Shown piece after piece: positions 1 through 52,652 of a stretch of 52,652 nucleotides of DNA (positions are counted from its first letter, which is position 1; every line of letters begins with the position of its first letter). The notes under the pieces are model-generated. The model was not told where the DNA came from and made no database searches. It saw only the letters and a program-made list of their open reading frames with translations. The position numbers and the translations under genes are program-made. Location of the stretch: positions 1 through 52,652 of the IMG/VR virus record IMGVR_UViG_3300036770_004392; one strand, given 5' to 3'. Source of the stretch: a virus.

Positions 1-1
1 T

Positions 2-982
2 ACTACCAAACAAGTTGAGTTTGTAGTAGCACACGAAATCCTACACAATGTCTATGAGCATATGCTACGTGTAGAAGGTCGCAATCGCCACTATTGGAAT
101 GCCGCCGCAGACTATAACGTAAATGGCACTTTGGTAAAAGACCGTATTGGTGAGGTTCCTCCCAAAATTAAAATCTTTCATGACCCTGCCCATTATGGTA
201 AGAGCACTGAGCAGATCTATGATGAGATCTATGAGGAAATGGATGAACAGGCTTTGGAAGCTTTAGGTCAATTACTTGACGAGCATATTGACTGGGAAAA
301 GGATGGCAACGGTCGCCCCAAGTATTCCAAGGAAGAACTCAAGCAAATCCGTGACGAAATCAAGGAACAGATGATGCAGGCTGCTCAGGCAGCGGGTGCG
401 GGAAATACCCCCGCTGACATCCAAAGAATGATTAAGGAGCTGACTGAGCCCAAGATGAACTGGCGTGAAATTCTACGCCAACAAATTCAAAGCACCATTA
501 AAAATGACTATACCTTTATGCGTCCAAATCGTAAAGGCTGGCACATGAACGCCGTTCTTCCTGGCACTAACTATGATGAGACTATTGACATCTGTGTTGG
601 CATTGACATGTCGGGCAGTATTGGTGACGATCAAGCCAAAGATTTCATTAGTGAAGTCAAGGGTATTATGGACGAATACAAGGACTTCAAGATTAAGTTA
701 TGGTGTTTTGATACTCGTGTCTATAACGAGCAGGACTTTGACGGATATAATGATGACATTATGAGCTATCAAATCAAAGGAGGTGGTGGCACTGACTTTA
801 TGGCTAACTGGGAATATATGAAGGAACATGATATTCAACCCAAAAAGTTTATCATGTTTACAGACGGATATCCTTGTGGTAGCTGGGGGGACGAGAACTA
901 CTGCGACACTTTTTTTGTAATACACGGAAACGATCGCATTGTTCCTCCGTTTGGTGCTCATGCTTATTACGAGTTCAAATAA
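2..982 (+). CDS. Metallopeptidase-like / VWA-domain protein, 5' end cut by window
   Basis: The reading frame is open to the left edge, so the true start lies outside the window; the internal ATG at 62 is not the start. Just before that ATG the frame reads HEILHNVYEH, an HExxHxxxxH zinc-metallopeptidase-like motif (visible residues 11-20). The C-terminal half is a von Willebrand A-like domain with the MIDAS signature DMSGS near visible residue 202, GGGGTDF near 260 and FTDG near 288. This pairing matches the family of putative metallopeptidases with a VWA-like domain (DUF2201-type) found in T4-like marine phages and in bacteria next to MoxR-type ATPases. No such ATPase is visible here, but one could lie upstream. 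The role in the phage is unknown; peptidase activity is inferred only from the motif. Confidence 0.8.
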   Translation, partial: TTKQVEFVVAHEILHNVYEHMLRVEGRNRHYWNAAADYNVNGTLVKDRIGEVPPKIKIFHDPAHYGKSTEQIYDEIYEEMDEQALEALGQLLDEHIDWEKDGNGRPKYSKEELKQIRDEIKEQMMQAAQAAGAGNTPADIQRMIKELTEPKMNWREILRQQIQSTIKNDYTFMRPNRKGWHMNAVLPGTNYDETIDICVGIDMSGSIGDDQAKDFISEVKGIMDEYKDFKIKLWCFDTRVYNEQDFDGYNDDIMSYQIKGGGGTDFMANWEYMKEHDIQPKKFIMFTDGYPCGSWGDENYCDTFFVIHGNDRIVPPFGAHAYYEFK

Positions 983-1267
983 ATGAGCCTTAGGGCAGGA
1001 AAAGTTAATGTTCTAAATGTATTAAATTTGAGGAGAGTATTTCACCCTCCTCATCATTTTCATTACAGTATACTTGAAAAGCATACACCTAACTATTTGA
1101 AAGAAATTAATAAATGGATTTATTTTAATTTAAATCATCGTTATTATCTCGGACAAACTATCACATTAGTAAATAATCAACTTGTATATGCTACAAAAAT
1201 AGGATTTGAGCAAGAAAAAGAACTAAGTTTCTTCAAACTTGCCTGTCCTTTAGAAATTATAAGATAA
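983..1267 (+). CDS. Hypothetical protein, 94 aa
   Basis: The ATG follows directly on the stop codon of the upstream metallopeptidase/VWA gene, so the two are probably translated from one transcript. The product is small, basic and rich in aromatic residues and histidine, with a His/Pro cluster (HPPHHFHY) near residue 21. No membrane segment or known domain is recognisable. The upstream sequence offers only a weak Shine-Dalgarno match. I do not recognise the family, and the gene is called from its length, tight spacing and same-strand context. Confidence 0.6.
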   Translation: MSLRAGKVNVLNVLNLRRVFHPPHHFHYSILEKHTPNYLKEINKWIYFNLNHRYYLGQTITLVNNQLVYATKIGFEQEKELSFFKLACPLEIIR

Positions 1268-1296
1268 ATTATAATAGCTTTTAAAAAGGAGAAATA

Positions 1297-1521
1297 ATGG
1301 AAGCTACCAAAACAGAAACACCCCCAGTTCAAGAAGCAGCACCTAACGGAGAATCTGCCGATTTAACTATCAATGACCTAAGTAACTTGCGTCAAATCAT
1401 CGACCTAGCAAGCTCTAGAGGAGCATTTCGTCCTAATGAAATGGTTGCTATTGGCACAATTTATAACAAATTACAAAACTTTTTAAACAGTATTCCTAAA
1501 ACACCCCAAGCAGGAGCCTAA
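1297..1521 (+). CDS. Small acidic hypothetical protein, 74 aa
   Basis: A strong ribosome binding site (AAGGAGAAATA) lies directly before the ATG, in a 29-base gap that is one of the longer ones in this half of the window. The first 20 residues are Glu/Pro/Ala-rich and probably disordered. Residues about 23-65 look like a small helical domain (TINDLSNLRQIIDLA... then MVAIGTIYNKLQNFL), which may be a protein-protein interaction unit. Similar short proteins with a disordered head and this helical pair are common next to replication and metabolism genes in T4-like marine phages. The function is unknown. Confidence 0.7.
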   Translation: MEATKTETPPVQEAAPNGESADLTINDLSNLRQIIDLASSRGAFRPNEMVAIGTIYNKLQNFLNSIPKTPQAGA

Positions 1522-1522
1522 T

Positions 1523-2131
1523 ATGGCTAATATTAAACATGTTGGTAGGATGGTTGATACTGGTAGGAAATGCTTAGTAGCTTATCGTACCATTCCAAAT
1601 GACGCATATAATTGCCTAATCATTCCTACAGAACGTTTAGAACCAGACCAGCATGATTCTCTTATTAATTTAGTAGAATCAAATGCTGGTCAAACCGCAT
1701 ACGAATTTGCAGAAGTATTATCAAGAAACCTTTTCAACGACGGTACTAACATGTTAGTTGCCTTACATAAGAAAGGGTTTCTTGTAAAGATGCCTACTGA
1801 CAAAATTGAAATGATTCCTAACACTCAGACAAAAATTAATCTTGCTCAACTAAATCAGGTTATTGCAGAACAACGTGGTGTTAGTGTACAGGACCTAGCT
1901 TTACAAGACAACTCAAAAGACCTTAGTAATCCAAAAACTTTTGAATCGGTTCCTAGAGAAGATATATCTAAGACTACTAGTTCCTCGGTAACTCCCGAAG
2001 AAGTTATTAGTCCTGAAGATCAGGCTAAAAAGTTTAGAAGTGAAGCTGATAAATTAAGTAAACAAGCGGCTGATCTAAGACGTCGAGCAGAAGAACTTGT
2101 TCCTATTAAAAAGCCTACAAAATCTAAGTGA
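1523..2131 (+). CDS. Hypothetical protein, 202 aa, with coiled-coil C-terminus
   Basis: It starts one base after the previous stop, with GGAG as ribosome binding site inside the end of the upstream gene. Residues 1-110 appear globular (starting MANIKHVGRMVDTGRKCLVAYRT). Residues about 125-165 are polar and probably disordered. Residues about 168-195 form an Ala/Lys/Glu-rich heptad-like stretch (EADKLSKQAADLRRRAEEL), a likely coiled coil, before a basic tail. It probably belongs with its neighbours to a phage-wide metabolism or virion-assembly operon. I do not recognise a family. Confidence 0.7.
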   Translation: MANIKHVGRMVDTGRKCLVAYRTIPNDAYNCLIIPTERLEPDQHDSLINLVESNAGQTAYEFAEVLSRNLFNDGTNMLVALHKKGFLVKMPTDKIEMIPNTQTKINLAQLNQVIAEQRGVSVQDLALQDNSKDLSNPKTFESVPREDISKTTSSSVTPEEVISPEDQAKKFRSEADKLSKQAADLRRRAEELVPIKKPTKSK

Positions 2132-2448
2132 AGCATGGAAAAAAATTTCCTAGAGAGGTAATAGATCATTGGCCGGAAGTCTTCGGAGATATTACATTAA
2201 ATGTAATACCACTAAAATACTTAGACAGAATTAAAGTACTTTTTAAAAATGGTAAAATTTGGGAAATTAATTTAAACAACAAACGATATGCAGAAGAATG
2301 GCCGCAGATCGAAAAACAACTACGAGAAATGATGGCTCATTATGAACCTGAAATCGAAAATATTGACTTTAAACTAGACACAATTCAGATTAAAAAAGAT
2401 ATGATTAAAAGCTCTAATCGTTTCTTAAAAAAAAGAAAGCTACTATGA
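2128..2448 (+). CDS. Hypothetical protein, 106 aa, GTG start
   Basis: The start is GTG at 2128 in a GTGA overlap with the upstream stop. No ATG occurs in frame until far into the protein, and the ATG at 2135 is out of frame. The product is basic and rich in Lys, Ile and Trp. It contains VFGDITLNVIPLKYLDRIKV and a following GKIWEINL strand-turn-strand pattern, compatible with a small alpha/beta domain. Its end overlaps thyX by four bases (ATGA), so translation of the two is probably coupled. No function can be assigned. Confidence 0.65.
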   Translation: MKHGKKFPREVIDHWPEVFGDITLNVIPLKYLDRIKVLFKNGKIWEINLNNKRYAEEWPQIEKQLREMMAHYEPEIENIDFKLDTIQIKKDMIKSSNRFLKKRKLL

Positions 2449-3125
2449 ATGTTAAACTTGTCTCCTACAGCCAACCCACTGAGGAATTTAGACACAACGG
2501 TATCGAGGATGCGCAGGACCTTATTGCTTTCTGCGCCCGCGTCAGCAACCCCAGCAATCAGTTCAATACAGAAACAAGCGAAAAACTTATACGATACTTG
2601 GTACGAAACAAACACTGGAGTCCCCTCGAAATGGTCAGTGCCTGTCTCGAAATCACAACCACAAGAGACATTGCCAGACAAATCTTACGACACAGAAGTT
2701 TTAGTTTCCAAGAGTTCTCCCAGCGATACGCTGACCCTACTAAAGATCTCTCGTTCGTTCTTAGAGAGGCCCGCTTGCAAGACACCACTAACAGACAAAA
2801 CAGTATTGAACTTGGAACAAGTATTGAGGAGTCCATACTTAGAGAAGAATGGATTCGGCAACAAGAAGAAGTCTTACGAGCAGCAAGAAGAGCCTACACT
2901 TGGGCTATCAATAAGGGCATAGCAAAAGAACAAGCTCGTGCTGTATTACCAGAAGGTTTGATGGAAAGTCGTTTATATATGAACGGTACTATCCGTAGTT
3001 GGGTGCATTTTATTGAACTACGTAGTGCTAATGGTACACAATTAGAACATCAACAAGTGGCACGAGCTTGTGCTGAGGTTATTTCTAAAGTTTTTAGTTT
3101 GGCTTCAGAATTTACGACCAATTAA
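2445..3125 (+). CDS. thyX: Flavin-dependent thymidylate synthase ThyX
   Basis: ThyX methylates dUMP to dTMP using methylenetetrahydrofolate, FAD and NADPH, and supplies thymidylate for phage DNA synthesis. The signature RHRSFSFQEFSQRY sits near residues 82-95 and matches the family motif RHRxxSxxxxSxRY, where the arginines and serine contact FAD and dUMP. A second conserved block, ARAVLPEG...MNGTIRSWVHFIELR, lies near residues 163-195. The length of 226 aa is normal. The start overlaps the previous gene by four bases. Many marine T4-like phages carry ThyX where T4 itself carries ThyA. The 3' end overlaps the convergent methyltransferase-like gene by about 20 bases, with no terminator between them. 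Confidence 0.95.
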   Translation: MNVKLVSYSQPTEEFRHNGIEDAQDLIAFCARVSNPSNQFNTETSEKLIRYLVRNKHWSPLEMVSACLEITTTRDIARQILRHRSFSFQEFSQRYADPTKDLSFVLREARLQDTTNRQNSIELGTSIEESILREEWIRQQEEVLRAARRAYTWAINKGIAKEQARAVLPEGLMESRLYMNGTIRSWVHFIELRSANGTQLEHQQVARACAEVISKVFSLASEFTTN

Positions 3126-3650
3126 CATATAACGATTAAAAATTTTATCTGGATAAACAAACTCTTTTTGCCCTTCATAATAGTTTAACATAGGATATTT
3201 TATTTTCAGCTGATTAAGGTTAAAAACATAGTCATGAAAATCATTATCATCATGTATTTGATCAGTTCCTTGTACTACAATAATTTGTGAGGTTAATTTT
3301 TCAAACCATTGCTTTTCTATTATATGTTCGCTCGATGTATTGATAACAATATCAAATTCTGCCAAATCAACTTTGTTAGCATCTTGAGTGAAAGCTTTAA
3401 ATTTCCATTTATCAAATACCCATGTATTATTGATCTTATCGGCAATAGGTTCTACAGATGGGTCAATATCATATGATCTAATATAATCAATCGATGCTCT
3501 TTTTCTTGCGTATAACAATAAAGCAACCAATCCGTACCAACCACCTAAGATTGCTATCTTAGACCTTATAGGAATAAACTTTTCTAGTTCTTCACAGAGC
3601 CAGATTTTACTTTCTATTTGACCGTGACTAAATGCACTTAAATCCAGCAT
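3105..3650 (-). CDS. Class I SAM-dependent methyltransferase-like protein
   Basis: A GxG-like motif I (KIAILGGWYGLVALLLY) lies in the first third, followed by an acidic strand (IRSYDIDPSVEPIA) and a DIVINTSSEH motif, the usual order of SAM-binding loops in class I methyltransferases. I place the start at the ATG at 3650, giving MLDLSAFSHGQ, because AAGGAG lies about ten bases upstream; the longer frame from 3683 would overlap the neighbour by 56 bases. At 181 aa it is a minimal fold. Similar short methyltransferase-like proteins accompany sugar or glycan genes in marine phages. The acceptor is unknown. It follows the GT-A-like gene on the same strand and ends inside the tail of thyX. Confidence 0.65.
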   Translation of the reverse strand: MLDLSAFSHGQIESKIWLCEELEKFIPIRSKIAILGGWYGLVALLLYARKRASIDYIRSYDIDPSVEPIADKINNTWVFDKWKFKAFTQDANKVDLAEFDIVINTSSEHIIEKQWFEKLTSQIIVVQGTDQIHDDNDFHDYVFNLNQLKIKYPMLNYYEGQKEFVYPDKIFNRYMLIGRKF

Positions 3651-4320
3651 GTATAAATTGCTCCTTAAGCCAGTCAAAATCATTTATTTTTGATATTTTT
3701 TTAATATCTTGATAATATGCACGAGCATACTCGTTACCAGATCTAGCACCAGAGATACATTCTTTGCCAAAAGGCATATCTTGACCTTTATGCATCCAAT
3801 CATATAATCTAATAGAACTATCATTTTTATCAATATCTAATTCAACGTTGATTGTTAATTTAGCTGCTTCTCTAAAAGCACTACGCCAAGTGGAGAGTTG
3901 ATCAGTATTAAACACTGTCACATTACTAACTTCATTTATAACTTTAATTTTTTTACTTATATTCATTGTCATATCTAAACTAGATTCGTCTAATTGTTGA
4001 GTCAATCTTTTTGGCAGCAATTTTACTGCACCATATCCATATTTTAAACCATTTATAGGATTAATACTTTTAAAAATATGTACAATATCTTGATCATAAT
4101 CATGCACTTTATAAGAAAAATTAAAACTATCTAATATATATGAATCACCATCAACTACCCAAAACATTTTTGTAAGTGCTCGGTTGGCAGCAAGTTTATG
4201 AGCCGCATGGATTCCTTTGATTCCATCTATCCTGTAAGCAGTTACAAATCTAGATTTTAATCGTCGCCAATGATTTTCGGCAGGAATTTCATTATTTGAA
4301 ATAAAAATTATATCATACAT
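3628..4320 (-). CDS. GT-A-like glycosyltransferase (paralogue of the gene at 19229)
   Basis: The N-terminus (YDIIFISNNE) is a Rossmann-type first strand. An Ala-rich helix (HAAHKLAANRAL) and WVVDGD follow, the strand-DxD arrangement that binds metal and nucleotide sugar in GT-A enzymes. INGLKYGYGAVK and WRSAFREAAKLT are shared with the 303-aa protein encoded at 19229-20140 (INGLMYGNGG, WRAGFREGVKMS), so the two are paralogues. The frame could extend to a TTG at 4341, but the ATG at 4320 gives MYDIIFIS, matching the paralogue core. No clear ribosome binding site is seen. It forms a two-gene minus-strand unit with the methyltransferase-like gene. The sugar and acceptor are unknown. Confidence 0.6.
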   Translation of the reverse strand: MYDIIFISNNEIPAENHWRRLKSRFVTAYRIDGIKGIHAAHKLAANRALTKMFWVVDGDSYILDSFNFSYKVHDYDQDIVHIFKSINPINGLKYGYGAVKLLPKRLTQQLDESSLDMTMNISKKIKVINEVSNVTVFNTDQLSTWRSAFREAAKLTINVELDIDKNDSSIRLYDWMHKGQDMPFGKECISGARSGNEYARAYYQDIKKISKINDFDWLKEQFIHAGFKCI

Positions 4321-4325
4321 AGGTA

Positions 4326-4333
4326 TATAAATA
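4326..4333 (+). promoter_or_regulatory. T4-type late promoter motif TATAAATA
   Basis: An exact copy of the T4 late -10 element lies 31 bases upstream of the plus-strand radical SAM gene at 4365, in the only gap where plus- and minus-strand genes diverge. It also sits just upstream of the 4320 start on the other strand, but in the orientation that serves the plus-strand genes. The local AT-richness makes a chance match possible. Confidence 0.4.
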
Positions 4334-4364
4334 TATATCAACTTAATTTAGAATAAACAAAATT

Positions 4365-5414
4365 ATGGATATTACCCCTGGCAAACCAATCAGAACATAT
4401 AATGAATTAGGACAATGGAGAGATTGGAGTACAGATGAATTAGTAGGTGCTAAACTAAATTATCTCCTTAGATGGAAATGTGGAGCAGGATTAGACAGTT
4501 TATACATTGATATGGATGGAGGAGTATGGACAGCTAGTTGTAGGGTAGGTGGAAAATTAGGTAACGTATGGGACGACTTTACTACTCCTAATGATTGGAT
4601 CACTTGTACTCGTAATGTATGTAGCTGTGGTGCAGACTTGTTTATTCCTAAAACAAAATCTGAAGAATATAAACCTTTACTTTTCAAAAGTAAAAATTAT
4701 CCTACAGAAACAGGAAAACGAGACAATGAACTAACTGATTTTGTAGCTATGGAAAGAACCCATGCTAGTGATCAAAAACAAGTGTATTGGGAAATTGGTA
4801 GAAGATGTAATTATGACTGTAGCTATTGTTGGCCTTGGATACACAATAATACTGACCCGCACAAACCATTAGAAGACCTTATGCGGGCTACTCATTTGAT
4901 TGAAAGTAAATTTACCAAAGGTGAAAGTGTTAATTTTATTATCAGTGGCGGAGAGCCAACTGCTAATAAAGATTTTTTAGATTGGCTACGGTATCTTAAT
5001 ACGTGTGGTCATCACATTAGCCTACACAGCAATGGTAGTAGAAAACCAGATTACTACAGAGAAATAATACACTACGGTGATTTAAATCTAAGCGTTCATT
5101 ATGAATTTTATGATCGTGCTAGATTTGTTAAAGTTGTAGAAGCCGTTGCAGATGAAAAAGCAAAGCATAATAATCAAAATGTAGGCCACCTGGAAATTAA
5201 GTTTATGATGGCTCCGCATAATAGAGAAGAAACTTTAAACTTAGAAGAAGAATTAAAAAGCTTACCGAATTTTAAAGAACTATGTACATGGGCTATTGTA
5301 CCTATACGTGGTAGCTTGAATAATAAAAATAGTGCTCCGAACAATAACTCAGGCAGCGAAATTATGGATGGTTATAGTAAGGAAGATTACATCTTGTTCG
5401 GGGATAGAACATGA
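4365..5414 (+). CDS. Radical SAM protein with N-terminal Cys-rich (SPASM-like) module
   Basis: The radical SAM cluster is CNYDCSYC, with C148, C152 and C155 as expected iron ligands for a 4Fe-4S cluster that cleaves S-adenosylmethionine. ISGGEPTANKDF near residue 193 is the GGE motif that contacts the SAM amino group. Before this barrel, residues 35-95 hold a separate Cys module (C39, C59, C81, C86, C88; IDMDGGVWTASCRVGG and CTRNVCSCG). The same module occurs at the C-terminus of the protein encoded at 16804-17763, so domain order is swapped between the two. It is the first gene of a plus-strand trio and overlaps the next by four bases. The substrate is unknown. Confidence 0.85.
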   Translation: MDITPGKPIRTYNELGQWRDWSTDELVGAKLNYLLRWKCGAGLDSLYIDMDGGVWTASCRVGGKLGNVWDDFTTPNDWITCTRNVCSCGADLFIPKTKSEEYKPLLFKSKNYPTETGKRDNELTDFVAMERTHASDQKQVYWEIGRRCNYDCSYCWPWIHNNTDPHKPLEDLMRATHLIESKFTKGESVNFIISGGEPTANKDFLDWLRYLNTCGHHISLHSNGSRKPDYYREIIHYGDLNLSVHYEFYDRARFVKVVEAVADEKAKHNNQNVGHLEIKFMMAPHNREETLNLEEELKSLPNFKELCTWAIVPIRGSLNNKNSAPNNNSGSEIMDGYSKEDYILFGDRT

Positions 5415-6634
5415 TCGATCAAGTATTATGTACAGCACCGTTAGTATCTGTATTAATCGATACTAACAAAGGAATTAGACCTTGTTGTTATTTTCAAGGC
5501 AAGTTTATGGGTAACATAAAAGAACAGCCTATAGTTGAAATTCTTGATAGTGAACGTTGGAAGCAATTAAAACAAAAAATGTACGATAAGGAGTGGCCGA
5601 GTGAATGTTTAGATTGTAAAAAAATTGAAGAGGACACAGGATTTAGTCTCCGAAAAATGTATACTAACAATATGGATATGACAGGTTGGCAGAACAACAA
5701 GTTAATATATATGGAGTTTAACGGTAGTAATATTTGTAATTTAGCCTGTCTACATTGTCATCCTGGGTTTAGTAGTAGATGGCTTTCTGATAATAAGAAA
5801 GCAATAGCAATAGCAGAAACTCTTACTCCTGAAAAAAAAGAACGTGCCTTAATGTTTCGGTCAATAAGGCAACAAACTGACGACTCTATAATTACAACAA
5901 CTAGAAGTCATCCACCAAATCCAGAATTAGTATTAGAAAATTTAAAGCAAATTGACCTAACAAATATACGGACAATAAATTTTAAAGGAGGGGAGCCATG
6001 TTTAAATTCTGAAACTGTAGCGGTGTTAAAGCATATCGATCAACAAGGACTACTAGGTAATATTACGGTCTATATTACTACTAACGGAACATATATAACT
6101 GACGAAATACTTTCTTTATTGTCTAAATCTAAACATGTAGAATTTCTAATTTCAGTTGACGGTATAGGAGAGTTATTTAATTATATAAGATATGGTGATG
6201 CTAAATTTGATAATATAGAACCAGTAATTGCCAAAGTAAACGCTCTTAACAATAGTGTTAATATTCGCATGAGTTGCTCGTTTATGAACTATAACGCATT
6301 TAATTTAATAGAAGTCAGAGATTGGAAAATTAATTTGTCTAAGAAATATGATAAAATTATAACACAAGGAGGATTTAACAATAGTGTACAGAGTCCTTCA
6401 TACTTATCTATAAACACCTTATCTGATCCTACAAGAAAACAGTTAATCGATTTTTATACTGCTAACAATAACAGTGGAGAGTTTAATGTTGTCATCAATA
6501 CATTAAGAAATAATTACTTAGGTGATGATATACATCGAAAATGGGTAGAATATACTGAACTTATGGAAAGTATAAGAGGAAACAATATATTAGAGTTAGT
6601 TCCTCAATTATCAATTGAGATGAAAAAGAAATGA
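5411..6634 (+). CDS. Twitch-domain radical SAM protein, 407 aa
   Basis: It has the layout typical of twitch-domain radical SAM proteins. An N-terminal Cys module (CTAPLVSVLIDTNKGIRPCC, then CLDCKKIEEDTGFSLR at about 57-75) is followed by the radical SAM barrel with CNLACLHC (C109, C113, C116) and KGGEP near 193. The module probably binds an auxiliary iron-sulfur cluster, as SPASM/twitch domains do in peptide- and carbohydrate-modifying enzymes. Translation starts in an ATGA overlap behind a GGGGA ribosome binding site. It ends in an ATGA overlap with the B12-type radical SAM gene, so the three enzymes are made together. The reaction cannot be read from the sequence. Confidence 0.85.
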   Translation: MIDQVLCTAPLVSVLIDTNKGIRPCCYFQGKFMGNIKEQPIVEILDSERWKQLKQKMYDKEWPSECLDCKKIEEDTGFSLRKMYTNNMDMTGWQNNKLIYMEFNGSNICNLACLHCHPGFSSRWLSDNKKAIAIAETLTPEKKERALMFRSIRQQTDDSIITTTRSHPPNPELVLENLKQIDLTNIRTINFKGGEPCLNSETVAVLKHIDQQGLLGNITVYITTNGTYITDEILSLLSKSKHVEFLISVDGIGELFNYIRYGDAKFDNIEPVIAKVNALNNSVNIRMSCSFMNYNAFNLIEVRDWKINLSKKYDKIITQGGFNNSVQSPSYLSINTLSDPTRKQLIDFYTANNNSGEFNVVINTLRNNYLGDDIHRKWVEYTELMESIRGNNILELVPQLSIEMKKK

Positions 6635-9210
6635 TAGATAAAGACAGTTGGATTGCAGAAAACGTATTCCCTAAGAACGATTTTTCGGAAACCCGAGTAA
6701 AAAGACTTGGAGTTACTTCAGTAAATGTCTTCAAGGCTACACGAAAAACTAAGTTTACATTATGTGTTTTAGGCAGTTGGGCCATTTATATGCCGCCTTA
6801 CAATCTAGCAAGGCTCTCAGGATTGACACGAGAAGCAGGGTATCCTACTCGTGTTTTCGACTTTAATGTACAATCACATTATGCTTTAAAAACTGCCAAT
6901 CCAGATCTTGCCGATGCGTGGAATGGAGCAAACTATTGGTGGTGGCAAGAAGGTGAATATGATAAACGAATACATCCAACATACGAACCAATACTATATC
7001 AGTACCTTGAACTTTTATTAGAAGACACTCCTGATATCATAGGTTTAAGTTGCTATTATACAAATATTTTACCTACAAAATGGATAATTAATAAGATCAA
7101 AGAAAGAAATCCTAACATAACAATTATTTTAGGAGGTCCCGAGTGTCATGAAAAATATTTTAGAAAACCTCAAGGTGCAGATTATTATTTTGTAGGCGAA
7201 AGTGAACAAAATATTATTGATTTTTTAAACAACTGGGAACAAGGAATTAAACCTGAAAATGAAGCTATAGGTAGTCTATACAGCGACACTAGAATAGATA
7301 TTGATAGTTTACCGTATCCTGACTACAGCGACTTTGACTTAACCAAATATTGGGGTAAAAATTCTATATGTGCAGAAATCAGTAGAGGGTGCATTGCTAA
7401 ATGTAGTTATTGTACAGAAGTTTACTATTGGAAATTTAGAGATCGAGGAGCTACTACCGTAGTTGACGAATTAGAATATCAAGTTTTGAAATATAATATA
7501 GGATTTGTTTCATTTGTTGATAGCCTTATGAACGGAAATTTAAAAGAATTCCGTAAATTTTGTGAAGAACTTGTTGAAAGAAATCTAGGTATATCTTGGT
7601 GGGGGTATGCTAGATGCGACGGAAGGATGGATTTAGAATTTTATAAACTTATAAGAGAGGCAGGAGGACAAGGATTTAATTATGGAATAGAAACAGGTAG
7701 CGATAAGGTTTTGCTAGCGATTAACAAAAAAAATACTGTTGCTGAGATAAATCAAAATATTATAGATTCGCATAAAGTTGGAATGAAAGTGTCTGCCTGT
7801 TGGGTCATTGGAGCACCCGGAGAAGATATAGAAGCATTTAACCATAGTTTTAATATGTTATGGAATCATCGACGTAGAATAATGGCAGTTAGTCCAGGAC
7901 CTGGGCTAGGAGATAATCCCGGATCATTATATGATGATAGAGAAAGATATAATTTAAATCCAAGGAACAAAAATTGGCTTGGCGGTTGGTATACTCTAGA
8001 TTTAAAAAATACAAAACTCCACAGACTTATAAGAATAAAACTTATGCATATATGGTTATCAATATGTCAGAAGTTTGAAGGAGTCGTATCAAACGTACAT
8101 AGTGTAGGAGATATAAACGACCATTTTAATCTTAAATTTACAGATACAGACTTTCAAGAAGAAGTACCATATGAGAATTTTAGCTACAATATAGTTAAGT
8201 CCGAGTTAGGAGATTTTGCTGATACTGTAATGAATGAAGCATTCGGTTTATTCAGATTACTGTGGAGAGTAAAAGGAGGATTTGAAATGACAATTAAATT
8301 TAATCCTCAACTAGATAGACAAGATTTTTCTTTTTGCATACCAGAAAATAGTACCCTATATGCAGAACATTTTTTCCAAATAAACAAAGAAGGAGAATTT
8401 AGTACTAAGGTTAATTATAAATTTTCTAATAATATAAGAACTATAATAGACACTCCTGGTTTCGAATTTATTTCTGATATTTCAGGTAAATGGTCCGACG
8501 AATCGAAAAAAATTAAACAATATAAAACATTTAACCTAGCAACAGAGAATCAAGAAAATACTTGGTCACCAAAAACACAATTATTAAAAGAAAGTTGTTT
8601 ATCAGGAATATCTATTAGAGAAAGACGTATGCTAATGCAAACTGTAAAACGTTTACCTAAGAATAGTGTGATTTTGGAAACAAATTCTGATCTCGGAGGA
8701 CGAGCTACTATTATGTCCAACGCAAATCAAGACATTATTATTAATAGTATAGAAACTTTTACAGGTAATTTAAAAGAGCAATTTGACGGAATGAAACCTT
8801 GGTTAGAGTCTCAAATGATAGACTTAACCTCAGATCCAGATGGTACAAAAACTTTTTTATCACAAATAGAAAATAGTTTTAAAGAAGATATTACAGGTAA
8901 AAAAGCATGGGAAATAATCACATCTCCATACAAAAATATTAAATTATTTTCGGATTATAGTTTAGAAGATTTAGAGTTAATTTGGAATACTCCAATTGAT
9001 TTATGCATAATCGATATACATCAAAATCCTAGATTACATGATAACTTAAAATTATGGACATATCATATAAAAACAGAAGGGTTATTATTGGCTCACTTGT
9101 ACGATACAGAACTAGGTCCGGACGTGGTTACTGAGATAGACAAATTACTTTCTCAAGGTTGGAAACTGATAAGAAAATTAGACAGGTTCATTTTAATTCA
9201 AAAATTGTGA
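6631..9210 (+). CDS. B12-binding-type radical SAM protein with C-terminal methyltransferase-like domain
   Basis: Residues about 45-225 resemble a cobalamin-binding Rossmann domain (PDIIGLSCYYTNILPT, TIILGGPECHE, YFVGESE), without the DxHxxG histidine of base-off enzymes. Residues about 245-480 are a radical SAM barrel of the B12 class, with CIAKCSYC (C254, C258, C261), FVDSLMNGN, GIETGSDKVL and the VIGAPGED loop. A long middle region follows. Residues about 650-859 look like a degenerate class I methyltransferase-type Rossmann domain (RLPKNSVILETNSDLGG, PIDLCIIDIHQNPRLHDNL, HIKTEGLLLAH). Known relatives perform methylations or ring and carbon rearrangements in natural-product and cofactor pathways. 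The extra C-terminal domain is unusual. Its end overlaps the convergent SGNH gene by 18 bases. Confidence 0.8.
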   Translation: MIDKDSWIAENVFPKNDFSETRVKRLGVTSVNVFKATRKTKFTLCVLGSWAIYMPPYNLARLSGLTREAGYPTRVFDFNVQSHYALKTANPDLADAWNGANYWWWQEGEYDKRIHPTYEPILYQYLELLLEDTPDIIGLSCYYTNILPTKWIINKIKERNPNITIILGGPECHEKYFRKPQGADYYFVGESEQNIIDFLNNWEQGIKPENEAIGSLYSDTRIDIDSLPYPDYSDFDLTKYWGKNSICAEISRGCIAKCSYCTEVYYWKFRDRGATTVVDELEYQVLKYNIGFVSFVDSLMNGNLKEFRKFCEELVERNLGISWWGYARCDGRMDLEFYKLIREAGGQGFNYGIETGSDKVLLAINKKNTVAEINQNIIDSHKVGMKVSACWVIGAPGEDIEAFNHSFNMLWNHRRRIMAVSPGPGLGDNPGSLYDDRERYNLNPRNKNWLGGWYTLDLKNTKLHRLIRIKLMHIWLSICQKFEGVVSNVHSVGDINDHFNLKFTDTDFQEEVPYENFSYNIVKSELGDFADTVMNEAFGLFRLLWRVKGGFEMTIKFNPQLDRQDFSFCIPENSTLYAEHFFQINKEGEFSTKVNYKFSNNIRTIIDTPGFEFISDISGKWSDESKKIKQYKTFNLATENQENTWSPKTQLLKESCLSGISIRERRMLMQTVKRLPKNSVILETNSDLGGRATIMSNANQDIIINSIETFTGNLKEQFDGMKPWLESQMIDLTSDPDGTKTFLSQIENSFKEDITGKKAWEIITSPYKNIKLFSDYSLEDLELIWNTPIDLCIIDIHQNPRLHDNLKLWTYHIKTEGLLLAHLYDTELGPDVVTEIDKLLSQGWKLIRKLDRFILIQKL

Positions 9211-10029
9211 TTTTATAAATTGGCTAAGTTTTTCTGCTACTAAATTAACAGACCGCAAATTAGGATGTTGATTTTTTTTAGATATTGTTAAATTATCAAA
9301 ATCAGTATTAAGAAATGCTACCCAAGATTTACCAAACATATGATTATCTGATTCGTCCCCAAATGGCATCCAATTTTTATTTGAAGATATATTATCCAAA
9401 GATATTAACGGTTTATTCTTAACTCCTATCAAACTTTTCTTTATTTCATCGTATGTTATCCACCCACAATTGCTATCTATACCTCTATAAAATGTATAAC
9501 TTATATCTCGATATTTCAAGTAATTCTCTAATAATAGAATATCAATTATGTACTGTAAAGCATGATCATAAACTGAATTATTAATCAATATTTCTCCAAT
9601 ATAATCTTCATAATCTTTATACCCTGCCATTCCATTTAGGTGGTGTACAGTTAAGTTTTGGAAAATGTTATATTCTTTTAAATATTTCAAACGTCGAGTC
9701 CAACCAGTCCAACCTACACATACATGATATTGTTGTTGTTCTGCTAGGGATAAATTCATTAAAAAATTTAATACAGACAAAGCTATTCCTGTATTACTAT
9801 TGCCATCACGAGAAAGATCTACACTTTCTGTATCTAACAACGAAGAAGTTTTACTAGATAAGTTAAACTTTTTTCTATAATCTGTATAATCAGGATAGTT
9901 TCTTTTCTTTTCTTTACTATCCCATTCTATAGGATTAAGTTTTAGAACATCTTTTACGAAATCATCCCACACAAGTGCATCACCTGCTGTAAAACTACAT
10001 CCTGCGAAAAGTAGTTTTTTATTAAACAT
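9193..10029 (-). CDS. SGNH/GDSL-like hydrolase, copy A of a tandem pair
   Basis: The N-terminus reads KKLLFAGCSFTAGDALVW, the block I strand-GxSxT pattern of SGNH esterases, with the serine in the GCSF turn. DLSRDGNSNTGIALS is a likely block II, with Gly/Asn residues of the oxyanion hole. HPNLRSVNLVAEKL near the C-terminus could supply the catalytic histidine. SGNH enzymes typically add or remove acetyl or acyl groups on sugars. It has a good AAGGAAT ribosome binding site and is separated by 13 bases from copy B, with which it shares a 578-base identical core. It overlaps the end of the B12-type radical SAM gene by 18 bases. The exact substrate is unknown. Confidence 0.75.
   Translation of the reverse strand: MFNKKLLFAGCSFTAGDALVWDDFVKDVLKLNPIEWDSKEKKRNYPDYTDYRKKFNLSSKTSSLLDTESVDLSRDGNSNTGIALSVLNFLMNLSLAEQQQYHVCVGWTGWTRRLKYLKEYNIFQNLTVHHLNGMAGYKDYEDYIGEILINNSVYDHALQYIIDILLLENYLKYRDISYTFYRGIDSNCGWITYDEIKKSLIGVKNKPLISLDNISSNKNWMPFGDESDNHMFGKSWVAFLNTDFDNLTISKKNQHPNLRSVNLVAEKLSQFIKSQFLN
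9322..9899 (-). repeat. Identical core of tandem gene duplication, unit A
   Basis: By direct reading, this 578-base stretch matches 10163-10740 without a visible difference, synonymous positions included. A second block of 68 identical bases covers the two gene starts (9962-10029 and 10800-10867). Between and beyond the identical blocks the copies differ by substitutions and small indels. Confidence 0.9.
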
Positions 10030-10042
10030 AATGAGATTCCTT

Positions 10043-10867
10043 CTAATTTAAAAACTGTAATCTTATAAATTGACTAAGTTTTTCTGCTACTAAATTAACA
10101 GACCGCAAATTAGGATGTTGATTTTTTTTTGATATGGTTAAATCAACTGTTTTAAATTCTGACCAAGATTTACCAAACATATGATTATCTGATTCGTCCC
10201 CAAATGGCATCCAATTTTTATTTGAAGATATATTATCCAAAGATATTAACGGTTTATTCTTAACTCCTATCAAACTTTTCTTTATTTCATCGTATGTTAT
10301 CCACCCACAATTGCTATCTATACCTCTATAAAATGTATAACTTATATCTCGATATTTCAAGTAATTCTCTAATAATAGAATATCAATTATGTACTGTAAA
10401 GCATGATCATAAACTGAATTATTAATCAATATTTCTCCAATATAATCTTCATAATCTTTATACCCTGCCATTCCATTTAGGTGGTGTACAGTTAAGTTTT
10501 GGAAAATGTTATATTCTTTTAAATATTTCAAACGTCGAGTCCAACCAGTCCAACCTACACATACATGATATTGTTGTTGTTCTGCTAGGGATAAATTCAT
10601 TAAAAAATTTAATACAGACAAAGCTATTCCTGTATTACTATTGCCATCACGAGAAAGATCTACACTTTCTGTATCTAACAACGAAGAAGTTTTACTAGAT
10701 AAGTTAAACTTTTTTCTATAATCTGTATAATCAGGATAGTATAGTTTCATTTCTTTACTATCCCATTCTATAGGAAGTGATAAAATATTTTTCGCAAAGT
10801 CATCCCACACAAGTGCATCACCTGCTGTAAAACTACATCCTGCGAAAAGTAGTTTTTTATTAAACAT
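10043..10867 (-). CDS. SGNH/GDSL-like hydrolase, copy B of a tandem pair
   Basis: It is the 274-aa twin of the 278-aa gene just downstream, with the same GCSFTAGDALVW start and the same putative oxyanion and histidine motifs. It differs from copy A in two short windows: residues about 25-45 (AKNILSLPIEW against VKDVLKLNPIEW) and about 230-245 (WSEFKTVDLTIS against WVAFLNTDFDNLTIS). The last residues also differ slightly. The upstream AAGGAATC site is shared. It follows directly on a twitch-type radical SAM gene. The two copies may act on slightly different substrates, or one may be a recent redundant duplicate. Confidence 0.75.
   Translation of the reverse strand: MFNKKLLFAGCSFTAGDALVWDDFAKNILSLPIEWDSKEMKLYYPDYTDYRKKFNLSSKTSSLLDTESVDLSRDGNSNTGIALSVLNFLMNLSLAEQQQYHVCVGWTGWTRRLKYLKEYNIFQNLTVHHLNGMAGYKDYEDYIGEILINNSVYDHALQYIIDILLLENYLKYRDISYTFYRGIDSNCGWITYDEIKKSLIGVKNKPLISLDNISSNKNWMPFGDESDNHMFGKSWSEFKTVDLTISKKNQHPNLRSVNLVAEKLSQFIRLQFLN
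10163..10740 (-). repeat. Identical core of tandem gene duplication, unit B
   Basis: Second unit of the 578-base identical pair (partner 9322-9899, offset 841 bases). Perfect identity next to diverged short segments points either to very recent duplication followed by local replacement, or to gene conversion between older copies. Confidence 0.9.
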
Positions 10868-10868
10868 T

Positions 10869-12020
10869 CTAAGATTCCTTAATTATTATAATTTTATTAT
10901 TCGTATTTTTTTCTCTTTCCAATTGCTTTGTATACCAATTAGTTAATTGCTTATTTACAAAATGATCCAACTTTTCCCAATTACCTAGTTCAATAAAATT
11001 TTCAGTTAATGGATCAGGTCGTAATCTTTCTACCTCTAATTCGAGAGTTTGAATTATAATATTCAGATCACCGCTAGGTAAACTCCATATTCCCAAGTGT
11101 TCAGGATGATGAATAGTATTATACCATAGATGAACTTTATTTTCTGTAGCAAACTCTACAAAATTAGGCATTTCCCACCAATTATTACGCATAGGATTAA
11201 CCATAACACTAAGCCCTCTATGATTACTATGACAATAGTCCCTAAAACGTATAAAATTTTCCATTAAAAGATTGAAATCACCGTTAATACGAATCGAATC
11301 ATAGTTTTCCTTTTCTAGGCTATCTATACTAATATTCAAACTAAGATTACACCTATCCATTATCTTTTTAACCTGCTTGTTATATACAGTTCCATTAGTT
11401 GCAATGTTTATCTTCAAACTAGGATTAAGATCTGCTACAAGCATACAGATATCATATACAATCTTTTGTGCAAAAGGTTCACCTCCATTAAATCTTAATT
11501 CTTCTAAATGAGGAATAAATTCTTTTAATTGCTCAACGAACGAGTCATCATAAATCATTGGTAAAGGTGGTAGATTCTCTCTGTTTTTCCTTATTCCGGA
11601 ACTAAGACGACCTTCGCACATAATACATTCTAAGTTGCATTGATTACTCAATTCTAGTTCTAGCAAACTAGGATAATCTTTTACAGTAAAACCGTCATAG
11701 GCCATGGCCAAAGGCCATGTATCTGCTTCTATTTTCTGTTTACAGACACGACATTCGTTTTCGAAAATACCATTTTTGAGATTGTCTCTATACTTATTAA
11801 ATTCCTCTCCAAACCATATGTCCTTAATAGACTTCTGAGGACTCCAAGTATCTAAATAACCTACTAATAACCAACAAGGAGCTACCCTTCCTTCGGTGGT
11901 AAAATACATATTATTAAAAGGAGCAAGGCAAGAACTAAGCGTATTAACTACGCGATGTTTATCAAAGTCACTTCTTTTCGTATTATATTTTAAAACTTGT
12001 TCTTGAGATAATTTATTCAT
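10869..12020 (-). CDS. Twitch-domain radical SAM protein, 383 aa
   Basis: An N-terminal Cys module (CLAPFNNMYFTTEGRVAPCW, then CRVCKQKIEADTWPLA) precedes a radical SAM cluster CNLECIMC (C128, C132, C135). RFNGGEPFA and IATNGTVYNKQV follow as later barrel motifs. The layout matches the twitch-domain radical SAM proteins at 5411, 12013, 14626 and 17788, but the spacing and the second Cys block differ from the closest pair (12013 and 14626). Its start lies within the last bases of the upstream radical SAM gene (8-base overlap), and the SGNH pair follows. The substrate is unknown; SPASM/twitch enzymes usually act on peptides or sugars. Confidence 0.85.
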   Translation of the reverse strand: MNKLSQEQVLKYNTKRSDFDKHRVVNTLSSCLAPFNNMYFTTEGRVAPCWLLVGYLDTWSPQKSIKDIWFGEEFNKYRDNLKNGIFENECRVCKQKIEADTWPLAMAYDGFTVKDYPSLLELELSNQCNLECIMCEGRLSSGIRKNRENLPPLPMIYDDSFVEQLKEFIPHLEELRFNGGEPFAQKIVYDICMLVADLNPSLKINIATNGTVYNKQVKKIMDRCNLSLNISIDSLEKENYDSIRINGDFNLLMENFIRFRDYCHSNHRGLSVMVNPMRNNWWEMPNFVEFATENKVHLWYNTIHHPEHLGIWSLPSGDLNIIIQTLELEVERLRPDPLTENFIELGNWEKLDHFVNKQLTNWYTKQLEREKNTNNKIIIIKES

Positions 12021-13191
12021 CCTTACATCCTATAATTAGATCTGCCCATATTCCAAAAGTATCTTTAAAAGATTGCTGTCTGATAGAATCAAAATTCTCT
12101 GTATTTGATATAAACTCATTTATTAAATTAGAATCCTCACATCGAAGTTTTAAAAAATTGCGTATTTCATTAAATTCTTCGTGAGGTATCCTAGTCAAGA
12201 CTATTTCTTTTAGCATGTCTGGTAAATTTTTAATACTATAACATGGATTATAATGAAGTAAATTAAAATGAATCCATATACCTGTTTCTTTAGCCCATCC
12301 TAAATATTCTGGCAGGTAATAAACATTGAATATACTGACTGTAGGACAGAGTGTTAGCCATATATTCTTATGAGCTTTTGCTAAATCTTTAAATTTATTA
12401 ATGTTTTCTAATATAACATTCCATTCTGTAGGATATCTTTCGTATTCTAAGCGAGTTCCTAAATCGTCAATAGATAAACAGAGAGTGACTTTTTTAAATT
12501 TTGTTAGAAGGTCAATTAATTTTTTATTGTATAATGTACCATTTGTGTTCAACAATATTGTTATATTTTTAGCACAATCATTTTTAATAATTAATTCTAA
12601 AATTTTAATATTCTCAGGAGAAGCCATTGGCTCCCCTCCAGTTATTTCAATGTGTTTTAATTCTGAGGCCCAATTAGCAATAACCTCTTCATTTGAAGTA
12701 CCTAATATCTTATTAGAAATCCAATAAGCACTATCTTGTATTTTTATATTAAATTGTTCTTGATGTTCTTTTAAAAATGTAGAACTTGCTTGTGGTCCGC
12801 ATATTCTACATTTTAAATTACAAACATTGTTTAATTTTAAATCTAATGCCTTTGGTCCTGATAATGCTATCGGTTGAAAATCCATTGAACTAATATCAAT
12901 CTGTTTATCTTTAGCAAATTGCACTCTAAAGCTGGCAACTCCGGCTGCTTCTTCGTCCCAGCAACTTTGACATTCTTTAGGTTTTTTACCGTCAATAAAT
13001 GCCTGTCTTAAATTTTGAAATCTTATATCATTCCAAAGTATATCCAAACTTCCTTCTTTCATATTAGGAAGTTGATATTCATTATTAATATCAGGCTGTG
13101 CAAACTTACAGCAAGGCCTTAATGAACCATTTACATCGGTAGATAAATTAATCCAAGGAAGAGCACAAAAGTTATCGATTACTATAGTCAT
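12013..13191 (-). CDS. Twitch-domain radical SAM protein, 392 aa
   Basis: The N-terminal module is FCALPWINLSTDVNGSLRPCC, continuing with CQSCWDEEAAGVASFR around residues 74-90. The barrel has LNNVCNLKCRIC (C124, C128, C131), ITGGEPMASPE, LLNTNGTLYNK and LSIDDLG. It is the closest paralogue of the protein encoded at 14626-16056, sharing CNLKCRIC and the long sequence around SIDDLGTRLEYER. GGAAAG about 12 bases upstream of the ATG is the likely ribosome binding site. It is placed between a pair of SGNH-like genes and another radical SAM gene. The auxiliary cysteines suggest one or two extra iron-sulfur clusters. The reaction is unknown. Confidence 0.87.
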   Translation of the reverse strand: MTIVIDNFCALPWINLSTDVNGSLRPCCKFAQPDINNEYQLPNMKEGSLDILWNDIRFQNLRQAFIDGKKPKECQSCWDEEAAGVASFRVQFAKDKQIDISSMDFQPIALSGPKALDLKLNNVCNLKCRICGPQASSTFLKEHQEQFNIKIQDSAYWISNKILGTSNEEVIANWASELKHIEITGGEPMASPENIKILELIIKNDCAKNITILLNTNGTLYNKKLIDLLTKFKKVTLCLSIDDLGTRLEYERYPTEWNVILENINKFKDLAKAHKNIWLTLCPTVSIFNVYYLPEYLGWAKETGIWIHFNLLHYNPCYSIKNLPDMLKEIVLTRIPHEEFNEIRNFLKLRCEDSNLINEFISNTENFDSIRQQSFKDTFGIWADLIIGCKDE

Positions 13192-13215
13192 AATACAGAT
13201 CTTTCCATAGGTTAA

Positions 13216-13896
13216 TTAAATATTCTTAGAATTACTAAAATAATAACTAAAATCTTCTAGAACATTAACATTTGTTTCTAATTCTCCCCAATCGCCTGTA
13301 CTTAATTTATTCAATACATTTCGATAAAGTGCTTGATTGAATTCTTTAGTAAAATGACAGACACATCGAATTTCCAGAGGATGTTCTTTAATACCAAAAT
13401 ATTTTTTCTGTAGCTCTATATAATAAGATATAGGATCATGATTAATATCCATAATTATTGCATCAGATCTAGTTCTTTTAACATCATCTACCATAAGATG
13501 TTTCATAATATTTGTATGCTCTAAATCTAATAAGTAATTATAATAATCATTCAGAGCTTTTATTTGTTTTATCAAATGATCCGGATACTGATTTAGATTA
13601 GTATCTAAAAAGTTTTTTGTAGCAGCAAGGTTATTAAAATGCCGTTCTTTTCCGTTTACATCAAATCCGTGACCCCATCTTGAACTAATAGTTACTCCGA
13701 AAATTATTCGATCGAAATCACTATGTGTATCTAAAAATTTTTTATAACTGTAATATACTCCTGAAGCTACTTTGCCGAAAATAATAACATCATAATGCTC
13801 TTTAAGTAAATTTACCCATGCATATTTTTCTAAAGTAGGATCGTTATGACCATGTTTGGGATCAAAATAACTATCTCCATATATTGCCAGCTTCAT
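13216..13896 (-). CDS. SGNH-hydrolase-like protein, 226 aa
   Basis: MKLAIYGDSYFDPKHG is a GDS-type block I. A VIIFGKVASGVYYSYKKF segment follows, the place of the block II glycine, and then DRIIFGVTISSRW as the central strand. The protein is a paralogue of its upstream neighbour (13928-14608), with the same length and the same KTHxxFDRIIF pattern. It is shorter than the 274-278 aa pair and probably forms a separate subfamily. Relatives of this fold include carbohydrate esterases and O-acetyltransferase partner domains. A catalytic histidine is not obvious, so it may not be an active esterase. Confidence 0.65.
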   Translation of the reverse strand: MKLAIYGDSYFDPKHGHNDPTLEKYAWVNLLKEHYDVIIFGKVASGVYYSYKKFLDTHSDFDRIIFGVTISSRWGHGFDVNGKERHFNNLAATKNFLDTNLNQYPDHLIKQIKALNDYYNYLLDLEHTNIMKHLMVDDVKRTRSDAIIMDINHDPISYYIELQKKYFGIKEHPLEIRCVCHFTKEFNQALYRNVLNKLSTGDWGELETNVNVLEDFSYYFSNSKNI

Positions 13897-13927
13897 TTTT
13901 ATAGTTTCTCTATATAAAATATTTTTA

Positions 13928-14608
13928 TCATTTATCCTTTTTTATATTACTATAAAAATCATCCCACATGTTTATTTCTTCTTGCTCTGCTGGTTTAAAA
14001 TCTTCTAACTGAAACTTAAAAGAATTTCCTTGTAACCAGTCATTAATTTTTGAAGCTAATATAGAATTATTTACATTATTCATGTGACAATACCTAGGAT
14101 CCATAAAAAATCCTTTAGAAAATCCTTCCTGTATAATAAAAACATCCAACTCATTAATCTGTAATAGTGTTTTGAATGACTCAATATACAAAACATCTGG
14201 ACGTTTGAATTTTATTTCTTTTGACATTAATTCTGCCATGTCTCTCTTTTCTTCTTCATTTTGAATAAACATATAATACATCTTTAAGGCCTCTATCTCA
14301 TCTTTTTCTAACTTAGAAAACTGACTGTTGATGGTATTCGGACTAGAATGCTGGGATATCCAGTTTCGCATATTTGGAGCATAATGTCTATTTGACTCAG
14401 TTTCACAAAATATAATTCTATCAAATTCCTCGTGTGTTTTTTTAAATTGTAAATAGGACCAGTAAATACTTGTTCCAGAGATAGCAAAATTTGTAACATT
14501 ATAACCATAATCCTCTCTTAGAATTTTTGCCCATGCTTTTCCAGGATTTTTTTTAAATGCTGCACTTTCTTCGTGTGCAAAACTACATCCATAAATTGCT
14601 ATCTTCAT
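13928..14608 (-). CDS. SGNH-hydrolase-like protein, 226 aa
   Basis: MKIAIYGCSFAHEESAAF is the block I motif with a candidate nucleophilic serine in GCSF. NFAISGTSIYWSYLQFKKTH is a block II-like segment with a glycine, and EFDRIIFCETESNR is the third strand. It pairs with the 226-aa gene downstream, from which it is separated by 31 bases. Upstream lies its likely partner, a twitch-domain radical SAM gene. The repeated pairing of radical SAM and SGNH genes in this island suggests that a modification made by the former is acylated or deacylated by the latter; that link is inferred. Confidence 0.68.
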   Translation of the reverse strand: MKIAIYGCSFAHEESAAFKKNPGKAWAKILREDYGYNVTNFAISGTSIYWSYLQFKKTHEEFDRIIFCETESNRHYAPNMRNWISQHSSPNTINSQFSKLEKDEIEALKMYYMFIQNEEEKRDMAELMSKEIKFKRPDVLYIESFKTLLQINELDVFIIQEGFSKGFFMDPRYCHMNNVNNSILASKINDWLQGNSFKFQLEDFKPAEQEEINMWDDFYSNIKKDK

Positions 14609-14625
14609 ACTAAATTCTTATTTCA

Positions 14626-16056
14626 TTATTTTAGAATATCATTATCATCATATAATTTTAACAGTTCATAAACTTCATTAAATGTTTCCTTAAATGATTG
14701 ATTACGATAGACATCATGTTGTTGTGTAAATTTAAAAAACTTCTCTAATTCTAAAGGATCGTATTCTCTATCATACATATATTTGATAATATTATCTATA
14801 GAAGGGCTCCAGTCAACAAATTCAACATCAGTAGTATCTATAGATCGTAACTTATTTTCTATTTGTGATTTAACAAAGTTTGGAAAATTTACAAGACTGT
14901 AATGATTTGGATAATGAACTAAATTGAATACAACAGGCAGTTTAAAATTATTTTTCACATACTCAAGTATTTCATCAAGATAATACACATTATGAATACC
15001 AACTGTTATGTATATCCTAAAAAATAAATTTACATTATATTTTTTAGTTAATAACTTAAACTTATCTATATTAGAAACAACTTCATCCCATTTTGCATTC
15101 ATACGCTGATATTCAAATCTAGGTCCGATATCATCAACGCTAAGACTTATAGTTACTTCACGAAAGTTTTTCCATAACAGGAAAAATTTTTCATCACAAA
15201 TTGTGGCATTAGAATTGTACCAGATATTTGTTATATCTGGATTTCCGAAATCATTTATTATATTTAAAATAATATCGTGTTCTTGTTGCATTAAAGGTTC
15301 GCCGCCATAAAACTCTAAATGATCTATATTTTTAGCCCATTTTTTTAAAATTTCTGCGTTAGACGGATCGGCACTAAATTTTTCTCTCGAATTTTCTGTA
15401 TACATCTTGATAATGTTTGGATCAGATATCTTAAGATCTTTATGTTCTTTAATCCATTGACTGCTTAAAAAAGGTGTACATATTCTACATTTTAAATTAC
15501 AGAGATTGCTCAATTTTAAATCAAGACTTTTCGGAGATTGTCTAGGAATATGATGAAAAAATGTAGAATTTGGATGCAATTTTCCTCCATTATCATACAT
15601 TTTACGCATACTCATCATACCTGCTTTTTCTTCATCCCAACAAGCATGACATCCAGAAGGTCTTTCATTGCGTAAAAACTGCCCTCGAAGCTTCTGCAAT
15701 TCTGGCTGATTCCATAAATCTTCTATTGTAACATCTGGAAGTTTAGGAACATCTTGTTGCCAATCGCTATCTCCTACTTTATATTTACAGCAAGGTCTAG
15801 CACGACCATCAGGATCTATCTGTAAATGTATAAAAGGATAAAGACAAAAATTTTCCGGAACCTGTGACTCTAGATCTTTCAAAAATTTAGGAAATTGACT
15901 GTGTTCGTACTCTGGCTTACCTAACAAGTTAAAATTAAATTCTCTATCTAAAATCCCTGCCATCTTAATTTTATTTTCAGTAGGTACGCTTTTAGCCTCA
16001 CCATAACTAACAATAATTTCATCATCTACGTAATTTTTAAATATTCTTTTATCCAT
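14626..16056 (-). CDS. Twitch-domain radical SAM protein, 476 aa
   Basis: The ATG at 16056 (MDKRIFKN) has AGGA about nine bases upstream and overlaps the upstream stop by one base, so it is preferred over the GTG five codons earlier. The N-terminal module is FCLYPFIHLQIDPDGRARPCC, with CHACWDEEKAGMMSMRK near residue 135. The radical SAM motif CNLKCRIC has C186, C190 and C193; FYGGEPLMQQEH and LSVDDIGPRFEYQR follow. It is most similar to the 392-aa enzyme at 12013. The first 60 residues are an extra segment not seen in the other twitch proteins here. It follows the sulfotransferase-like gene. Confidence 0.87.
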   Translation of the reverse strand: MDKRIFKNYVDDEIIVSYGEAKSVPTENKIKMAGILDREFNFNLLGKPEYEHSQFPKFLKDLESQVPENFCLYPFIHLQIDPDGRARPCCKYKVGDSDWQQDVPKLPDVTIEDLWNQPELQKLRGQFLRNERPSGCHACWDEEKAGMMSMRKMYDNGGKLHPNSTFFHHIPRQSPKSLDLKLSNLCNLKCRICTPFLSSQWIKEHKDLKISDPNIIKMYTENSREKFSADPSNAEILKKWAKNIDHLEFYGGEPLMQQEHDIILNIINDFGNPDITNIWYNSNATICDEKFFLLWKNFREVTISLSVDDIGPRFEYQRMNAKWDEVVSNIDKFKLLTKKYNVNLFFRIYITVGIHNVYYLDEILEYVKNNFKLPVVFNLVHYPNHYSLVNFPNFVKSQIENKLRSIDTTDVEFVDWSPSIDNIIKYMYDREYDPLELEKFFKFTQQHDVYRNQSFKETFNEVYELLKLYDDNDILK

Positions 16057-16811
16057 TAAATAATCCTGCACTTACGCAAAAAAGACATATATAAAGGAAG
16101 ATATTTAATAAATCCATTATAAATATCTAGAAGTTCATTAAAATTAGTTACAGCGTCTTTATACTCAACTGCCCATGTTTTTTGTATAAATTTATTATCA
16201 CGAATAGGAATTTTATTTTTAAGACAATCTTCTAATAGATGTTCATATCTTACAGTAAGGTGTTTATAATTTTTAAATAAATGCTTTCTATATTCGGTAG
16301 ATTGATAATGATTAAATAAGTATTCTATCCACTCATCGATCTGAACTGTAATTTTTCCTAAAGCATCAGCAGGTACAGGGTTTTTGTGGTTTTCGTATCG
16401 GTGAGCAATTTTTGTAGTGTTAGCAATAACATGGCTTAAAGCCCTATCAAACATATTTCTTTCTAAAAATAAAAAACGAAAGCCACAATCCTCTAATGTT
16501 TGAATAAAATTATCATAAGACATTCTGCTTTCGTTGCAAAATAAGATAGCTACAAGACTCTGATCTGGATTTATCTTCTTTATTTGAGCTGCCCTTTTAT
16601 CCATAAACTGTTGCCTATCTAATTTTTCAGTAGGCATTTCTGTAGACACTTTAACGAAATTATCATTATCATATGTATAATCCCAAAATACATTTGTATA
16701 CATATCATAATTTGTTATTTCATCTAGTAGAACGCACTGTTTTGGCAACATTGATTGTAACCAATGACTTCCACATCTAGGTTCTCCTACTATACACCAT
16801 CTTTCAACCAT
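16056..16811 (-). CDS. Sulfotransferase-like protein
   Basis: The N-terminus VGEPRCGSHWLQSML (residues 8-22) matches the 5'-phosphosulfate loop of PAPS-dependent sulfotransferases (PRSGSTWL type). LERNMFDRALSHVIA with R118, D122 and S126 matches the 3'-phosphate-binding motif. Such enzymes move sulfate from PAPS to hydroxyl or amino groups of sugars, lipids or proteins. The 251-aa length is normal for small bacterial members. The start lies in an eight-base overlap with the upstream radical SAM gene. The acceptor is unknown, but the glycosyltransferases and esterase-like genes around it make a glycan plausible. Confidence 0.78.
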   Translation of the reverse strand: MVERWCIVGEPRCGSHWLQSMLPKQCVLLDEITNYDMYTNVFWDYTYDNDNFVKVSTEMPTEKLDRQQFMDKRAAQIKKINPDQSLVAILFCNESRMSYDNFIQTLEDCGFRFLFLERNMFDRALSHVIANTTKIAHRYENHKNPVPADALGKITVQIDEWIEYLFNHYQSTEYRKHLFKNYKHLTVRYEHLLEDCLKNKIPIRDNKFIQKTWAVEYKDAVTNFNELLDIYNGFIKYLPLYMSFLRKCRII

Positions 16812-17763
16812 TGTTTAATAATTCCTTTGTACTCATAATATCAAAATTACAATGGCACATCTTCTTAGTGCAGATTACTGGATCAAGTGGTAAATTTATT
16901 TCGGAGTTATCTATTCTTCCTATGACACCACCCTCTTTACACCACCCCCTGTAGATACTTCCATCCATATCAACTATCAACTGCTCTACTCCAGCAAAAC
17001 ATTGCCACCCACTCCAATCATTAGTTTTTTCACTAATAAATCTATGAGCACTTGACACCTTGGTAATACCTTCTGAATCTACCATACGCATTGCACCTCG
17101 ATAATATTCAAAAGTTTTAGTAAACTTTATATGTTTACTAATTAATTCATGTTGTTTATCAAATATTTTCTTTTGGAAATCATTATATTCGTACAATTGC
17201 TCTCCAAAATCTATAATCAATGGCTGTAAAGCCATTGATAAATTTCCTAAATTTTTTACCTTGTTTGCAACGGAATAGCAATAATCGAACTTATCTGGAC
17301 TCATCATAATATTGACATGTGTACGCACTTCATTATTAAGTATCTTTACCACTTCAATAAAATGTTTTTCATCGGCGTGTTCAGGATGAAAACTTAAACA
17401 CACATGATCAAAAAATTGTTTATTTTCTTCCCACCATCGAGTAGTTCTGGACCCATTACTTATAAGTCCTACCTTAATGTCCATGTCAGTACAAAACTTA
17501 CAGATATCAATAAAATGTTTAAACATTGTTACTTCGCCGCCTGTAAATTCAAAGTATATATTTTTATGCAAATAATGATTTTTTACTTTAGTTATAAACC
17601 TTTTAATCAATTGTAAATCAGGCCAAGACTTACTACCATCATGCAGATTAGAAGGGCAATAGCTGCATTTATAATTGCAAGTATTACCTAAGCACCAGTT
17701 GATTACAAACCAATCCCTATGTTCTTCTTTTGAATGTTCCAACCTTATATATTTGTGTTCCAT
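16804..17763 (-). CDS. Radical SAM protein with C-terminal Cys-rich (SPASM-like) module
   Basis: WCLGNTCNYKCSYCPSN carries the radical SAM cysteines C29, C33 and C36, so the barrel starts almost at the N-terminus. FEFTGGEVTMFKHF and GLISNGSRTTRWW follow. The C-terminal part (GWQCFAGVEQLIVDMDGS, WCKEGGVIG, CTKKMCHC) is a Cys module closely similar to the N-terminal one of the protein at 4365. I prefer the ATG at 17763 to a TTG at 17778. It is followed by the sulfotransferase-like gene in an overlap. This is the only radical SAM protein here with the common barrel-then-SPASM order. The substrate is unknown. Confidence 0.85.
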   Translation of the reverse strand: MEHKYIRLEHSKEEHRDWFVINWCLGNTCNYKCSYCPSNLHDGSKSWPDLQLIKRFITKVKNHYLHKNIYFEFTGGEVTMFKHFIDICKFCTDMDIKVGLISNGSRTTRWWEENKQFFDHVCLSFHPEHADEKHFIEVVKILNNEVRTHVNIMMSPDKFDYCYSVANKVKNLGNLSMALQPLIIDFGEQLYEYNDFQKKIFDKQHELISKHIKFTKTFEYYRGAMRMVDSEGITKVSSAHRFISEKTNDWSGWQCFAGVEQLIVDMDGSIYRGWCKEGGVIGRIDNSEINLPLDPVICTKKMCHCNFDIMSTKELLNNG

Positions 17764-17787
17764 TAAATTAATTTCCAAAAATTATAG

Positions 17788-19188
17788 TTATTGTAGATGT
17801 TTAGTCATATCAAAAAAATCTGCATATTCCGGAAATGTCTCTACAAAATTTAATTTTCTACGCTCGTCAAATTTACTAAACCATGTATAAAATTTTTTCC
17901 TATCTTCCAATCTATCTTGATTATTATTACGCAAGCTATTAGCTAAATTTTGTAAAAATATAATATATTGGTCCCATCTACCCCAAAAATCACTAACTTC
18001 AGGCATTATACCTGTTCGTTGCTGCATATACTCGATTGCTTCATCAATATATCTAGCAAAATCAGTTGTCAATACAAAAGGACTCTGATGACTAGGATAA
18101 TTCACTACAGCTTGTTTAAGAGATATTGGTCTATTATATTTTTTGTACAAATTTTCAGTGAATTTAATAAAATCTACAGTCGTAGCAATACTTAACGCAT
18201 TAATACTGGAAATAAAACCAAACTCAAAATTAAATTTACTGCCTAGTATTTTATCAAGATTACTGACAAATCTTTCCCAATCTAAACCATTTCTTATATA
18301 TTCTGCCCTATTACCAACTGCTTCCATACTACCTAAAATTTCAACATCAAAATGTTCTGTTAATTTAGGCAAATATTCTAAAAACTTATTCATATAATTT
18401 GGAGGAGTATTTAAATTAGTAACTATCCAAAAAGTCATTCGTTTTTTTCTCAAATGCTTTACAGGTTCGATCGCCAATATAGACTTTTCAACAAATCTAT
18501 AAAATTCAGGCATAATTAAAGGCTCTCCACCAATAGCACCTATTCTTCCTAAATGCAGTTTTACAGTATCAAACCATTTCCAATAATATTCTTCAAATTT
18601 ATCATTCGCTTTTGGAAACTCTCTATCATATTGTTCTTGTGTAATTTCACCATGCTTTATTCTTTCTGTGGCCCATTGTGTACTGTATACATGATTGCAA
18701 TACATACATTTCATATCACAAGTATTACCTAAACTTACTTCAAGCATATAGGGCATATGAGATTTAAGTGCAGGATGATGAATGGATTGTATCTTAGACA
18801 TCTCTACTCTTAATAATTCTTCTGAATAATTCTGATTATAAGGAATAGTTTTAGATCTAAGCAGCTGGTGCCAAAATTTATCAGGATCGTGTCTAGGACT
18901 ACTCATACCTGCATCTTCTAACCCCCAACAACTTCTACAATCTTCATGTCTCTTACCTTGAACCAGAGCCAATCTAGATTGCAACATATCATAATTATTA
19001 AGGAAAGCATCAGTTCCTAATTTTTCTAAAGTAGCTTCCGATACTGGCTTACTAGGAGTACGACAACAACTACGGAATTCGCCACGTTCCATATGAAAGA
19101 TAGGATAGTTCCATTTAAGATCACAGATGGTATTAAATGGGTCAGAGTAATTATCAGAATCTACTATAGGAATAGTTTTTCGTCTCAT
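17788..19188 (-). CDS. Twitch-domain radical SAM protein, 466 aa
   Basis: The N-terminal Cys module (CDLKWNYPIFHMERGEFRSCC, then CRSCWGLEDAGMSSPR at about residues 85-100) precedes CNLK-type motif CDMKCMYC with C157, C161 and C164. IGAIGGEPLIMPEFY and FWIVTNLNTPP are later barrel motifs. It is the longest of the twitch set on this strand after the 476-aa one and is the most diverged in the SAM cluster motif. A clear AAGGAA precedes the ATG. It is the first radical SAM gene downstream of the GT-A-like gene at 19229, after a 40-base gap with an inverted repeat. The reaction is unknown. Confidence 0.85.
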   Translation of the reverse strand: MRRKTIPIVDSDNYSDPFNTICDLKWNYPIFHMERGEFRSCCRTPSKPVSEATLEKLGTDAFLNNYDMLQSRLALVQGKRHEDCRSCWGLEDAGMSSPRHDPDKFWHQLLRSKTIPYNQNYSEELLRVEMSKIQSIHHPALKSHMPYMLEVSLGNTCDMKCMYCNHVYSTQWATERIKHGEITQEQYDREFPKANDKFEEYYWKWFDTVKLHLGRIGAIGGEPLIMPEFYRFVEKSILAIEPVKHLRKKRMTFWIVTNLNTPPNYMNKFLEYLPKLTEHFDVEILGSMEAVGNRAEYIRNGLDWERFVSNLDKILGSKFNFEFGFISSINALSIATTVDFIKFTENLYKKYNRPISLKQAVVNYPSHQSPFVLTTDFARYIDEAIEYMQQRTGIMPEVSDFWGRWDQYIIFLQNLANSLRNNNQDRLEDRKKFYTWFSKFDERRKLNFVETFPEYADFFDMTKHLQ

Positions 19189-19201
19189 TTTTTTTCCTTA
19201 G

Positions 19202-19219
19202 TTCTAATTTTAATTAGAA
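19202..19219. repeat. 18-base perfect inverted repeat in intergenic gap
   Basis: TTCTAAT and ATTAGAA flank a four-base loop. It sits between the GT-A-like gene and the radical SAM gene at 19188, just upstream of the ribosome binding site of the latter. On the transcribed (minus) strand it has no following U-run, so it is more likely an RNA processing or operator-like site than a terminator. All-AT composition makes chance occurrence possible. Confidence 0.35.
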
Positions 19220-19228
19220 TAATATTTT

Positions 19229-20140
19229 TCAATCATTTTCTATTAAGTCTACTCTATTATGCGACTTGTAAACACGTTTGAAAAACTTTGATTGATAACT
19301 ATTAAAAGTTACTATGTCTAATTCTAAATTATTTCTTAACTCTTTTTCTAACCATTCTAAACGATAATCTAAATCAGTTGCAGATCCGTATTCCTTTGTA
19401 TTCCAATACTCAGTAAGATAATCAAAATCTCTTACATTACGATAATCCCAATCTGTTAGATTAGTCATATAACATCCTTCCCTGGCACCCATCATAGCCC
19501 ATAAACCATTTTCCATATCAGCACCAACATTACACCAAATTAATAATCTATGTAGATTCTTCCAATGCACACCTTCTTTTACAGTGACTTTAGTAAGTTT
19601 AGCCCCACGATTAAGGCTCATCTTTACACCTTCTCTAAATCCAGCACGCCAGGCTTGAAATGGTGTAGCATTATTATATACATCACTGTAACAATCGTTC
19701 ATTTGGATATATTTATTATCCCAACAAAAATCAACTTGACCGACTCTATCATCAGGATCTGAGTTTTCATGTGTCTTCATATTCATTACAAAGTCTACAG
19801 TCCAGCATTTTAGTCCACCATTTCCGTACATTAAACCGTTTATGATATTATGTCCGCTCCAACTTATTACACTATTTTCTAATGTAGGATATTTTTCCAT
19901 ATCAATTTCTATATTAAGAAAATCCGTACGAATAATATTATCACCGTCTACTGTGGTAAAACGTGGTGTCTCACTTAACTGAGCACAGGCTTTATGAGCA
20001 CTATCACTACCTTTAACTCCATGAACACGTTTAGCCCAAGGTACTTTGGTCAATAAATCAGCATAATTTTTCTCAGCATTTGGCTCATCATAACTAAGAT
20101 AAATGATATCATACTCAATAGGTCTGAAAGTTTTTGTCAT
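19229..20140 (-). CDS. GT-A-like glycosyltransferase (paralogue of the gene at 3628)
   Basis: EYDIIYLSYDEPNAEKNY is a first Rossmann strand and loop. HKACAQLSETPRFTTVDGDNII carries the DGD candidate metal/nucleotide-sugar site, and INGLMYGNGGLKCW and QAWRAGFREGVKMS are shared with the 231-aa protein at 3628. At 303 aa it has about 70 extra C-terminal residues with a Lys/Arg-rich tail. The start is in an ATGA overlap with the upstream unknown gene. Its position between fibre-side glycosyltransferases and the radical SAM genes suggests it works in the same pathway. The GT assignment rests on fold-like motifs and is moderately sure. Confidence 0.6.
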   Translation of the reverse strand: MTKTFRPIEYDIIYLSYDEPNAEKNYADLLTKVPWAKRVHGVKGSDSAHKACAQLSETPRFTTVDGDNIIRTDFLNIEIDMEKYPTLENSVISWSGHNIINGLMYGNGGLKCWTVDFVMNMKTHENSDPDDRVGQVDFCWDNKYIQMNDCYSDVYNNATPFQAWRAGFREGVKMSLNRGAKLTKVTVKEGVHWKNLHRLLIWCNVGADMENGLWAMMGAREGCYMTNLTDWDYRNVRDFDYLTEYWNTKEYGSATDLDYRLEWLEKELRNNLELDIVTFNSYQSKFFKRVYKSHNRVDLIEND

Positions 20141-20799
20141 GCTTTTGTCTTTATATATTGATATTTGGTAAATAGTTTTCTTGTAAAAATGCTTATCTTT
20201 GTTTCATTATAGTCTATCTCGTCAAAAGGTAAAATACAATAATAGTTTTCTATTAATTCTTTAATTGGAACTGTTAAAGTTTTTATTAAAATATTTGGGT
20301 CATTATAAAGAGTAATATAAAAGTTAAACTCTTTATCAAAGTATAAATTTCTTGCCCTAAAACTATCAGCAAGACTTCCATTTATATATATTTTCCAACA
20401 AGTATCTATATAGTCCTGTATTAAAGTAATATCATTGAAAGGATCATAGATAGTAGGATAGCTAGTACTTGTCCTAAAAGGAATTTGAAATATTACATCT
20501 TGTATGCTCTGCAATACCTCATCTTCTTCGTCTTTTTTAATAAAAACAAAATCCTTTTCGTCAGGACTAAAAACAATCTTATAATTGTCAATATTATCAT
20601 TACCTTCTAATATTGCCTGTACTTGATGAAATTGAACAACTACCGATGGCAAATTATAATCTTGCACACTACTAATAGACTTAATTTCACCAGTATCTTG
20701 AATAAAATGTACAAATCTTTCTGTGTTTACATTAGAATTATATCTACGATTAAATTCTTCCAACTGATCTTCTGTAATATCCCATTCTACTTGTAACAT
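20137..20799 (-). CDS. Hypothetical protein, 220 aa
   Basis: Well placed behind AGGAAT in a block of co-directed genes, with two bases separating it from the glycosyltransferase upstream and a four-base overlap downstream. The protein is acidic, with a first helix-like segment (EDQLEEFNRRYN) and many short strands rich in Ile, Tyr and Phe. No enzyme motif or membrane segment is apparent. The beta-rich appearance and location between two glycosyltransferase genes would fit a virion accessory or binding protein. I do not recognise a family. Confidence 0.65.
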   Translation of the reverse strand: MLQVEWDITEDQLEEFNRRYNSNVNTERFVHFIQDTGEIKSISSVQDYNLPSVVVQFHQVQAILEGNDNIDNYKIVFSPDEKDFVFIKKDEEDEVLQSIQDVIFQIPFRTSTSYPTIYDPFNDITLIQDYIDTCWKIYINGSLADSFRARNLYFDKEFNFYITLYNDPNILIKTLTVPIKELIENYYCILPFDEIDYNETKISIFTRKLFTKYQYIKTKA

Positions 20800-20801
20800 T
20801 A

Positions 20802-21644
20802 TTAAATTCCTAAATCTTGTTCTAAATGATTAATTATTGTGTCATTTAAAAAACTGTATTCAGTATAATGAAATAAACCAAACTGTTGATAATTTCCTAT
20901 TTTTAATTGACATTTATCGTTAAAATACCCACCAATACTATCTTGCCATGATTCGGTAGGATTTTCCCAACCTTGTAACATTGACTTCATATGTGTAAAC
21001 GTAACGACCGAATCTCTATGTGAAACAATTTCTTCGCAGTCAAGTATTTTAGTAACTAGACTGACTGTAACGTCCATACTAGGTACTTTAGGATAATTTA
21101 AATTAACATATTTTCCGTAAAATAATTCCCAGTTATTATTAATATATTCTACCCAGCTGAAAAAATTCTTGCTAAAGTCAGTTTTTTTAAAATACATAAG
21201 ACCAGAATATAAATCTGGTAATTGATTTGAATCAAAGGCTTTACGATAAAATCTTCCAGTAGCAATACGATTTCTATAGTCCCTTACTGAACTTGTAAAA
21301 AATATTTCGTACTTATCAAGATAAGTCCACCAATGACTTAGATCGGATAATACTAACATATCTGCATCTAAAACTATTGTTTCATCATAAGGACTACAAT
21401 GATAAAGCTTCCATCTATCTTCTGTTTTATAAGTAGTGGTATTTGTATTATTATAATCTCTCCATGGTATTGGAATTATATTATCAAAAACTACTCCATA
21501 TTTTGAAGGTAAATCATTATCAGTAACAATACTAACGTTAGTATCAGGTATATGCTTTTTTAAACTAAGTGCTAGAGCATAGGCACATTTAGTATACTTT
21601 TTAATACCCGAATCTTGAGCAAAGATTAAAAATCCTTTACTCAT
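20802..21644 (-). CDS. GT-A glycosyltransferase-like protein, 280 aa
   Basis: SKGFLIFAQDSGI...YAKCAYAL-type N-terminus is followed by VSIVTDNDLP and ETIVLDADMLVLSDL, with the DAD triad expected to bind the metal and nucleotide sugar in GT8-like enzymes. PDLYSGLMYFKK is a typical later active-site strand. The ATG at 21644 has AGAGGAG about nine bases upstream and is preferred over a GTG two codons earlier. It is a shorter paralogue of the upstream 434-aa protein, sharing MSKGxLIxA, SPxDETxVxDxD and xxxYFxK blocks. Sugar donor and acceptor are unknown. Neighbouring fibre genes make virion glycosylation a possible role. Confidence 0.75.
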   Translation of the reverse strand: MSKGFLIFAQDSGIKKYTKCAYALALSLKKHIPDTNVSIVTDNDLPSKYGVVFDNIIPIPWRDYNNTNTTTYKTEDRWKLYHCSPYDETIVLDADMLVLSDLSHWWTYLDKYEIFFTSSVRDYRNRIATGRFYRKAFDSNQLPDLYSGLMYFKKTDFSKNFFSWVEYINNNWELFYGKYVNLNYPKVPSMDVTVSLVTKILDCEEIVSHRDSVVTFTHMKSMLQGWENPTESWQDSIGGYFNDKCQLKIGNYQQFGLFHYTEYSFLNDTIINHLEQDLGI

Positions 21645-22941
21645 TCGCACACTCCTCTATAACCCTTGAAAGACTGAATTTGTTCATAACATGAACATTG
21701 ATGCCTTTAGTTTTTATCAAAGTATATTCTCCCTTATACTTTTCCTTTTCTAGAAGTAATGTAAGTTGCTCTTTATTATGTTTTAAAAGTATGTCCTTAT
21801 CAATAGAATAATACAAAGTACCTGGTAGCTCATGTGCCCAAGATCCAGTTTGATAACCATTCATTATATGGATAGCAATACTAAAAGCAAAATCATTCCT
21901 ATATAAACTGTGATCTATTTGATAAACATATCTATAATAATTCCAGTTATCTTGTATGTGAGATAATAAATTAAAGAAAGTCTCTGTATTTTTATTTTTT
22001 CTAAAATAAAAAACAGTAGCCCAATAAAAATCAATTGATTTGTCACTTAATGTAACTAATCTAGGATCATACCTGAATCCCGAAAGATCGACACTATTTT
22101 TATAAATTAAAAAATCATGAGATTGTTCCCAACAATATTTTAATACATCATTGTTAATTAAATAATCACAATCTATAACCAAGGTTTCATCAAAAGGACT
22201 TAATTCAAAGCTTTTCACACGTATATCATTCTTAAATCTAAGGCGTCTAAAACTCATTGCACCATCAAAATATCTTCTATACTGAGGAGAAGATGAATAA
22301 ACTATCTGAACTTCATTGGTATTTTTCCAAATTTCATTATTAATTTTAACATTTATTTTATCAATATTAGAATTACATAGCCATAGGGTTCTTTCATAAA
22401 GTAATAAATCACCTTTTAAAAAATTTTCAGTACAAGATAATTCTTTAACATTATCTAATATTAAATCATATTTGTCTAAAGAAAATTCCCCATCTTCACT
22501 ATATTCTTCTCTGCATCGATATAATTTGTTTTCGTACCATACATGCTGCCCTGTTAGATAAGGCAAATTTGGATACCATTTGTCAACATCTATTCCAACA
22601 TATTCTTTACTTAAATTTAATTCACTTACATCAAATGGCAAAATATCCTCACCTTCTGCTTCTTTTTTCCAAATAGAATGTTCATAATAAACTAGACTGC
22701 CTACAGGATATCGATAATTTAAATTAAAATTTCCTATATCAGACTGATGAACTACCTTGATCAAGATGTCAAGATAATCTTTATAATTAGGACATTGTTT
22801 GGATAACCAATCAAAACTATCAGTTACCAAAGCTATAGGAATATTCAAATGTTTCTTGACCTGCTTTGCAGCATAAAGAGCTATCTTAGTATAATCAACT
22901 TGCTCGTTATTTAGAGCATATATTAATAAACCTTTACTCAT
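21637..22941 (-). CDS. GT-A glycosyltransferase-like protein with inserted carbohydrate-binding-like repeats
   Basis: The ends match the 280-aa neighbour: MSKGLLIYALNNEQ with IPIALVTDSF, then SPFDETLVIDCDYLI (DCD triad) and FYWATVFYFRKNK. Between them, residues about 80-205 form an insert with three short repeats (YPVGSLVYYEHSIWK, YLTGQHVWYENKLYRC, FLKGDLLLYERTLWLC) that resemble chitin-binding CBM5/12-like modules. Such modules bind polysaccharide through aromatic residues. The start at 22941 overlaps the upstream stop by eight bases; a TTG two codons upstream is less likely. The insert suggests an acceptor that is a chain or polymer. The binding role is inferred from pattern only. Confidence 0.72.
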   Translation of the reverse strand: MSKGLLIYALNNEQVDYTKIALYAAKQVKKHLNIPIALVTDSFDWLSKQCPNYKDYLDILIKVVHQSDIGNFNLNYRYPVGSLVYYEHSIWKKEAEGEDILPFDVSELNLSKEYVGIDVDKWYPNLPYLTGQHVWYENKLYRCREEYSEDGEFSLDKYDLILDNVKELSCTENFLKGDLLLYERTLWLCNSNIDKINVKINNEIWKNTNEVQIVYSSSPQYRRYFDGAMSFRRLRFKNDIRVKSFELSPFDETLVIDCDYLINNDVLKYCWEQSHDFLIYKNSVDLSGFRYDPRLVTLSDKSIDFYWATVFYFRKNKNTETFFNLLSHIQDNWNYYRYVYQIDHSLYRNDFAFSIAIHIMNGYQTGSWAHELPGTLYYSIDKDILLKHNKEQLTLLLEKEKYKGEYTLIKTKGINVHVMNKFSLSRVIEECANE

Positions 22942-23287
22942 TATCAATCAAAGCCTCGACCGATCTATTCTTTTTAAGCGATTGATAATTATTATAATAA
23001 CTATTACTAGCAATAAAATATTGGTTAATTATATCTTCTAAGAATTTATTAAGATCATTGATACGGATAGGTAATTCATTATCATCGATAACTACTACAT
23101 CAGTTGTATGATTCAAATCAACCAAGGTTTTTATAAAAGTAATTAGATCCTTAGTAATAGTAAACGTGCCTCCATTTTGATAAAAGACACAATCATTGCG
23201 ATATTTTTCTTTAAGAGATCTTTTCTGATTATTTAGAGTTACCATAAAATTGGCAAACTCGAGAGCTTTTTCTAAGCGTTCATCCAT
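22934..23287 (-). CDS. Hypothetical protein, 117 aa
   Basis: A mostly helical, charged protein (LEKALEFANFMVTLNNQKRSLKEKY at the start) with a middle strand (DVVVIDDNELPIRI) and a Tyr/Asn-rich tail. GGAG lies eight bases from the ATG, inside a predicted hairpin. It opens the glycosyltransferase gene block right after the tail-fibre genes. Similar short helical proteins occur next to fibre genes in T4-like marine phages, and they may be chaperones, but I have no motif to support this here. Confidence 0.65.
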   Translation of the reverse strand: MDERLEKALEFANFMVTLNNQKRSLKEKYRNDCVFYQNGGTFTITKDLITFIKTLVDLNHTTDVVVIDDNELPIRINDLNKFLEDIINQYFIASNSYYNNYQSLKKNRSVEALIDNE

Positions 23288-23288
23288 A

Positions 23289-23328
23289 TTTTCTCCGACA
23301 TGATACGGTACTTATCTTAAGGAGAAAA
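23289..23328 (-). promoter_or_regulatory. Hairpin that can hide the ribosome binding site of the 117-aa gene
   Basis: On the transcript, UUUUCUCC (from 23328 down to 23321) can pair over eight bases with GGAGAAAA (23296-23289), which contains the Shine-Dalgarno sequence. A short inner stem GAUA/UAUC stacks in the loop. There is no U-run after the stem, so it is not a typical terminator. It may limit or delay translation of the gene at 23287, or serve as an RNA processing site between fibre and glycosyltransferase genes. Confidence 0.4.
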
Positions 23329-23340
23329 ATGTAAAAAAAT

Positions 23341-24237
23341 TTATGGACCAGAACTTGTAGCGACAGTTGGAGCAGATAAAGTTACTGTAGCACCAGTTGG
23401 AGGTGTAGCTGCTTGAGGTCTATAGGTTTGAATTTTACTGTTTAAAGTTCCATCTACGTTTTCATCAATATTTTCACTTTGATCATCTCGATAAGTAATT
23501 CGCCATGTCATTTGTGTTGCTGTTCCGGAACTATTACTTGCCACATTACATAATGCTTCTACTTGAATATCATTTTGAGAATAAGTTGCACCACCTGTAA
23601 TTGAAAATATAGTTTGATAAGAACTAGTTAAATCATACCAACCTACACTCGAGGCACTTCCTGCAAAGGCAGTAGTCGATTCATAATTGAATCTCATTGG
23701 TCTAAAACTAGCTGTTAAAGCATTCCAAGATACACCTTTAGATGCTGAAAATCCTGACATAGAAGGAGAAAATCTAATCTCCCCTCCAGCATTAAAATAA
23801 TGTCTACCTGCATCAGCACTAGAAAATGTAATAGTTACAATATGTTGTCTAGTACCATTCCATCCTGATATAGATGCAGAAATTGGCTCTTCTAAGGACA
23901 TCTGAGCAGCAGCAGCATTAAATCTAGTACCAGTTAATGATATAATTGCATTTGAATATGCTATCCAATCACTAGCATAAATTACACCTCCAGATGAAAT
24001 TGTAGCTAGAGCAGGATTAAACACAGCATTTGTCTGATGAATAGATATTGACTCTATATCTGCTTTTAAATTTATTATGTGGCTAGCTGCAACATTTGCA
24101 TGTACAGCGACTTGAGAACTAGCCAACGTTTGACCATATCCTCTATCACCCGTTCCATTGCCTAAAATAGTGGCTACTGCACTTTGTAGTCCATTATAAT
24201 CTGCCGCCTCTATAATATTTCCCTGACCAATTGTCAT
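23341..24237 (-). CDS. Tail-fibre-like virion protein, 298 aa
   Basis: A protein rich in Ser, Thr, Ala and Gly, with an N-terminal segment (GNIIEAADYNGLQSAVATILG) and a beta-rich C-terminal half. HIVTITFSSADAGRHYFNAGGEIRFS near residues 130-155 is a motif recurring in distal virion proteins of marine T4-like phages. Low-complexity composition and its place after the fibre genes support a structural, possibly host-contacting role. AAGGAAT lies at a good distance before the ATG. The exact position in the virion is unknown. Confidence 0.7.
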   Translation of the reverse strand: MTIGQGNIIEAADYNGLQSAVATILGNGTGDRGYGQTLASSQVAVHANVAASHIINLKADIESISIHQTNAVFNPALATISSGGVIYASDWIAYSNAIISLTGTRFNAAAAQMSLEEPISASISGWNGTRQHIVTITFSSADAGRHYFNAGGEIRFSPSMSGFSASKGVSWNALTASFRPMRFNYESTTAFAGSASSVGWYDLTSSYQTIFSITGGATYSQNDIQVEALCNVASNSSGTATQMTWRITYRDDQSENIDENVDGTLNSKIQTYRPQAATPPTGATVTLSAPTVATSSGP

Positions 24238-24256
24238 TGTAGATTCCTTAGCTTAT

Positions 24257-25267
24257 TTACAATATCACTGCTTCAACTAATTTTACTCCATCATTAGAAC
24301 TAGATTCTAAAGAAATAGCAAATACATCAGCAGACCCCGGAGGTGCTTTAATTGCTACACCATTAGCACTAGCTACCATTCTGTCTCCTTTTGAAATTAA
24401 TCCTTGAACCCTAGTTGGAACTCGACCTTTTAAAGCTATTAAAGTTCCTCCTTCTAATTGACTATTCATTACATAAGCAGGATGAGCACTTACTACACCT
24501 ATAGCTCTTTGTCCAATATCACTAGCTGTAATTTCTTTTTCGCCACCAATAACTACTACTGTACCTACCTCATATTCTACATCAGCAAGATATTTTTCAG
24601 CTAAGTCAGCATATGTAGATTGTAGTCTAGAACCGCTGCCTAACGACCAATCGCCTGTTATAGTACCAGCTGTAGATGATCCTCCGGTGGTTAATGAAGT
24701 AGTTTGTACACTGGCAAATTGCACATTGCTTGATGTAGTAAGTCCACTACATGTTCCTGTTATAGTTCCACTGGTTAAATCTAAATTTATCCCTGTTTGC
24801 CCTGTAGTATCACCTACCGTTATTCCAGATATTAATCCCTGAACATCTACCCAACTAGGAGCATTACCAGCACCATTAGATTTTAAAACATACCCTGTAG
24901 TACCCGGAGATAAAAACGCTGTCACACTACTATTTGACTGATAAGGAATAGACCCTGTCGATCCTCCTGCTAGACTAGTAGCAGTTGCAGAATTTCCTGT
25001 GCATGATCCAGAGGATCCCGACACATTTCCAGTTACATCTCCTATTAACGCTCCTCTAAATTTAGCAGCATAAAGATCGGCTTGACCGTCCCTGGCTGCA
25101 ATAGTATTTGGATCGGCTGCTATGGAGCTAGCAAAATAAGAAATACCACATAAAAGATAATCAGCATTTGTCGAATTAACCGCTGCACCTACACCAATCA
25201 AAACATCACCGGCTTGTAGTTCTTCTATAGTTGATCCATTTAATACTAAAGGATATCTATTGGCCAT
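24257..25267 (-). CDS. Tail fibre protein, 336 aa
   Basis: The first 140 residues contain Gly/Ser/Thr-rich fibre repeats (GNVSGSSGSCTGNSATATSLAG, GTTGYVLKSNGAGNAPSW). The C-terminal third holds YADLAEKYLADVEYEVGTVV, a motif found in the C-terminal (tip) part of many marine phage fibres, followed by GQRAIGVVSAHPAYVMN. The gene has a strong AAGGAAAA ribosome binding site. It is one of a row of minus-strand fibre genes and could be the receptor-binding tip. Host range would depend on it, but this is inference from family resemblance. Confidence 0.78.
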   Translation of the reverse strand: MANRYPLVLNGSTIEELQAGDVLIGVGAAVNSTNADYLLCGISYFASSIAADPNTIAARDGQADLYAAKFRGALIGDVTGNVSGSSGSCTGNSATATSLAGGSTGSIPYQSNSSVTAFLSPGTTGYVLKSNGAGNAPSWVDVQGLISGITVGDTTGQTGINLDLTSGTITGTCSGLTTSSNVQFASVQTTSLTTGGSSTAGTITGDWSLGSGSRLQSTYADLAEKYLADVEYEVGTVVVIGGEKEITASDIGQRAIGVVSAHPAYVMNSQLEGGTLIALKGRVPTRVQGLISKGDRMVASANGVAIKAPPGSADVFAISLESSSNDGVKLVEAVIL

Positions 25268-25278
25268 TTACTTTTTCC

Positions 25279-26838
25279 TTAATTACTTAATACAGATATA
25301 TCAGCAAAACTACCATCTCTTCTTTTTACACTAAAAGATGATAGAATTTGCCCCCAATAAGGAGCTGAAGTAACACTGCCATTCCCTACCTGGGTAAAAT
25401 ATTTTTTGATTGCTAAACTATTAGGAATCACGAAACCTGTAGTACTAGGAGCAGTTTGATAAGGAACTGCTCCAAATTCTCCTCCTGCTATCTTAGCACC
25501 CCCTAAAATATTTACATTTAAAGTGTTAGTAGCAGAGTTATATATAAAATTCTCATTAACTTTCAGTTCATTATAACCATCTGTAGCCAAAACGAAAGGT
25601 ACATATGTTGTTATAGTTCCTGAATTCACATCTATTTCGACTTTATCTGCTTCCGTTGCTCTTTCTGATAGACCTTTAAACACTCTAGCAGTAATATCAC
25701 CGTCTGCATCTCTGCTTACAATCGAACGCTTGTCTACTGTGCTTGGAGTAAGAATGGATGCAGTAATATAATCTGTATTAACTAATAAAGCATTAGAATT
25801 TGTAGCTACTCCGTTGAAAGCATTTGCCCAGACTACATTAAATTTTCTTGCAGAAGACCCAATGTTATTAACACCTGAAGTACTAGGATCGTTAGATGGT
25901 AAAGCTTTATCATATCCTGGTAGGATATCTTTGCCTACAAACTCTACAGGATACTTCAACCCACTAGAATTTGTAATCACACGTATACTGGAACTAACGC
26001 TGTTTTTGATTATAGGGGTTGTAGCATCAGTGTCTATATAAACTGCTAAATCCTCATCATTACCAACTGTAAACCCTGGGTCATAAAATCTAACTTTTGT
26101 TGGAAATATTGTGTTTATTGCTGTGGCAAAATCCGTATCTTTTTTTCCATTTAATCTCAAACTATTGCTAGCTGTTCCCCATAAACTAAATTTAGGTTCA
26201 TTATCAACACCAAAATCTGTTACACCATAATTAGAAGCAGCAGAACTAGTTTGTTTTGTCCAAGGTAATGTTATTCCTTCTTTTATAACATCAAAAGAGC
26301 TAGAAGTTGTAAGTTGGTTCGGTGCTATTCTAAAATCAGTTTTACTTATAACATACGTTGTCTCATCATTAACAATACATTCAATAATAGCATGATTTCC
26401 GCCATAAATATCTGAAACTACTTTACTTCTCATCTGAGTAGTTCCAAACCCAGCAGCAACTTCTGGACCGATAAGTGTAAAATCAGTGCCATTATTAACG
26501 AATAATTGTTTTGTAGTTGTTTTAAACCACAAATCACCAGCTGTTTGACCTACTGGTTGATCTGGCGAAGCATCGGCTCCAGCTGTCTTCCATGCTACTC
26601 CAGTATAATAATTTAATCTTTTTGTGCTACTATTATACCAAATTTGCCCACTTACAGGTTTAGGCGGTGCTGTTGGATTACTAAAATGCTCAAGTAAGTG
26701 TAAAAAATTCTCGTTTTGAGCTTCCCCATAACCAGCATAATTTTTGCCAATAAGCTTGATATCTAACGTACTATCAATAGTTCCGTCGTCAACAACGGTG
26801 AGCGTTGTTCCATTAAATCTGTCAATACTATATGGCAT
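25279..26838 (-). CDS. Tail fibre protein with shared N-terminal fibre module, 519 aa
   Basis: Residues about 20-120 form the module shared with the two fibre genes upstream: LIGKNYAGYGEAQNENFLHLLE, GQIWYNSSTKRLNYYTGVAWK, then GDLWFKTTTKQLFVNNG and LIGPEVAAGFGT. The remainder is Ser/Thr/Asn-rich beta structure, with fibre repeats near the end (FGAVPYQTAPSTTGFVIPN). An AATAAATA late promoter motif lies 22 bases upstream of the ATG. The shared N-terminal module probably fixes each fibre to the same attachment partner, and different C-termini give different functions. Confidence 0.78.
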   Translation of the reverse strand: MPYSIDRFNGTTLTVVDDGTIDSTLDIKLIGKNYAGYGEAQNENFLHLLEHFSNPTAPPKPVSGQIWYNSSTKRLNYYTGVAWKTAGADASPDQPVGQTAGDLWFKTTTKQLFVNNGTDFTLIGPEVAAGFGTTQMRSKVVSDIYGGNHAIIECIVNDETTYVISKTDFRIAPNQLTTSSSFDVIKEGITLPWTKQTSSAASNYGVTDFGVDNEPKFSLWGTASNSLRLNGKKDTDFATAINTIFPTKVRFYDPGFTVGNDEDLAVYIDTDATTPIIKNSVSSSIRVITNSSGLKYPVEFVGKDILPGYDKALPSNDPSTSGVNNIGSSARKFNVVWANAFNGVATNSNALLVNTDYITASILTPSTVDKRSIVSRDADGDITARVFKGLSERATEADKVEIDVNSGTITTYVPFVLATDGYNELKVNENFIYNSATNTLNVNILGGAKIAGGEFGAVPYQTAPSTTGFVIPNSLAIKKYFTQVGNGSVTSAPYWGQILSSFSVKRRDGSFADISVLSN

Positions 26839-26860
26839 TCTTTAAACCCCTTATTCTATA

Positions 26861-26868
26861 TATTTATT
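26861..26868 (-). promoter_or_regulatory. T4-type late promoter motif AATAAATA
   Basis: Read on the minus strand it is AATAAATA, within one base of the T4 late TATAAATA and inside the NATAAATA pattern of marine T4-like phages. It ends 22 bases before the ATG at 26838 and lies across the stop region of the upstream fibre gene. Confidence 0.5.
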
Positions 26869-26869
26869 A

Positions 26870-27928
26870 TCAATGCAGATCTACCCATGCCCCGTTAGCT
26901 CTAGCTTGAACTTTGTTTACAGTAAGATTGTAAATTATTTCTCCATCTTCAAAAGGAATACTAGAGTCTCTATTATCTCTTTGAAGAGTAGTAAAAGTAG
27001 GCAATTTAAACATTTTAGATGCCCTTAGAGACCCATCAATATCTAAACTATACTGTGGAACTGACTGAAAGATTCCCACTCGTTGCTGTGGCATTGCATT
27101 CGAAACTATAGACAATCCTGCTGAGTTTACATTTACCCTTACTTCATCTAAAGGCCCTAGATACAATACTGTATTATTTTTAATCCTAATTGGGCCTAAT
27201 GCATTGTTATCAATGTCATTACGAAGAACAGTATCTGCGTCTAATAAAGAACCATCAGAATAAACTAAATTGTCGGCTTTTGTTGCTGTTACATTAAATT
27301 TAAGAGCAGTTTGTCCTCCCACTGGAACATTACATACATTAAATCCCGGCTTAATTGGGTTATTAATTATTCCCTGCGGGAAAACTCCATCCGGAATACT
27401 AAAATCAGTAGCAGAACTACTAAAAATCCCTAAAATCGAACTACCGAGCCATAAAACTAAAATTACTCTTTCAACATTATTAGCATCGTTAATAGTTCTA
27501 GTCTCGAATCCACTTATACCCTGACTTGCTTTATAACCTGGGCCGACTAGTTTTAGCCCTTCTTCTCCGTCATACATCCACAACTGATTTTCAGCACTGT
27601 CTATCCAAAAGTCACCTTGAGTTAAACTAGCTACTAAGGGTGGTGTTCCTGAAACAATAGGACCACTTGTTTGTTTCCATTGTTGTCCGGTATAAACCTT
27701 CAACCTTAATTCATTAGTGTCATACCAAATTTGCCCAGTTGTTGGATTATTAGGAGAGCTAGTATTAGCAAAATTCTCTAAAAGTTTAACAAAATTTTCA
27801 TTTAGGTAGGATCCAAAATTTGAAGTATTCTTACCTATTAAAGTTAAATCTGTGCTAACTTGATCTAAACTACTATCAATAACGTCCGCAAGTAAAGACC
27901 CGTCAGTCCTAAATATTTTGTAACTCAT
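26870..27928 (-). CDS. Tail fibre protein with shared N-terminal fibre module, 352 aa
   Basis: MSYKIFRTDGSLL leads into the module common to the fibre trio (LIGKNTSNFGSYLNENFVKLLE, GQIWYDTNELRLKVYTGQQWK, GDFWIDSAENQLWMYDG). A beta-rich middle follows, ending in ILGI- and PVGG-containing segments and a C-terminal TLQRDNRDSSIPFEDGEIIYN block of the kind that closes many phage fibre proteins. It starts in an ATGA overlap with the collar-domain fibre upstream. It is the shortest of the three and lacks the collar domain, so it may be a connector or side fibre. Confidence 0.75.
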   Translation of the reverse strand: MSYKIFRTDGSLLADVIDSSLDQVSTDLTLIGKNTSNFGSYLNENFVKLLENFANTSSPNNPTTGQIWYDTNELRLKVYTGQQWKQTSGPIVSGTPPLVASLTQGDFWIDSAENQLWMYDGEEGLKLVGPGYKASQGISGFETRTINDANNVERVILVLWLGSSILGIFSSSATDFSIPDGVFPQGIINNPIKPGFNVCNVPVGGQTALKFNVTATKADNLVYSDGSLLDADTVLRNDIDNNALGPIRIKNNTVLYLGPLDEVRVNVNSAGLSIVSNAMPQQRVGIFQSVPQYSLDIDGSLRASKMFKLPTFTTLQRDNRDSSIPFEDGEIIYNLTVNKVQARANGAWVDLH

Positions 27929-30138
27929 TCTTGATATCTTCCAGTAAAAATAATATAATTTATAGCCAAATATGGATTCATAACATTAGAAGAAACTCCA
28001 GTGCTAGCAGGAGTAGTTCCTCCTGTTACTATTGTTCCTAAAGAAACATTCACTAAACTTTCATTTCCTCCAGAACCTCCAAGATTATCAGCAGCACTAT
28101 CACTTACCCTATCTACTAGACTAGGAGTTGCTACCAACTGAGTAACTTGTGTTGCAGTAAAGTTAATACTTCCCACTGTGTAAGGACTGGCACCATTTAT
28201 AGTAAGTTGGGTGCTACTGTCAACTGCTACAATTGTTGTAATTCCTCCAAATGATCCTAAACCAGATACTTTACTTAACAACATTCCTGCAAACAACCCA
28301 GTTGTAGAATTTATTCCTGTTATTGTAGTTGTAGTTGGCGAACTTAAAGATTCTTGAATAACTCCTGAAAATCCTGTTAATGATACTGTATTTTGAGGAA
28401 CTTGAATTCCATTATACATTGTGTCTCTACCGAGAGCGAATCTTCCCCTGAGATCAGGTAACTTAAAAGTTCCAACCCCAAGTAATGTTCCTACATTATA
28501 CAACCCGCCAATTATATCATACAATTCTGGATAATTGGCTCTTAAAACTTCTGCTCCATCGCAGAACAAGTACCCATTAGGTGGCGAAATTCCAGCATAA
28601 GGCACAATTGTTCCTACAGGAACCACAGCTATACGAGAAAATAATAAATTTCTAGTTGTTTTTTTAACTAAACCGTTCTGAATTACAAGAAATGTATCAT
28701 TAGGTAAAGCTGTATTTCCAGTGATAGTTTCTTTATCATTTAAAAAGGAAGGGTCAATTTCTACTGTAAACGTTTTTTGTGTGCCACCTGTAGCACCATC
28801 GAATAAAATTGAACCGTTGCTAGTGGTTCTTATATCACCACTAATACTAAAAGTTGTAGTGTTTGCTAACTGAGTAGCTGTACCGCTTATGCTACCAGTA
28901 TAGACTCCAGTAAAATTACCTATAAATTGTGTTGTACCTGCATTATTTCCTACAACATCCGCATATACACGCCCATATGCTTTATCACTATCTCCTAAAT
29001 TATAAATTGAATTAGCACTAGGAATAATAGTCTTTGATATTGTGGTATCATTCAAAGTAGTCTGTGATCCTACAAATAATTTCTTTGCTATACTTGTTCC
29101 ACCGGCAACAGTAAGAGCACCTGTTAAATTTGTAACAGTTGTATTAGATGCTAAATCGGTAGACCCTAATATCTTTACTGACTGAGAAAACTTTCCGGAC
29201 CCTACTACATCCAAAGTTTCTAAAGGATTTATATTATTAACACCTATTCTAGTTCCTTTTAGTGTGAGCAAATCTACAGCATTAGGATTTACATAGGTTC
29301 GAAAAATAGTATTGGCACCATCTGTATTGTTGTAGATAACTAATTCTCCGCCAGAATTACTAGCAAAACTTATATTAGAGTTAGATCCTAATGTTAAACC
29401 TTCGTCACTTCTAATAGTAAATCTATAATCTGTTGCACCTGCAATATCAGATCTTAAAAATTTTGTAGATTCAACAGTAAAATTTCCTACTAATAATGCG
29501 CTTGCTTTTTCAGCCGTTCCCCAAAATTTATTAGAAACTCCTCCTGATTCTGCAAATGCTTTGCTACTAAGATTAATACCAGGATTTAGCTCAACAAACC
29601 CATCAATAGTAATCTTTGGTGTGAACTTATTTTTTGTTAAAATTATAACCGTTTCACCGCCTACAACAAATCTAATTATTATTCTATCAATATTTAAAGT
29701 ATCTTTTATTGTTTCAATTACCGGACCACTATCAGACCCTTGGCTAAACTGCGGACCGATCAATATCCAACTAGCTCCAGACCAGAAAAATAACTGCTTG
29801 TTTGTTAAATCTACCCAAATATCGCCAACTTTTTTATTTGTAGGTGGAGTGAAAGATTTAAAAACGTTTCCTGCTGGTCCATAAGTTTGCCCATCAAACA
29901 CTTTTAATTGATTGTTGTTACTATCATACCAAATTTGTCCGACAACTGATTTAGTAGGTAATGGCTGAGCAGTACCGGCAAAATTTTCTAAAAGATGTAA
30001 AAAATTTTCTCCTATTGACCTTGCGTATCCTGGATAGTTTTTACCGACAAACTCTAAACTAGTTTGAGTGTTTAATTGACTATCTTCTACAGTTATAGGA
30101 TTTTTTGTAGTATCAGTAAAATTCAATGTGTATGGCAT
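27925..30138 (-). CDS. Tail fibre protein with phage tail collar domain
   Basis: The ATG at 30138 gives MPYTLNF, in line with MPYSIDR of the paralogue at 26838; the GTG four codons upstream is rejected. Residues about 15-130 are the shared fibre module (FVGKNYPGYARSIGENFLHLLE, GQIWYDSNNNQLKVFDG). Central residues are Ser/Thr/Ile-rich beta repeats. Residues about 505-580 form a phage tail collar domain (VPVGTIVPYAGISPPNGYLFC, FKLPDLRGRFALGRD). This domain caps short and long fibres in T4-like phages. The C-terminus ends in SSNVMNPYLAINYIIF, a standard collar-domain ending. It is the largest fibre in the row. Confidence 0.85.
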   Translation of the reverse strand: MPYTLNFTDTTKNPITVEDSQLNTQTSLEFVGKNYPGYARSIGENFLHLLENFAGTAQPLPTKSVVGQIWYDSNNNQLKVFDGQTYGPAGNVFKSFTPPTNKKVGDIWVDLTNKQLFFWSGASWILIGPQFSQGSDSGPVIETIKDTLNIDRIIIRFVVGGETVIILTKNKFTPKITIDGFVELNPGINLSSKAFAESGGVSNKFWGTAEKASALLVGNFTVESTKFLRSDIAGATDYRFTIRSDEGLTLGSNSNISFASNSGGELVIYNNTDGANTIFRTYVNPNAVDLLTLKGTRIGVNNINPLETLDVVGSGKFSQSVKILGSTDLASNTTVTNLTGALTVAGGTSIAKKLFVGSQTTLNDTTISKTIIPSANSIYNLGDSDKAYGRVYADVVGNNAGTTQFIGNFTGVYTGSISGTATQLANTTTFSISGDIRTTSNGSILFDGATGGTQKTFTVEIDPSFLNDKETITGNTALPNDTFLVIQNGLVKKTTRNLLFSRIAVVPVGTIVPYAGISPPNGYLFCDGAEVLRANYPELYDIIGGLYNVGTLLGVGTFKLPDLRGRFALGRDTMYNGIQVPQNTVSLTGFSGVIQESLSSPTTTTITGINSTTGLFAGMLLSKVSGLGSFGGITTIVAVDSSTQLTINGASPYTVGSINFTATQVTQLVATPSLVDRVSDSAADNLGGSGGNESLVNVSLGTIVTGGTTPASTGVSSNVMNPYLAINYIIFTGRYQE

Positions 30139-30139
30139 A

Positions 30140-30748
30140 TTAGATCTCACTTAATCCTGTTAAACTTTGTACTCTTACTGTATAATCTATCTGAATTAAA
30201 CGATTCAAACTTTTTTGTACAGGGTGAAAAATAACATGAGTTAATAATCGTCCATCACCATCTGGATTATATGATTCTAGCCCTAGCTCATCAAATACAT
30301 AAGTTCCTTCATTATTAGAACTATTATCAAAAGCCTCTTGATCAGCTGGCTCACCGTAATCTAATAAGCACGTAACAAAAATGTCTGTGTAATTAGTACC
30401 TGTTATATGCCTAGTCTCAAGTTTATTTCTAATAGGATCGATATTAACAACAGATCTATCATCGATAACTTTACTGTATGTTTTATTATATAAGCTGGCA
30501 TTAGTGCCCGTGCTATTAGGAGTCAAGTAAGTTATAATTCCGGTAGGATCGATCGTTGTTCCTCCATTACCAAAAATCATTTTATAAACAAAACCTCTAC
30601 CCGAATTAGCCATGCTTTCTGCTAGACCTATACTCATATTTTCATAATGTATAGCATTACGCTTATTAATATAAACTTTTCCGGAATTAGGATCAAATAT
30701 TTTTATATGACCTTCTATATGAATTCCTGTTAATTCTTTATCTAGCAT
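30140..30748 (-). CDS. Virion structural protein, 202 aa, between baseplate and fibre genes
   Basis: The ATG at 30748 (MLDKELTGIHIEGHIKIFD) is preferred over the TTG at 30766, because the late promoter motif ends only 18 bases before the ATG and the TTG would lie ahead of the RNA start. DPNSGKVYINKRNAIHYENMS near residue 20 is typical of a small virion protein found after the baseplate wedge genes in marine T4-like phages. The protein is otherwise beta-rich, with a C-terminal HPVQKSLNRLIQIDYTVRV segment. It may occupy the gp8 or fibre-attachment place, but this is not certain. Confidence 0.7.
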   Translation of the reverse strand: MLDKELTGIHIEGHIKIFDPNSGKVYINKRNAIHYENMSIGLAESMANSGRGFVYKMIFGNGGTTIDPTGIITYLTPNSTGTNASLYNKTYSKVIDDRSVVNIDPIRNKLETRHITGTNYTDIFVTCLLDYGEPADQEAFDNSSNNEGTYVFDELGLESYNPDGDGRLLTHVIFHPVQKSLNRLIQIDYTVRVQSLTGLSEI

Positions 30749-30766
30749 AGTTTTGTCTCTTTTCAA

Positions 30767-30774
30767 TATTTATT
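30767..30774 (-). promoter_or_regulatory. T4-type late promoter motif AATAAATA
   Basis: Minus-strand AATAAATA overlaps the stop region of the giant gene and lies 18 bases before the ATG at 30748, the same spacing as in front of gp6. It probably starts a transcript for the fibre genes. Confidence 0.5.
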
Positions 30775-33700
30775 ATATATTAATTTCAGGATAAAAAGGT
30801 TTAACAGCAAGAATAAACCTAGCCTGTTCAGAATTCGAAGCAATTAACGGCAAATCCTTATCTTTCCAAGTTCTTCCTATACGTTTAACTACTAATATTT
30901 CTTTGTTTGAAACCACTGGATCTTGAAATTCAACTAAAGAACCGTCGGCGGGTACCGTAAATCCGGCTTGGAAAATAGAATCTGCTTCTGGACTATATGG
31001 ATAATTTTTTAATTTATCAAATTTAACTATAGAAGATTTATTTACTCTTTGACCGCTTAAGAATACCTCAACACCGTCCTGATCCGTCTGAGACTCAAAA
31101 TCTTTATTTGGTACTTGTGGAACAAAATCTAAATTAATCTGTGTTGTACTTTCTGTAGTAATTAACTTAGAAACTAATTGCTGATCTAAATAAGGGATAG
31201 TTTCTGTACTACCAATATTAATAACTAATATTCCAGCCTTGTGTAAAACAGGAGATCCTGTTCCTAAAGTAGCACGTCTAATTTTACGTAATTCATTGCC
31301 TTCTTTTTCAAAATATTCAATACGTTCTCCATTAATTTCAATAATACCCGGTATATTCTCTATAATACTAGGTTCATCTAATACTGATCCATCATCAACC
31401 TTTATTACTGTAACAAATTGTGTTAAATCTTCAGATAATCTTGTTATTTTATCTTTATTAAATCTTTTATAGTGTACTCTGCCTAACATGTCTTTAAACT
31501 GCATGTACCCAAATCCATCATCTTTAATCGCAGAAGTAAACAAGACTATATCAATAATATCACTAGTATCAACAGATGCAGTCAAAATAATTTGATCTTT
31601 AAAGGTATCTAAATAAAAATCAATACCAGATGATAATAATTTATTATTCTTAATGACCCATACAAAGTCATCTATATTAACTTTTTTAGATAACTTTATT
31701 TTCCCTCCTTGTAAACTTCTATATCTATAAAAATCAGGAGTATCAATATCTAATCCTTGGATATAAGTCAAACTTTCTTGAGAACGTTCGATTTCTAATA
31801 CATCATGGTTATAAAAACTAATAACTTCAATGTGTTTATTATTTAGAGGAGCTGAAACAAATTCTAAATTTAAAGAACTGTTTATCCTTTTTAAAGAATA
31901 TTGAAAACTTATATTATTAGAAACTAATAGTTTTGCTCCTTCTATATATAATGATGAGTCTAAAATTATACTTACTCCTACTACATCAACATTATAATCA
32001 GTTAACCTAGATAATAATTTTCCGTTAAGATACACTTTTAACTGCTCAACATTAACTTGATATGGAACTTGCTCATATTGTGTCAGACGATAACTTAAAT
32101 TATTATTAGATAATTCAAAATACTCGTTTAGATAAGGATATAATATCTCTCCATCTACTATAACTATAACATTAGAATGGTCTGGTAACAAATTTCCTAC
32201 TTGATTAGATAAAACAAAACTTAAGGTAGACCCGTCACCTACAAAAGTTTCTGACTTAATAATACTAGCTGTAGAATTCTCATCATTAGTCATTAAGTAA
32301 GTTATTACAGATCCAGAAGTAGGAGCTTGTCCAAATCTTATTCCGGTACGATTAGTCATTGAATAAGAAATGTCTGTTTCAAAAATTTCGTAATTTAGCA
32401 CTGCTCCATCTACTAAAACAATATTGCCATTTGTTTCAGAAAATGGAGCATTAGTAATAAACTCTAATGTACTTCCATCACCTATAAAATAATCCTGATC
32501 TAGTAGATATTCCGAACTATAACCTATTGAAATAATACTAACTTGACTATTAACTACAGGAATATTGGTAAGCTTTACAGATCTCGATTTCCAATCATAA
32601 CTATAATCATCTCCAGAGACTAGTATAATTGAATTTAATTTAACAATTATTCCATTTGTATTTTGTGGTAGTTGAGGAATATAAAAAGTATCTTCACCCC
32701 CGTTAGCTATAAATGTTTTAAATAAAATCTTGGCTCCTGAAGTTCTAGGAGCTTGAAAAACTTTTATTGCTACAGCATCAACAATATGCCCAGGAACTAC
32801 TTCTTCTGGAGCCGGACTATTTAAAGGTGTAATTAAATCATCACCATCAACAATAATATCTTCTGGATTAACTCCATTAGCTGAAGAAAACGAAAAGCTT
32901 CCTCCGACTAACTGAGTATCATAATCATTAGGTTTAGGACTTATACTTCCATCTTCTGTTACTTGTTGATTTTCTTCTCCCCATAACTCGGAATTCCATC
33001 CAAGCGAATCCCACCCTCCGGTTCCAATGAAATTTACTAAACCTTGTATATTCACTCCACCGTAATCAATACCTGTCATAAGCTGACTAAAATCTTTGCC
33101 TGCCATTCCAATTTCAGGATTGTAATAATGATATATTCTATCTAGGGCATGTAAATGTAAAAAGCTTATTTTATATTTTATCTCTATATTTTGCCCTCTT
33201 AAAGGAGCAGTTTCTAAAACTAGCATTCCGTAATAACTTGTAAATCCTCTCGAGACACTAGACTTAACAGTAACATAATAGTCGTCTTTTAATAGTTCAA
33301 TTCCGTCTGCTTTAACTATATAGGAATCTTTAGAAGTCACAGGGGCATATTTTAATAAAAATTGACGCAGACTACCTGTTCCATTAAACGTTTCGGTAAT
33401 ATCTAATTCATTATCTTTATAATAATTTGATCTAGCAACTCGATCAAATTTCATTGAAACTTTAGAGGCTCGTACTACTTCTGATTCTAAAACAGCAACA
33501 ACCTTAGCAGGCATGCCATTCTCTGATAATCCACCATCTACTTCAATTAAAGGAGTAGTAAGATATCCGGACCCAGCATCAGTAATTTGTATTCTATTAA
33601 GCTTACCACCTGCTATATAACCGTTAGCTTTGGCTATTTTCTTAGCTTGTCCATTAATTTTTATTATAGGATTAAACAAATAGCCAGAACCACTATCAAC

Positions 33701-36700
33701 AATCACTAACTCTTTGATATAGCATCCTACGTTATCCTTAAAAAATTTCCATGGATATGAATTTAACATTGTATCTAATGTTGTGCTGTCATCGAAAATA
33801 TTAAAATTAACAACATTCAACTTAAAATTTTCATCAACATAAGAAGGTAAATCAAAGTCTGTGACAACTGATCCAGAATTTTCAATTCTAGAATAAGAAC
33901 TTACATACTCTCTAATCTTAGTTCTATAAGGCTTAACTTCTTTTATATAATCCTCAAAATTTTCTAAATTATCATTTTTATATGTTATCTTTTGTTTCAA
34001 CTCTCCAAGATTGTGTTTGCTTTTAATAAAACTTGTTTTTGTTATATAATCAACAAAAGGTTGTTCATACAAAACATATCTTAACGAACTAAAGAATAAT
34101 TCTAAATACTCAGTATATAAATCATCAACTAAAATATTTTTCTTTAAGACATTAAGAATAATTCTTAATTCTTTTACAGGTAAATTATCATAGTAAAAAC
34201 TATCATACAAATTTCCGTCATACCCTATAATGTTTTTAGTAAAATCATAAAGTCCAGAATTTATTTGGATAGTTCCATTTTGTCTTCCAATAACTTTATA
34301 GTTTTTAGTATAATCAATAGTACTAACATTATTATACTTTTCCAACAATAACCAACCACCAGATCCAATAGTTTCAACTTTAACTATATCTCCAACTTTT
34401 GACTCTAATAGATAAAGTTGATTAGTATTTTCAACTAAATGATCAATTTTAGTATATTGATTATATCCGTCAAGATACCAGTCAATATAATCCCAATATT
34501 TTTTTACATCGTAACTTTGACTTTTAATTCTAAAAAACTTTCCAGTCCCTGAATATTCGTAAAGACTCCAAGTTCCAAAAACTACTTCATCATTTTTTAC
34601 TAAAACTGTGTAACTGCGAACACTTAATATTGTATCGTCTATATATCCTTTACCTGCATTTATAATCTCAACACTAGTTACTTGACCTAATGTATCAATT
34701 ACACAACGTAATTTAGCTCCTATTCCAGATCCTACTACTTTTACCCATGGTGGATTTACATACCCATAACCAGGGTTAACTATCTTAACCTCTATAATTC
34801 TTCCACTTTCAATAATAGGAGTTACTGTTGCTTGAGATAATAGAGCTGTGTTAATAAAACGTTGTTCTTCAACTATGTCAATAGCTTTATCCCAAATACC
34901 ACTACTACTAGACGGAGGAATATCATAATTGTTCAAATCAGATATATCATATTCATCTGTTATAACTTTCCGCTTTAAAACTAAATTGACTCTCTCTACA
35001 AATTGTTTTAATGCTTCTATGCGATTAATAAACATACTTTGTCTAGGACGATTACTAATTCCGTATCGTTTTTTAGGAGGCAATTTTAAACTAGGGATCT
35101 GTCGATTATATTGATCATATCCAATAAGGCTATCTTCCCACTTTAATTCTATACTAGGAGGAATAATTGTTTTTTCATGTGTGCTTAGAAGTTTCCAATG
35201 ACTATGTAGATTTGAATTCTGATACTGTTCATCAATAGTAAAATATTCTATATTTAAATTTGTTTTTTTAGATTTTATATAGTTTATTAGATTAACTAAA
35301 ATAAAACTATTAGATCCAATTAAACTCATACATTCGTACCCGTAACCTATTGGATCTGCTATTAACTTACTTACATTATTAGCACTTAATTTTCTGTCTA
35401 CTACAGAAAGAGGAACAATTGTAGGGTTCTTTACCCAATAGTAATAAACATTTTTAAAGCTTTGACTTACATTATCATAAACTTGTCTTAAACTGTAAAC
35501 ACTATTTCCATAACGTGAAGTTCCGCTTATTCCTAAACTATCGCCTTTATCGGATCCAGATAAAGTATCCCATTCTGATGGTTTATACTTAGTTTCTACC
35601 CATTCATAAACATCGATACTAGCAGTTTTATAAAGTTTATTCCAATTAGTGGATCTGTACGTGATATTACCTAAACTATTTTCTATAAACTTGGCACGAC
35701 TTAAATCCCACCATAAAGTTCCTACATAATTTTTACTCCAAAACTGTCCTTCATCAACAATAACTTGCGAAGTTCCTATGCTATAGACAGCTGGATCATA
35801 AAAGGTTTTAAATTTAATTTCTTGATCAGCAGGACCAGGAATCTTACCTTGAGTTGTATCAACTATATCTATATACTTTAAAAGTTGATTAAATTCTGTA
35901 TCATACAAGTAAGATTTTTTAAACTTTGAAATATCAACATTATCTTCTTGTATATACTTTATTTTCCAAGAAGTAGATTTAGGAAATTTTGTGTACGAAA
36001 ATACCTTACCGGCATTAGAGGCTAAATCTTCTTCTTCGTTTATTGCACTTACAATTATAGTATCATCACCTACTGCTAGACTAAATCCATAACTATCTGA
36101 AATGTCGGTAAACTGATCCGTAGATAAAGATTCACCAAAACTGTAATTTTCAAAAAACTTATCAAATACATCTACTCTTCCTGAATTTATTCTAATATCA
36201 TTAAATCTTAAAGTATTATTATCAAATATAGTGGTATCATTATCGAAAGTAGCAAAGTTATCAACGTCGCCATTTATAGATAAAACAACTAATGTCTGAT
36301 CATTATTCATAAAAAATATAGAGTACCCGAAATAATCAAAAGATCCCGGAGTCTTCGAAACTACATCTTGCTGAAAAACAAATACATCATTCACTAACTT
36401 ATAAATTTTGACTAAACCTGAATTTACAATAGGATTGTCTGCCTCAATTTCTCCTACTGCTATCTTTTTTCCATCACTAGTAATTGCTACACTGTAACCA
36501 AATAAATTAGATAAAGTCAACGTTTGTGTCAAAGAATAAAGATCTGATACTTTTTTATAAATTTTAACACTGTTTGTGTTTTTATCACCTAATACTGTTA
36601 CTGTACCATTAGTTGCTAAACTTGTAGACGACACTGAAATTGATTGAATTTCAACCCATTGATTAGTAACAAATTTATAAGAATATAAATTACTAGAGCT

Positions 36701-39700
36701 AGTTACCAAAGTATAATATGTATTATCAGAATATAAAATCGAAATACAAGTTCCATACGATGTAACCGGTTTATTAAAAGTAGAAAAATACTGATAGGTT
36801 CCTAATGTACTATCCTTAATATAAAAATGAACGCTATTTGTTAAATCTGCTTTAGTTTCAGATAAAACTAACCATTCAGTGTCCGGACTCAGAGCTACAG
36901 CTAACCCTAGTTGTGTCGAATCATCATAAAAAGTTTTTATTATTTGTTGTTGAACAAAACTATTATCTTTAGTATTTTTAAAAAATATACTAATAGTATC
37001 GATATCTCCTACTGCACTAACCATACCATTTTGGCTAACTGCGACGACTCTACCAAAATTTTCATTATTTCGTGGTATGTCTAATCCGTTAATCGTGTTA
37101 ATATTATAGACTTTTTTATATTCTAAAACTGTTTTTTTACCATAACCGTTGTCATCAATCCACACGAGTTCATTAGACTTAATCCTTTCAGGAATAACAT
37201 CATTTAGTTGGTCAATATGATTAACTCTAGATTCAGTGAATATATAAATCAGTGTGGCTGTACTATCCGGAAAAAGATCATCCTTCCATTCTGGTATAGT
37301 CTTTTTTATATTAATTTTTTTGCCTGATATACTATCAATTTTATAAAATCCGTTAATCAAAGTAACATTATCAATTCCTATTATTTGCCCTGCATACATA
37401 TTTGGTATTGAATTAAGAGTAATTGATAATACAGAATTATTATATTCAATCTTCTCTACTCTAGTAGCACTATGAGTTAAACGATAAACTGTCCATTTTC
37501 TCTGCGATTCTAGAAAAGCACACCAAACATAACTTCCTTCATTAAAATCTTCTATATCGAGACTCAATATCTCATCTAAAACGTCTAAACTAGCAGAGAC
37601 ATCATCATACCTAACATATCCTGGCGTTCTTAAAAATTCTTTTTTAACTGATGTAGGCCAAAGATTAGTTTTATATTCTATAGGCTTAATATATATTTCA
37701 CTACCTTTTACTCTATAAACAAAATCAGGTTTTACAGCATCTGTTTCGGTTAGTTCGAATGGCTGAGGATTTAATAATATTTTTTCTTCATTAAGATTAA
37801 ATTCTATTTCTTCATAAGTAGAAATATTTCCGTATGTACCTAGTCTAATTGCCCACTCTTCATTGAATGAAAGACTTTCTTGATTATCTGCACTTAATAC
37901 ATCAAATAATTTGGAAAAAGAATTTAAAGTTCCTTTTTCTTTAATATACCCTTGATAAAATTTATATTGACTAATATCGTCTAAAACAATATTTTCTAAG
38001 TATTGTCTTTTTTGATATCCAATCAAATGTTGTGCAATTTTTTGTTGTTCAATATCAAAATTGTCACTATCTAAATCATAAAAATCATTAAATTGTTCAG
38101 TTTTATAATCCCAATTTGGCAACATTTCTGAATTAGGTTTTTCTTTTAATATGTACCAATCATTAGAATTAAACGCAGCAGTTCCTATCAAAAAAGTTTT
38201 AGCCGAATAATAAAAATCTTTATGAAAAACAATATCACCTAAATTGTAATCTGTCCATACTTCCCAATCTTGAATTTTAGCTTGATCGTAAATGAAACCT
38301 GGAATATTAAAACCTCCGTTCCAGTTTGTAGACACATATCCCTGTATTTTTAATTTATCATGCTTATATCCAGATTCTACATCATAAATTACATCATTAA
38401 ACAAACTAACGTTATCTAATAATACTATATGTTCTTTTTGAATAGTTCTAAAATTAGCTCCGTAGATTCCGTGAGGATTATTAGCTGGTACAGTCAAGGT
38501 AAATTCGTTATTTTCTCTAAAACTATTTAAAAACTCATCTTCAAGTAATGACCCATCTACTCTAAATATCTGATACCCATAAAAAGCATCAGAAATATTA
38601 TCTACTACGGCATAATCATTTATAAAAGTCAGACTTATCGCCGAAGGGCTCAAACTTAAGGCACTGCCAGTTTTCCAATTTTGTGTAGTCCAAAATACAA
38701 ACTCTTTTATACTTGTGTCCCAATTTTCAACTGACTTTAAAGAAGTATTATATCTATCAAAGACAAAACCCTGTTCTTGTAAATATTTTCCATATCCTCC
38801 AATAAAATTCACTACCTCTTGAATAGTATAAAATTTAGTTCCATATGATAGAATATGCTCCGTTCTAGTATCATATGATTCCGGAAGTATAATATCTTTA
38901 CCTCCAATTATAGGCAATGAAGGAAGTTTTACATATAAATCTGTATCAAATAAACTAGAACTAGTATGTGTAACCTTTACTCTATAATAAGACTTATTTT
39001 GATAAACTATGGTCCCTGATTGATATCTTTGATTAGTCTCCCAATTTATGTAAGACTCCGATATCCCTCCTATGTTAATCTCACGACCACGACCTAAAGT
39101 TAAATAATACTTAAAATAAGGCTGATTTTTAGTATAACCTCGTACTTCATAACCATCGTCAAATTTTGTTATAACTATTCCGCTATAATTTATATTTTTT
39201 AAAGGACTGCTTTTATTTAAAAATACTTTGTAGTTCTCACTAGGTAAAAAAACTCCATTTGTACTACTAGGATTCTTACTTGTTAAAATTATCTTAAATT
39301 TATCCTTATTTGTGAAACCACCGACTCTATATGAAATTTTATTCTGAATAGAATCTAAAGACGCTTTATATTTTAATAAAGGATTAACTAAACCTGGAGA
39401 AAAATTATTAACTACGTAATTTACTAAACCTGATGTAAACACACGATTATCAGAAACAACTGTAGTAGGTAAAACAAGATCTTTTAATCGGATTCTTAAA
39501 TTAGTTGGACTATAAACAAGTTGTCCTACAAAATTTCTTACTATTCTACTTCTATCAAATGCTAAGGTTATCACTTTACTAGGATTCATTATCATAGCTG
39601 TTTGTAACAGACTAAACGCATGATAACTACTACGTCTCCAAGCAGTTTCTACAGGAGCTTGATCCCCAAATACATAATATCCTTTCTGTGTAGGCTGTAC

Positions 39701-42700
39701 ATAACCGTTTACAAAACCAGAAATAATAGGATCTAATAAATTACCATATTCGTCCACAGGATTTCCGTAAGATAAAATAGGTTTAGCAAATTTACTCAAT
39801 ACTTTAACAGTTTTTCCCGGCTCTCTAATAATACCATCTTTTATATCATCCCATAAAATGAGATTATCTTTAGTATAAGGAGCTGAACCATAAACAGTTT
39901 TCCACCAAGTAGGTTCTATACTAAAGCCTAAACATTCCCAAGGATGAGAGTGAGGACGATCCGTATCTAATAACCATTTGTATATTCCTCTCCAAAAAGC
40001 AGGGCATGATGTTTTATCAGCTATTTCATATCCTCTATAATTATAAGTCCAACGATTAGTTACATCCCATAAAAAGTCACTAGATTTCATATAATCATTT
40101 TGAATACTTGTTGTCCAGTGATAAAAGAATTGACTTAAAATTCTTTCATGTTCTTCTTTAGAATATTCGATAACTCTGCCATGTCCTGGAATAAAATCAT
40201 AAATGTCAAAAATGTTTCTGTCATAACGTATTTTAATATTATTAAAAATTCTCTTTTCTAATTCTAATAATACATCATCTCTATAATCTCCGAATCCTAC
40301 TGTTATACTACCGTCGTGTCCTTGTATCACTGTTGTAGGAATTAGATAGGTGTTATCAATATATTTTTTAGGTTCATATAAAGGATACAACCCTAATTTA
40401 GTAGGTGTTGGAGGACAAAAACTACCATCAGTGGTTTCGTACTCATAAACTTCAATTATGTCGTTTTCAGCTAAATCTACGAAAATCTCAAAAAAATCTC
40501 CTAAAAATTTGTAATCCTTTCCATGTAGTAATTGGTTATTATTAAGATAAACTAACACAGATTTATTTGATAAGTTATCTAGTGTAAAGGAATTCTTTAA
40601 AGGATATGATTTTATTCTTTCATCTAATACTGTATAAGAAAATTTAGTGTTAGCTGTATAGGCAAACATATCGCTTAAAAACCAAGGATTGCTCTTAGGT
40701 TTATCTTTGTTCAATTCATTCAATATTAAATCAACCATCTGCTTAGGTTCTGTCTCAACACCTATCTCAGAACTGATTACAAGGAAAGAAGTCTTAAATT
40801 TTCCATAATCTTCTTTAGCTACATCTAATGCTTTAAAAATATTAAAATCTGTAGTTCCTAAATTATAAAGAGCAAAATTTAAAGGACTACTATGTTGTAC
40901 AAAACGTGTTCCGAATTTACTTAAATCGGATATATCTCGTAAATTTCCATTTCCTGGAAATCGGCCTTCAAAAGTAGAAATGTTATCGACTATGGTAAAC
41001 ACATGATCAATAACCTGTCCTAATGTAAAAGTCTCCAAGTTATTGTTTAAGGGATTATTTTGTAAATTTAACGGAATCTCATAATATCCGTTGTCATTCT
41101 TTGGTTGTTTAGAAAATAACCTTAAGGTTACTATATCAGTATTAGTTACCTTACTTTTAAAATAAACCTCTTTTCTTACTGTGCCTTGACGAACTTCAAA
41201 TGACGATGAATCCAATCGTTGACTATTAATATAGACTTTAACCTTAAGATCTGATAAATCTAAAAATTCATCGAAAACATCAATAGGAAAACCTTTTGAT
41301 AATCCATCTATATCATGATCCTTGAATATTCTAACTATAGGTTGAATATTTTCGACTTTACTATTAATCCAACCATTAAGATAGACATAATCATCAAGGC
41401 TTTTTATTTTTTTCAAAAAACCTATATCAGTAGTTTTTGTAAGAATAGTGGTTCCGCTTTTATAATAAAATGAATCTAAAAGTAAATTGAAATTAAAAAC
41501 TATATCTCCAATATTATTAATATTTTTATAACTTAGACTAAATCCTAATTCATTATCTAAAGAACCTTCTCCGACTTGATACGAAAATAATTTAGTACCA
41601 TTAAAACTACTTCCGTTGTAAACACTAACATCACTGTAACTATAACCATCATTATCAAAAATATCAAACACAGGGGGTTGATTAGCAGTAAATTTTACTT
41701 GACCTAAAAGCCATTTTGTTCCATCATACCAATACATCAATCCTTGATTACCATTAATAGAACTACCGTTGTATGTAAGTACCTCCTGGCTTCCTTGTTT
41801 TACTAAAACTGTTTCATATTTCTTTGGAACACTGTCTTCTGTTTCAATTAAAGTTATCTGCTTACGTAAGCCCTCGAATACTTCAAAAGAATGAGTTCCA
41901 TCACCTAAAGCAGTAATATCAACTTTATTAGACAATTGATAGTCAGTAAATAATTGTAAATTACGTTCATCAATAACTTTTACATAATATATTTGTCTAT
42001 GAGTCAATCCTTGTAATTGAATATTACCATTACTTAGATAAACAACTCTTTGCCCATTTATTAATCCGTGATCAGTTTCGCAACGAACAGTATCAGTTAT
42101 TAAATTAATAGCTCCTGTTGAATCATCCGGCAGGGCAGCATTAAAATTTATATCTCGACTCGATAGTGTTATATCAAGAAACTTAACTTGATAAATTCGT
42201 CCATTAACAAGTCTATCAGTGTCAGATGTGAATAAAACTCTCATACCGTCAACTAAATCGACACCGTCTATGTTATACCCTAGACTTCCTTCGATTGTAC
42301 TAAAGACATCTGTAGTAATATTATCTATAAGATCAACACTTTTTTTGCTAACATGTCCAAAATTGTATAATTTTATATCATTATCAAATTCAATTATTGG
42401 TCTAGTAGCACGAGCTGATTGATCTAACTCCGGAACTGTTCCTCTATATTCAGCAGTTTTACTAATTACATCTTGATGGAACCAACGATTTACCTTAGAC
42501 CACGGGTTACCATCTAAACTAGATCTTTTAAATAAGATATAATCTTTAGACTTAGGCACGCTAGTTTGTGTACTGAATGGGGTCTGGTCAAAAGGATCAT
42601 TATCAAATAATAAATTCTTTTCTTCTGTATATTGTCCAATTATTTCCAAGTCTGATAAATTAATAAGTCTTATAGCAGATCCAATACCTTCTACTATCCA

Positions 42701-43669
42701 ATATCCAGACTGATATATCTCAGGATTAGTCTTTCCTAAAAACTCTAATTTCATTCCGTTAGAAAATGCGAATCCATTAGGCAAAGAATAATATTTTTTT
42801 CCCAATAATTCTTTTTCTACATCAAAAAATGTATTTTCTTCAATATTTTTTATTACCATTTCCCCGCCAACATTTGGATCTGTTTCACTAACATAATACA
42901 AGACGTCAGGAGCATTCACTGGTACTTTAAAAATAATTGTACCTTCGGTCACAGCATTAGCACTTACAATTGATGTGTTATTTGTATAACGATTATTAAA
43001 GCCTGTTGTCCTTAGAGTTTTTAATGAAAAAGGATGATTAGGACTATCAATGTCGAATCGATAAGTTTGTCCTCTATATAATGTTAAGCTAGGATTCCTA
43101 GTTAACCCATCTGGTGTAATTAAATAGGCAAACACATCGCCTTGATCTTCTAGACTAACAGTATAAGTACTATCTATATTTAACTGCTGACCTATAACCT
43201 GTATAGGATCAGGGCCATATGGGAGCCAATAATATTGTTGAAAATTAACAAATTTATCCCAATCAATATGCGGATTCCAGCTGTAAAATTCTTGTTTGTT
43301 TAACCTTTCATGATTATCAGTTATTCCATTTAAAACCTTTATATGGTTAATATGATCAATATAATCTTTAAAAAAATTAACATTTCCAAATCTATCCTCA
43401 ATAACTAAAGAAGGTTCAAGTTGGTAATTTTGTCTATCACTATAAGGAGCTTCAATAAATGTATCTGATGATTTTACACTTTTAGCATTAGTACGACCTA
43501 TATTTCCACTAACCTTTTTAATTGTACCAGGAGAAGTTAACTGATCTACAGTAGCAGATAAGAACTTTTTATTTGAATCAGTTCTATAAAAACGAGGTAA
43601 TAAATTGTACGACTTTCGTTCTTCTTTTGTCCTATCTGTAGGAACAGGGTACTCATTATCCAATGACAT
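30773..43669 (-). CDS. Giant baseplate/tail structural protein, 4298 aa
   Basis: One frame of 12.9 kb, placed directly after gp6 where T4 has gp7 (about 1030 aa). Parts recognisable by eye: a cupredoxin-like segment near residues 190-280 (LYRGQTYRFDIDSPNHPFS, PDVLYYVSETDPNVGGEMVI); carbohydrate-binding-like W...G.IV...YY units near 1545 and 1810; an FG-GAP/Kelch-like beta-propeller near 2195-2560 (FGRVVAVSQNG, FGYSVAITSDGKK, YGFSLAVGDD); and GxGY strand repeats near 2970, 3330 and 3370 (NPGYGYVNPPWVKV, DSGSGYLFNPIIKI, DAGSGYLTTPLIEV). AGGAAG precedes the ATG. It is probably a very extended wedge component or host-contact protein. The gp7 equivalence is by position only. Confidence 0.75.
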   Translation of the reverse strand: MSLDNEYPVPTDRTKEERKSYNLLPRFYRTDSNKKFLSATVDQLTSPGTIKKVSGNIGRTNAKSVKSSDTFIEAPYSDRQNYQLEPSLVIEDRFGNVNFFKDYIDHINHIKVLNGITDNHERLNKQEFYSWNPHIDWDKFVNFQQYYWLPYGPDPIQVIGQQLNIDSTYTVSLEDQGDVFAYLITPDGLTRNPSLTLYRGQTYRFDIDSPNHPFSLKTLRTTGFNNRYTNNTSIVSANAVTEGTIIFKVPVNAPDVLYYVSETDPNVGGEMVIKNIEENTFFDVEKELLGKKYYSLPNGFAFSNGMKLEFLGKTNPEIYQSGYWIVEGIGSAIRLINLSDLEIIGQYTEEKNLLFDNDPFDQTPFSTQTSVPKSKDYILFKRSSLDGNPWSKVNRWFHQDVISKTAEYRGTVPELDQSARATRPIIEFDNDIKLYNFGHVSKKSVDLIDNITTDVFSTIEGSLGYNIDGVDLVDGMRVLFTSDTDRLVNGRIYQVKFLDITLSSRDINFNAALPDDSTGAINLITDTVRCETDHGLINGQRVVYLSNGNIQLQGLTHRQIYYVKVIDERNLQLFTDYQLSNKVDITALGDGTHSFEVFEGLRKQITLIETEDSVPKKYETVLVKQGSQEVLTYNGSSINGNQGLMYWYDGTKWLLGQVKFTANQPPVFDIFDNDGYSYSDVSVYNGSSFNGTKLFSYQVGEGSLDNELGFSLSYKNINNIGDIVFNFNLLLDSFYYKSGTTILTKTTDIGFLKKIKSLDDYVYLNGWINSKVENIQPIVRIFKDHDIDGLSKGFPIDVFDEFLDLSDLKVKVYINSQRLDSSSFEVRQGTVRKEVYFKSKVTNTDIVTLRLFSKQPKNDNGYYEIPLNLQNNPLNNNLETFTLGQVIDHVFTIVDNISTFEGRFPGNGNLRDISDLSKFGTRFVQHSSPLNFALYNLGTTDFNIFKALDVAKEDYGKFKTSFLVISSEIGVETEPKQMVDLILNELNKDKPKSNPWFLSDMFAYTANTKFSYTVLDERIKSYPLKNSFTLDNLSNKSVLVYLNNNQLLHGKDYKFLGDFFEIFVDLAENDIIEVYEYETTDGSFCPPTPTKLGLYPLYEPKKYIDNTYLIPTTVIQGHDGSITVGFGDYRDDVLLELEKRIFNNIKIRYDRNIFDIYDFIPGHGRVIEYSKEEHERILSQFFYHWTTSIQNDYMKSSDFLWDVTNRWTYNYRGYEIADKTSCPAFWRGIYKWLLDTDRPHSHPWECLGFSIEPTWWKTVYGSAPYTKDNLILWDDIKDGIIREPGKTVKVLSKFAKPILSYGNPVDEYGNLLDPIISGFVNGYVQPTQKGYYVFGDQAPVETAWRRSSYHAFSLLQTAMIMNPSKVITLAFDRSRIVRNFVGQLVYSPTNLRIRLKDLVLPTTVVSDNRVFTSGLVNYVVNNFSPGLVNPLLKYKASLDSIQNKISYRVGGFTNKDKFKIILTSKNPSSTNGVFLPSENYKVFLNKSSPLKNINYSGIVITKFDDGYEVRGYTKNQPYFKYYLTLGRGREINIGGISESYINWETNQRYQSGTIVYQNKSYYRVKVTHTSSSLFDTDLYVKLPSLPIIGGKDIILPESYDTRTEHILSYGTKFYTIQEVVNFIGGYGKYLQEQGFVFDRYNTSLKSVENWDTSIKEFVFWTTQNWKTGSALSLSPSAISLTFINDYAVVDNISDAFYGYQIFRVDGSLLEDEFLNSFRENNEFTLTVPANNPHGIYGANFRTIQKEHIVLLDNVSLFNDVIYDVESGYKHDKLKIQGYVSTNWNGGFNIPGFIYDQAKIQDWEVWTDYNLGDIVFHKDFYYSAKTFLIGTAAFNSNDWYILKEKPNSEMLPNWDYKTEQFNDFYDLDSDNFDIEQQKIAQHLIGYQKRQYLENIVLDDISQYKFYQGYIKEKGTLNSFSKLFDVLSADNQESLSFNEEWAIRLGTYGNISTYEEIEFNLNEEKILLNPQPFELTETDAVKPDFVYRVKGSEIYIKPIEYKTNLWPTSVKKEFLRTPGYVRYDDVSASLDVLDEILSLDIEDFNEGSYVWCAFLESQRKWTVYRLTHSATRVEKIEYNNSVLSITLNSIPNMYAGQIIGIDNVTLINGFYKIDSISGKKINIKKTIPEWKDDLFPDSTATLIYIFTESRVNHIDQLNDVIPERIKSNELVWIDDNGYGKKTVLEYKKVYNINTINGLDIPRNNENFGRVVAVSQNGMVSAVGDIDTISIFFKNTKDNSFVQQQIIKTFYDDSTQLGLAVALSPDTEWLVLSETKADLTNSVHFYIKDSTLGTYQYFSTFNKPVTSYGTCISILYSDNTYYTLVTSSSNLYSYKFVTNQWVEIQSISVSSTSLATNGTVTVLGDKNTNSVKIYKKVSDLYSLTQTLTLSNLFGYSVAITSDGKKIAVGEIEADNPIVNSGLVKIYKLVNDVFVFQQDVVSKTPGSFDYFGYSIFFMNNDQTLVVLSINGDVDNFATFDNDTTIFDNNTLRFNDIRINSGRVDVFDKFFENYSFGESLSTDQFTDISDSYGFSLAVGDDTIIVSAINEEEDLASNAGKVFSYTKFPKSTSWKIKYIQEDNVDISKFKKSYLYDTEFNQLLKYIDIVDTTQGKIPGPADQEIKFKTFYDPAVYSIGTSQVIVDEGQFWSKNYVGTLWWDLSRAKFIENSLGNITYRSTNWNKLYKTASIDVYEWVETKYKPSEWDTLSGSDKGDSLGISGTSRYGNSVYSLRQVYDNVSQSFKNVYYYWVKNPTIVPLSVVDRKLSANNVSKLIADPIGYGYECMSLIGSNSFILVNLINYIKSKKTNLNIEYFTIDEQYQNSNLHSHWKLLSTHEKTIIPPSIELKWEDSLIGYDQYNRQIPSLKLPPKKRYGISNRPRQSMFINRIEALKQFVERVNLVLKRKVITDEYDISDLNNYDIPPSSSSGIWDKAIDIVEEQRFINTALLSQATVTPIIESGRIIEVKIVNPGYGYVNPPWVKVVGSGIGAKLRCVIDTLGQVTSVEIINAGKGYIDDTILSVRSYTVLVKNDEVVFGTWSLYEYSGTGKFFRIKSQSYDVKKYWDYIDWYLDGYNQYTKIDHLVENTNQLYLLESKVGDIVKVETIGSGGWLLLEKYNNVSTIDYTKNYKVIGRQNGTIQINSGLYDFTKNIIGYDGNLYDSFYYDNLPVKELRIILNVLKKNILVDDLYTEYLELFFSSLRYVLYEQPFVDYITKTSFIKSKHNLGELKQKITYKNDNLENFEDYIKEVKPYRTKIREYVSSYSRIENSGSVVTDFDLPSYVDENFKLNVVNFNIFDDSTTLDTMLNSYPWKFFKDNVGCYIKELVIVDSGSGYLFNPIIKINGQAKKIAKANGYIAGGKLNRIQITDAGSGYLTTPLIEVDGGLSENGMPAKVVAVLESEVVRASKVSMKFDRVARSNYYKDNELDITETFNGTGSLRQFLLKYAPVTSKDSYIVKADGIELLKDDYYVTVKSSVSRGFTSYYGMLVLETAPLRGQNIEIKYKISFLHLHALDRIYHYYNPEIGMAGKDFSQLMTGIDYGGVNIQGLVNFIGTGGWDSLGWNSELWGEENQQVTEDGSISPKPNDYDTQLVGGSFSFSSANGVNPEDIIVDGDDLITPLNSPAPEEVVPGHIVDAVAIKVFQAPRTSGAKILFKTFIANGGEDTFYIPQLPQNTNGIIVKLNSIILVSGDDYSYDWKSRSVKLTNIPVVNSQVSIISIGYSSEYLLDQDYFIGDGSTLEFITNAPFSETNGNIVLVDGAVLNYEIFETDISYSMTNRTGIRFGQAPTSGSVITYLMTNDENSTASIIKSETFVGDGSTLSFVLSNQVGNLLPDHSNVIVIVDGEILYPYLNEYFELSNNNLSYRLTQYEQVPYQVNVEQLKVYLNGKLLSRLTDYNVDVVGVSIILDSSLYIEGAKLLVSNNISFQYSLKRINSSLNLEFVSAPLNNKHIEVISFYNHDVLEIERSQESLTYIQGLDIDTPDFYRYRSLQGGKIKLSKKVNIDDFVWVIKNNKLLSSGIDFYLDTFKDQIILTASVDTSDIIDIVLFTSAIKDDGFGYMQFKDMLGRVHYKRFNKDKITRLSEDLTQFVTVIKVDDGSVLDEPSIIENIPGIIEINGERIEYFEKEGNELRKIRRATLGTGSPVLHKAGILVINIGSTETIPYLDQQLVSKLITTESTTQINLDFVPQVPNKDFESQTDQDGVEVFLSGQRVNKSSIVKFDKLKNYPYSPEADSIFQAGFTVPADGSLVEFQDPVVSNKEILVVKRIGRTWKDKDLPLIASNSEQARFILAVKPFYPEINI

Positions 43670-43671
43670 AA

Positions 43672-46600
43672 TTAACTTCCTGAGCTAGTAATACTTTGTT
43701 GAGTCAAATACTTAGAAGTACTCGCTATAGATCCTTCTGCTTTAATACGAGAAGCAGTTACAGCACTAATAATTTCAACATCGTCAATTGTGGCACTGCT
43801 TATAAAAATCTGATCTTTTTCCGCTTTAATTTCTAACAAACTTCCAAAAGATAAATTAGGTTTTTTAGGAACAATTAAAAAGTTAGTTATGTATGTTGCC
43901 ATTTTGTTCATAACATATGTAGACAATTCTGTAAAATAAAAACCATCTCCAAAATCCCAATTATCAATCGTAAAAAATTCATTTATAGAAGATATCACTT
44001 GAGATTTTATATCATTGTCACTTACAACAACTTCCGTATTTTTAACAACTTTAAAAATTGCTTGTAAATCTAAATTGGCAGATTTTCCAAATAATATTTT
44101 ATATCGAGCAGGATGATATATGATCTCATCACTAATTGTTTTAATAGGATTAAGTGTAGGACTTAGTAAATTATATAAACTATCAGTGCTCGGAGGTAAC
44201 GGCTGAATGGTTCGTAATCCATTTAGATATTCTCTAAAATTCTGATCATATTGTTTGGTCATTACAAATACATCAACAATATTTGTGATGCCAGGATCTA
44301 ATCTTGTTTCATAATCTGCATTATGAATATATTGAAATTTTATATCGCTACGCCCTAGATAACATTTGTAATCAAAAGTTACATTTAAGGCACTTCTAGG
44401 TTTGTCAAGTTTCTTAACTAAATCTAAATCTATAAAATAAAAATATTGTCCATCAGGATAAATGTTTAGATTATCTATTAAATCTTCAGAATCCATAACA
44501 TGAACTAAACCGAAGTCTGTGCCATTTAAATTAGACACATAACGATAGTCTTCTTGCTGATCTTCAATAGTGTATTTTTCTAAAATTATGTAATCATCTT
44601 GCTTATTAGTAGAAGTTAAGTTACCCACAATTAATTCAAAAATTTCAGGATTATCTACTATACCATCATCATCATAATCAGCAAAACTTATTTGTATTTT
44701 TTTAGAATCAATATATCCATCAAGACCTTTAAATTCTTCAACAATTTCCCAGTCATGATCTATGGTAAAACTTCTACTTGTAGGAACTAATATTCCTGCT
44801 ACATTGATAGTGTCGGTTCTGTCAACATTAATACTTAAAATTTTAATTTTATCTTTTTCAATAGTATTTGTTCGAGTATCATAAATCTTATCACTACTAT
44901 CATAATAAAATCTAATTTGTTTATCACTTTCAAAAATATATCTCAACAATCTTAAACTTACCGTATAATATTCACTATCAGTAATAAAGCTTATCAACCA
45001 GCTACTGTCTGTTTTTTCATTAATGTTACTACCAGCTTGCCCTAAACTGAAATTATCTACTAAATTTAAATTTACTTCATATATAATATTCCAAGAAGTA
45101 GTTTCTTGCGAATATCGTAAACCAAAAGGTTTATGATTAACAATTAAATCAATTATCGATGTAATTACATTTTGATTTAATGTAACTTTAAAAGGAGGAA
45201 TAGCGGAAATTAATTTAGCATTTTCAGGAATAATATCATTTAATTTTATCACACCTTCGCCATTAGACGATATACCAGTACCGCCATTGGTTCCATCTCC
45301 TTCTACACTAATAACCTTAGTCCAAAGAAATTTACTAGTTCCGTAAACATTGTTAGCTACAAGTTTATTATTTTCAAAAGTATTAAAAAAATAACCTTCA
45401 GGAGCTTCGAACTTTAACAAAGAACCAATCTGAACATTTTTTAAAATAGTAGATGTATAACTTCCAACTTTTACTGCTATAAATGTATTATTAATATTGC
45501 TTAAATAACCTGTTGATAAGTTTGTTTCAGATGACTTATTTTTCCAAATAATAGATAACTCTGATATATCAAATTTAATAAACTTATTATAATAATAATC
45601 ACGTAAAGTTGTTTTACTCATATAATCATATAACTGATTATAAATTATAGACTCAACATCTGTTTTCGTATCGAATCTGAATTCAAAACTATCAACATAT
45701 TCTTCTCGATACAATATTCCGTCATCTGCAAATAAATTAGTTTTACTGTACTTCCCGGTAGGATCAACTAAATCAAAATAACGACTAATTCCACTACTAG
45801 ATCTATTAACCGATTTTACTTTCATGATTTGCTGATTAACATTAAACGGCATTAAGTTATAATCTTCAGCAGTTATCATACGGTTCTGAGTATAGAAATT
45901 AGATGGAGCACGCTGTTTTATGCTTTCTATACTTTCTGTAGGACTACTATTATTCACACTTGAAGTCAAACTTAAACTAATAATTAAACTTTCCGGTTGT
46001 CCAAAATTACTAATATATGGTAACTCTATACTAATATTTCTCATATCTCTCGGATTTATTGTATAGCTTATTCCTTCACTAACCCTATAATAAACCTTAA
46101 AACTTCCTACAGGAATATTTCCGAATACTCCATCACTAAATTGAAGAGTAACTCTATCATTTACTCTAGTTATAGCAGAATAAAAATTCTTAATAGACTT
46201 TTCTAAGCTATTATAAATTACATTATTACCTTCTAGGGCCGAAATTTTTTCCCACAATTCAAACTCTTGTCCAACTTGATTTAATTTATAAAGCCAAATG
46301 TCATCATTATTAATATTATTACTATCAATATCTAATGTTGTATTAGGAACAGACTGAGTAAAAGTAAAAGTGCCTTGATTTAATTGTCCTTGCTTAAAAA
46401 ACATAAAAAATCCAGTGTTTGCACTACCATTACCTTTACTATCATTACGATACAAAAATGCTAATCTATTTCCTTGAATAGGAGCTTCTTCATATATTTC
46501 ATTTCTATTCTTGAAAGTACTACTAACTATTTCAAAAGGCATCATCCTACCATCGATATTTTTTTCAAAATTATAAATGGGAACATCTATGTTATTGCTT

Positions 46601-47169
46601 TGAAAACGATATTGCTCAGTAGCTACTCCGTAAACAAATCCTTTATCATCAGGAGTTCCAAACTGTCGTGTAATGGGTAAAGCAGCATTAATAACTTTAA
46701 TAAATTGATCATACCAATTTGAATTACTAGCATCATTCCAAGAAATAACTTGTCCAGAAAGATTTCGTCCTGCACTATCTAGAACATTTTGACTGGTTTG
46801 CACACTAACCATCTTTAAAAAACCACTTCCAGCTATATTACGTTTTGCATTATAACTTAATAACCGAGCTAGTCGTAAAACACTTTCCTTACGTTCAGAA
46901 AGTTCTAAAAAATTATCTCGACTATTAAGGTCAATCCTATACGCTAGACTTTGTCCTAAAAATGCTATTAAATCAATCAAAGCAAGATATTCACTACTTT
47001 CAATATAATCATTAAAGTCTTCGGGATAATTTTCTCTAATATATTGAATCATAGTTCGACGTAGATTTTCAAAATCATAACTTTGAAAATCAGCATTGCG
47101 ATATGTCTGATAAATTCTACGCCAATCTTCGGCTACTAATAATCTATTTTGTCTATCAGTTATTGACAT
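43672..47169 (-). CDS. gp6: Baseplate wedge protein gp6
   Basis: The N-terminus WRRIYQTYRNADFQSYDFENLR and the block FNDYIESSEYLALIDLIAFLG followed by LAYRIDLNSRDNFLELSER are the recognisable start of T4-like gp6, the wedge subunit that forms the dimers holding the baseplate ring together. The 1165-aa product is longer than T4 gp6 (660 aa), as is usual in marine T4-like phages. EGISYTINPRDMRNISIELPYISNF and QRAPSNFYTQNRMITAEDYN are conserved gpJ-like motifs in the middle. GGAAG and a late promoter motif precede the ATG. The gp25 gene lies upstream. Confidence 0.9.
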   Translation of the reverse strand: MSITDRQNRLLVAEDWRRIYQTYRNADFQSYDFENLRRTMIQYIRENYPEDFNDYIESSEYLALIDLIAFLGQSLAYRIDLNSRDNFLELSERKESVLRLARLLSYNAKRNIAGSGFLKMVSVQTSQNVLDSAGRNLSGQVISWNDASNSNWYDQFIKVINAALPITRQFGTPDDKGFVYGVATEQYRFQSNNIDVPIYNFEKNIDGRMMPFEIVSSTFKNRNEIYEEAPIQGNRLAFLYRNDSKGNGSANTGFFMFFKQGQLNQGTFTFTQSVPNTTLDIDSNNINNDDIWLYKLNQVGQEFELWEKISALEGNNVIYNSLEKSIKNFYSAITRVNDRVTLQFSDGVFGNIPVGSFKVYYRVSEGISYTINPRDMRNISIELPYISNFGQPESLIISLSLTSSVNNSSPTESIESIKQRAPSNFYTQNRMITAEDYNLMPFNVNQQIMKVKSVNRSSSGISRYFDLVDPTGKYSKTNLFADDGILYREEYVDSFEFRFDTKTDVESIIYNQLYDYMSKTTLRDYYYNKFIKFDISELSIIWKNKSSETNLSTGYLSNINNTFIAVKVGSYTSTILKNVQIGSLLKFEAPEGYFFNTFENNKLVANNVYGTSKFLWTKVISVEGDGTNGGTGISSNGEGVIKLNDIIPENAKLISAIPPFKVTLNQNVITSIIDLIVNHKPFGLRYSQETTSWNIIYEVNLNLVDNFSLGQAGSNINEKTDSSWLISFITDSEYYTVSLRLLRYIFESDKQIRFYYDSSDKIYDTRTNTIEKDKIKILSINVDRTDTINVAGILVPTSRSFTIDHDWEIVEEFKGLDGYIDSKKIQISFADYDDDGIVDNPEIFELIVGNLTSTNKQDDYIILEKYTIEDQQEDYRYVSNLNGTDFGLVHVMDSEDLIDNLNIYPDGQYFYFIDLDLVKKLDKPRSALNVTFDYKCYLGRSDIKFQYIHNADYETRLDPGITNIVDVFVMTKQYDQNFREYLNGLRTIQPLPPSTDSLYNLLSPTLNPIKTISDEIIYHPARYKILFGKSANLDLQAIFKVVKNTEVVVSDNDIKSQVISSINEFFTIDNWDFGDGFYFTELSTYVMNKMATYITNFLIVPKKPNLSFGSLLEIKAEKDQIFISSATIDDVEIISAVTASRIKAEGSIASTSKYLTQQSITSSGS

Positions 47170-47187
47170 TATACTTCCAGTTTAAAA

Positions 47188-47195
47188 TATTTATT
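47188..47195 (-). promoter_or_regulatory. T4-type late promoter motif AATAAATA
   Basis: On the minus strand it reads AATAAATA, in the 45-base gap between gp25 and gp6 and 18 bases before the gp6 ATG. The spacing equals that of the motif at 30767. It probably drives gp6 and the giant gene late in infection. Confidence 0.55.
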
Positions 47196-47214
47196 TTAAT
47201 AATAAACATAGCAT

Positions 47215-47658
47215 TTAACCTATTAATAAACCATTTTCTTGATCAAACTTAAACTGTAATGACTCCTGTATATTATAAGGATAATAGGTCAACACACACT
47301 CTATTTGTATCCCACTTTCGTAAGTAGTTACTATAACTTGATCAGCTCGTATTCGTGGATCATAGTTAATAATTTGCTCTACATTTTTAATTACAGCTTC
47401 TTTCAATTGTTCTGTTAATGGTTCAAAAACTAAATCCCAAATTATAGTTCCGAACTCAGGCTGTTCAAGACGCTCACCCATACGTATATGAAAATGATTA
47501 ATTAAATCTTGTTTAATTAACTCTAAATCATATAAACTAAAAGTATTATATGAAGTATTAAGTGTACTAAACCCTTTATATGTTTTGGTTCCAGGAATAA
47601 ACTTAGATTGTTTATTTGCTAATATTACTTTATCATAAAGTCTACTATTTGCTGTCAT
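47215..47658 (-). CDS. gp25: Baseplate wedge protein gp25
   Basis: Belongs to the GPW/gp25 family, the small conserved wedge subunit that helps start sheath assembly. LIKQDLINHFHIRMGERLEQ leads into PEFGTIIWDLVFEPLTEQ, the RxGERLxxPxFG signature at about residues 55-75. The rest (VEQIINYDPRIRADQVIV, IECVLTYYPYN) fits the fold. The ATG at 47658 overlaps the stop of the gp5-like gene by four bases (ATGA). The frame can be extended by three codons to a GTG, but the overlap favours the ATG. At 147 aa the size is close to T4 gp25 (132 aa). Confidence 0.93.
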   Translation of the reverse strand: MTANSRLYDKVILANKQSKFIPGTKTYKGFSTLNTSYNTFSLYDLELIKQDLINHFHIRMGERLEQPEFGTIIWDLVFEPLTEQLKEAVIKNVEQIINYDPRIRADQVIVTTYESGIQIECVLTYYPYNIQESLQFKFDQENGLLIG

Positions 47659-49721
47659 AGTCCCCACAACCCTTCATCATCTTGACTAGGTTCTACAGGA
47701 GGATTCCTAGTGAATGTATCTATATTAGTGCTATATTTCCTCCAGGCAGAAAAAGGAGCTCTAAAATCTTTATCATCTGGAGGATCGTATCTGTATTCTA
47801 CATCACGCATTAACTTATCAGGTTTGGCTTCAAGCGGCCCTAAATTTTCATGTTGTGGATAAGGTTCAAATGTTGGAGCACGTCTAGGTAATATTACTAA
47901 ATCTTGTAAATTTTGCCAGTCATCTTGAGATGGTAAATCAGGTAAAATATTTTCTGCTAGATAATGTTGTAAAGTTGCCAATGCACTTATCCTTGCTTCT
48001 TCCGGTTCTTCAGCTATATCAGCAGTAGGAGCTGTTCCTGCTTGCGGTCCGTTCATATGTATTTGAGGAGCAGTTTCAATTATATTTCCACCCGCTAGTG
48101 TTTCGTTACTACCACCAGAAGTGTTAAAAATATGGCCGCCTGCTTTAATATCAATATCACCTCCTGAGGTATGCTTCCAAGATGAATCAGTGTTAATGTC
48201 TACACTGCCATCAACTTTTGTTTTTAAATATCCCTCAATATGTTGATCTACACTATGACCGTTAACATGATGAATACGCAGGTCTTTGTTAACAATAATA
48301 TCTACCCTATCAGGTGTTGGTCCATGTACATCTTTAATTGGTATTGATCTATCATCGTCGTTAGCACAAGGATCATCCGGATCATCACTCCTAGGCCTAT
48401 AGGGTGCATATAGCGGACCGCTGTCTACTCCAAAACTAGCACTTGTACCTTTTAATACTCTTAGATCCATACGACCTAAGATATTATGTGTATAATCGTC
48501 GTTGTATACTTTTTTCACATGTCCGATAACATTCTGTCTATATTCTCCTCCAATCGTTTCATCTACAAGCTTTGCTATTTCAATTTTTTGATTCTCATCA
48601 ACTCTTAACACATAATCTTTACAAACTCTAGTATGCATTTCGCAACCGACTTTAATATTAAAATTGCGACCAACATCTAAATTAAAATCCCTGTCACACC
48701 TAAAATTAAAATCTTGCTTTGTTCTCACATTTATACTATCTGCTGCAAATATATCAATCTTTCCGTCACTAGTTAATTCTATCCAAGCAGTTCCTCTGCT
48801 ATTACATATATAGATTAAATCTTCGCTGTTATGTAAAAGAATTTGATGTCCTGTTCGTGTTCTGAATCTTAATAATTCGTTATGAGGTCTATCTCTTAAA
48901 CCTGTTTCATTTTCTTCTACATTTTTATAGTCTGGAGGACCATCAGATGGTAGTTTTTCTCTTTCCCATTTATCATCTCCATCATCCATAACTATACTAC
49001 TACCACCTAGTCGACTTACAAAAGCATTATTAATTTCGCTTTCGGCTTTACCTACTTTTCCAGTTTTCCCTCCTTTATCAATGGGTCCAGGTGTGCTGAT
49101 TCCAAATACCATACTAGGAACTTCTCGTCTAGCACTACTAGTAGTAATACCTCTTGTATCATCTTTAAGTAAACCTTGTTTTTCTAAAAATCTAGCAAAT
49201 GGATGCTCTGGCTTAAGTTTTTTAGTTCCATCTTCATTCCCTTCATGAATTTTTTTATTATATTCTGTTCCTGGAACACGCTCTTTTTCTCTATCTGTTT
49301 GTCTGCTTATATCTGAAATATATTTTGTAGCAGCGAACCCAGGTGTACTAAAATTCATATTTTCGTTAATCATAGGGCATCCAATCCAATACCCTTTCTT
49401 TTCATCACCATTTAGAAAAATCACAACAACAAAGCTTCCTACATCAGGAGGAATCATCCAAAATCCATAACTTTTTTGAGTTTCATTATGTACATCAGGA
49501 TCTTGACCTAGATAATCATAACTAGTAACTCCATAAAATGGACTAAGATATTTCACTTGTCTTATTTGACTACCACTTTTTTCGTTGCTTCCAACTTCTC
49601 TCATTAATTGCACTTCTAATACACCGTTATAAGTTTGATCAACTATACTAATAACTTTCGCTAAACAAGGAGTACCATCTTTAGTTGTTGTATTTGGTAT
49701 CGATCTATTTTCTTCTGTCAT
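47655..49721 (-). CDS. gp5: Baseplate spike protein gp5-like (OB fold and beta-helix, no lysozyme domain seen)
   Basis: Residues about 15-125 are the gp5 OB-fold (PCLAKVISIVDQTYNGVLEV, FYGVTSYDYLG, YGFWMIPPDVGSFVVVIFLN, YWIGCPM). After a charged linker, residues about 290-560 form beta-helix repeats (LIYICNSRGTAWIELTSDG, DFNFRCDRDFNLDVGRNFNI, then GGDIDIKAGGHIFNTSGGSN), the trimeric needle that pierces the outer membrane. T4 gp5 has a lysozyme domain between these parts; I see no such catalytic block here, which is common in marine relatives. The C-terminus has a further 100 residues rich in Pro and Asp. GGAG precedes the ATG, which overlaps the upstream gene by four bases. Confidence 0.85.
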   Translation of the reverse strand: MTEENRSIPNTTTKDGTPCLAKVISIVDQTYNGVLEVQLMREVGSNEKSGSQIRQVKYLSPFYGVTSYDYLGQDPDVHNETQKSYGFWMIPPDVGSFVVVIFLNGDEKKGYWIGCPMINENMNFSTPGFAATKYISDISRQTDREKERVPGTEYNKKIHEGNEDGTKKLKPEHPFARFLEKQGLLKDDTRGITTSSARREVPSMVFGISTPGPIDKGGKTGKVGKAESEINNAFVSRLGGSSIVMDDGDDKWEREKLPSDGPPDYKNVEENETGLRDRPHNELLRFRTRTGHQILLHNSEDLIYICNSRGTAWIELTSDGKIDIFAADSINVRTKQDFNFRCDRDFNLDVGRNFNIKVGCEMHTRVCKDYVLRVDENQKIEIAKLVDETIGGEYRQNVIGHVKKVYNDDYTHNILGRMDLRVLKGTSASFGVDSGPLYAPYRPRSDDPDDPCANDDDRSIPIKDVHGPTPDRVDIIVNKDLRIHHVNGHSVDQHIEGYLKTKVDGSVDINTDSSWKHTSGGDIDIKAGGHIFNTSGGSNETLAGGNIIETAPQIHMNGPQAGTAPTADIAEEPEEARISALATLQHYLAENILPDLPSQDDWQNLQDLVILPRRAPTFEPYPQHENLGPLEAKPDKLMRDVEYRYDPPDDKDFRAPFSAWRKYSTNIDTFTRNPPVEPSQDDEGLWGL

Positions 49722-52036
49722 AAATTTGTATCTCCTAGTTCACTACCATATTGTTCTTCTTCATATGTTGGTTCCAAAGATCCTGTCCATTCAGGAGCGT
49801 TTGCTGGCAAACCTATATCTGCATAATCTGCTGCTTCAAGTTCTGTAAGTTGAGTTGGTCCTAAATAGTCATCATCTGGCTCTGGCTGAGCTGCAACTGC
49901 TAACTTTCCTTGAGGTACACTACGATTATCCTGATCTGGTAATCTAATTAGTGTTAGATCTTGTGTGAATTTTCCCTTATTAAATATATTATTGACCCGT
50001 AAAACCCTAAAAATTCCACTAAACTGAAACTGGCTTCCGGGATCACCGAAGTAATAAAGTCCATCCCATTCAGGCATTTTATCATTTGGATTTTGATCTA
50101 TTGGGGTCCTAAAATACACCCCAATATAAACTTCTCCGTGTTCATAATCCATCTCCTTATCACCATTGATTCCCTGCTTATTAGTATGTGGAGCTCGATA
50201 ATTTCCTGTACCACTACTAGTTATATAAAAAGGATCTCCTAGAATTGATAATTCTAAATTAATCATATCATGACCAGTAGTTGCTAAATCATGAAATTGT
50301 CTAGCAGCTAATGTAGCAGGATCATCTGATTGGAAACCTCCTCCTTTATTACTAGTTTTATTAGCATTTTTGTTGAATCTAATAGCAGAAGGTTGTTTAT
50401 GGGTATCTGGAGATAATCCTGGAGGATTTGGTTCTTTTTGTTTTCCTATTTGCTCAGAGTTAGATCCTCCTTGAGCTGGGCCAACTCCCTCATATTGTTC
50501 AGTTAATTTTCCTGCATCAGAAGTTAAAGCCTTATAAAATCCTGTATTAAACTGTAACTGAACATCTAGAACATCTAAATTTTGTCCTGTATAGATATAA
50601 TAATATTCTTTAACAATTTCTTGGAACTTGTTTTCTAATCCTGGATTCTTCATATTAGGAGGTGTAAATTTTTGAGCATCAACATAATATTCCTCTACTC
50701 TGAACACAATCTTTTTAGGACTATAAGCTGTTTTTAGATCTTCTGGACCTTTATAATAAACTTTAGTATCGATACGCCACCAAATTATTTGACCTTGGGG
50801 AGTCCAATTTTTTAAGGCATATTTTGGGTAATCACTAGTTAGTATAACTTGATTTATAACATCGGTAACAAGCTGCCCTTGATCAAAAGTAAAAATACCG
50901 TTATTAGGATTTACTTTCATCTTTCCTCGCTTATATACTCCATTCTCATAGACAAAATTATCATCGGCAAATCCTGTTTGCCCTTTATTATAATTATTAA
51001 ATCCTAAATTAGATAATCCAATCTTGTTAACACTGCCATCACTTCTTGATTGATCTGGAAATACTATATCGATCTCATCATAGTATTCGGTAGTCTTTTG
51101 ATCTTTTCTTTCTTTCATATATTGATTAAAGACATTTACTAAGCTTCTTTCGCTTTTACGTAAAAGCTCTTCAACAGTTTTCGGTGCTTTATCATCAACA
51201 ATAAGTTGTACGTCATGTTTTATCTGATTATGAGTGTCACTAAAGCCACTTTCATTATAAGGATAAGCAGCTACTTCATACAAACAACCTTTTTTACTTA
51301 CAGCCATTTCTATTTGTCTTAGTTTCAAAGGAATGTATTTTCTACTTACAGTTGATTCAATGTTTAAATTGTCAGGATCATGATGCCCTGTAAACTTTAT
51401 TGTCAACAACATTACCGAATCAGCGTAATTTTTGTAACCTTGTTTTATAGCCGCAGTTTGAAGTGCCTGAAAAAATAAACCCATACTATATGGTTCTACG
51501 ACCTGGAAATTTATTTCTAAAGCATTACTATTCCCTGTCTTCTCGTTCAATCCGGTAATACAAAGAATTTTTAGATTTTCAATATGATAATCGTGCCTTC
51601 CTGAAGCAGTCTCTACTAGTTCAGGTTCCTTATAAGCTCCTGCACTAGCCAAAATAATTTGACCCCTATCCCCTCCTATATAACCAGCACTGTTGTAAGT
51701 TCCTTTTGATATTACACTTAGAGTAAAATGATAATTATAAACACTGTAATCAAAAAGTTTATTAGGTTGTGGTCTATCATAGATTCCATCTAATTGTTTC
51801 AAAGGACTTCCGGAGGAAGATCTTCCTCCGGAAGATACACCCGGCACACCCGGTACTAAATTATTAGGTATTCCAAGATTGGTAACACCTTGTCTACTTA
51901 CTTGTCCTAACGTGTTTGCACCAGAAGTTATTGCATTTAGACCATTAGTCACTTGGCTAACATTAGACAAAACATTTTTTACTGCTCCAGAAATTGTTGT
52001 TGTAGCAGCATCAACAAAATTATTAAGTAAATTCAT
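49718..52036 (-). CDS. Baseplate hub-type virion protein, 772 aa
   Basis: The N-terminal 80 residues are low complexity (NGLNAITSGANTLGQ, SSGGRSSSGS), then a globular region begins with FDYSVYNYHFTLSVI. LEINFQVVEPYSMGLFFQAL and YADSVMLLTIKFTGHHD near residue 180-220, with RKYIPLKLRQIEMAVSKKGC, are beta-rich segments typical of the hub protein that accompanies gp5 in marine T4-like phages. The C-terminal part contains YEHGEVYIGVYFRTPID and FQFSGIFRVLRVNNIFNKGK. It likely does the job of T4 gp27 or gp29-type hub parts, but direct equivalence is not shown. Its frame carries a perfect 28-base palindrome. Confidence 0.7.
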   Translation of the reverse strand: MNLLNNFVDAATTTISGAVKNVLSNVSQVTNGLNAITSGANTLGQVSRQGVTNLGIPNNLVPGVPGVSSGGRSSSGSPLKQLDGIYDRPQPNKLFDYSVYNYHFTLSVISKGTYNSAGYIGGDRGQIILASAGAYKEPELVETASGRHDYHIENLKILCITGLNEKTGNSNALEINFQVVEPYSMGLFFQALQTAAIKQGYKNYADSVMLLTIKFTGHHDPDNLNIESTVSRKYIPLKLRQIEMAVSKKGCLYEVAAYPYNESGFSDTHNQIKHDVQLIVDDKAPKTVEELLRKSERSLVNVFNQYMKERKDQKTTEYYDEIDIVFPDQSRSDGSVNKIGLSNLGFNNYNKGQTGFADDNFVYENGVYKRGKMKVNPNNGIFTFDQGQLVTDVINQVILTSDYPKYALKNWTPQGQIIWWRIDTKVYYKGPEDLKTAYSPKKIVFRVEEYYVDAQKFTPPNMKNPGLENKFQEIVKEYYYIYTGQNLDVLDVQLQFNTGFYKALTSDAGKLTEQYEGVGPAQGGSNSEQIGKQKEPNPPGLSPDTHKQPSAIRFNKNANKTSNKGGGFQSDDPATLAARQFHDLATTGHDMINLELSILGDPFYITSSGTGNYRAPHTNKQGINGDKEMDYEHGEVYIGVYFRTPIDQNPNDKMPEWDGLYYFGDPGSQFQFSGIFRVLRVNNIFNKGKFTQDLTLIRLPDQDNRSVPQGKLAVAAQPEPDDDYLGPTQLTELEAADYADIGLPANAPEWTGSLEPTYEEEQYGSELGDTNL
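51807..51834. repeat. 28-base perfect palindrome inside a coding region
   Basis: Each half is CTTCCGGAGGAAGA or its complement, with no spacer. It codes for a Gly/Ser/Arg linker (SSGGRSSSGS) in the hub-type protein. It is far more GC-rich than its surroundings and could form a strong hairpin or cruciform. No U-run follows on the transcribed strand. Confidence 0.85.
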
Positions 52037-52332
52037 ATTCCTATACTATTCTTAATATTACTAATTTTTGGAAGATATATTCGAACTCCTGGAATAAAAT
52101 CGTATATAGGATCTGATAATACGTCCATGTTTCTTTGAATGAAAACCCACCATAATTTATGATCTCTGTACAAATCATAAGCCAGTAAGTCCGGTCTATG
52201 TGTGTATTGAACTTCAATTGTATATAAAATATCATCCGATTCTGCTATAATAGGACGAATCTTAAAATAACCTAGATAATTCCCTATAATTTTAGTATTA
52301 AACCAAGGACTATTTTCTTTATATTCTGCCAT
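52033..52332 (-). CDS. gp53: Baseplate wedge protein gp53
   Basis: TIEVQYTHRPDLLAYDLYRD followed by HKLWWVFIQRNMDVLSDPIYDF and GVRIYLPK is the recognisable core of marine T4-like gp53, a small wedge protein that joins the wedges into the ring. The length of 99 aa is shorter than T4 gp53 (196 aa), but normal for phages of this type. The ATG overlaps the stop of the upstream gene by one base, with GGGATA as weak ribosome binding site. The gene ends in an overlap with the 772-aa hub-type gene. Confidence 0.8.
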   Translation of the reverse strand: MAEYKENSPWFNTKIIGNYLGYFKIRPIIAESDDILYTIEVQYTHRPDLLAYDLYRDHKLWWVFIQRNMDVLSDPIYDFIPGVRIYLPKISNIKNSIGI

Positions 52333-52652
52333 TATAGATATCCCGGTTTACTATCTACATAATCACCATTAACAAAACTGTCTAAATTAAATGTCCTAAC
52401 TTTTTTCCGACTCCATACAGGCTGACAAACCACACTTATTGTACTTTTCACAGGAACATGTGTTTTTCCACCTTTACTAAACGGAGCACTTCCTCCTCCA
52501 GTAGCACCTGCTAACATATTACCTGCATTATTCACAGCACTCAAAATTGCTCCAGCTGCTCCAAGAGCATTGGCTGCTTTACCTGCACCCAGAAATCCTG
52601 CTACTCCACCCAAGACTCCAAATGTATTGCTAGCATTTTCTATAGTTTGATT
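52332..52652 (-). CDS. Baseplate/tail-tube-associated protein, N-terminus cut by window
   Basis: The frame stays open to the right window edge, so the start is missing; the TTG at 52613 is not a credible start. About 106 residues are visible. The first half is Ala/Gly-rich and hydrophobic (GVLGGVAGFLGAGKAANALG), which suggests a flexible or membrane-active helix. The end, FSKGGKTHVPVKSTISVVCQ and VRTFNLDSFVNGDYVDSKPG, is beta-like. In T4-like genomes the gene next to gp53 is often the tail-tube cap gp48, so that is the first candidate, but I cannot confirm it from this fragment. Confidence 0.55.
   Translation of the reverse strand, partial: NQTIENASNTFGVLGGVAGFLGAGKAANALGAAGAILSAVNNAGNMLAGATGGGSAPFSKGGKTHVPVKSTISVVCQPVWSRKKVRTFNLDSFVNGDYVDSKPGYL

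Follow-up and report, generated by a model that had tools for sequence, protein, structure and literature searches.

Why should a phage keep, next to its fibre genes, a long row of radical SAM (rSAM) genes mixed with glycosyltransferase (GT), hydrolase, sulfotransferase and methyltransferase-like genes, and on what would these enzymes act? The question is raised by a 52.7-kb stretch of viral DNA (the window), a fragment of a jumbo myovirus of the RaK2/Atu_ph07 type, in which eight rSAM genes span 4.4-19.2 kb. The island lies between gp6/giant fibre on one side and the HNH/thyX side on the other, with thyX at 2445-3125. An earlier note on this DNA had read the island as one pathway that makes and decorates a glycan, a lipid-linked sugar or a modified peptide. 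We compared its genes (Table 1) with two sets of viral contigs, 80 chosen by GTb and 80 chosen by radical SAM.

Table 1. Genes of the island and of the adjoining fibre operon, with positions in the window
Gene	Position	Strand	Assignment	Basis
MT	3105..3683	-	methyltransferase-like protein, 192 aa	homologues adjoin GTa and radical SAM genes in many viral contigs
GTa	3628..4341	-	GT-A-like glycosyltransferase with DGD motif	27-34% identity to GTb, DxD in common
rS1	4365..5414	+	radical SAM with N-terminal Cys-rich (twitch/SPASM-like) domain	PF04055 54.9 bits
rS2	5411..6634	+	N-terminal-twitch radical SAM	NF033640 230.6 of 170 bits
rS3	6631..9210	+	B12-binding radical SAM with C-terminal class I methyltransferase-like domain, 859 aa	PF02310, PF04055
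SG1	9193..10029	-	SGNH-like hydrolase/esterase	conserved GCSxxAGD, DGxxN, HP; no Pfam match
SG2	10043..10867	-	SGNH-like hydrolase/esterase	conserved GCSxxAGD, DGxxN, HP
rS4	10869..12020	-	N-terminal-twitch radical SAM	PF04055 and SPASM above cut-off; NF033640 153.5 of 170 bits
rS5	12013..13191	-	N-terminal-twitch radical SAM	NF033640 308.7 bits
SG3	13216..13896	-	SGNH-like	conserved GxS and CH; no Pfam match alone
SG4	13928..14608	-	SGNH-like	Lipase_GDSL_3 E 0.001, below cut-off
rS6	14626..16071	-	N-terminal-twitch radical SAM	NF033640 330.1 bits
ST	16056..16811	-	sulfotransferase-like	PF00685 21.8 of 22 bits
rS7	16804..17778	-	radical SAM with C-terminal Cys-rich domain	PF04055 37.4 bits
rS8	17788..19188	-	N-terminal-twitch radical SAM	NF033640 248.2 bits; PF04055 27.0 of 29.5 bits
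GTb	19229..20140	-	GT-A glycosyltransferase (predicted), anchor of conserved cassette	AlphaFold2 model, Foldseek
u220	20137..20799	-	small conserved protein between GTc and GTb	slot kept in 38/80 contigs
GTc	20802..21650	-	GT8-like (glycogenin-related) glycosyltransferase	profile A11 to glycogenin-2 4ueg, E 3.6e-6
GTd	21637..22947	-	GT8-like glycosyltransferase, GTc relative	member of GTc/GTd profile family
u117	22934..23287	-	small helical protein	AlphaFold2 pLDDT 92
f298	23341..24237	-	fibre protein, candidate glycan acceptor	same family directly upstream of u117, 65 contigs
f336	24257..25267	-	fibre protein, same operon as f298	phrog_22593 and tail-fibre PHROGs

All eight rSAM genes listed in the earlier note proved real. 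The CxxxCxxC motif is intact in 8/8 proteins, the PF04055 cut-off is passed by all except rS8, and NF033640 (NCBIfam N_Twi_rSAM, ‘twitch domain-containing radical SAM’; curated cut-off 170 bits) matches five of the proteins, rS2, rS5, rS6 and rS8 above the cut-off and rS4 just under it. The rSAM genes are under purifying selection, with dN/dS of 0.06-0.18 (0.08 for rS1 and 0.064 for rS4). Orthologues in sister islands are 78-80% identical to rS1 and 68-77% identical to rS7, whose domain order is the reverse of that of rS1. In rS3 the B12-binding domain (PF02310, 39.5 of 32.1 bits) precedes the radical SAM domain (PF04055, 44.4 of 29.5 bits); stand-alone homologues of the third, C-terminal domain (residues ~650-858) match Methyltransf_24. 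A search with rS7 alone found no cellular homologues. In the isolate-phage collection GTb, GTc and rS1 were without a match, the Vibrio-phage matches to rS6 were weak and the match to rS3 was partial. A viperin-type antiviral function was rejected, as rS7 and others are weakly viperin-like, far below the cut-off (59 of 180 bits).

The four SGNH-like hydrolases and the sulfotransferase of the earlier note are plausible assignments that fall below curated cut-offs. Serine and histidine are conserved in all four SGNH-like proteins: S12, N79 and H255 (candidates for SGNH block I Ser, block III Asn and block V His) are invariant in the SG1/SG2 family, and S9 and H181 in the SG3/SG4 family. The GDSL/SGNH Pfam cut-off was missed, however, with SG4 reaching 19.8 of 27 bits and the other three giving no match; PF00657 matched 1 of 24 homologues (E 1.7e-4). 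SG1 and SG2 arose from a recent tandem duplication (95% identity, dS 0.064); SG3 and SG4 are 28% identical, and homologues of SG2 with 30-37% identity fill the same slot in sister islands. The sulfotransferase-like ST comes close to the PF00685 threshold but stays under it, and its motifs GEPRCGSHWL and RNMFDRALS resemble PAPS-binding motifs. MT gave no Pfam match on its own.

The GT-A-like glycosyltransferases stand on firmer ground. A GT-A fold is predicted for GTb: its AlphaFold2 model (pLDDT 89.8) has SunS, TarS, WrtF, RmlT and ppGalNAc-T as best Foldseek matches, all remote (E about 1e-4, TM about 0.33), and SunS, among the closest folds, is a peptide S-glycosyltransferase. The DxD motif common to GTb and GTa is invariant (D65-x-D67) in the GTb family, which has at least 597 viral relatives; in L013 GTa forms a fusion with rS7, in L052 one with GTb. 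The GTc/GTd profile matches glycogenin (GT8), a protein glycosyltransferase that glucosylates protein, over the first ~105 profile positions only, a likeness that does not imply self-glucosylation. Of the two small proteins, u220 overlaps both of its neighbours in the contigs that keep it, and u117, present in 71/80 contigs, overlaps or abuts GTd in 71/71. The modelled fold of u117 gave weak matches to phage DUF4376 proteins and to prefoldin (among PDB folds, only the weak prefoldin similarity), and the protein is possibly a fibre chaperone or adaptor. PDB sequence-profile searches with GTb, f298, u117 and SG1/SG2 produced no meaningful match.

The minus-strand block runs in the direction of the fibre genes, as had been described; other details of the layout needed revision. 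Neighbouring genes do overlap, but at just 8 of 16 measured junctions and by 4-16 bases, not at most junctions by 1-8 bases, and the remaining junctions are gapped by 1-40 bases. The alternation of rSAM and SGNH genes is loose: SG1-SG2, rS4-rS5 and SG3-SG4 are arranged as pairs, followed by rS6. Limits of 3105-23287 are also too narrow, since f298 and f336, which lie beyond them, belong to the unit.

The island belongs to a conserved module that extends beyond it. In the GTb-chosen contigs the order f336-f298-u117-GTd-GTc-(u220)-GTb recurs, with f336 upstream of f298 in 61/80; adjacent cassette genes share a strand in 289 of 289 pairs, and the enzyme genes overlap by a median of 4-8 bases. Directly after GTb comes GTa in 42 of these contigs and an rSAM gene in 33. 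Every contig of the rSAM-chosen set (80/80) has several N-twitch genes, usually 5-6, and GTb was seen in 57. Neighbourhood and order were strongly conserved from the GTb side and from the radical SAM side alike, and the scattering in relatives that would have spoken against a single pathway was not seen. As the order is conserved over many independent contigs, the pattern reflects more than chance. The same module occurs in jumbo phages and in pelagimyophage-like contigs; these shared genes suggest that it moves between phage lineages. Genes of the SGNH, ST and MT types turn over fast between islands. The best reading is of an older fibre-GT cassette that carries the radical SAM block, between its GTb and GTa-MT, as a variable insert.

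The explanation we favour, with moderate confidence, is a cytosolic phage-coded pathway in which, ahead of virion assembly, a glycan is built on a fibre protein, possibly f298, and then heavily altered by radical chemistry; in it the fibre-GT cassette would be the core, and the radical SAM and decoration genes a variable add-on between GTb and GTa. Late in infection f336 and f298 would be expressed together with u117, GTd, GTc, u220 and GTb, as their order and overlaps suggest. From its position and fold, u117 may act on the fibre as a small chaperone or adaptor. The GT8-like enzymes GTd and GTc would start a short chain of sugars on the fibre, with f298 as a possible site, and extend it; GTb and GTa would lengthen it further. 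The tandem N-terminal-twitch enzymes, rS1, rS7 and the B12 radical SAM rS3 might then carry out C-H chemistry on the sugars, with dehydrogenation, epimerisation, deoxygenation or C-methylation as candidate reactions, while the methyltransferase, the sulfotransferase and the SGNH esterases would add methyl, sulfate and acyl groups or cleave them off. The decorated fibre would then enter the virion, and its glycan would influence host recognition or shield the fibre. The glycan-making and decorating role proposed earlier is supported by the GT8 and GT-A enzymes and by sister islands, which carry genes for a nucleotide-sugar dehydratase and dehydrogenase, a DegT aminotransferase, a PIG-L deacetylase, an O-carbamoyltransferase and an FkbM methyltransferase. 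An unusual sugar coat is probably the product of the module.

Whether the fibre or the host surface is the target had been left as two leading ideas. The data lean to the virion fibre, because the GT cassette immediately follows one fibre family downstream in every case and because membrane segments are absent: a 19-residue hydropathy peak >1.5 occurs in none of the island proteins, in a scan that is blind to peripheral membrane action on a host lipid-linked sugar. The main rival, unlikely in our estimate, is that the enzymes act on the surface of the infected cell, making or changing a sugar of its O-antigen, capsule or LPS core, and so block superinfection or the binding of progeny to debris. 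The pelagimyophage authors proposed this for GT8 genes in such a region (PMC7029224). The nucleotide-sugar genes of sister islands would fit it, as would the GT2 enzymes beside 6 of 86 scanned bacterial N_Twi genes, where the GT2 and flagellin signal is modest and has no background control. Yet an island that codes for no membrane proteins has no flippase, polymerase, polyprenyl-phosphate transferase or Gtr-type protein, and its GT cassette is tied to a single fibre gene family. Against the fibre reading, fibre and GT genes might share an operon simply because both concern host recognition, with neither modifying the other. Gtr-type O-antigen conversion was rejected, the hydropathy scan revealing no membrane flippase or membrane glucosyltransferase.

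In Atu_ph07 and Phosso the same site is occupied by different rSAM genes, which adjoin a protein with the ending CHxSCHxSCHxSRxRR. The motif forms the C-terminal end in 93/93 ORFs that have it, and SCHSSRGRR appears in none of the papers that a text search listed.

Less probable again is a direct modification of the fibre polypeptide, in which radical SAM enzymes would cross-link, epimerise or C-methylate the polypeptide, as happens in RiPPs, before the GTs glycosylate it. The radical SAM cores of the island match peptide enzymes, a B12 radical SAM is present, and the rSAM genes at the corresponding position in Atu_ph07 and Phosso are peptide-maturase-like; against this, neither the window nor its island relatives (80 N_Twi loci) contain a Cys/His core, a precursor peptide or a CHxS-type tail, no radical SAM protein of the window reaches a RiPP-maturase cut-off, and the context is rich in sugar genes. 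A RiPP cluster in the window was rejected on the missing core peptide and the maturase scores, although a small precursor may have gone unrecognised.

Phage GTs often modify DNA, and thyX is close by, so that GTs and radical SAM enzymes might together hypermodify phage DNA bases; we hold this very improbable, because the genes share the position and orientation of the fibre operon, the cassette accompanies fibre genes, and neither a base hydroxylase nor a nucleotide kinase turned up within it. Equally improbable is a chance gathering of unlinked auxiliary metabolic genes in a plastic region, an idea that the quick turnover of SGNH, ST and MT genes and the metabolic boosting proposed for Campylobacter phage radical SAM clusters (PMC2853527) would suit, and that is largely refuted by a core order and orientation conserved over large distances at low dN/dS; scattered auxiliary genes were rejected on this order.

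Among the closest known systems is the host recognition cluster (HRC) of pelagimyophages (Zaragoza-Solas et al. 2020, PMC7029224), a stretch of the structural region, between VrlC and gp14, that combines fibre genes, several GT8-type GTs and radical SAM cassettes. The window module has the same combination, and the HRC is likely its T4-like counterpart (L043, L044 and L046), although the window belongs to a jumbo phage, unlike the T4-like size of HRC phages. The description of the HRC treats the region as nonsyntenic and, in its account of these genes, gives no fixed f298-u117-GTd-GTc-GTb order, tandem N-twitch run, B12 radical SAM, SGNH or sulfotransferase. TARA_ERS488813_N000010 (Nishimura et al. 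2017, PMC5332604), a T4-like marine environmental genome, has 12 radical SAM genes, discussed in the relevant passage as Fe-S related and with no link to a fibre-GT cassette. Campylobacter phages CP220/CPt10 (PMC2853527) carry 11-12 radical SAM genes in each genome, and five of these belong to an exchangeable 10-12-gene cluster; the section on this cluster reads it as metabolic boosting and mentions glycine amidinotransferase, with neither GTs nor a connection to fibres. Among tested cases, the nearest to the proposed outcome is the glycosylation of mycobacteriophage virion proteins by phage GTs (Freeman et al. 2023, as cited in PMC12619734). For the radical chemistry, profile comparison matches the N_Twi N-terminal twitch domain to that of BtrN, a SPASM/twitch radical SAM aminoglycoside dehydrogenase of butirosin synthesis, in which the twitch domain is C-terminal instead. 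We know of no radical SAM assembly line in mycobacteriophage virion glycosylation.

An ordered GT set with a row of radical enzymes beside fibre genes, in many uncultured aquatic phages, appears not to have been described as one system so far. More tentatively, we suggest a widespread unnamed phage system in which a fixed fibre-GT cassette feeds about five N-twitch enzymes, so that virions might carry radical-made sugars, perhaps residues or cross-links new to any organism, and in which the same slot of sister phages might hold a second radical SAM system, one acting directly on the C-terminus of a virion protein. Reports of phage radical SAM genes go back more than ten years, with no function assigned; the genes are now placed in an ordered module tied to attachment fibres. 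If the fibre is glycosylated, radical-made sugar chemistry would be found on the virions of abundant aquatic phages and, if true, this would have consequences for host recognition and for enzyme discovery.

The window, 52,652 bases long, spans its IMG/VR virus record completely, and that record is itself a fragment. Its baseplate wedge protein (gp6) has 30-35% identity to the counterparts in Sinorhizobium phage Phosso, Agrobacterium phage Atu_ph07, Salicola phage SCTP-2 and many RaK2-like jumbo phages. The window has the protein u208 in common with these phages. Coordinates are collected in the table.

Coordinates of features in the window and in related loci
Feature	Sequence	Position	Remark
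u208	window	30140-30766	
Giant fibre/adhesin-like protein	window	30773-43669	4298 aa; between u208 and gp6
Giant fibre/adhesin-like protein	relative G001	162326-182284	6652 aa; between u208 and gp6
Giant fibre/adhesin-like protein	relative G003	24086-39469	5127 aa; between u208 and gp6
gp6	window	43672-47169	
rS1	window	4365-5414	
SG1/SG2	window	9193-10867	
rS7	window	16804-17778	
Gene fusions	L013	18492-20756	
Gene fusions	L018		
Gene fusions	L052	2849-4435	
Genes ahead of rS1	L032	7882-13536	
Genes ahead of rS1	G001	133545-135026	
rS8 orthologue	G004	42292-43617	
CHxS-tailed protein	L119	20415-21335	Phosso 190414-191334
CHxS-tailed protein gp170	L121	21119-22009	Atu_ph07
CHxS-tailed proteins, further	L203-L282		

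A scan with the glycosyltransferase GTb found more than 597 relatives, and we examined gene order in the best 80, the top-scoring matches, in which close relatives are over-represented. Among these 80, the order f336-f298-u117-GTd-GTc-(u220)-GTb recurs, joining two fibre proteins (f336, f298), two small proteins (u117, u220) and three glycosyltransferases; all 289 adjacent cassette pairs lie on the same strand. The u117-GTd, GTd-GTc, GTc-u220 and u220-GTb junctions overlap or abut in all measured cases, and a short gap (median 58 bases) separates f298 from u117. GTb is followed by another glycosyltransferase, GTa, in 42 cases and by a radical SAM gene in 33. Since radical SAM genes are visible in only 36 of the 80 contigs, the fibre-glycosyltransferase cassette is the core, to which the radical SAM block is an add-on. 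The reverse scan, with an alignment of N-terminal-twitch (N_Twi) radical SAM proteins as query, found 80 loci. Each holds two or more N_Twi genes, five or six being usual; GTb was present in 57 of the loci, despite contigs that end early. The same cassette occurs in L043, L044 and L046, contigs from Pelagibacter, Rickettsiales and Betaproteobacteria bins. The neighbouring genes look like those of marine myophages, and it is by gene content that we take these contigs to be viral. N_Twi genes are also common in MAGs of Bdellovibrionota and of some Bacteroidota (L041-L118), where GT2 and flagellin genes sometimes adjoin them.

In the window, Pfam and NCBIfam bear out the eight radical SAM genes (rS1-rS8) of the earlier note, and CxxxCxxC is present in all eight. 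Five belong to the N_Twi family NF033640, four exceeding its cut-off; rS3 combines B12-binding and radical SAM domains with a third one that is methyltransferase-like. In rS1 and rS7, similar Cys-rich auxiliary domains (IDMDGGVW...C...CxC and IVDMDGSIY...C...CxC) sit on opposite sides of the radical SAM domain, as if circularly permuted. The GTc/GTd profile matches glycogenin, and the high-confidence GTb model (pLDDT 89.8) has GT-A enzymes as its best, though remote, fold matches. The SGNH and sulfotransferase (ST) assignments are plausible, but score under curated cut-offs. Two SGNH-like genes, SG1 and SG2, form a recently duplicated tandem pair (95% identity, dS 0.064), with differences concentrated near both ends. 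The earlier note had most neighbours overlapping; about half of the junctions do, so that the block looks like one operon or two.

Scans with rS3 and rS6 collected islands from about a dozen independent contigs. Their recurring order is rS1 - [rS2-like copies] - rS3 convergent with [SGNH] - rS4 - rS5 - [SGNH] - rS6 - rS8 - [ST] - rS7, with some local exchanges of position; the window has rS7 and ST between rS6 and rS8. On contigs long enough to show it (G001, G003), what comes after the island matches the window: GTb, GTc, GTd, u117, f298, f336, u208, the giant fibre and gp6. Across related islands, core radical SAM proteins mostly share 50-85% identity, and SGNH, ST and glycosyltransferase proteins mostly 22-50%; radical SAM dN/dS is 0.06-0.18 between the window and contig L008. 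Some loci carry fusions of a GTa-like domain with rS7, or of GTb with GTa. Just ahead of rS1 in G001 are genes for a 1884-aa GTa-domain protein and a NodU/TobZ-type O-carbamoyltransferase. Two in-frame stops (TGA, TAG) interrupt the rS8 orthologue of G004, either a pseudogene or a sequencing error.

Radical SAM genes in phages have been described before: the pelagimyophage host recognition cluster, which contains GT8 enzymes and radical SAM cassettes (PMC7029224), a T4-like TARA genome with 12 radical SAM genes (PMC5332604) and exchangeable clusters in Campylobacter phages (PMC2853527). In the available portions of these three papers we found no description of a fixed cassette or a tandem N_Twi run. 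GTb, GTc and rS1 had no match among isolate phages.

The slot that the island fills, between the fibre/giant-protein genes and the rest, is occupied in Atu_ph07 and Phosso by different radical SAM genes that resemble peptide maturases, adjoined by a protein ending CHSSCHASCHNSRSRR or CHTSCHASCHSSRSRR. A DNA pattern demanding CHxSCHxSCHxSRxR, with no stop codon required after it, matched at least 120 stretches of viral contigs. Among the 80 loci that were read, each of the 93 motif-bearing ORFs has the exact end CHxSCHxSCHxSR(G/S)RR. A conserved companion family (about 238 aa) is found in 63 loci, and members of a radical SAM family in 59. In Atu_ph07, a cluster of virion proteins detected by MS extends across CDS 170-215 (PMC6102473); gp170, the CHxS-tailed protein, falls within it and is thus probably in the virion. 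The tail looks like a RiPP-like modified C-terminus or core on a virion protein. Neither the window nor its island relatives contain the CHxS-tailed protein, and the tail was not found printed in the literature searched. The system merits separate study.

For the island itself, a glycan is the product pointed to by sister islands, which hold nucleotide-sugar dehydratases and dehydrogenases, a DegT aminotransferase, a PIG-L deacetylase, an O-carbamoyltransferase and an FkbM methyltransferase. The lack of membrane segments in all island proteins speaks against the usual lipid-linked O-antigen route. The twitch domains of the N_Twi enzymes and of the aminoglycoside dehydrogenase BtrN match, a likeness consistent with sugar chemistry. 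GTc and GTd resemble a protein glycosyltransferase, and a peptide S-glycosyltransferase is among the nearest folds of GTb. A fibre chaperone role is compatible with u117, a helical-hairpin protein weakly similar to phage DUF4376 and prefoldin. The fixed link of the cassette to f298 favours the fibre as the target. Gene order, conservation and enzyme classes are what the analysis shows; the glycan, its acceptor, the reactions of the individual radical SAM enzymes and any influence on host recognition are inferred.
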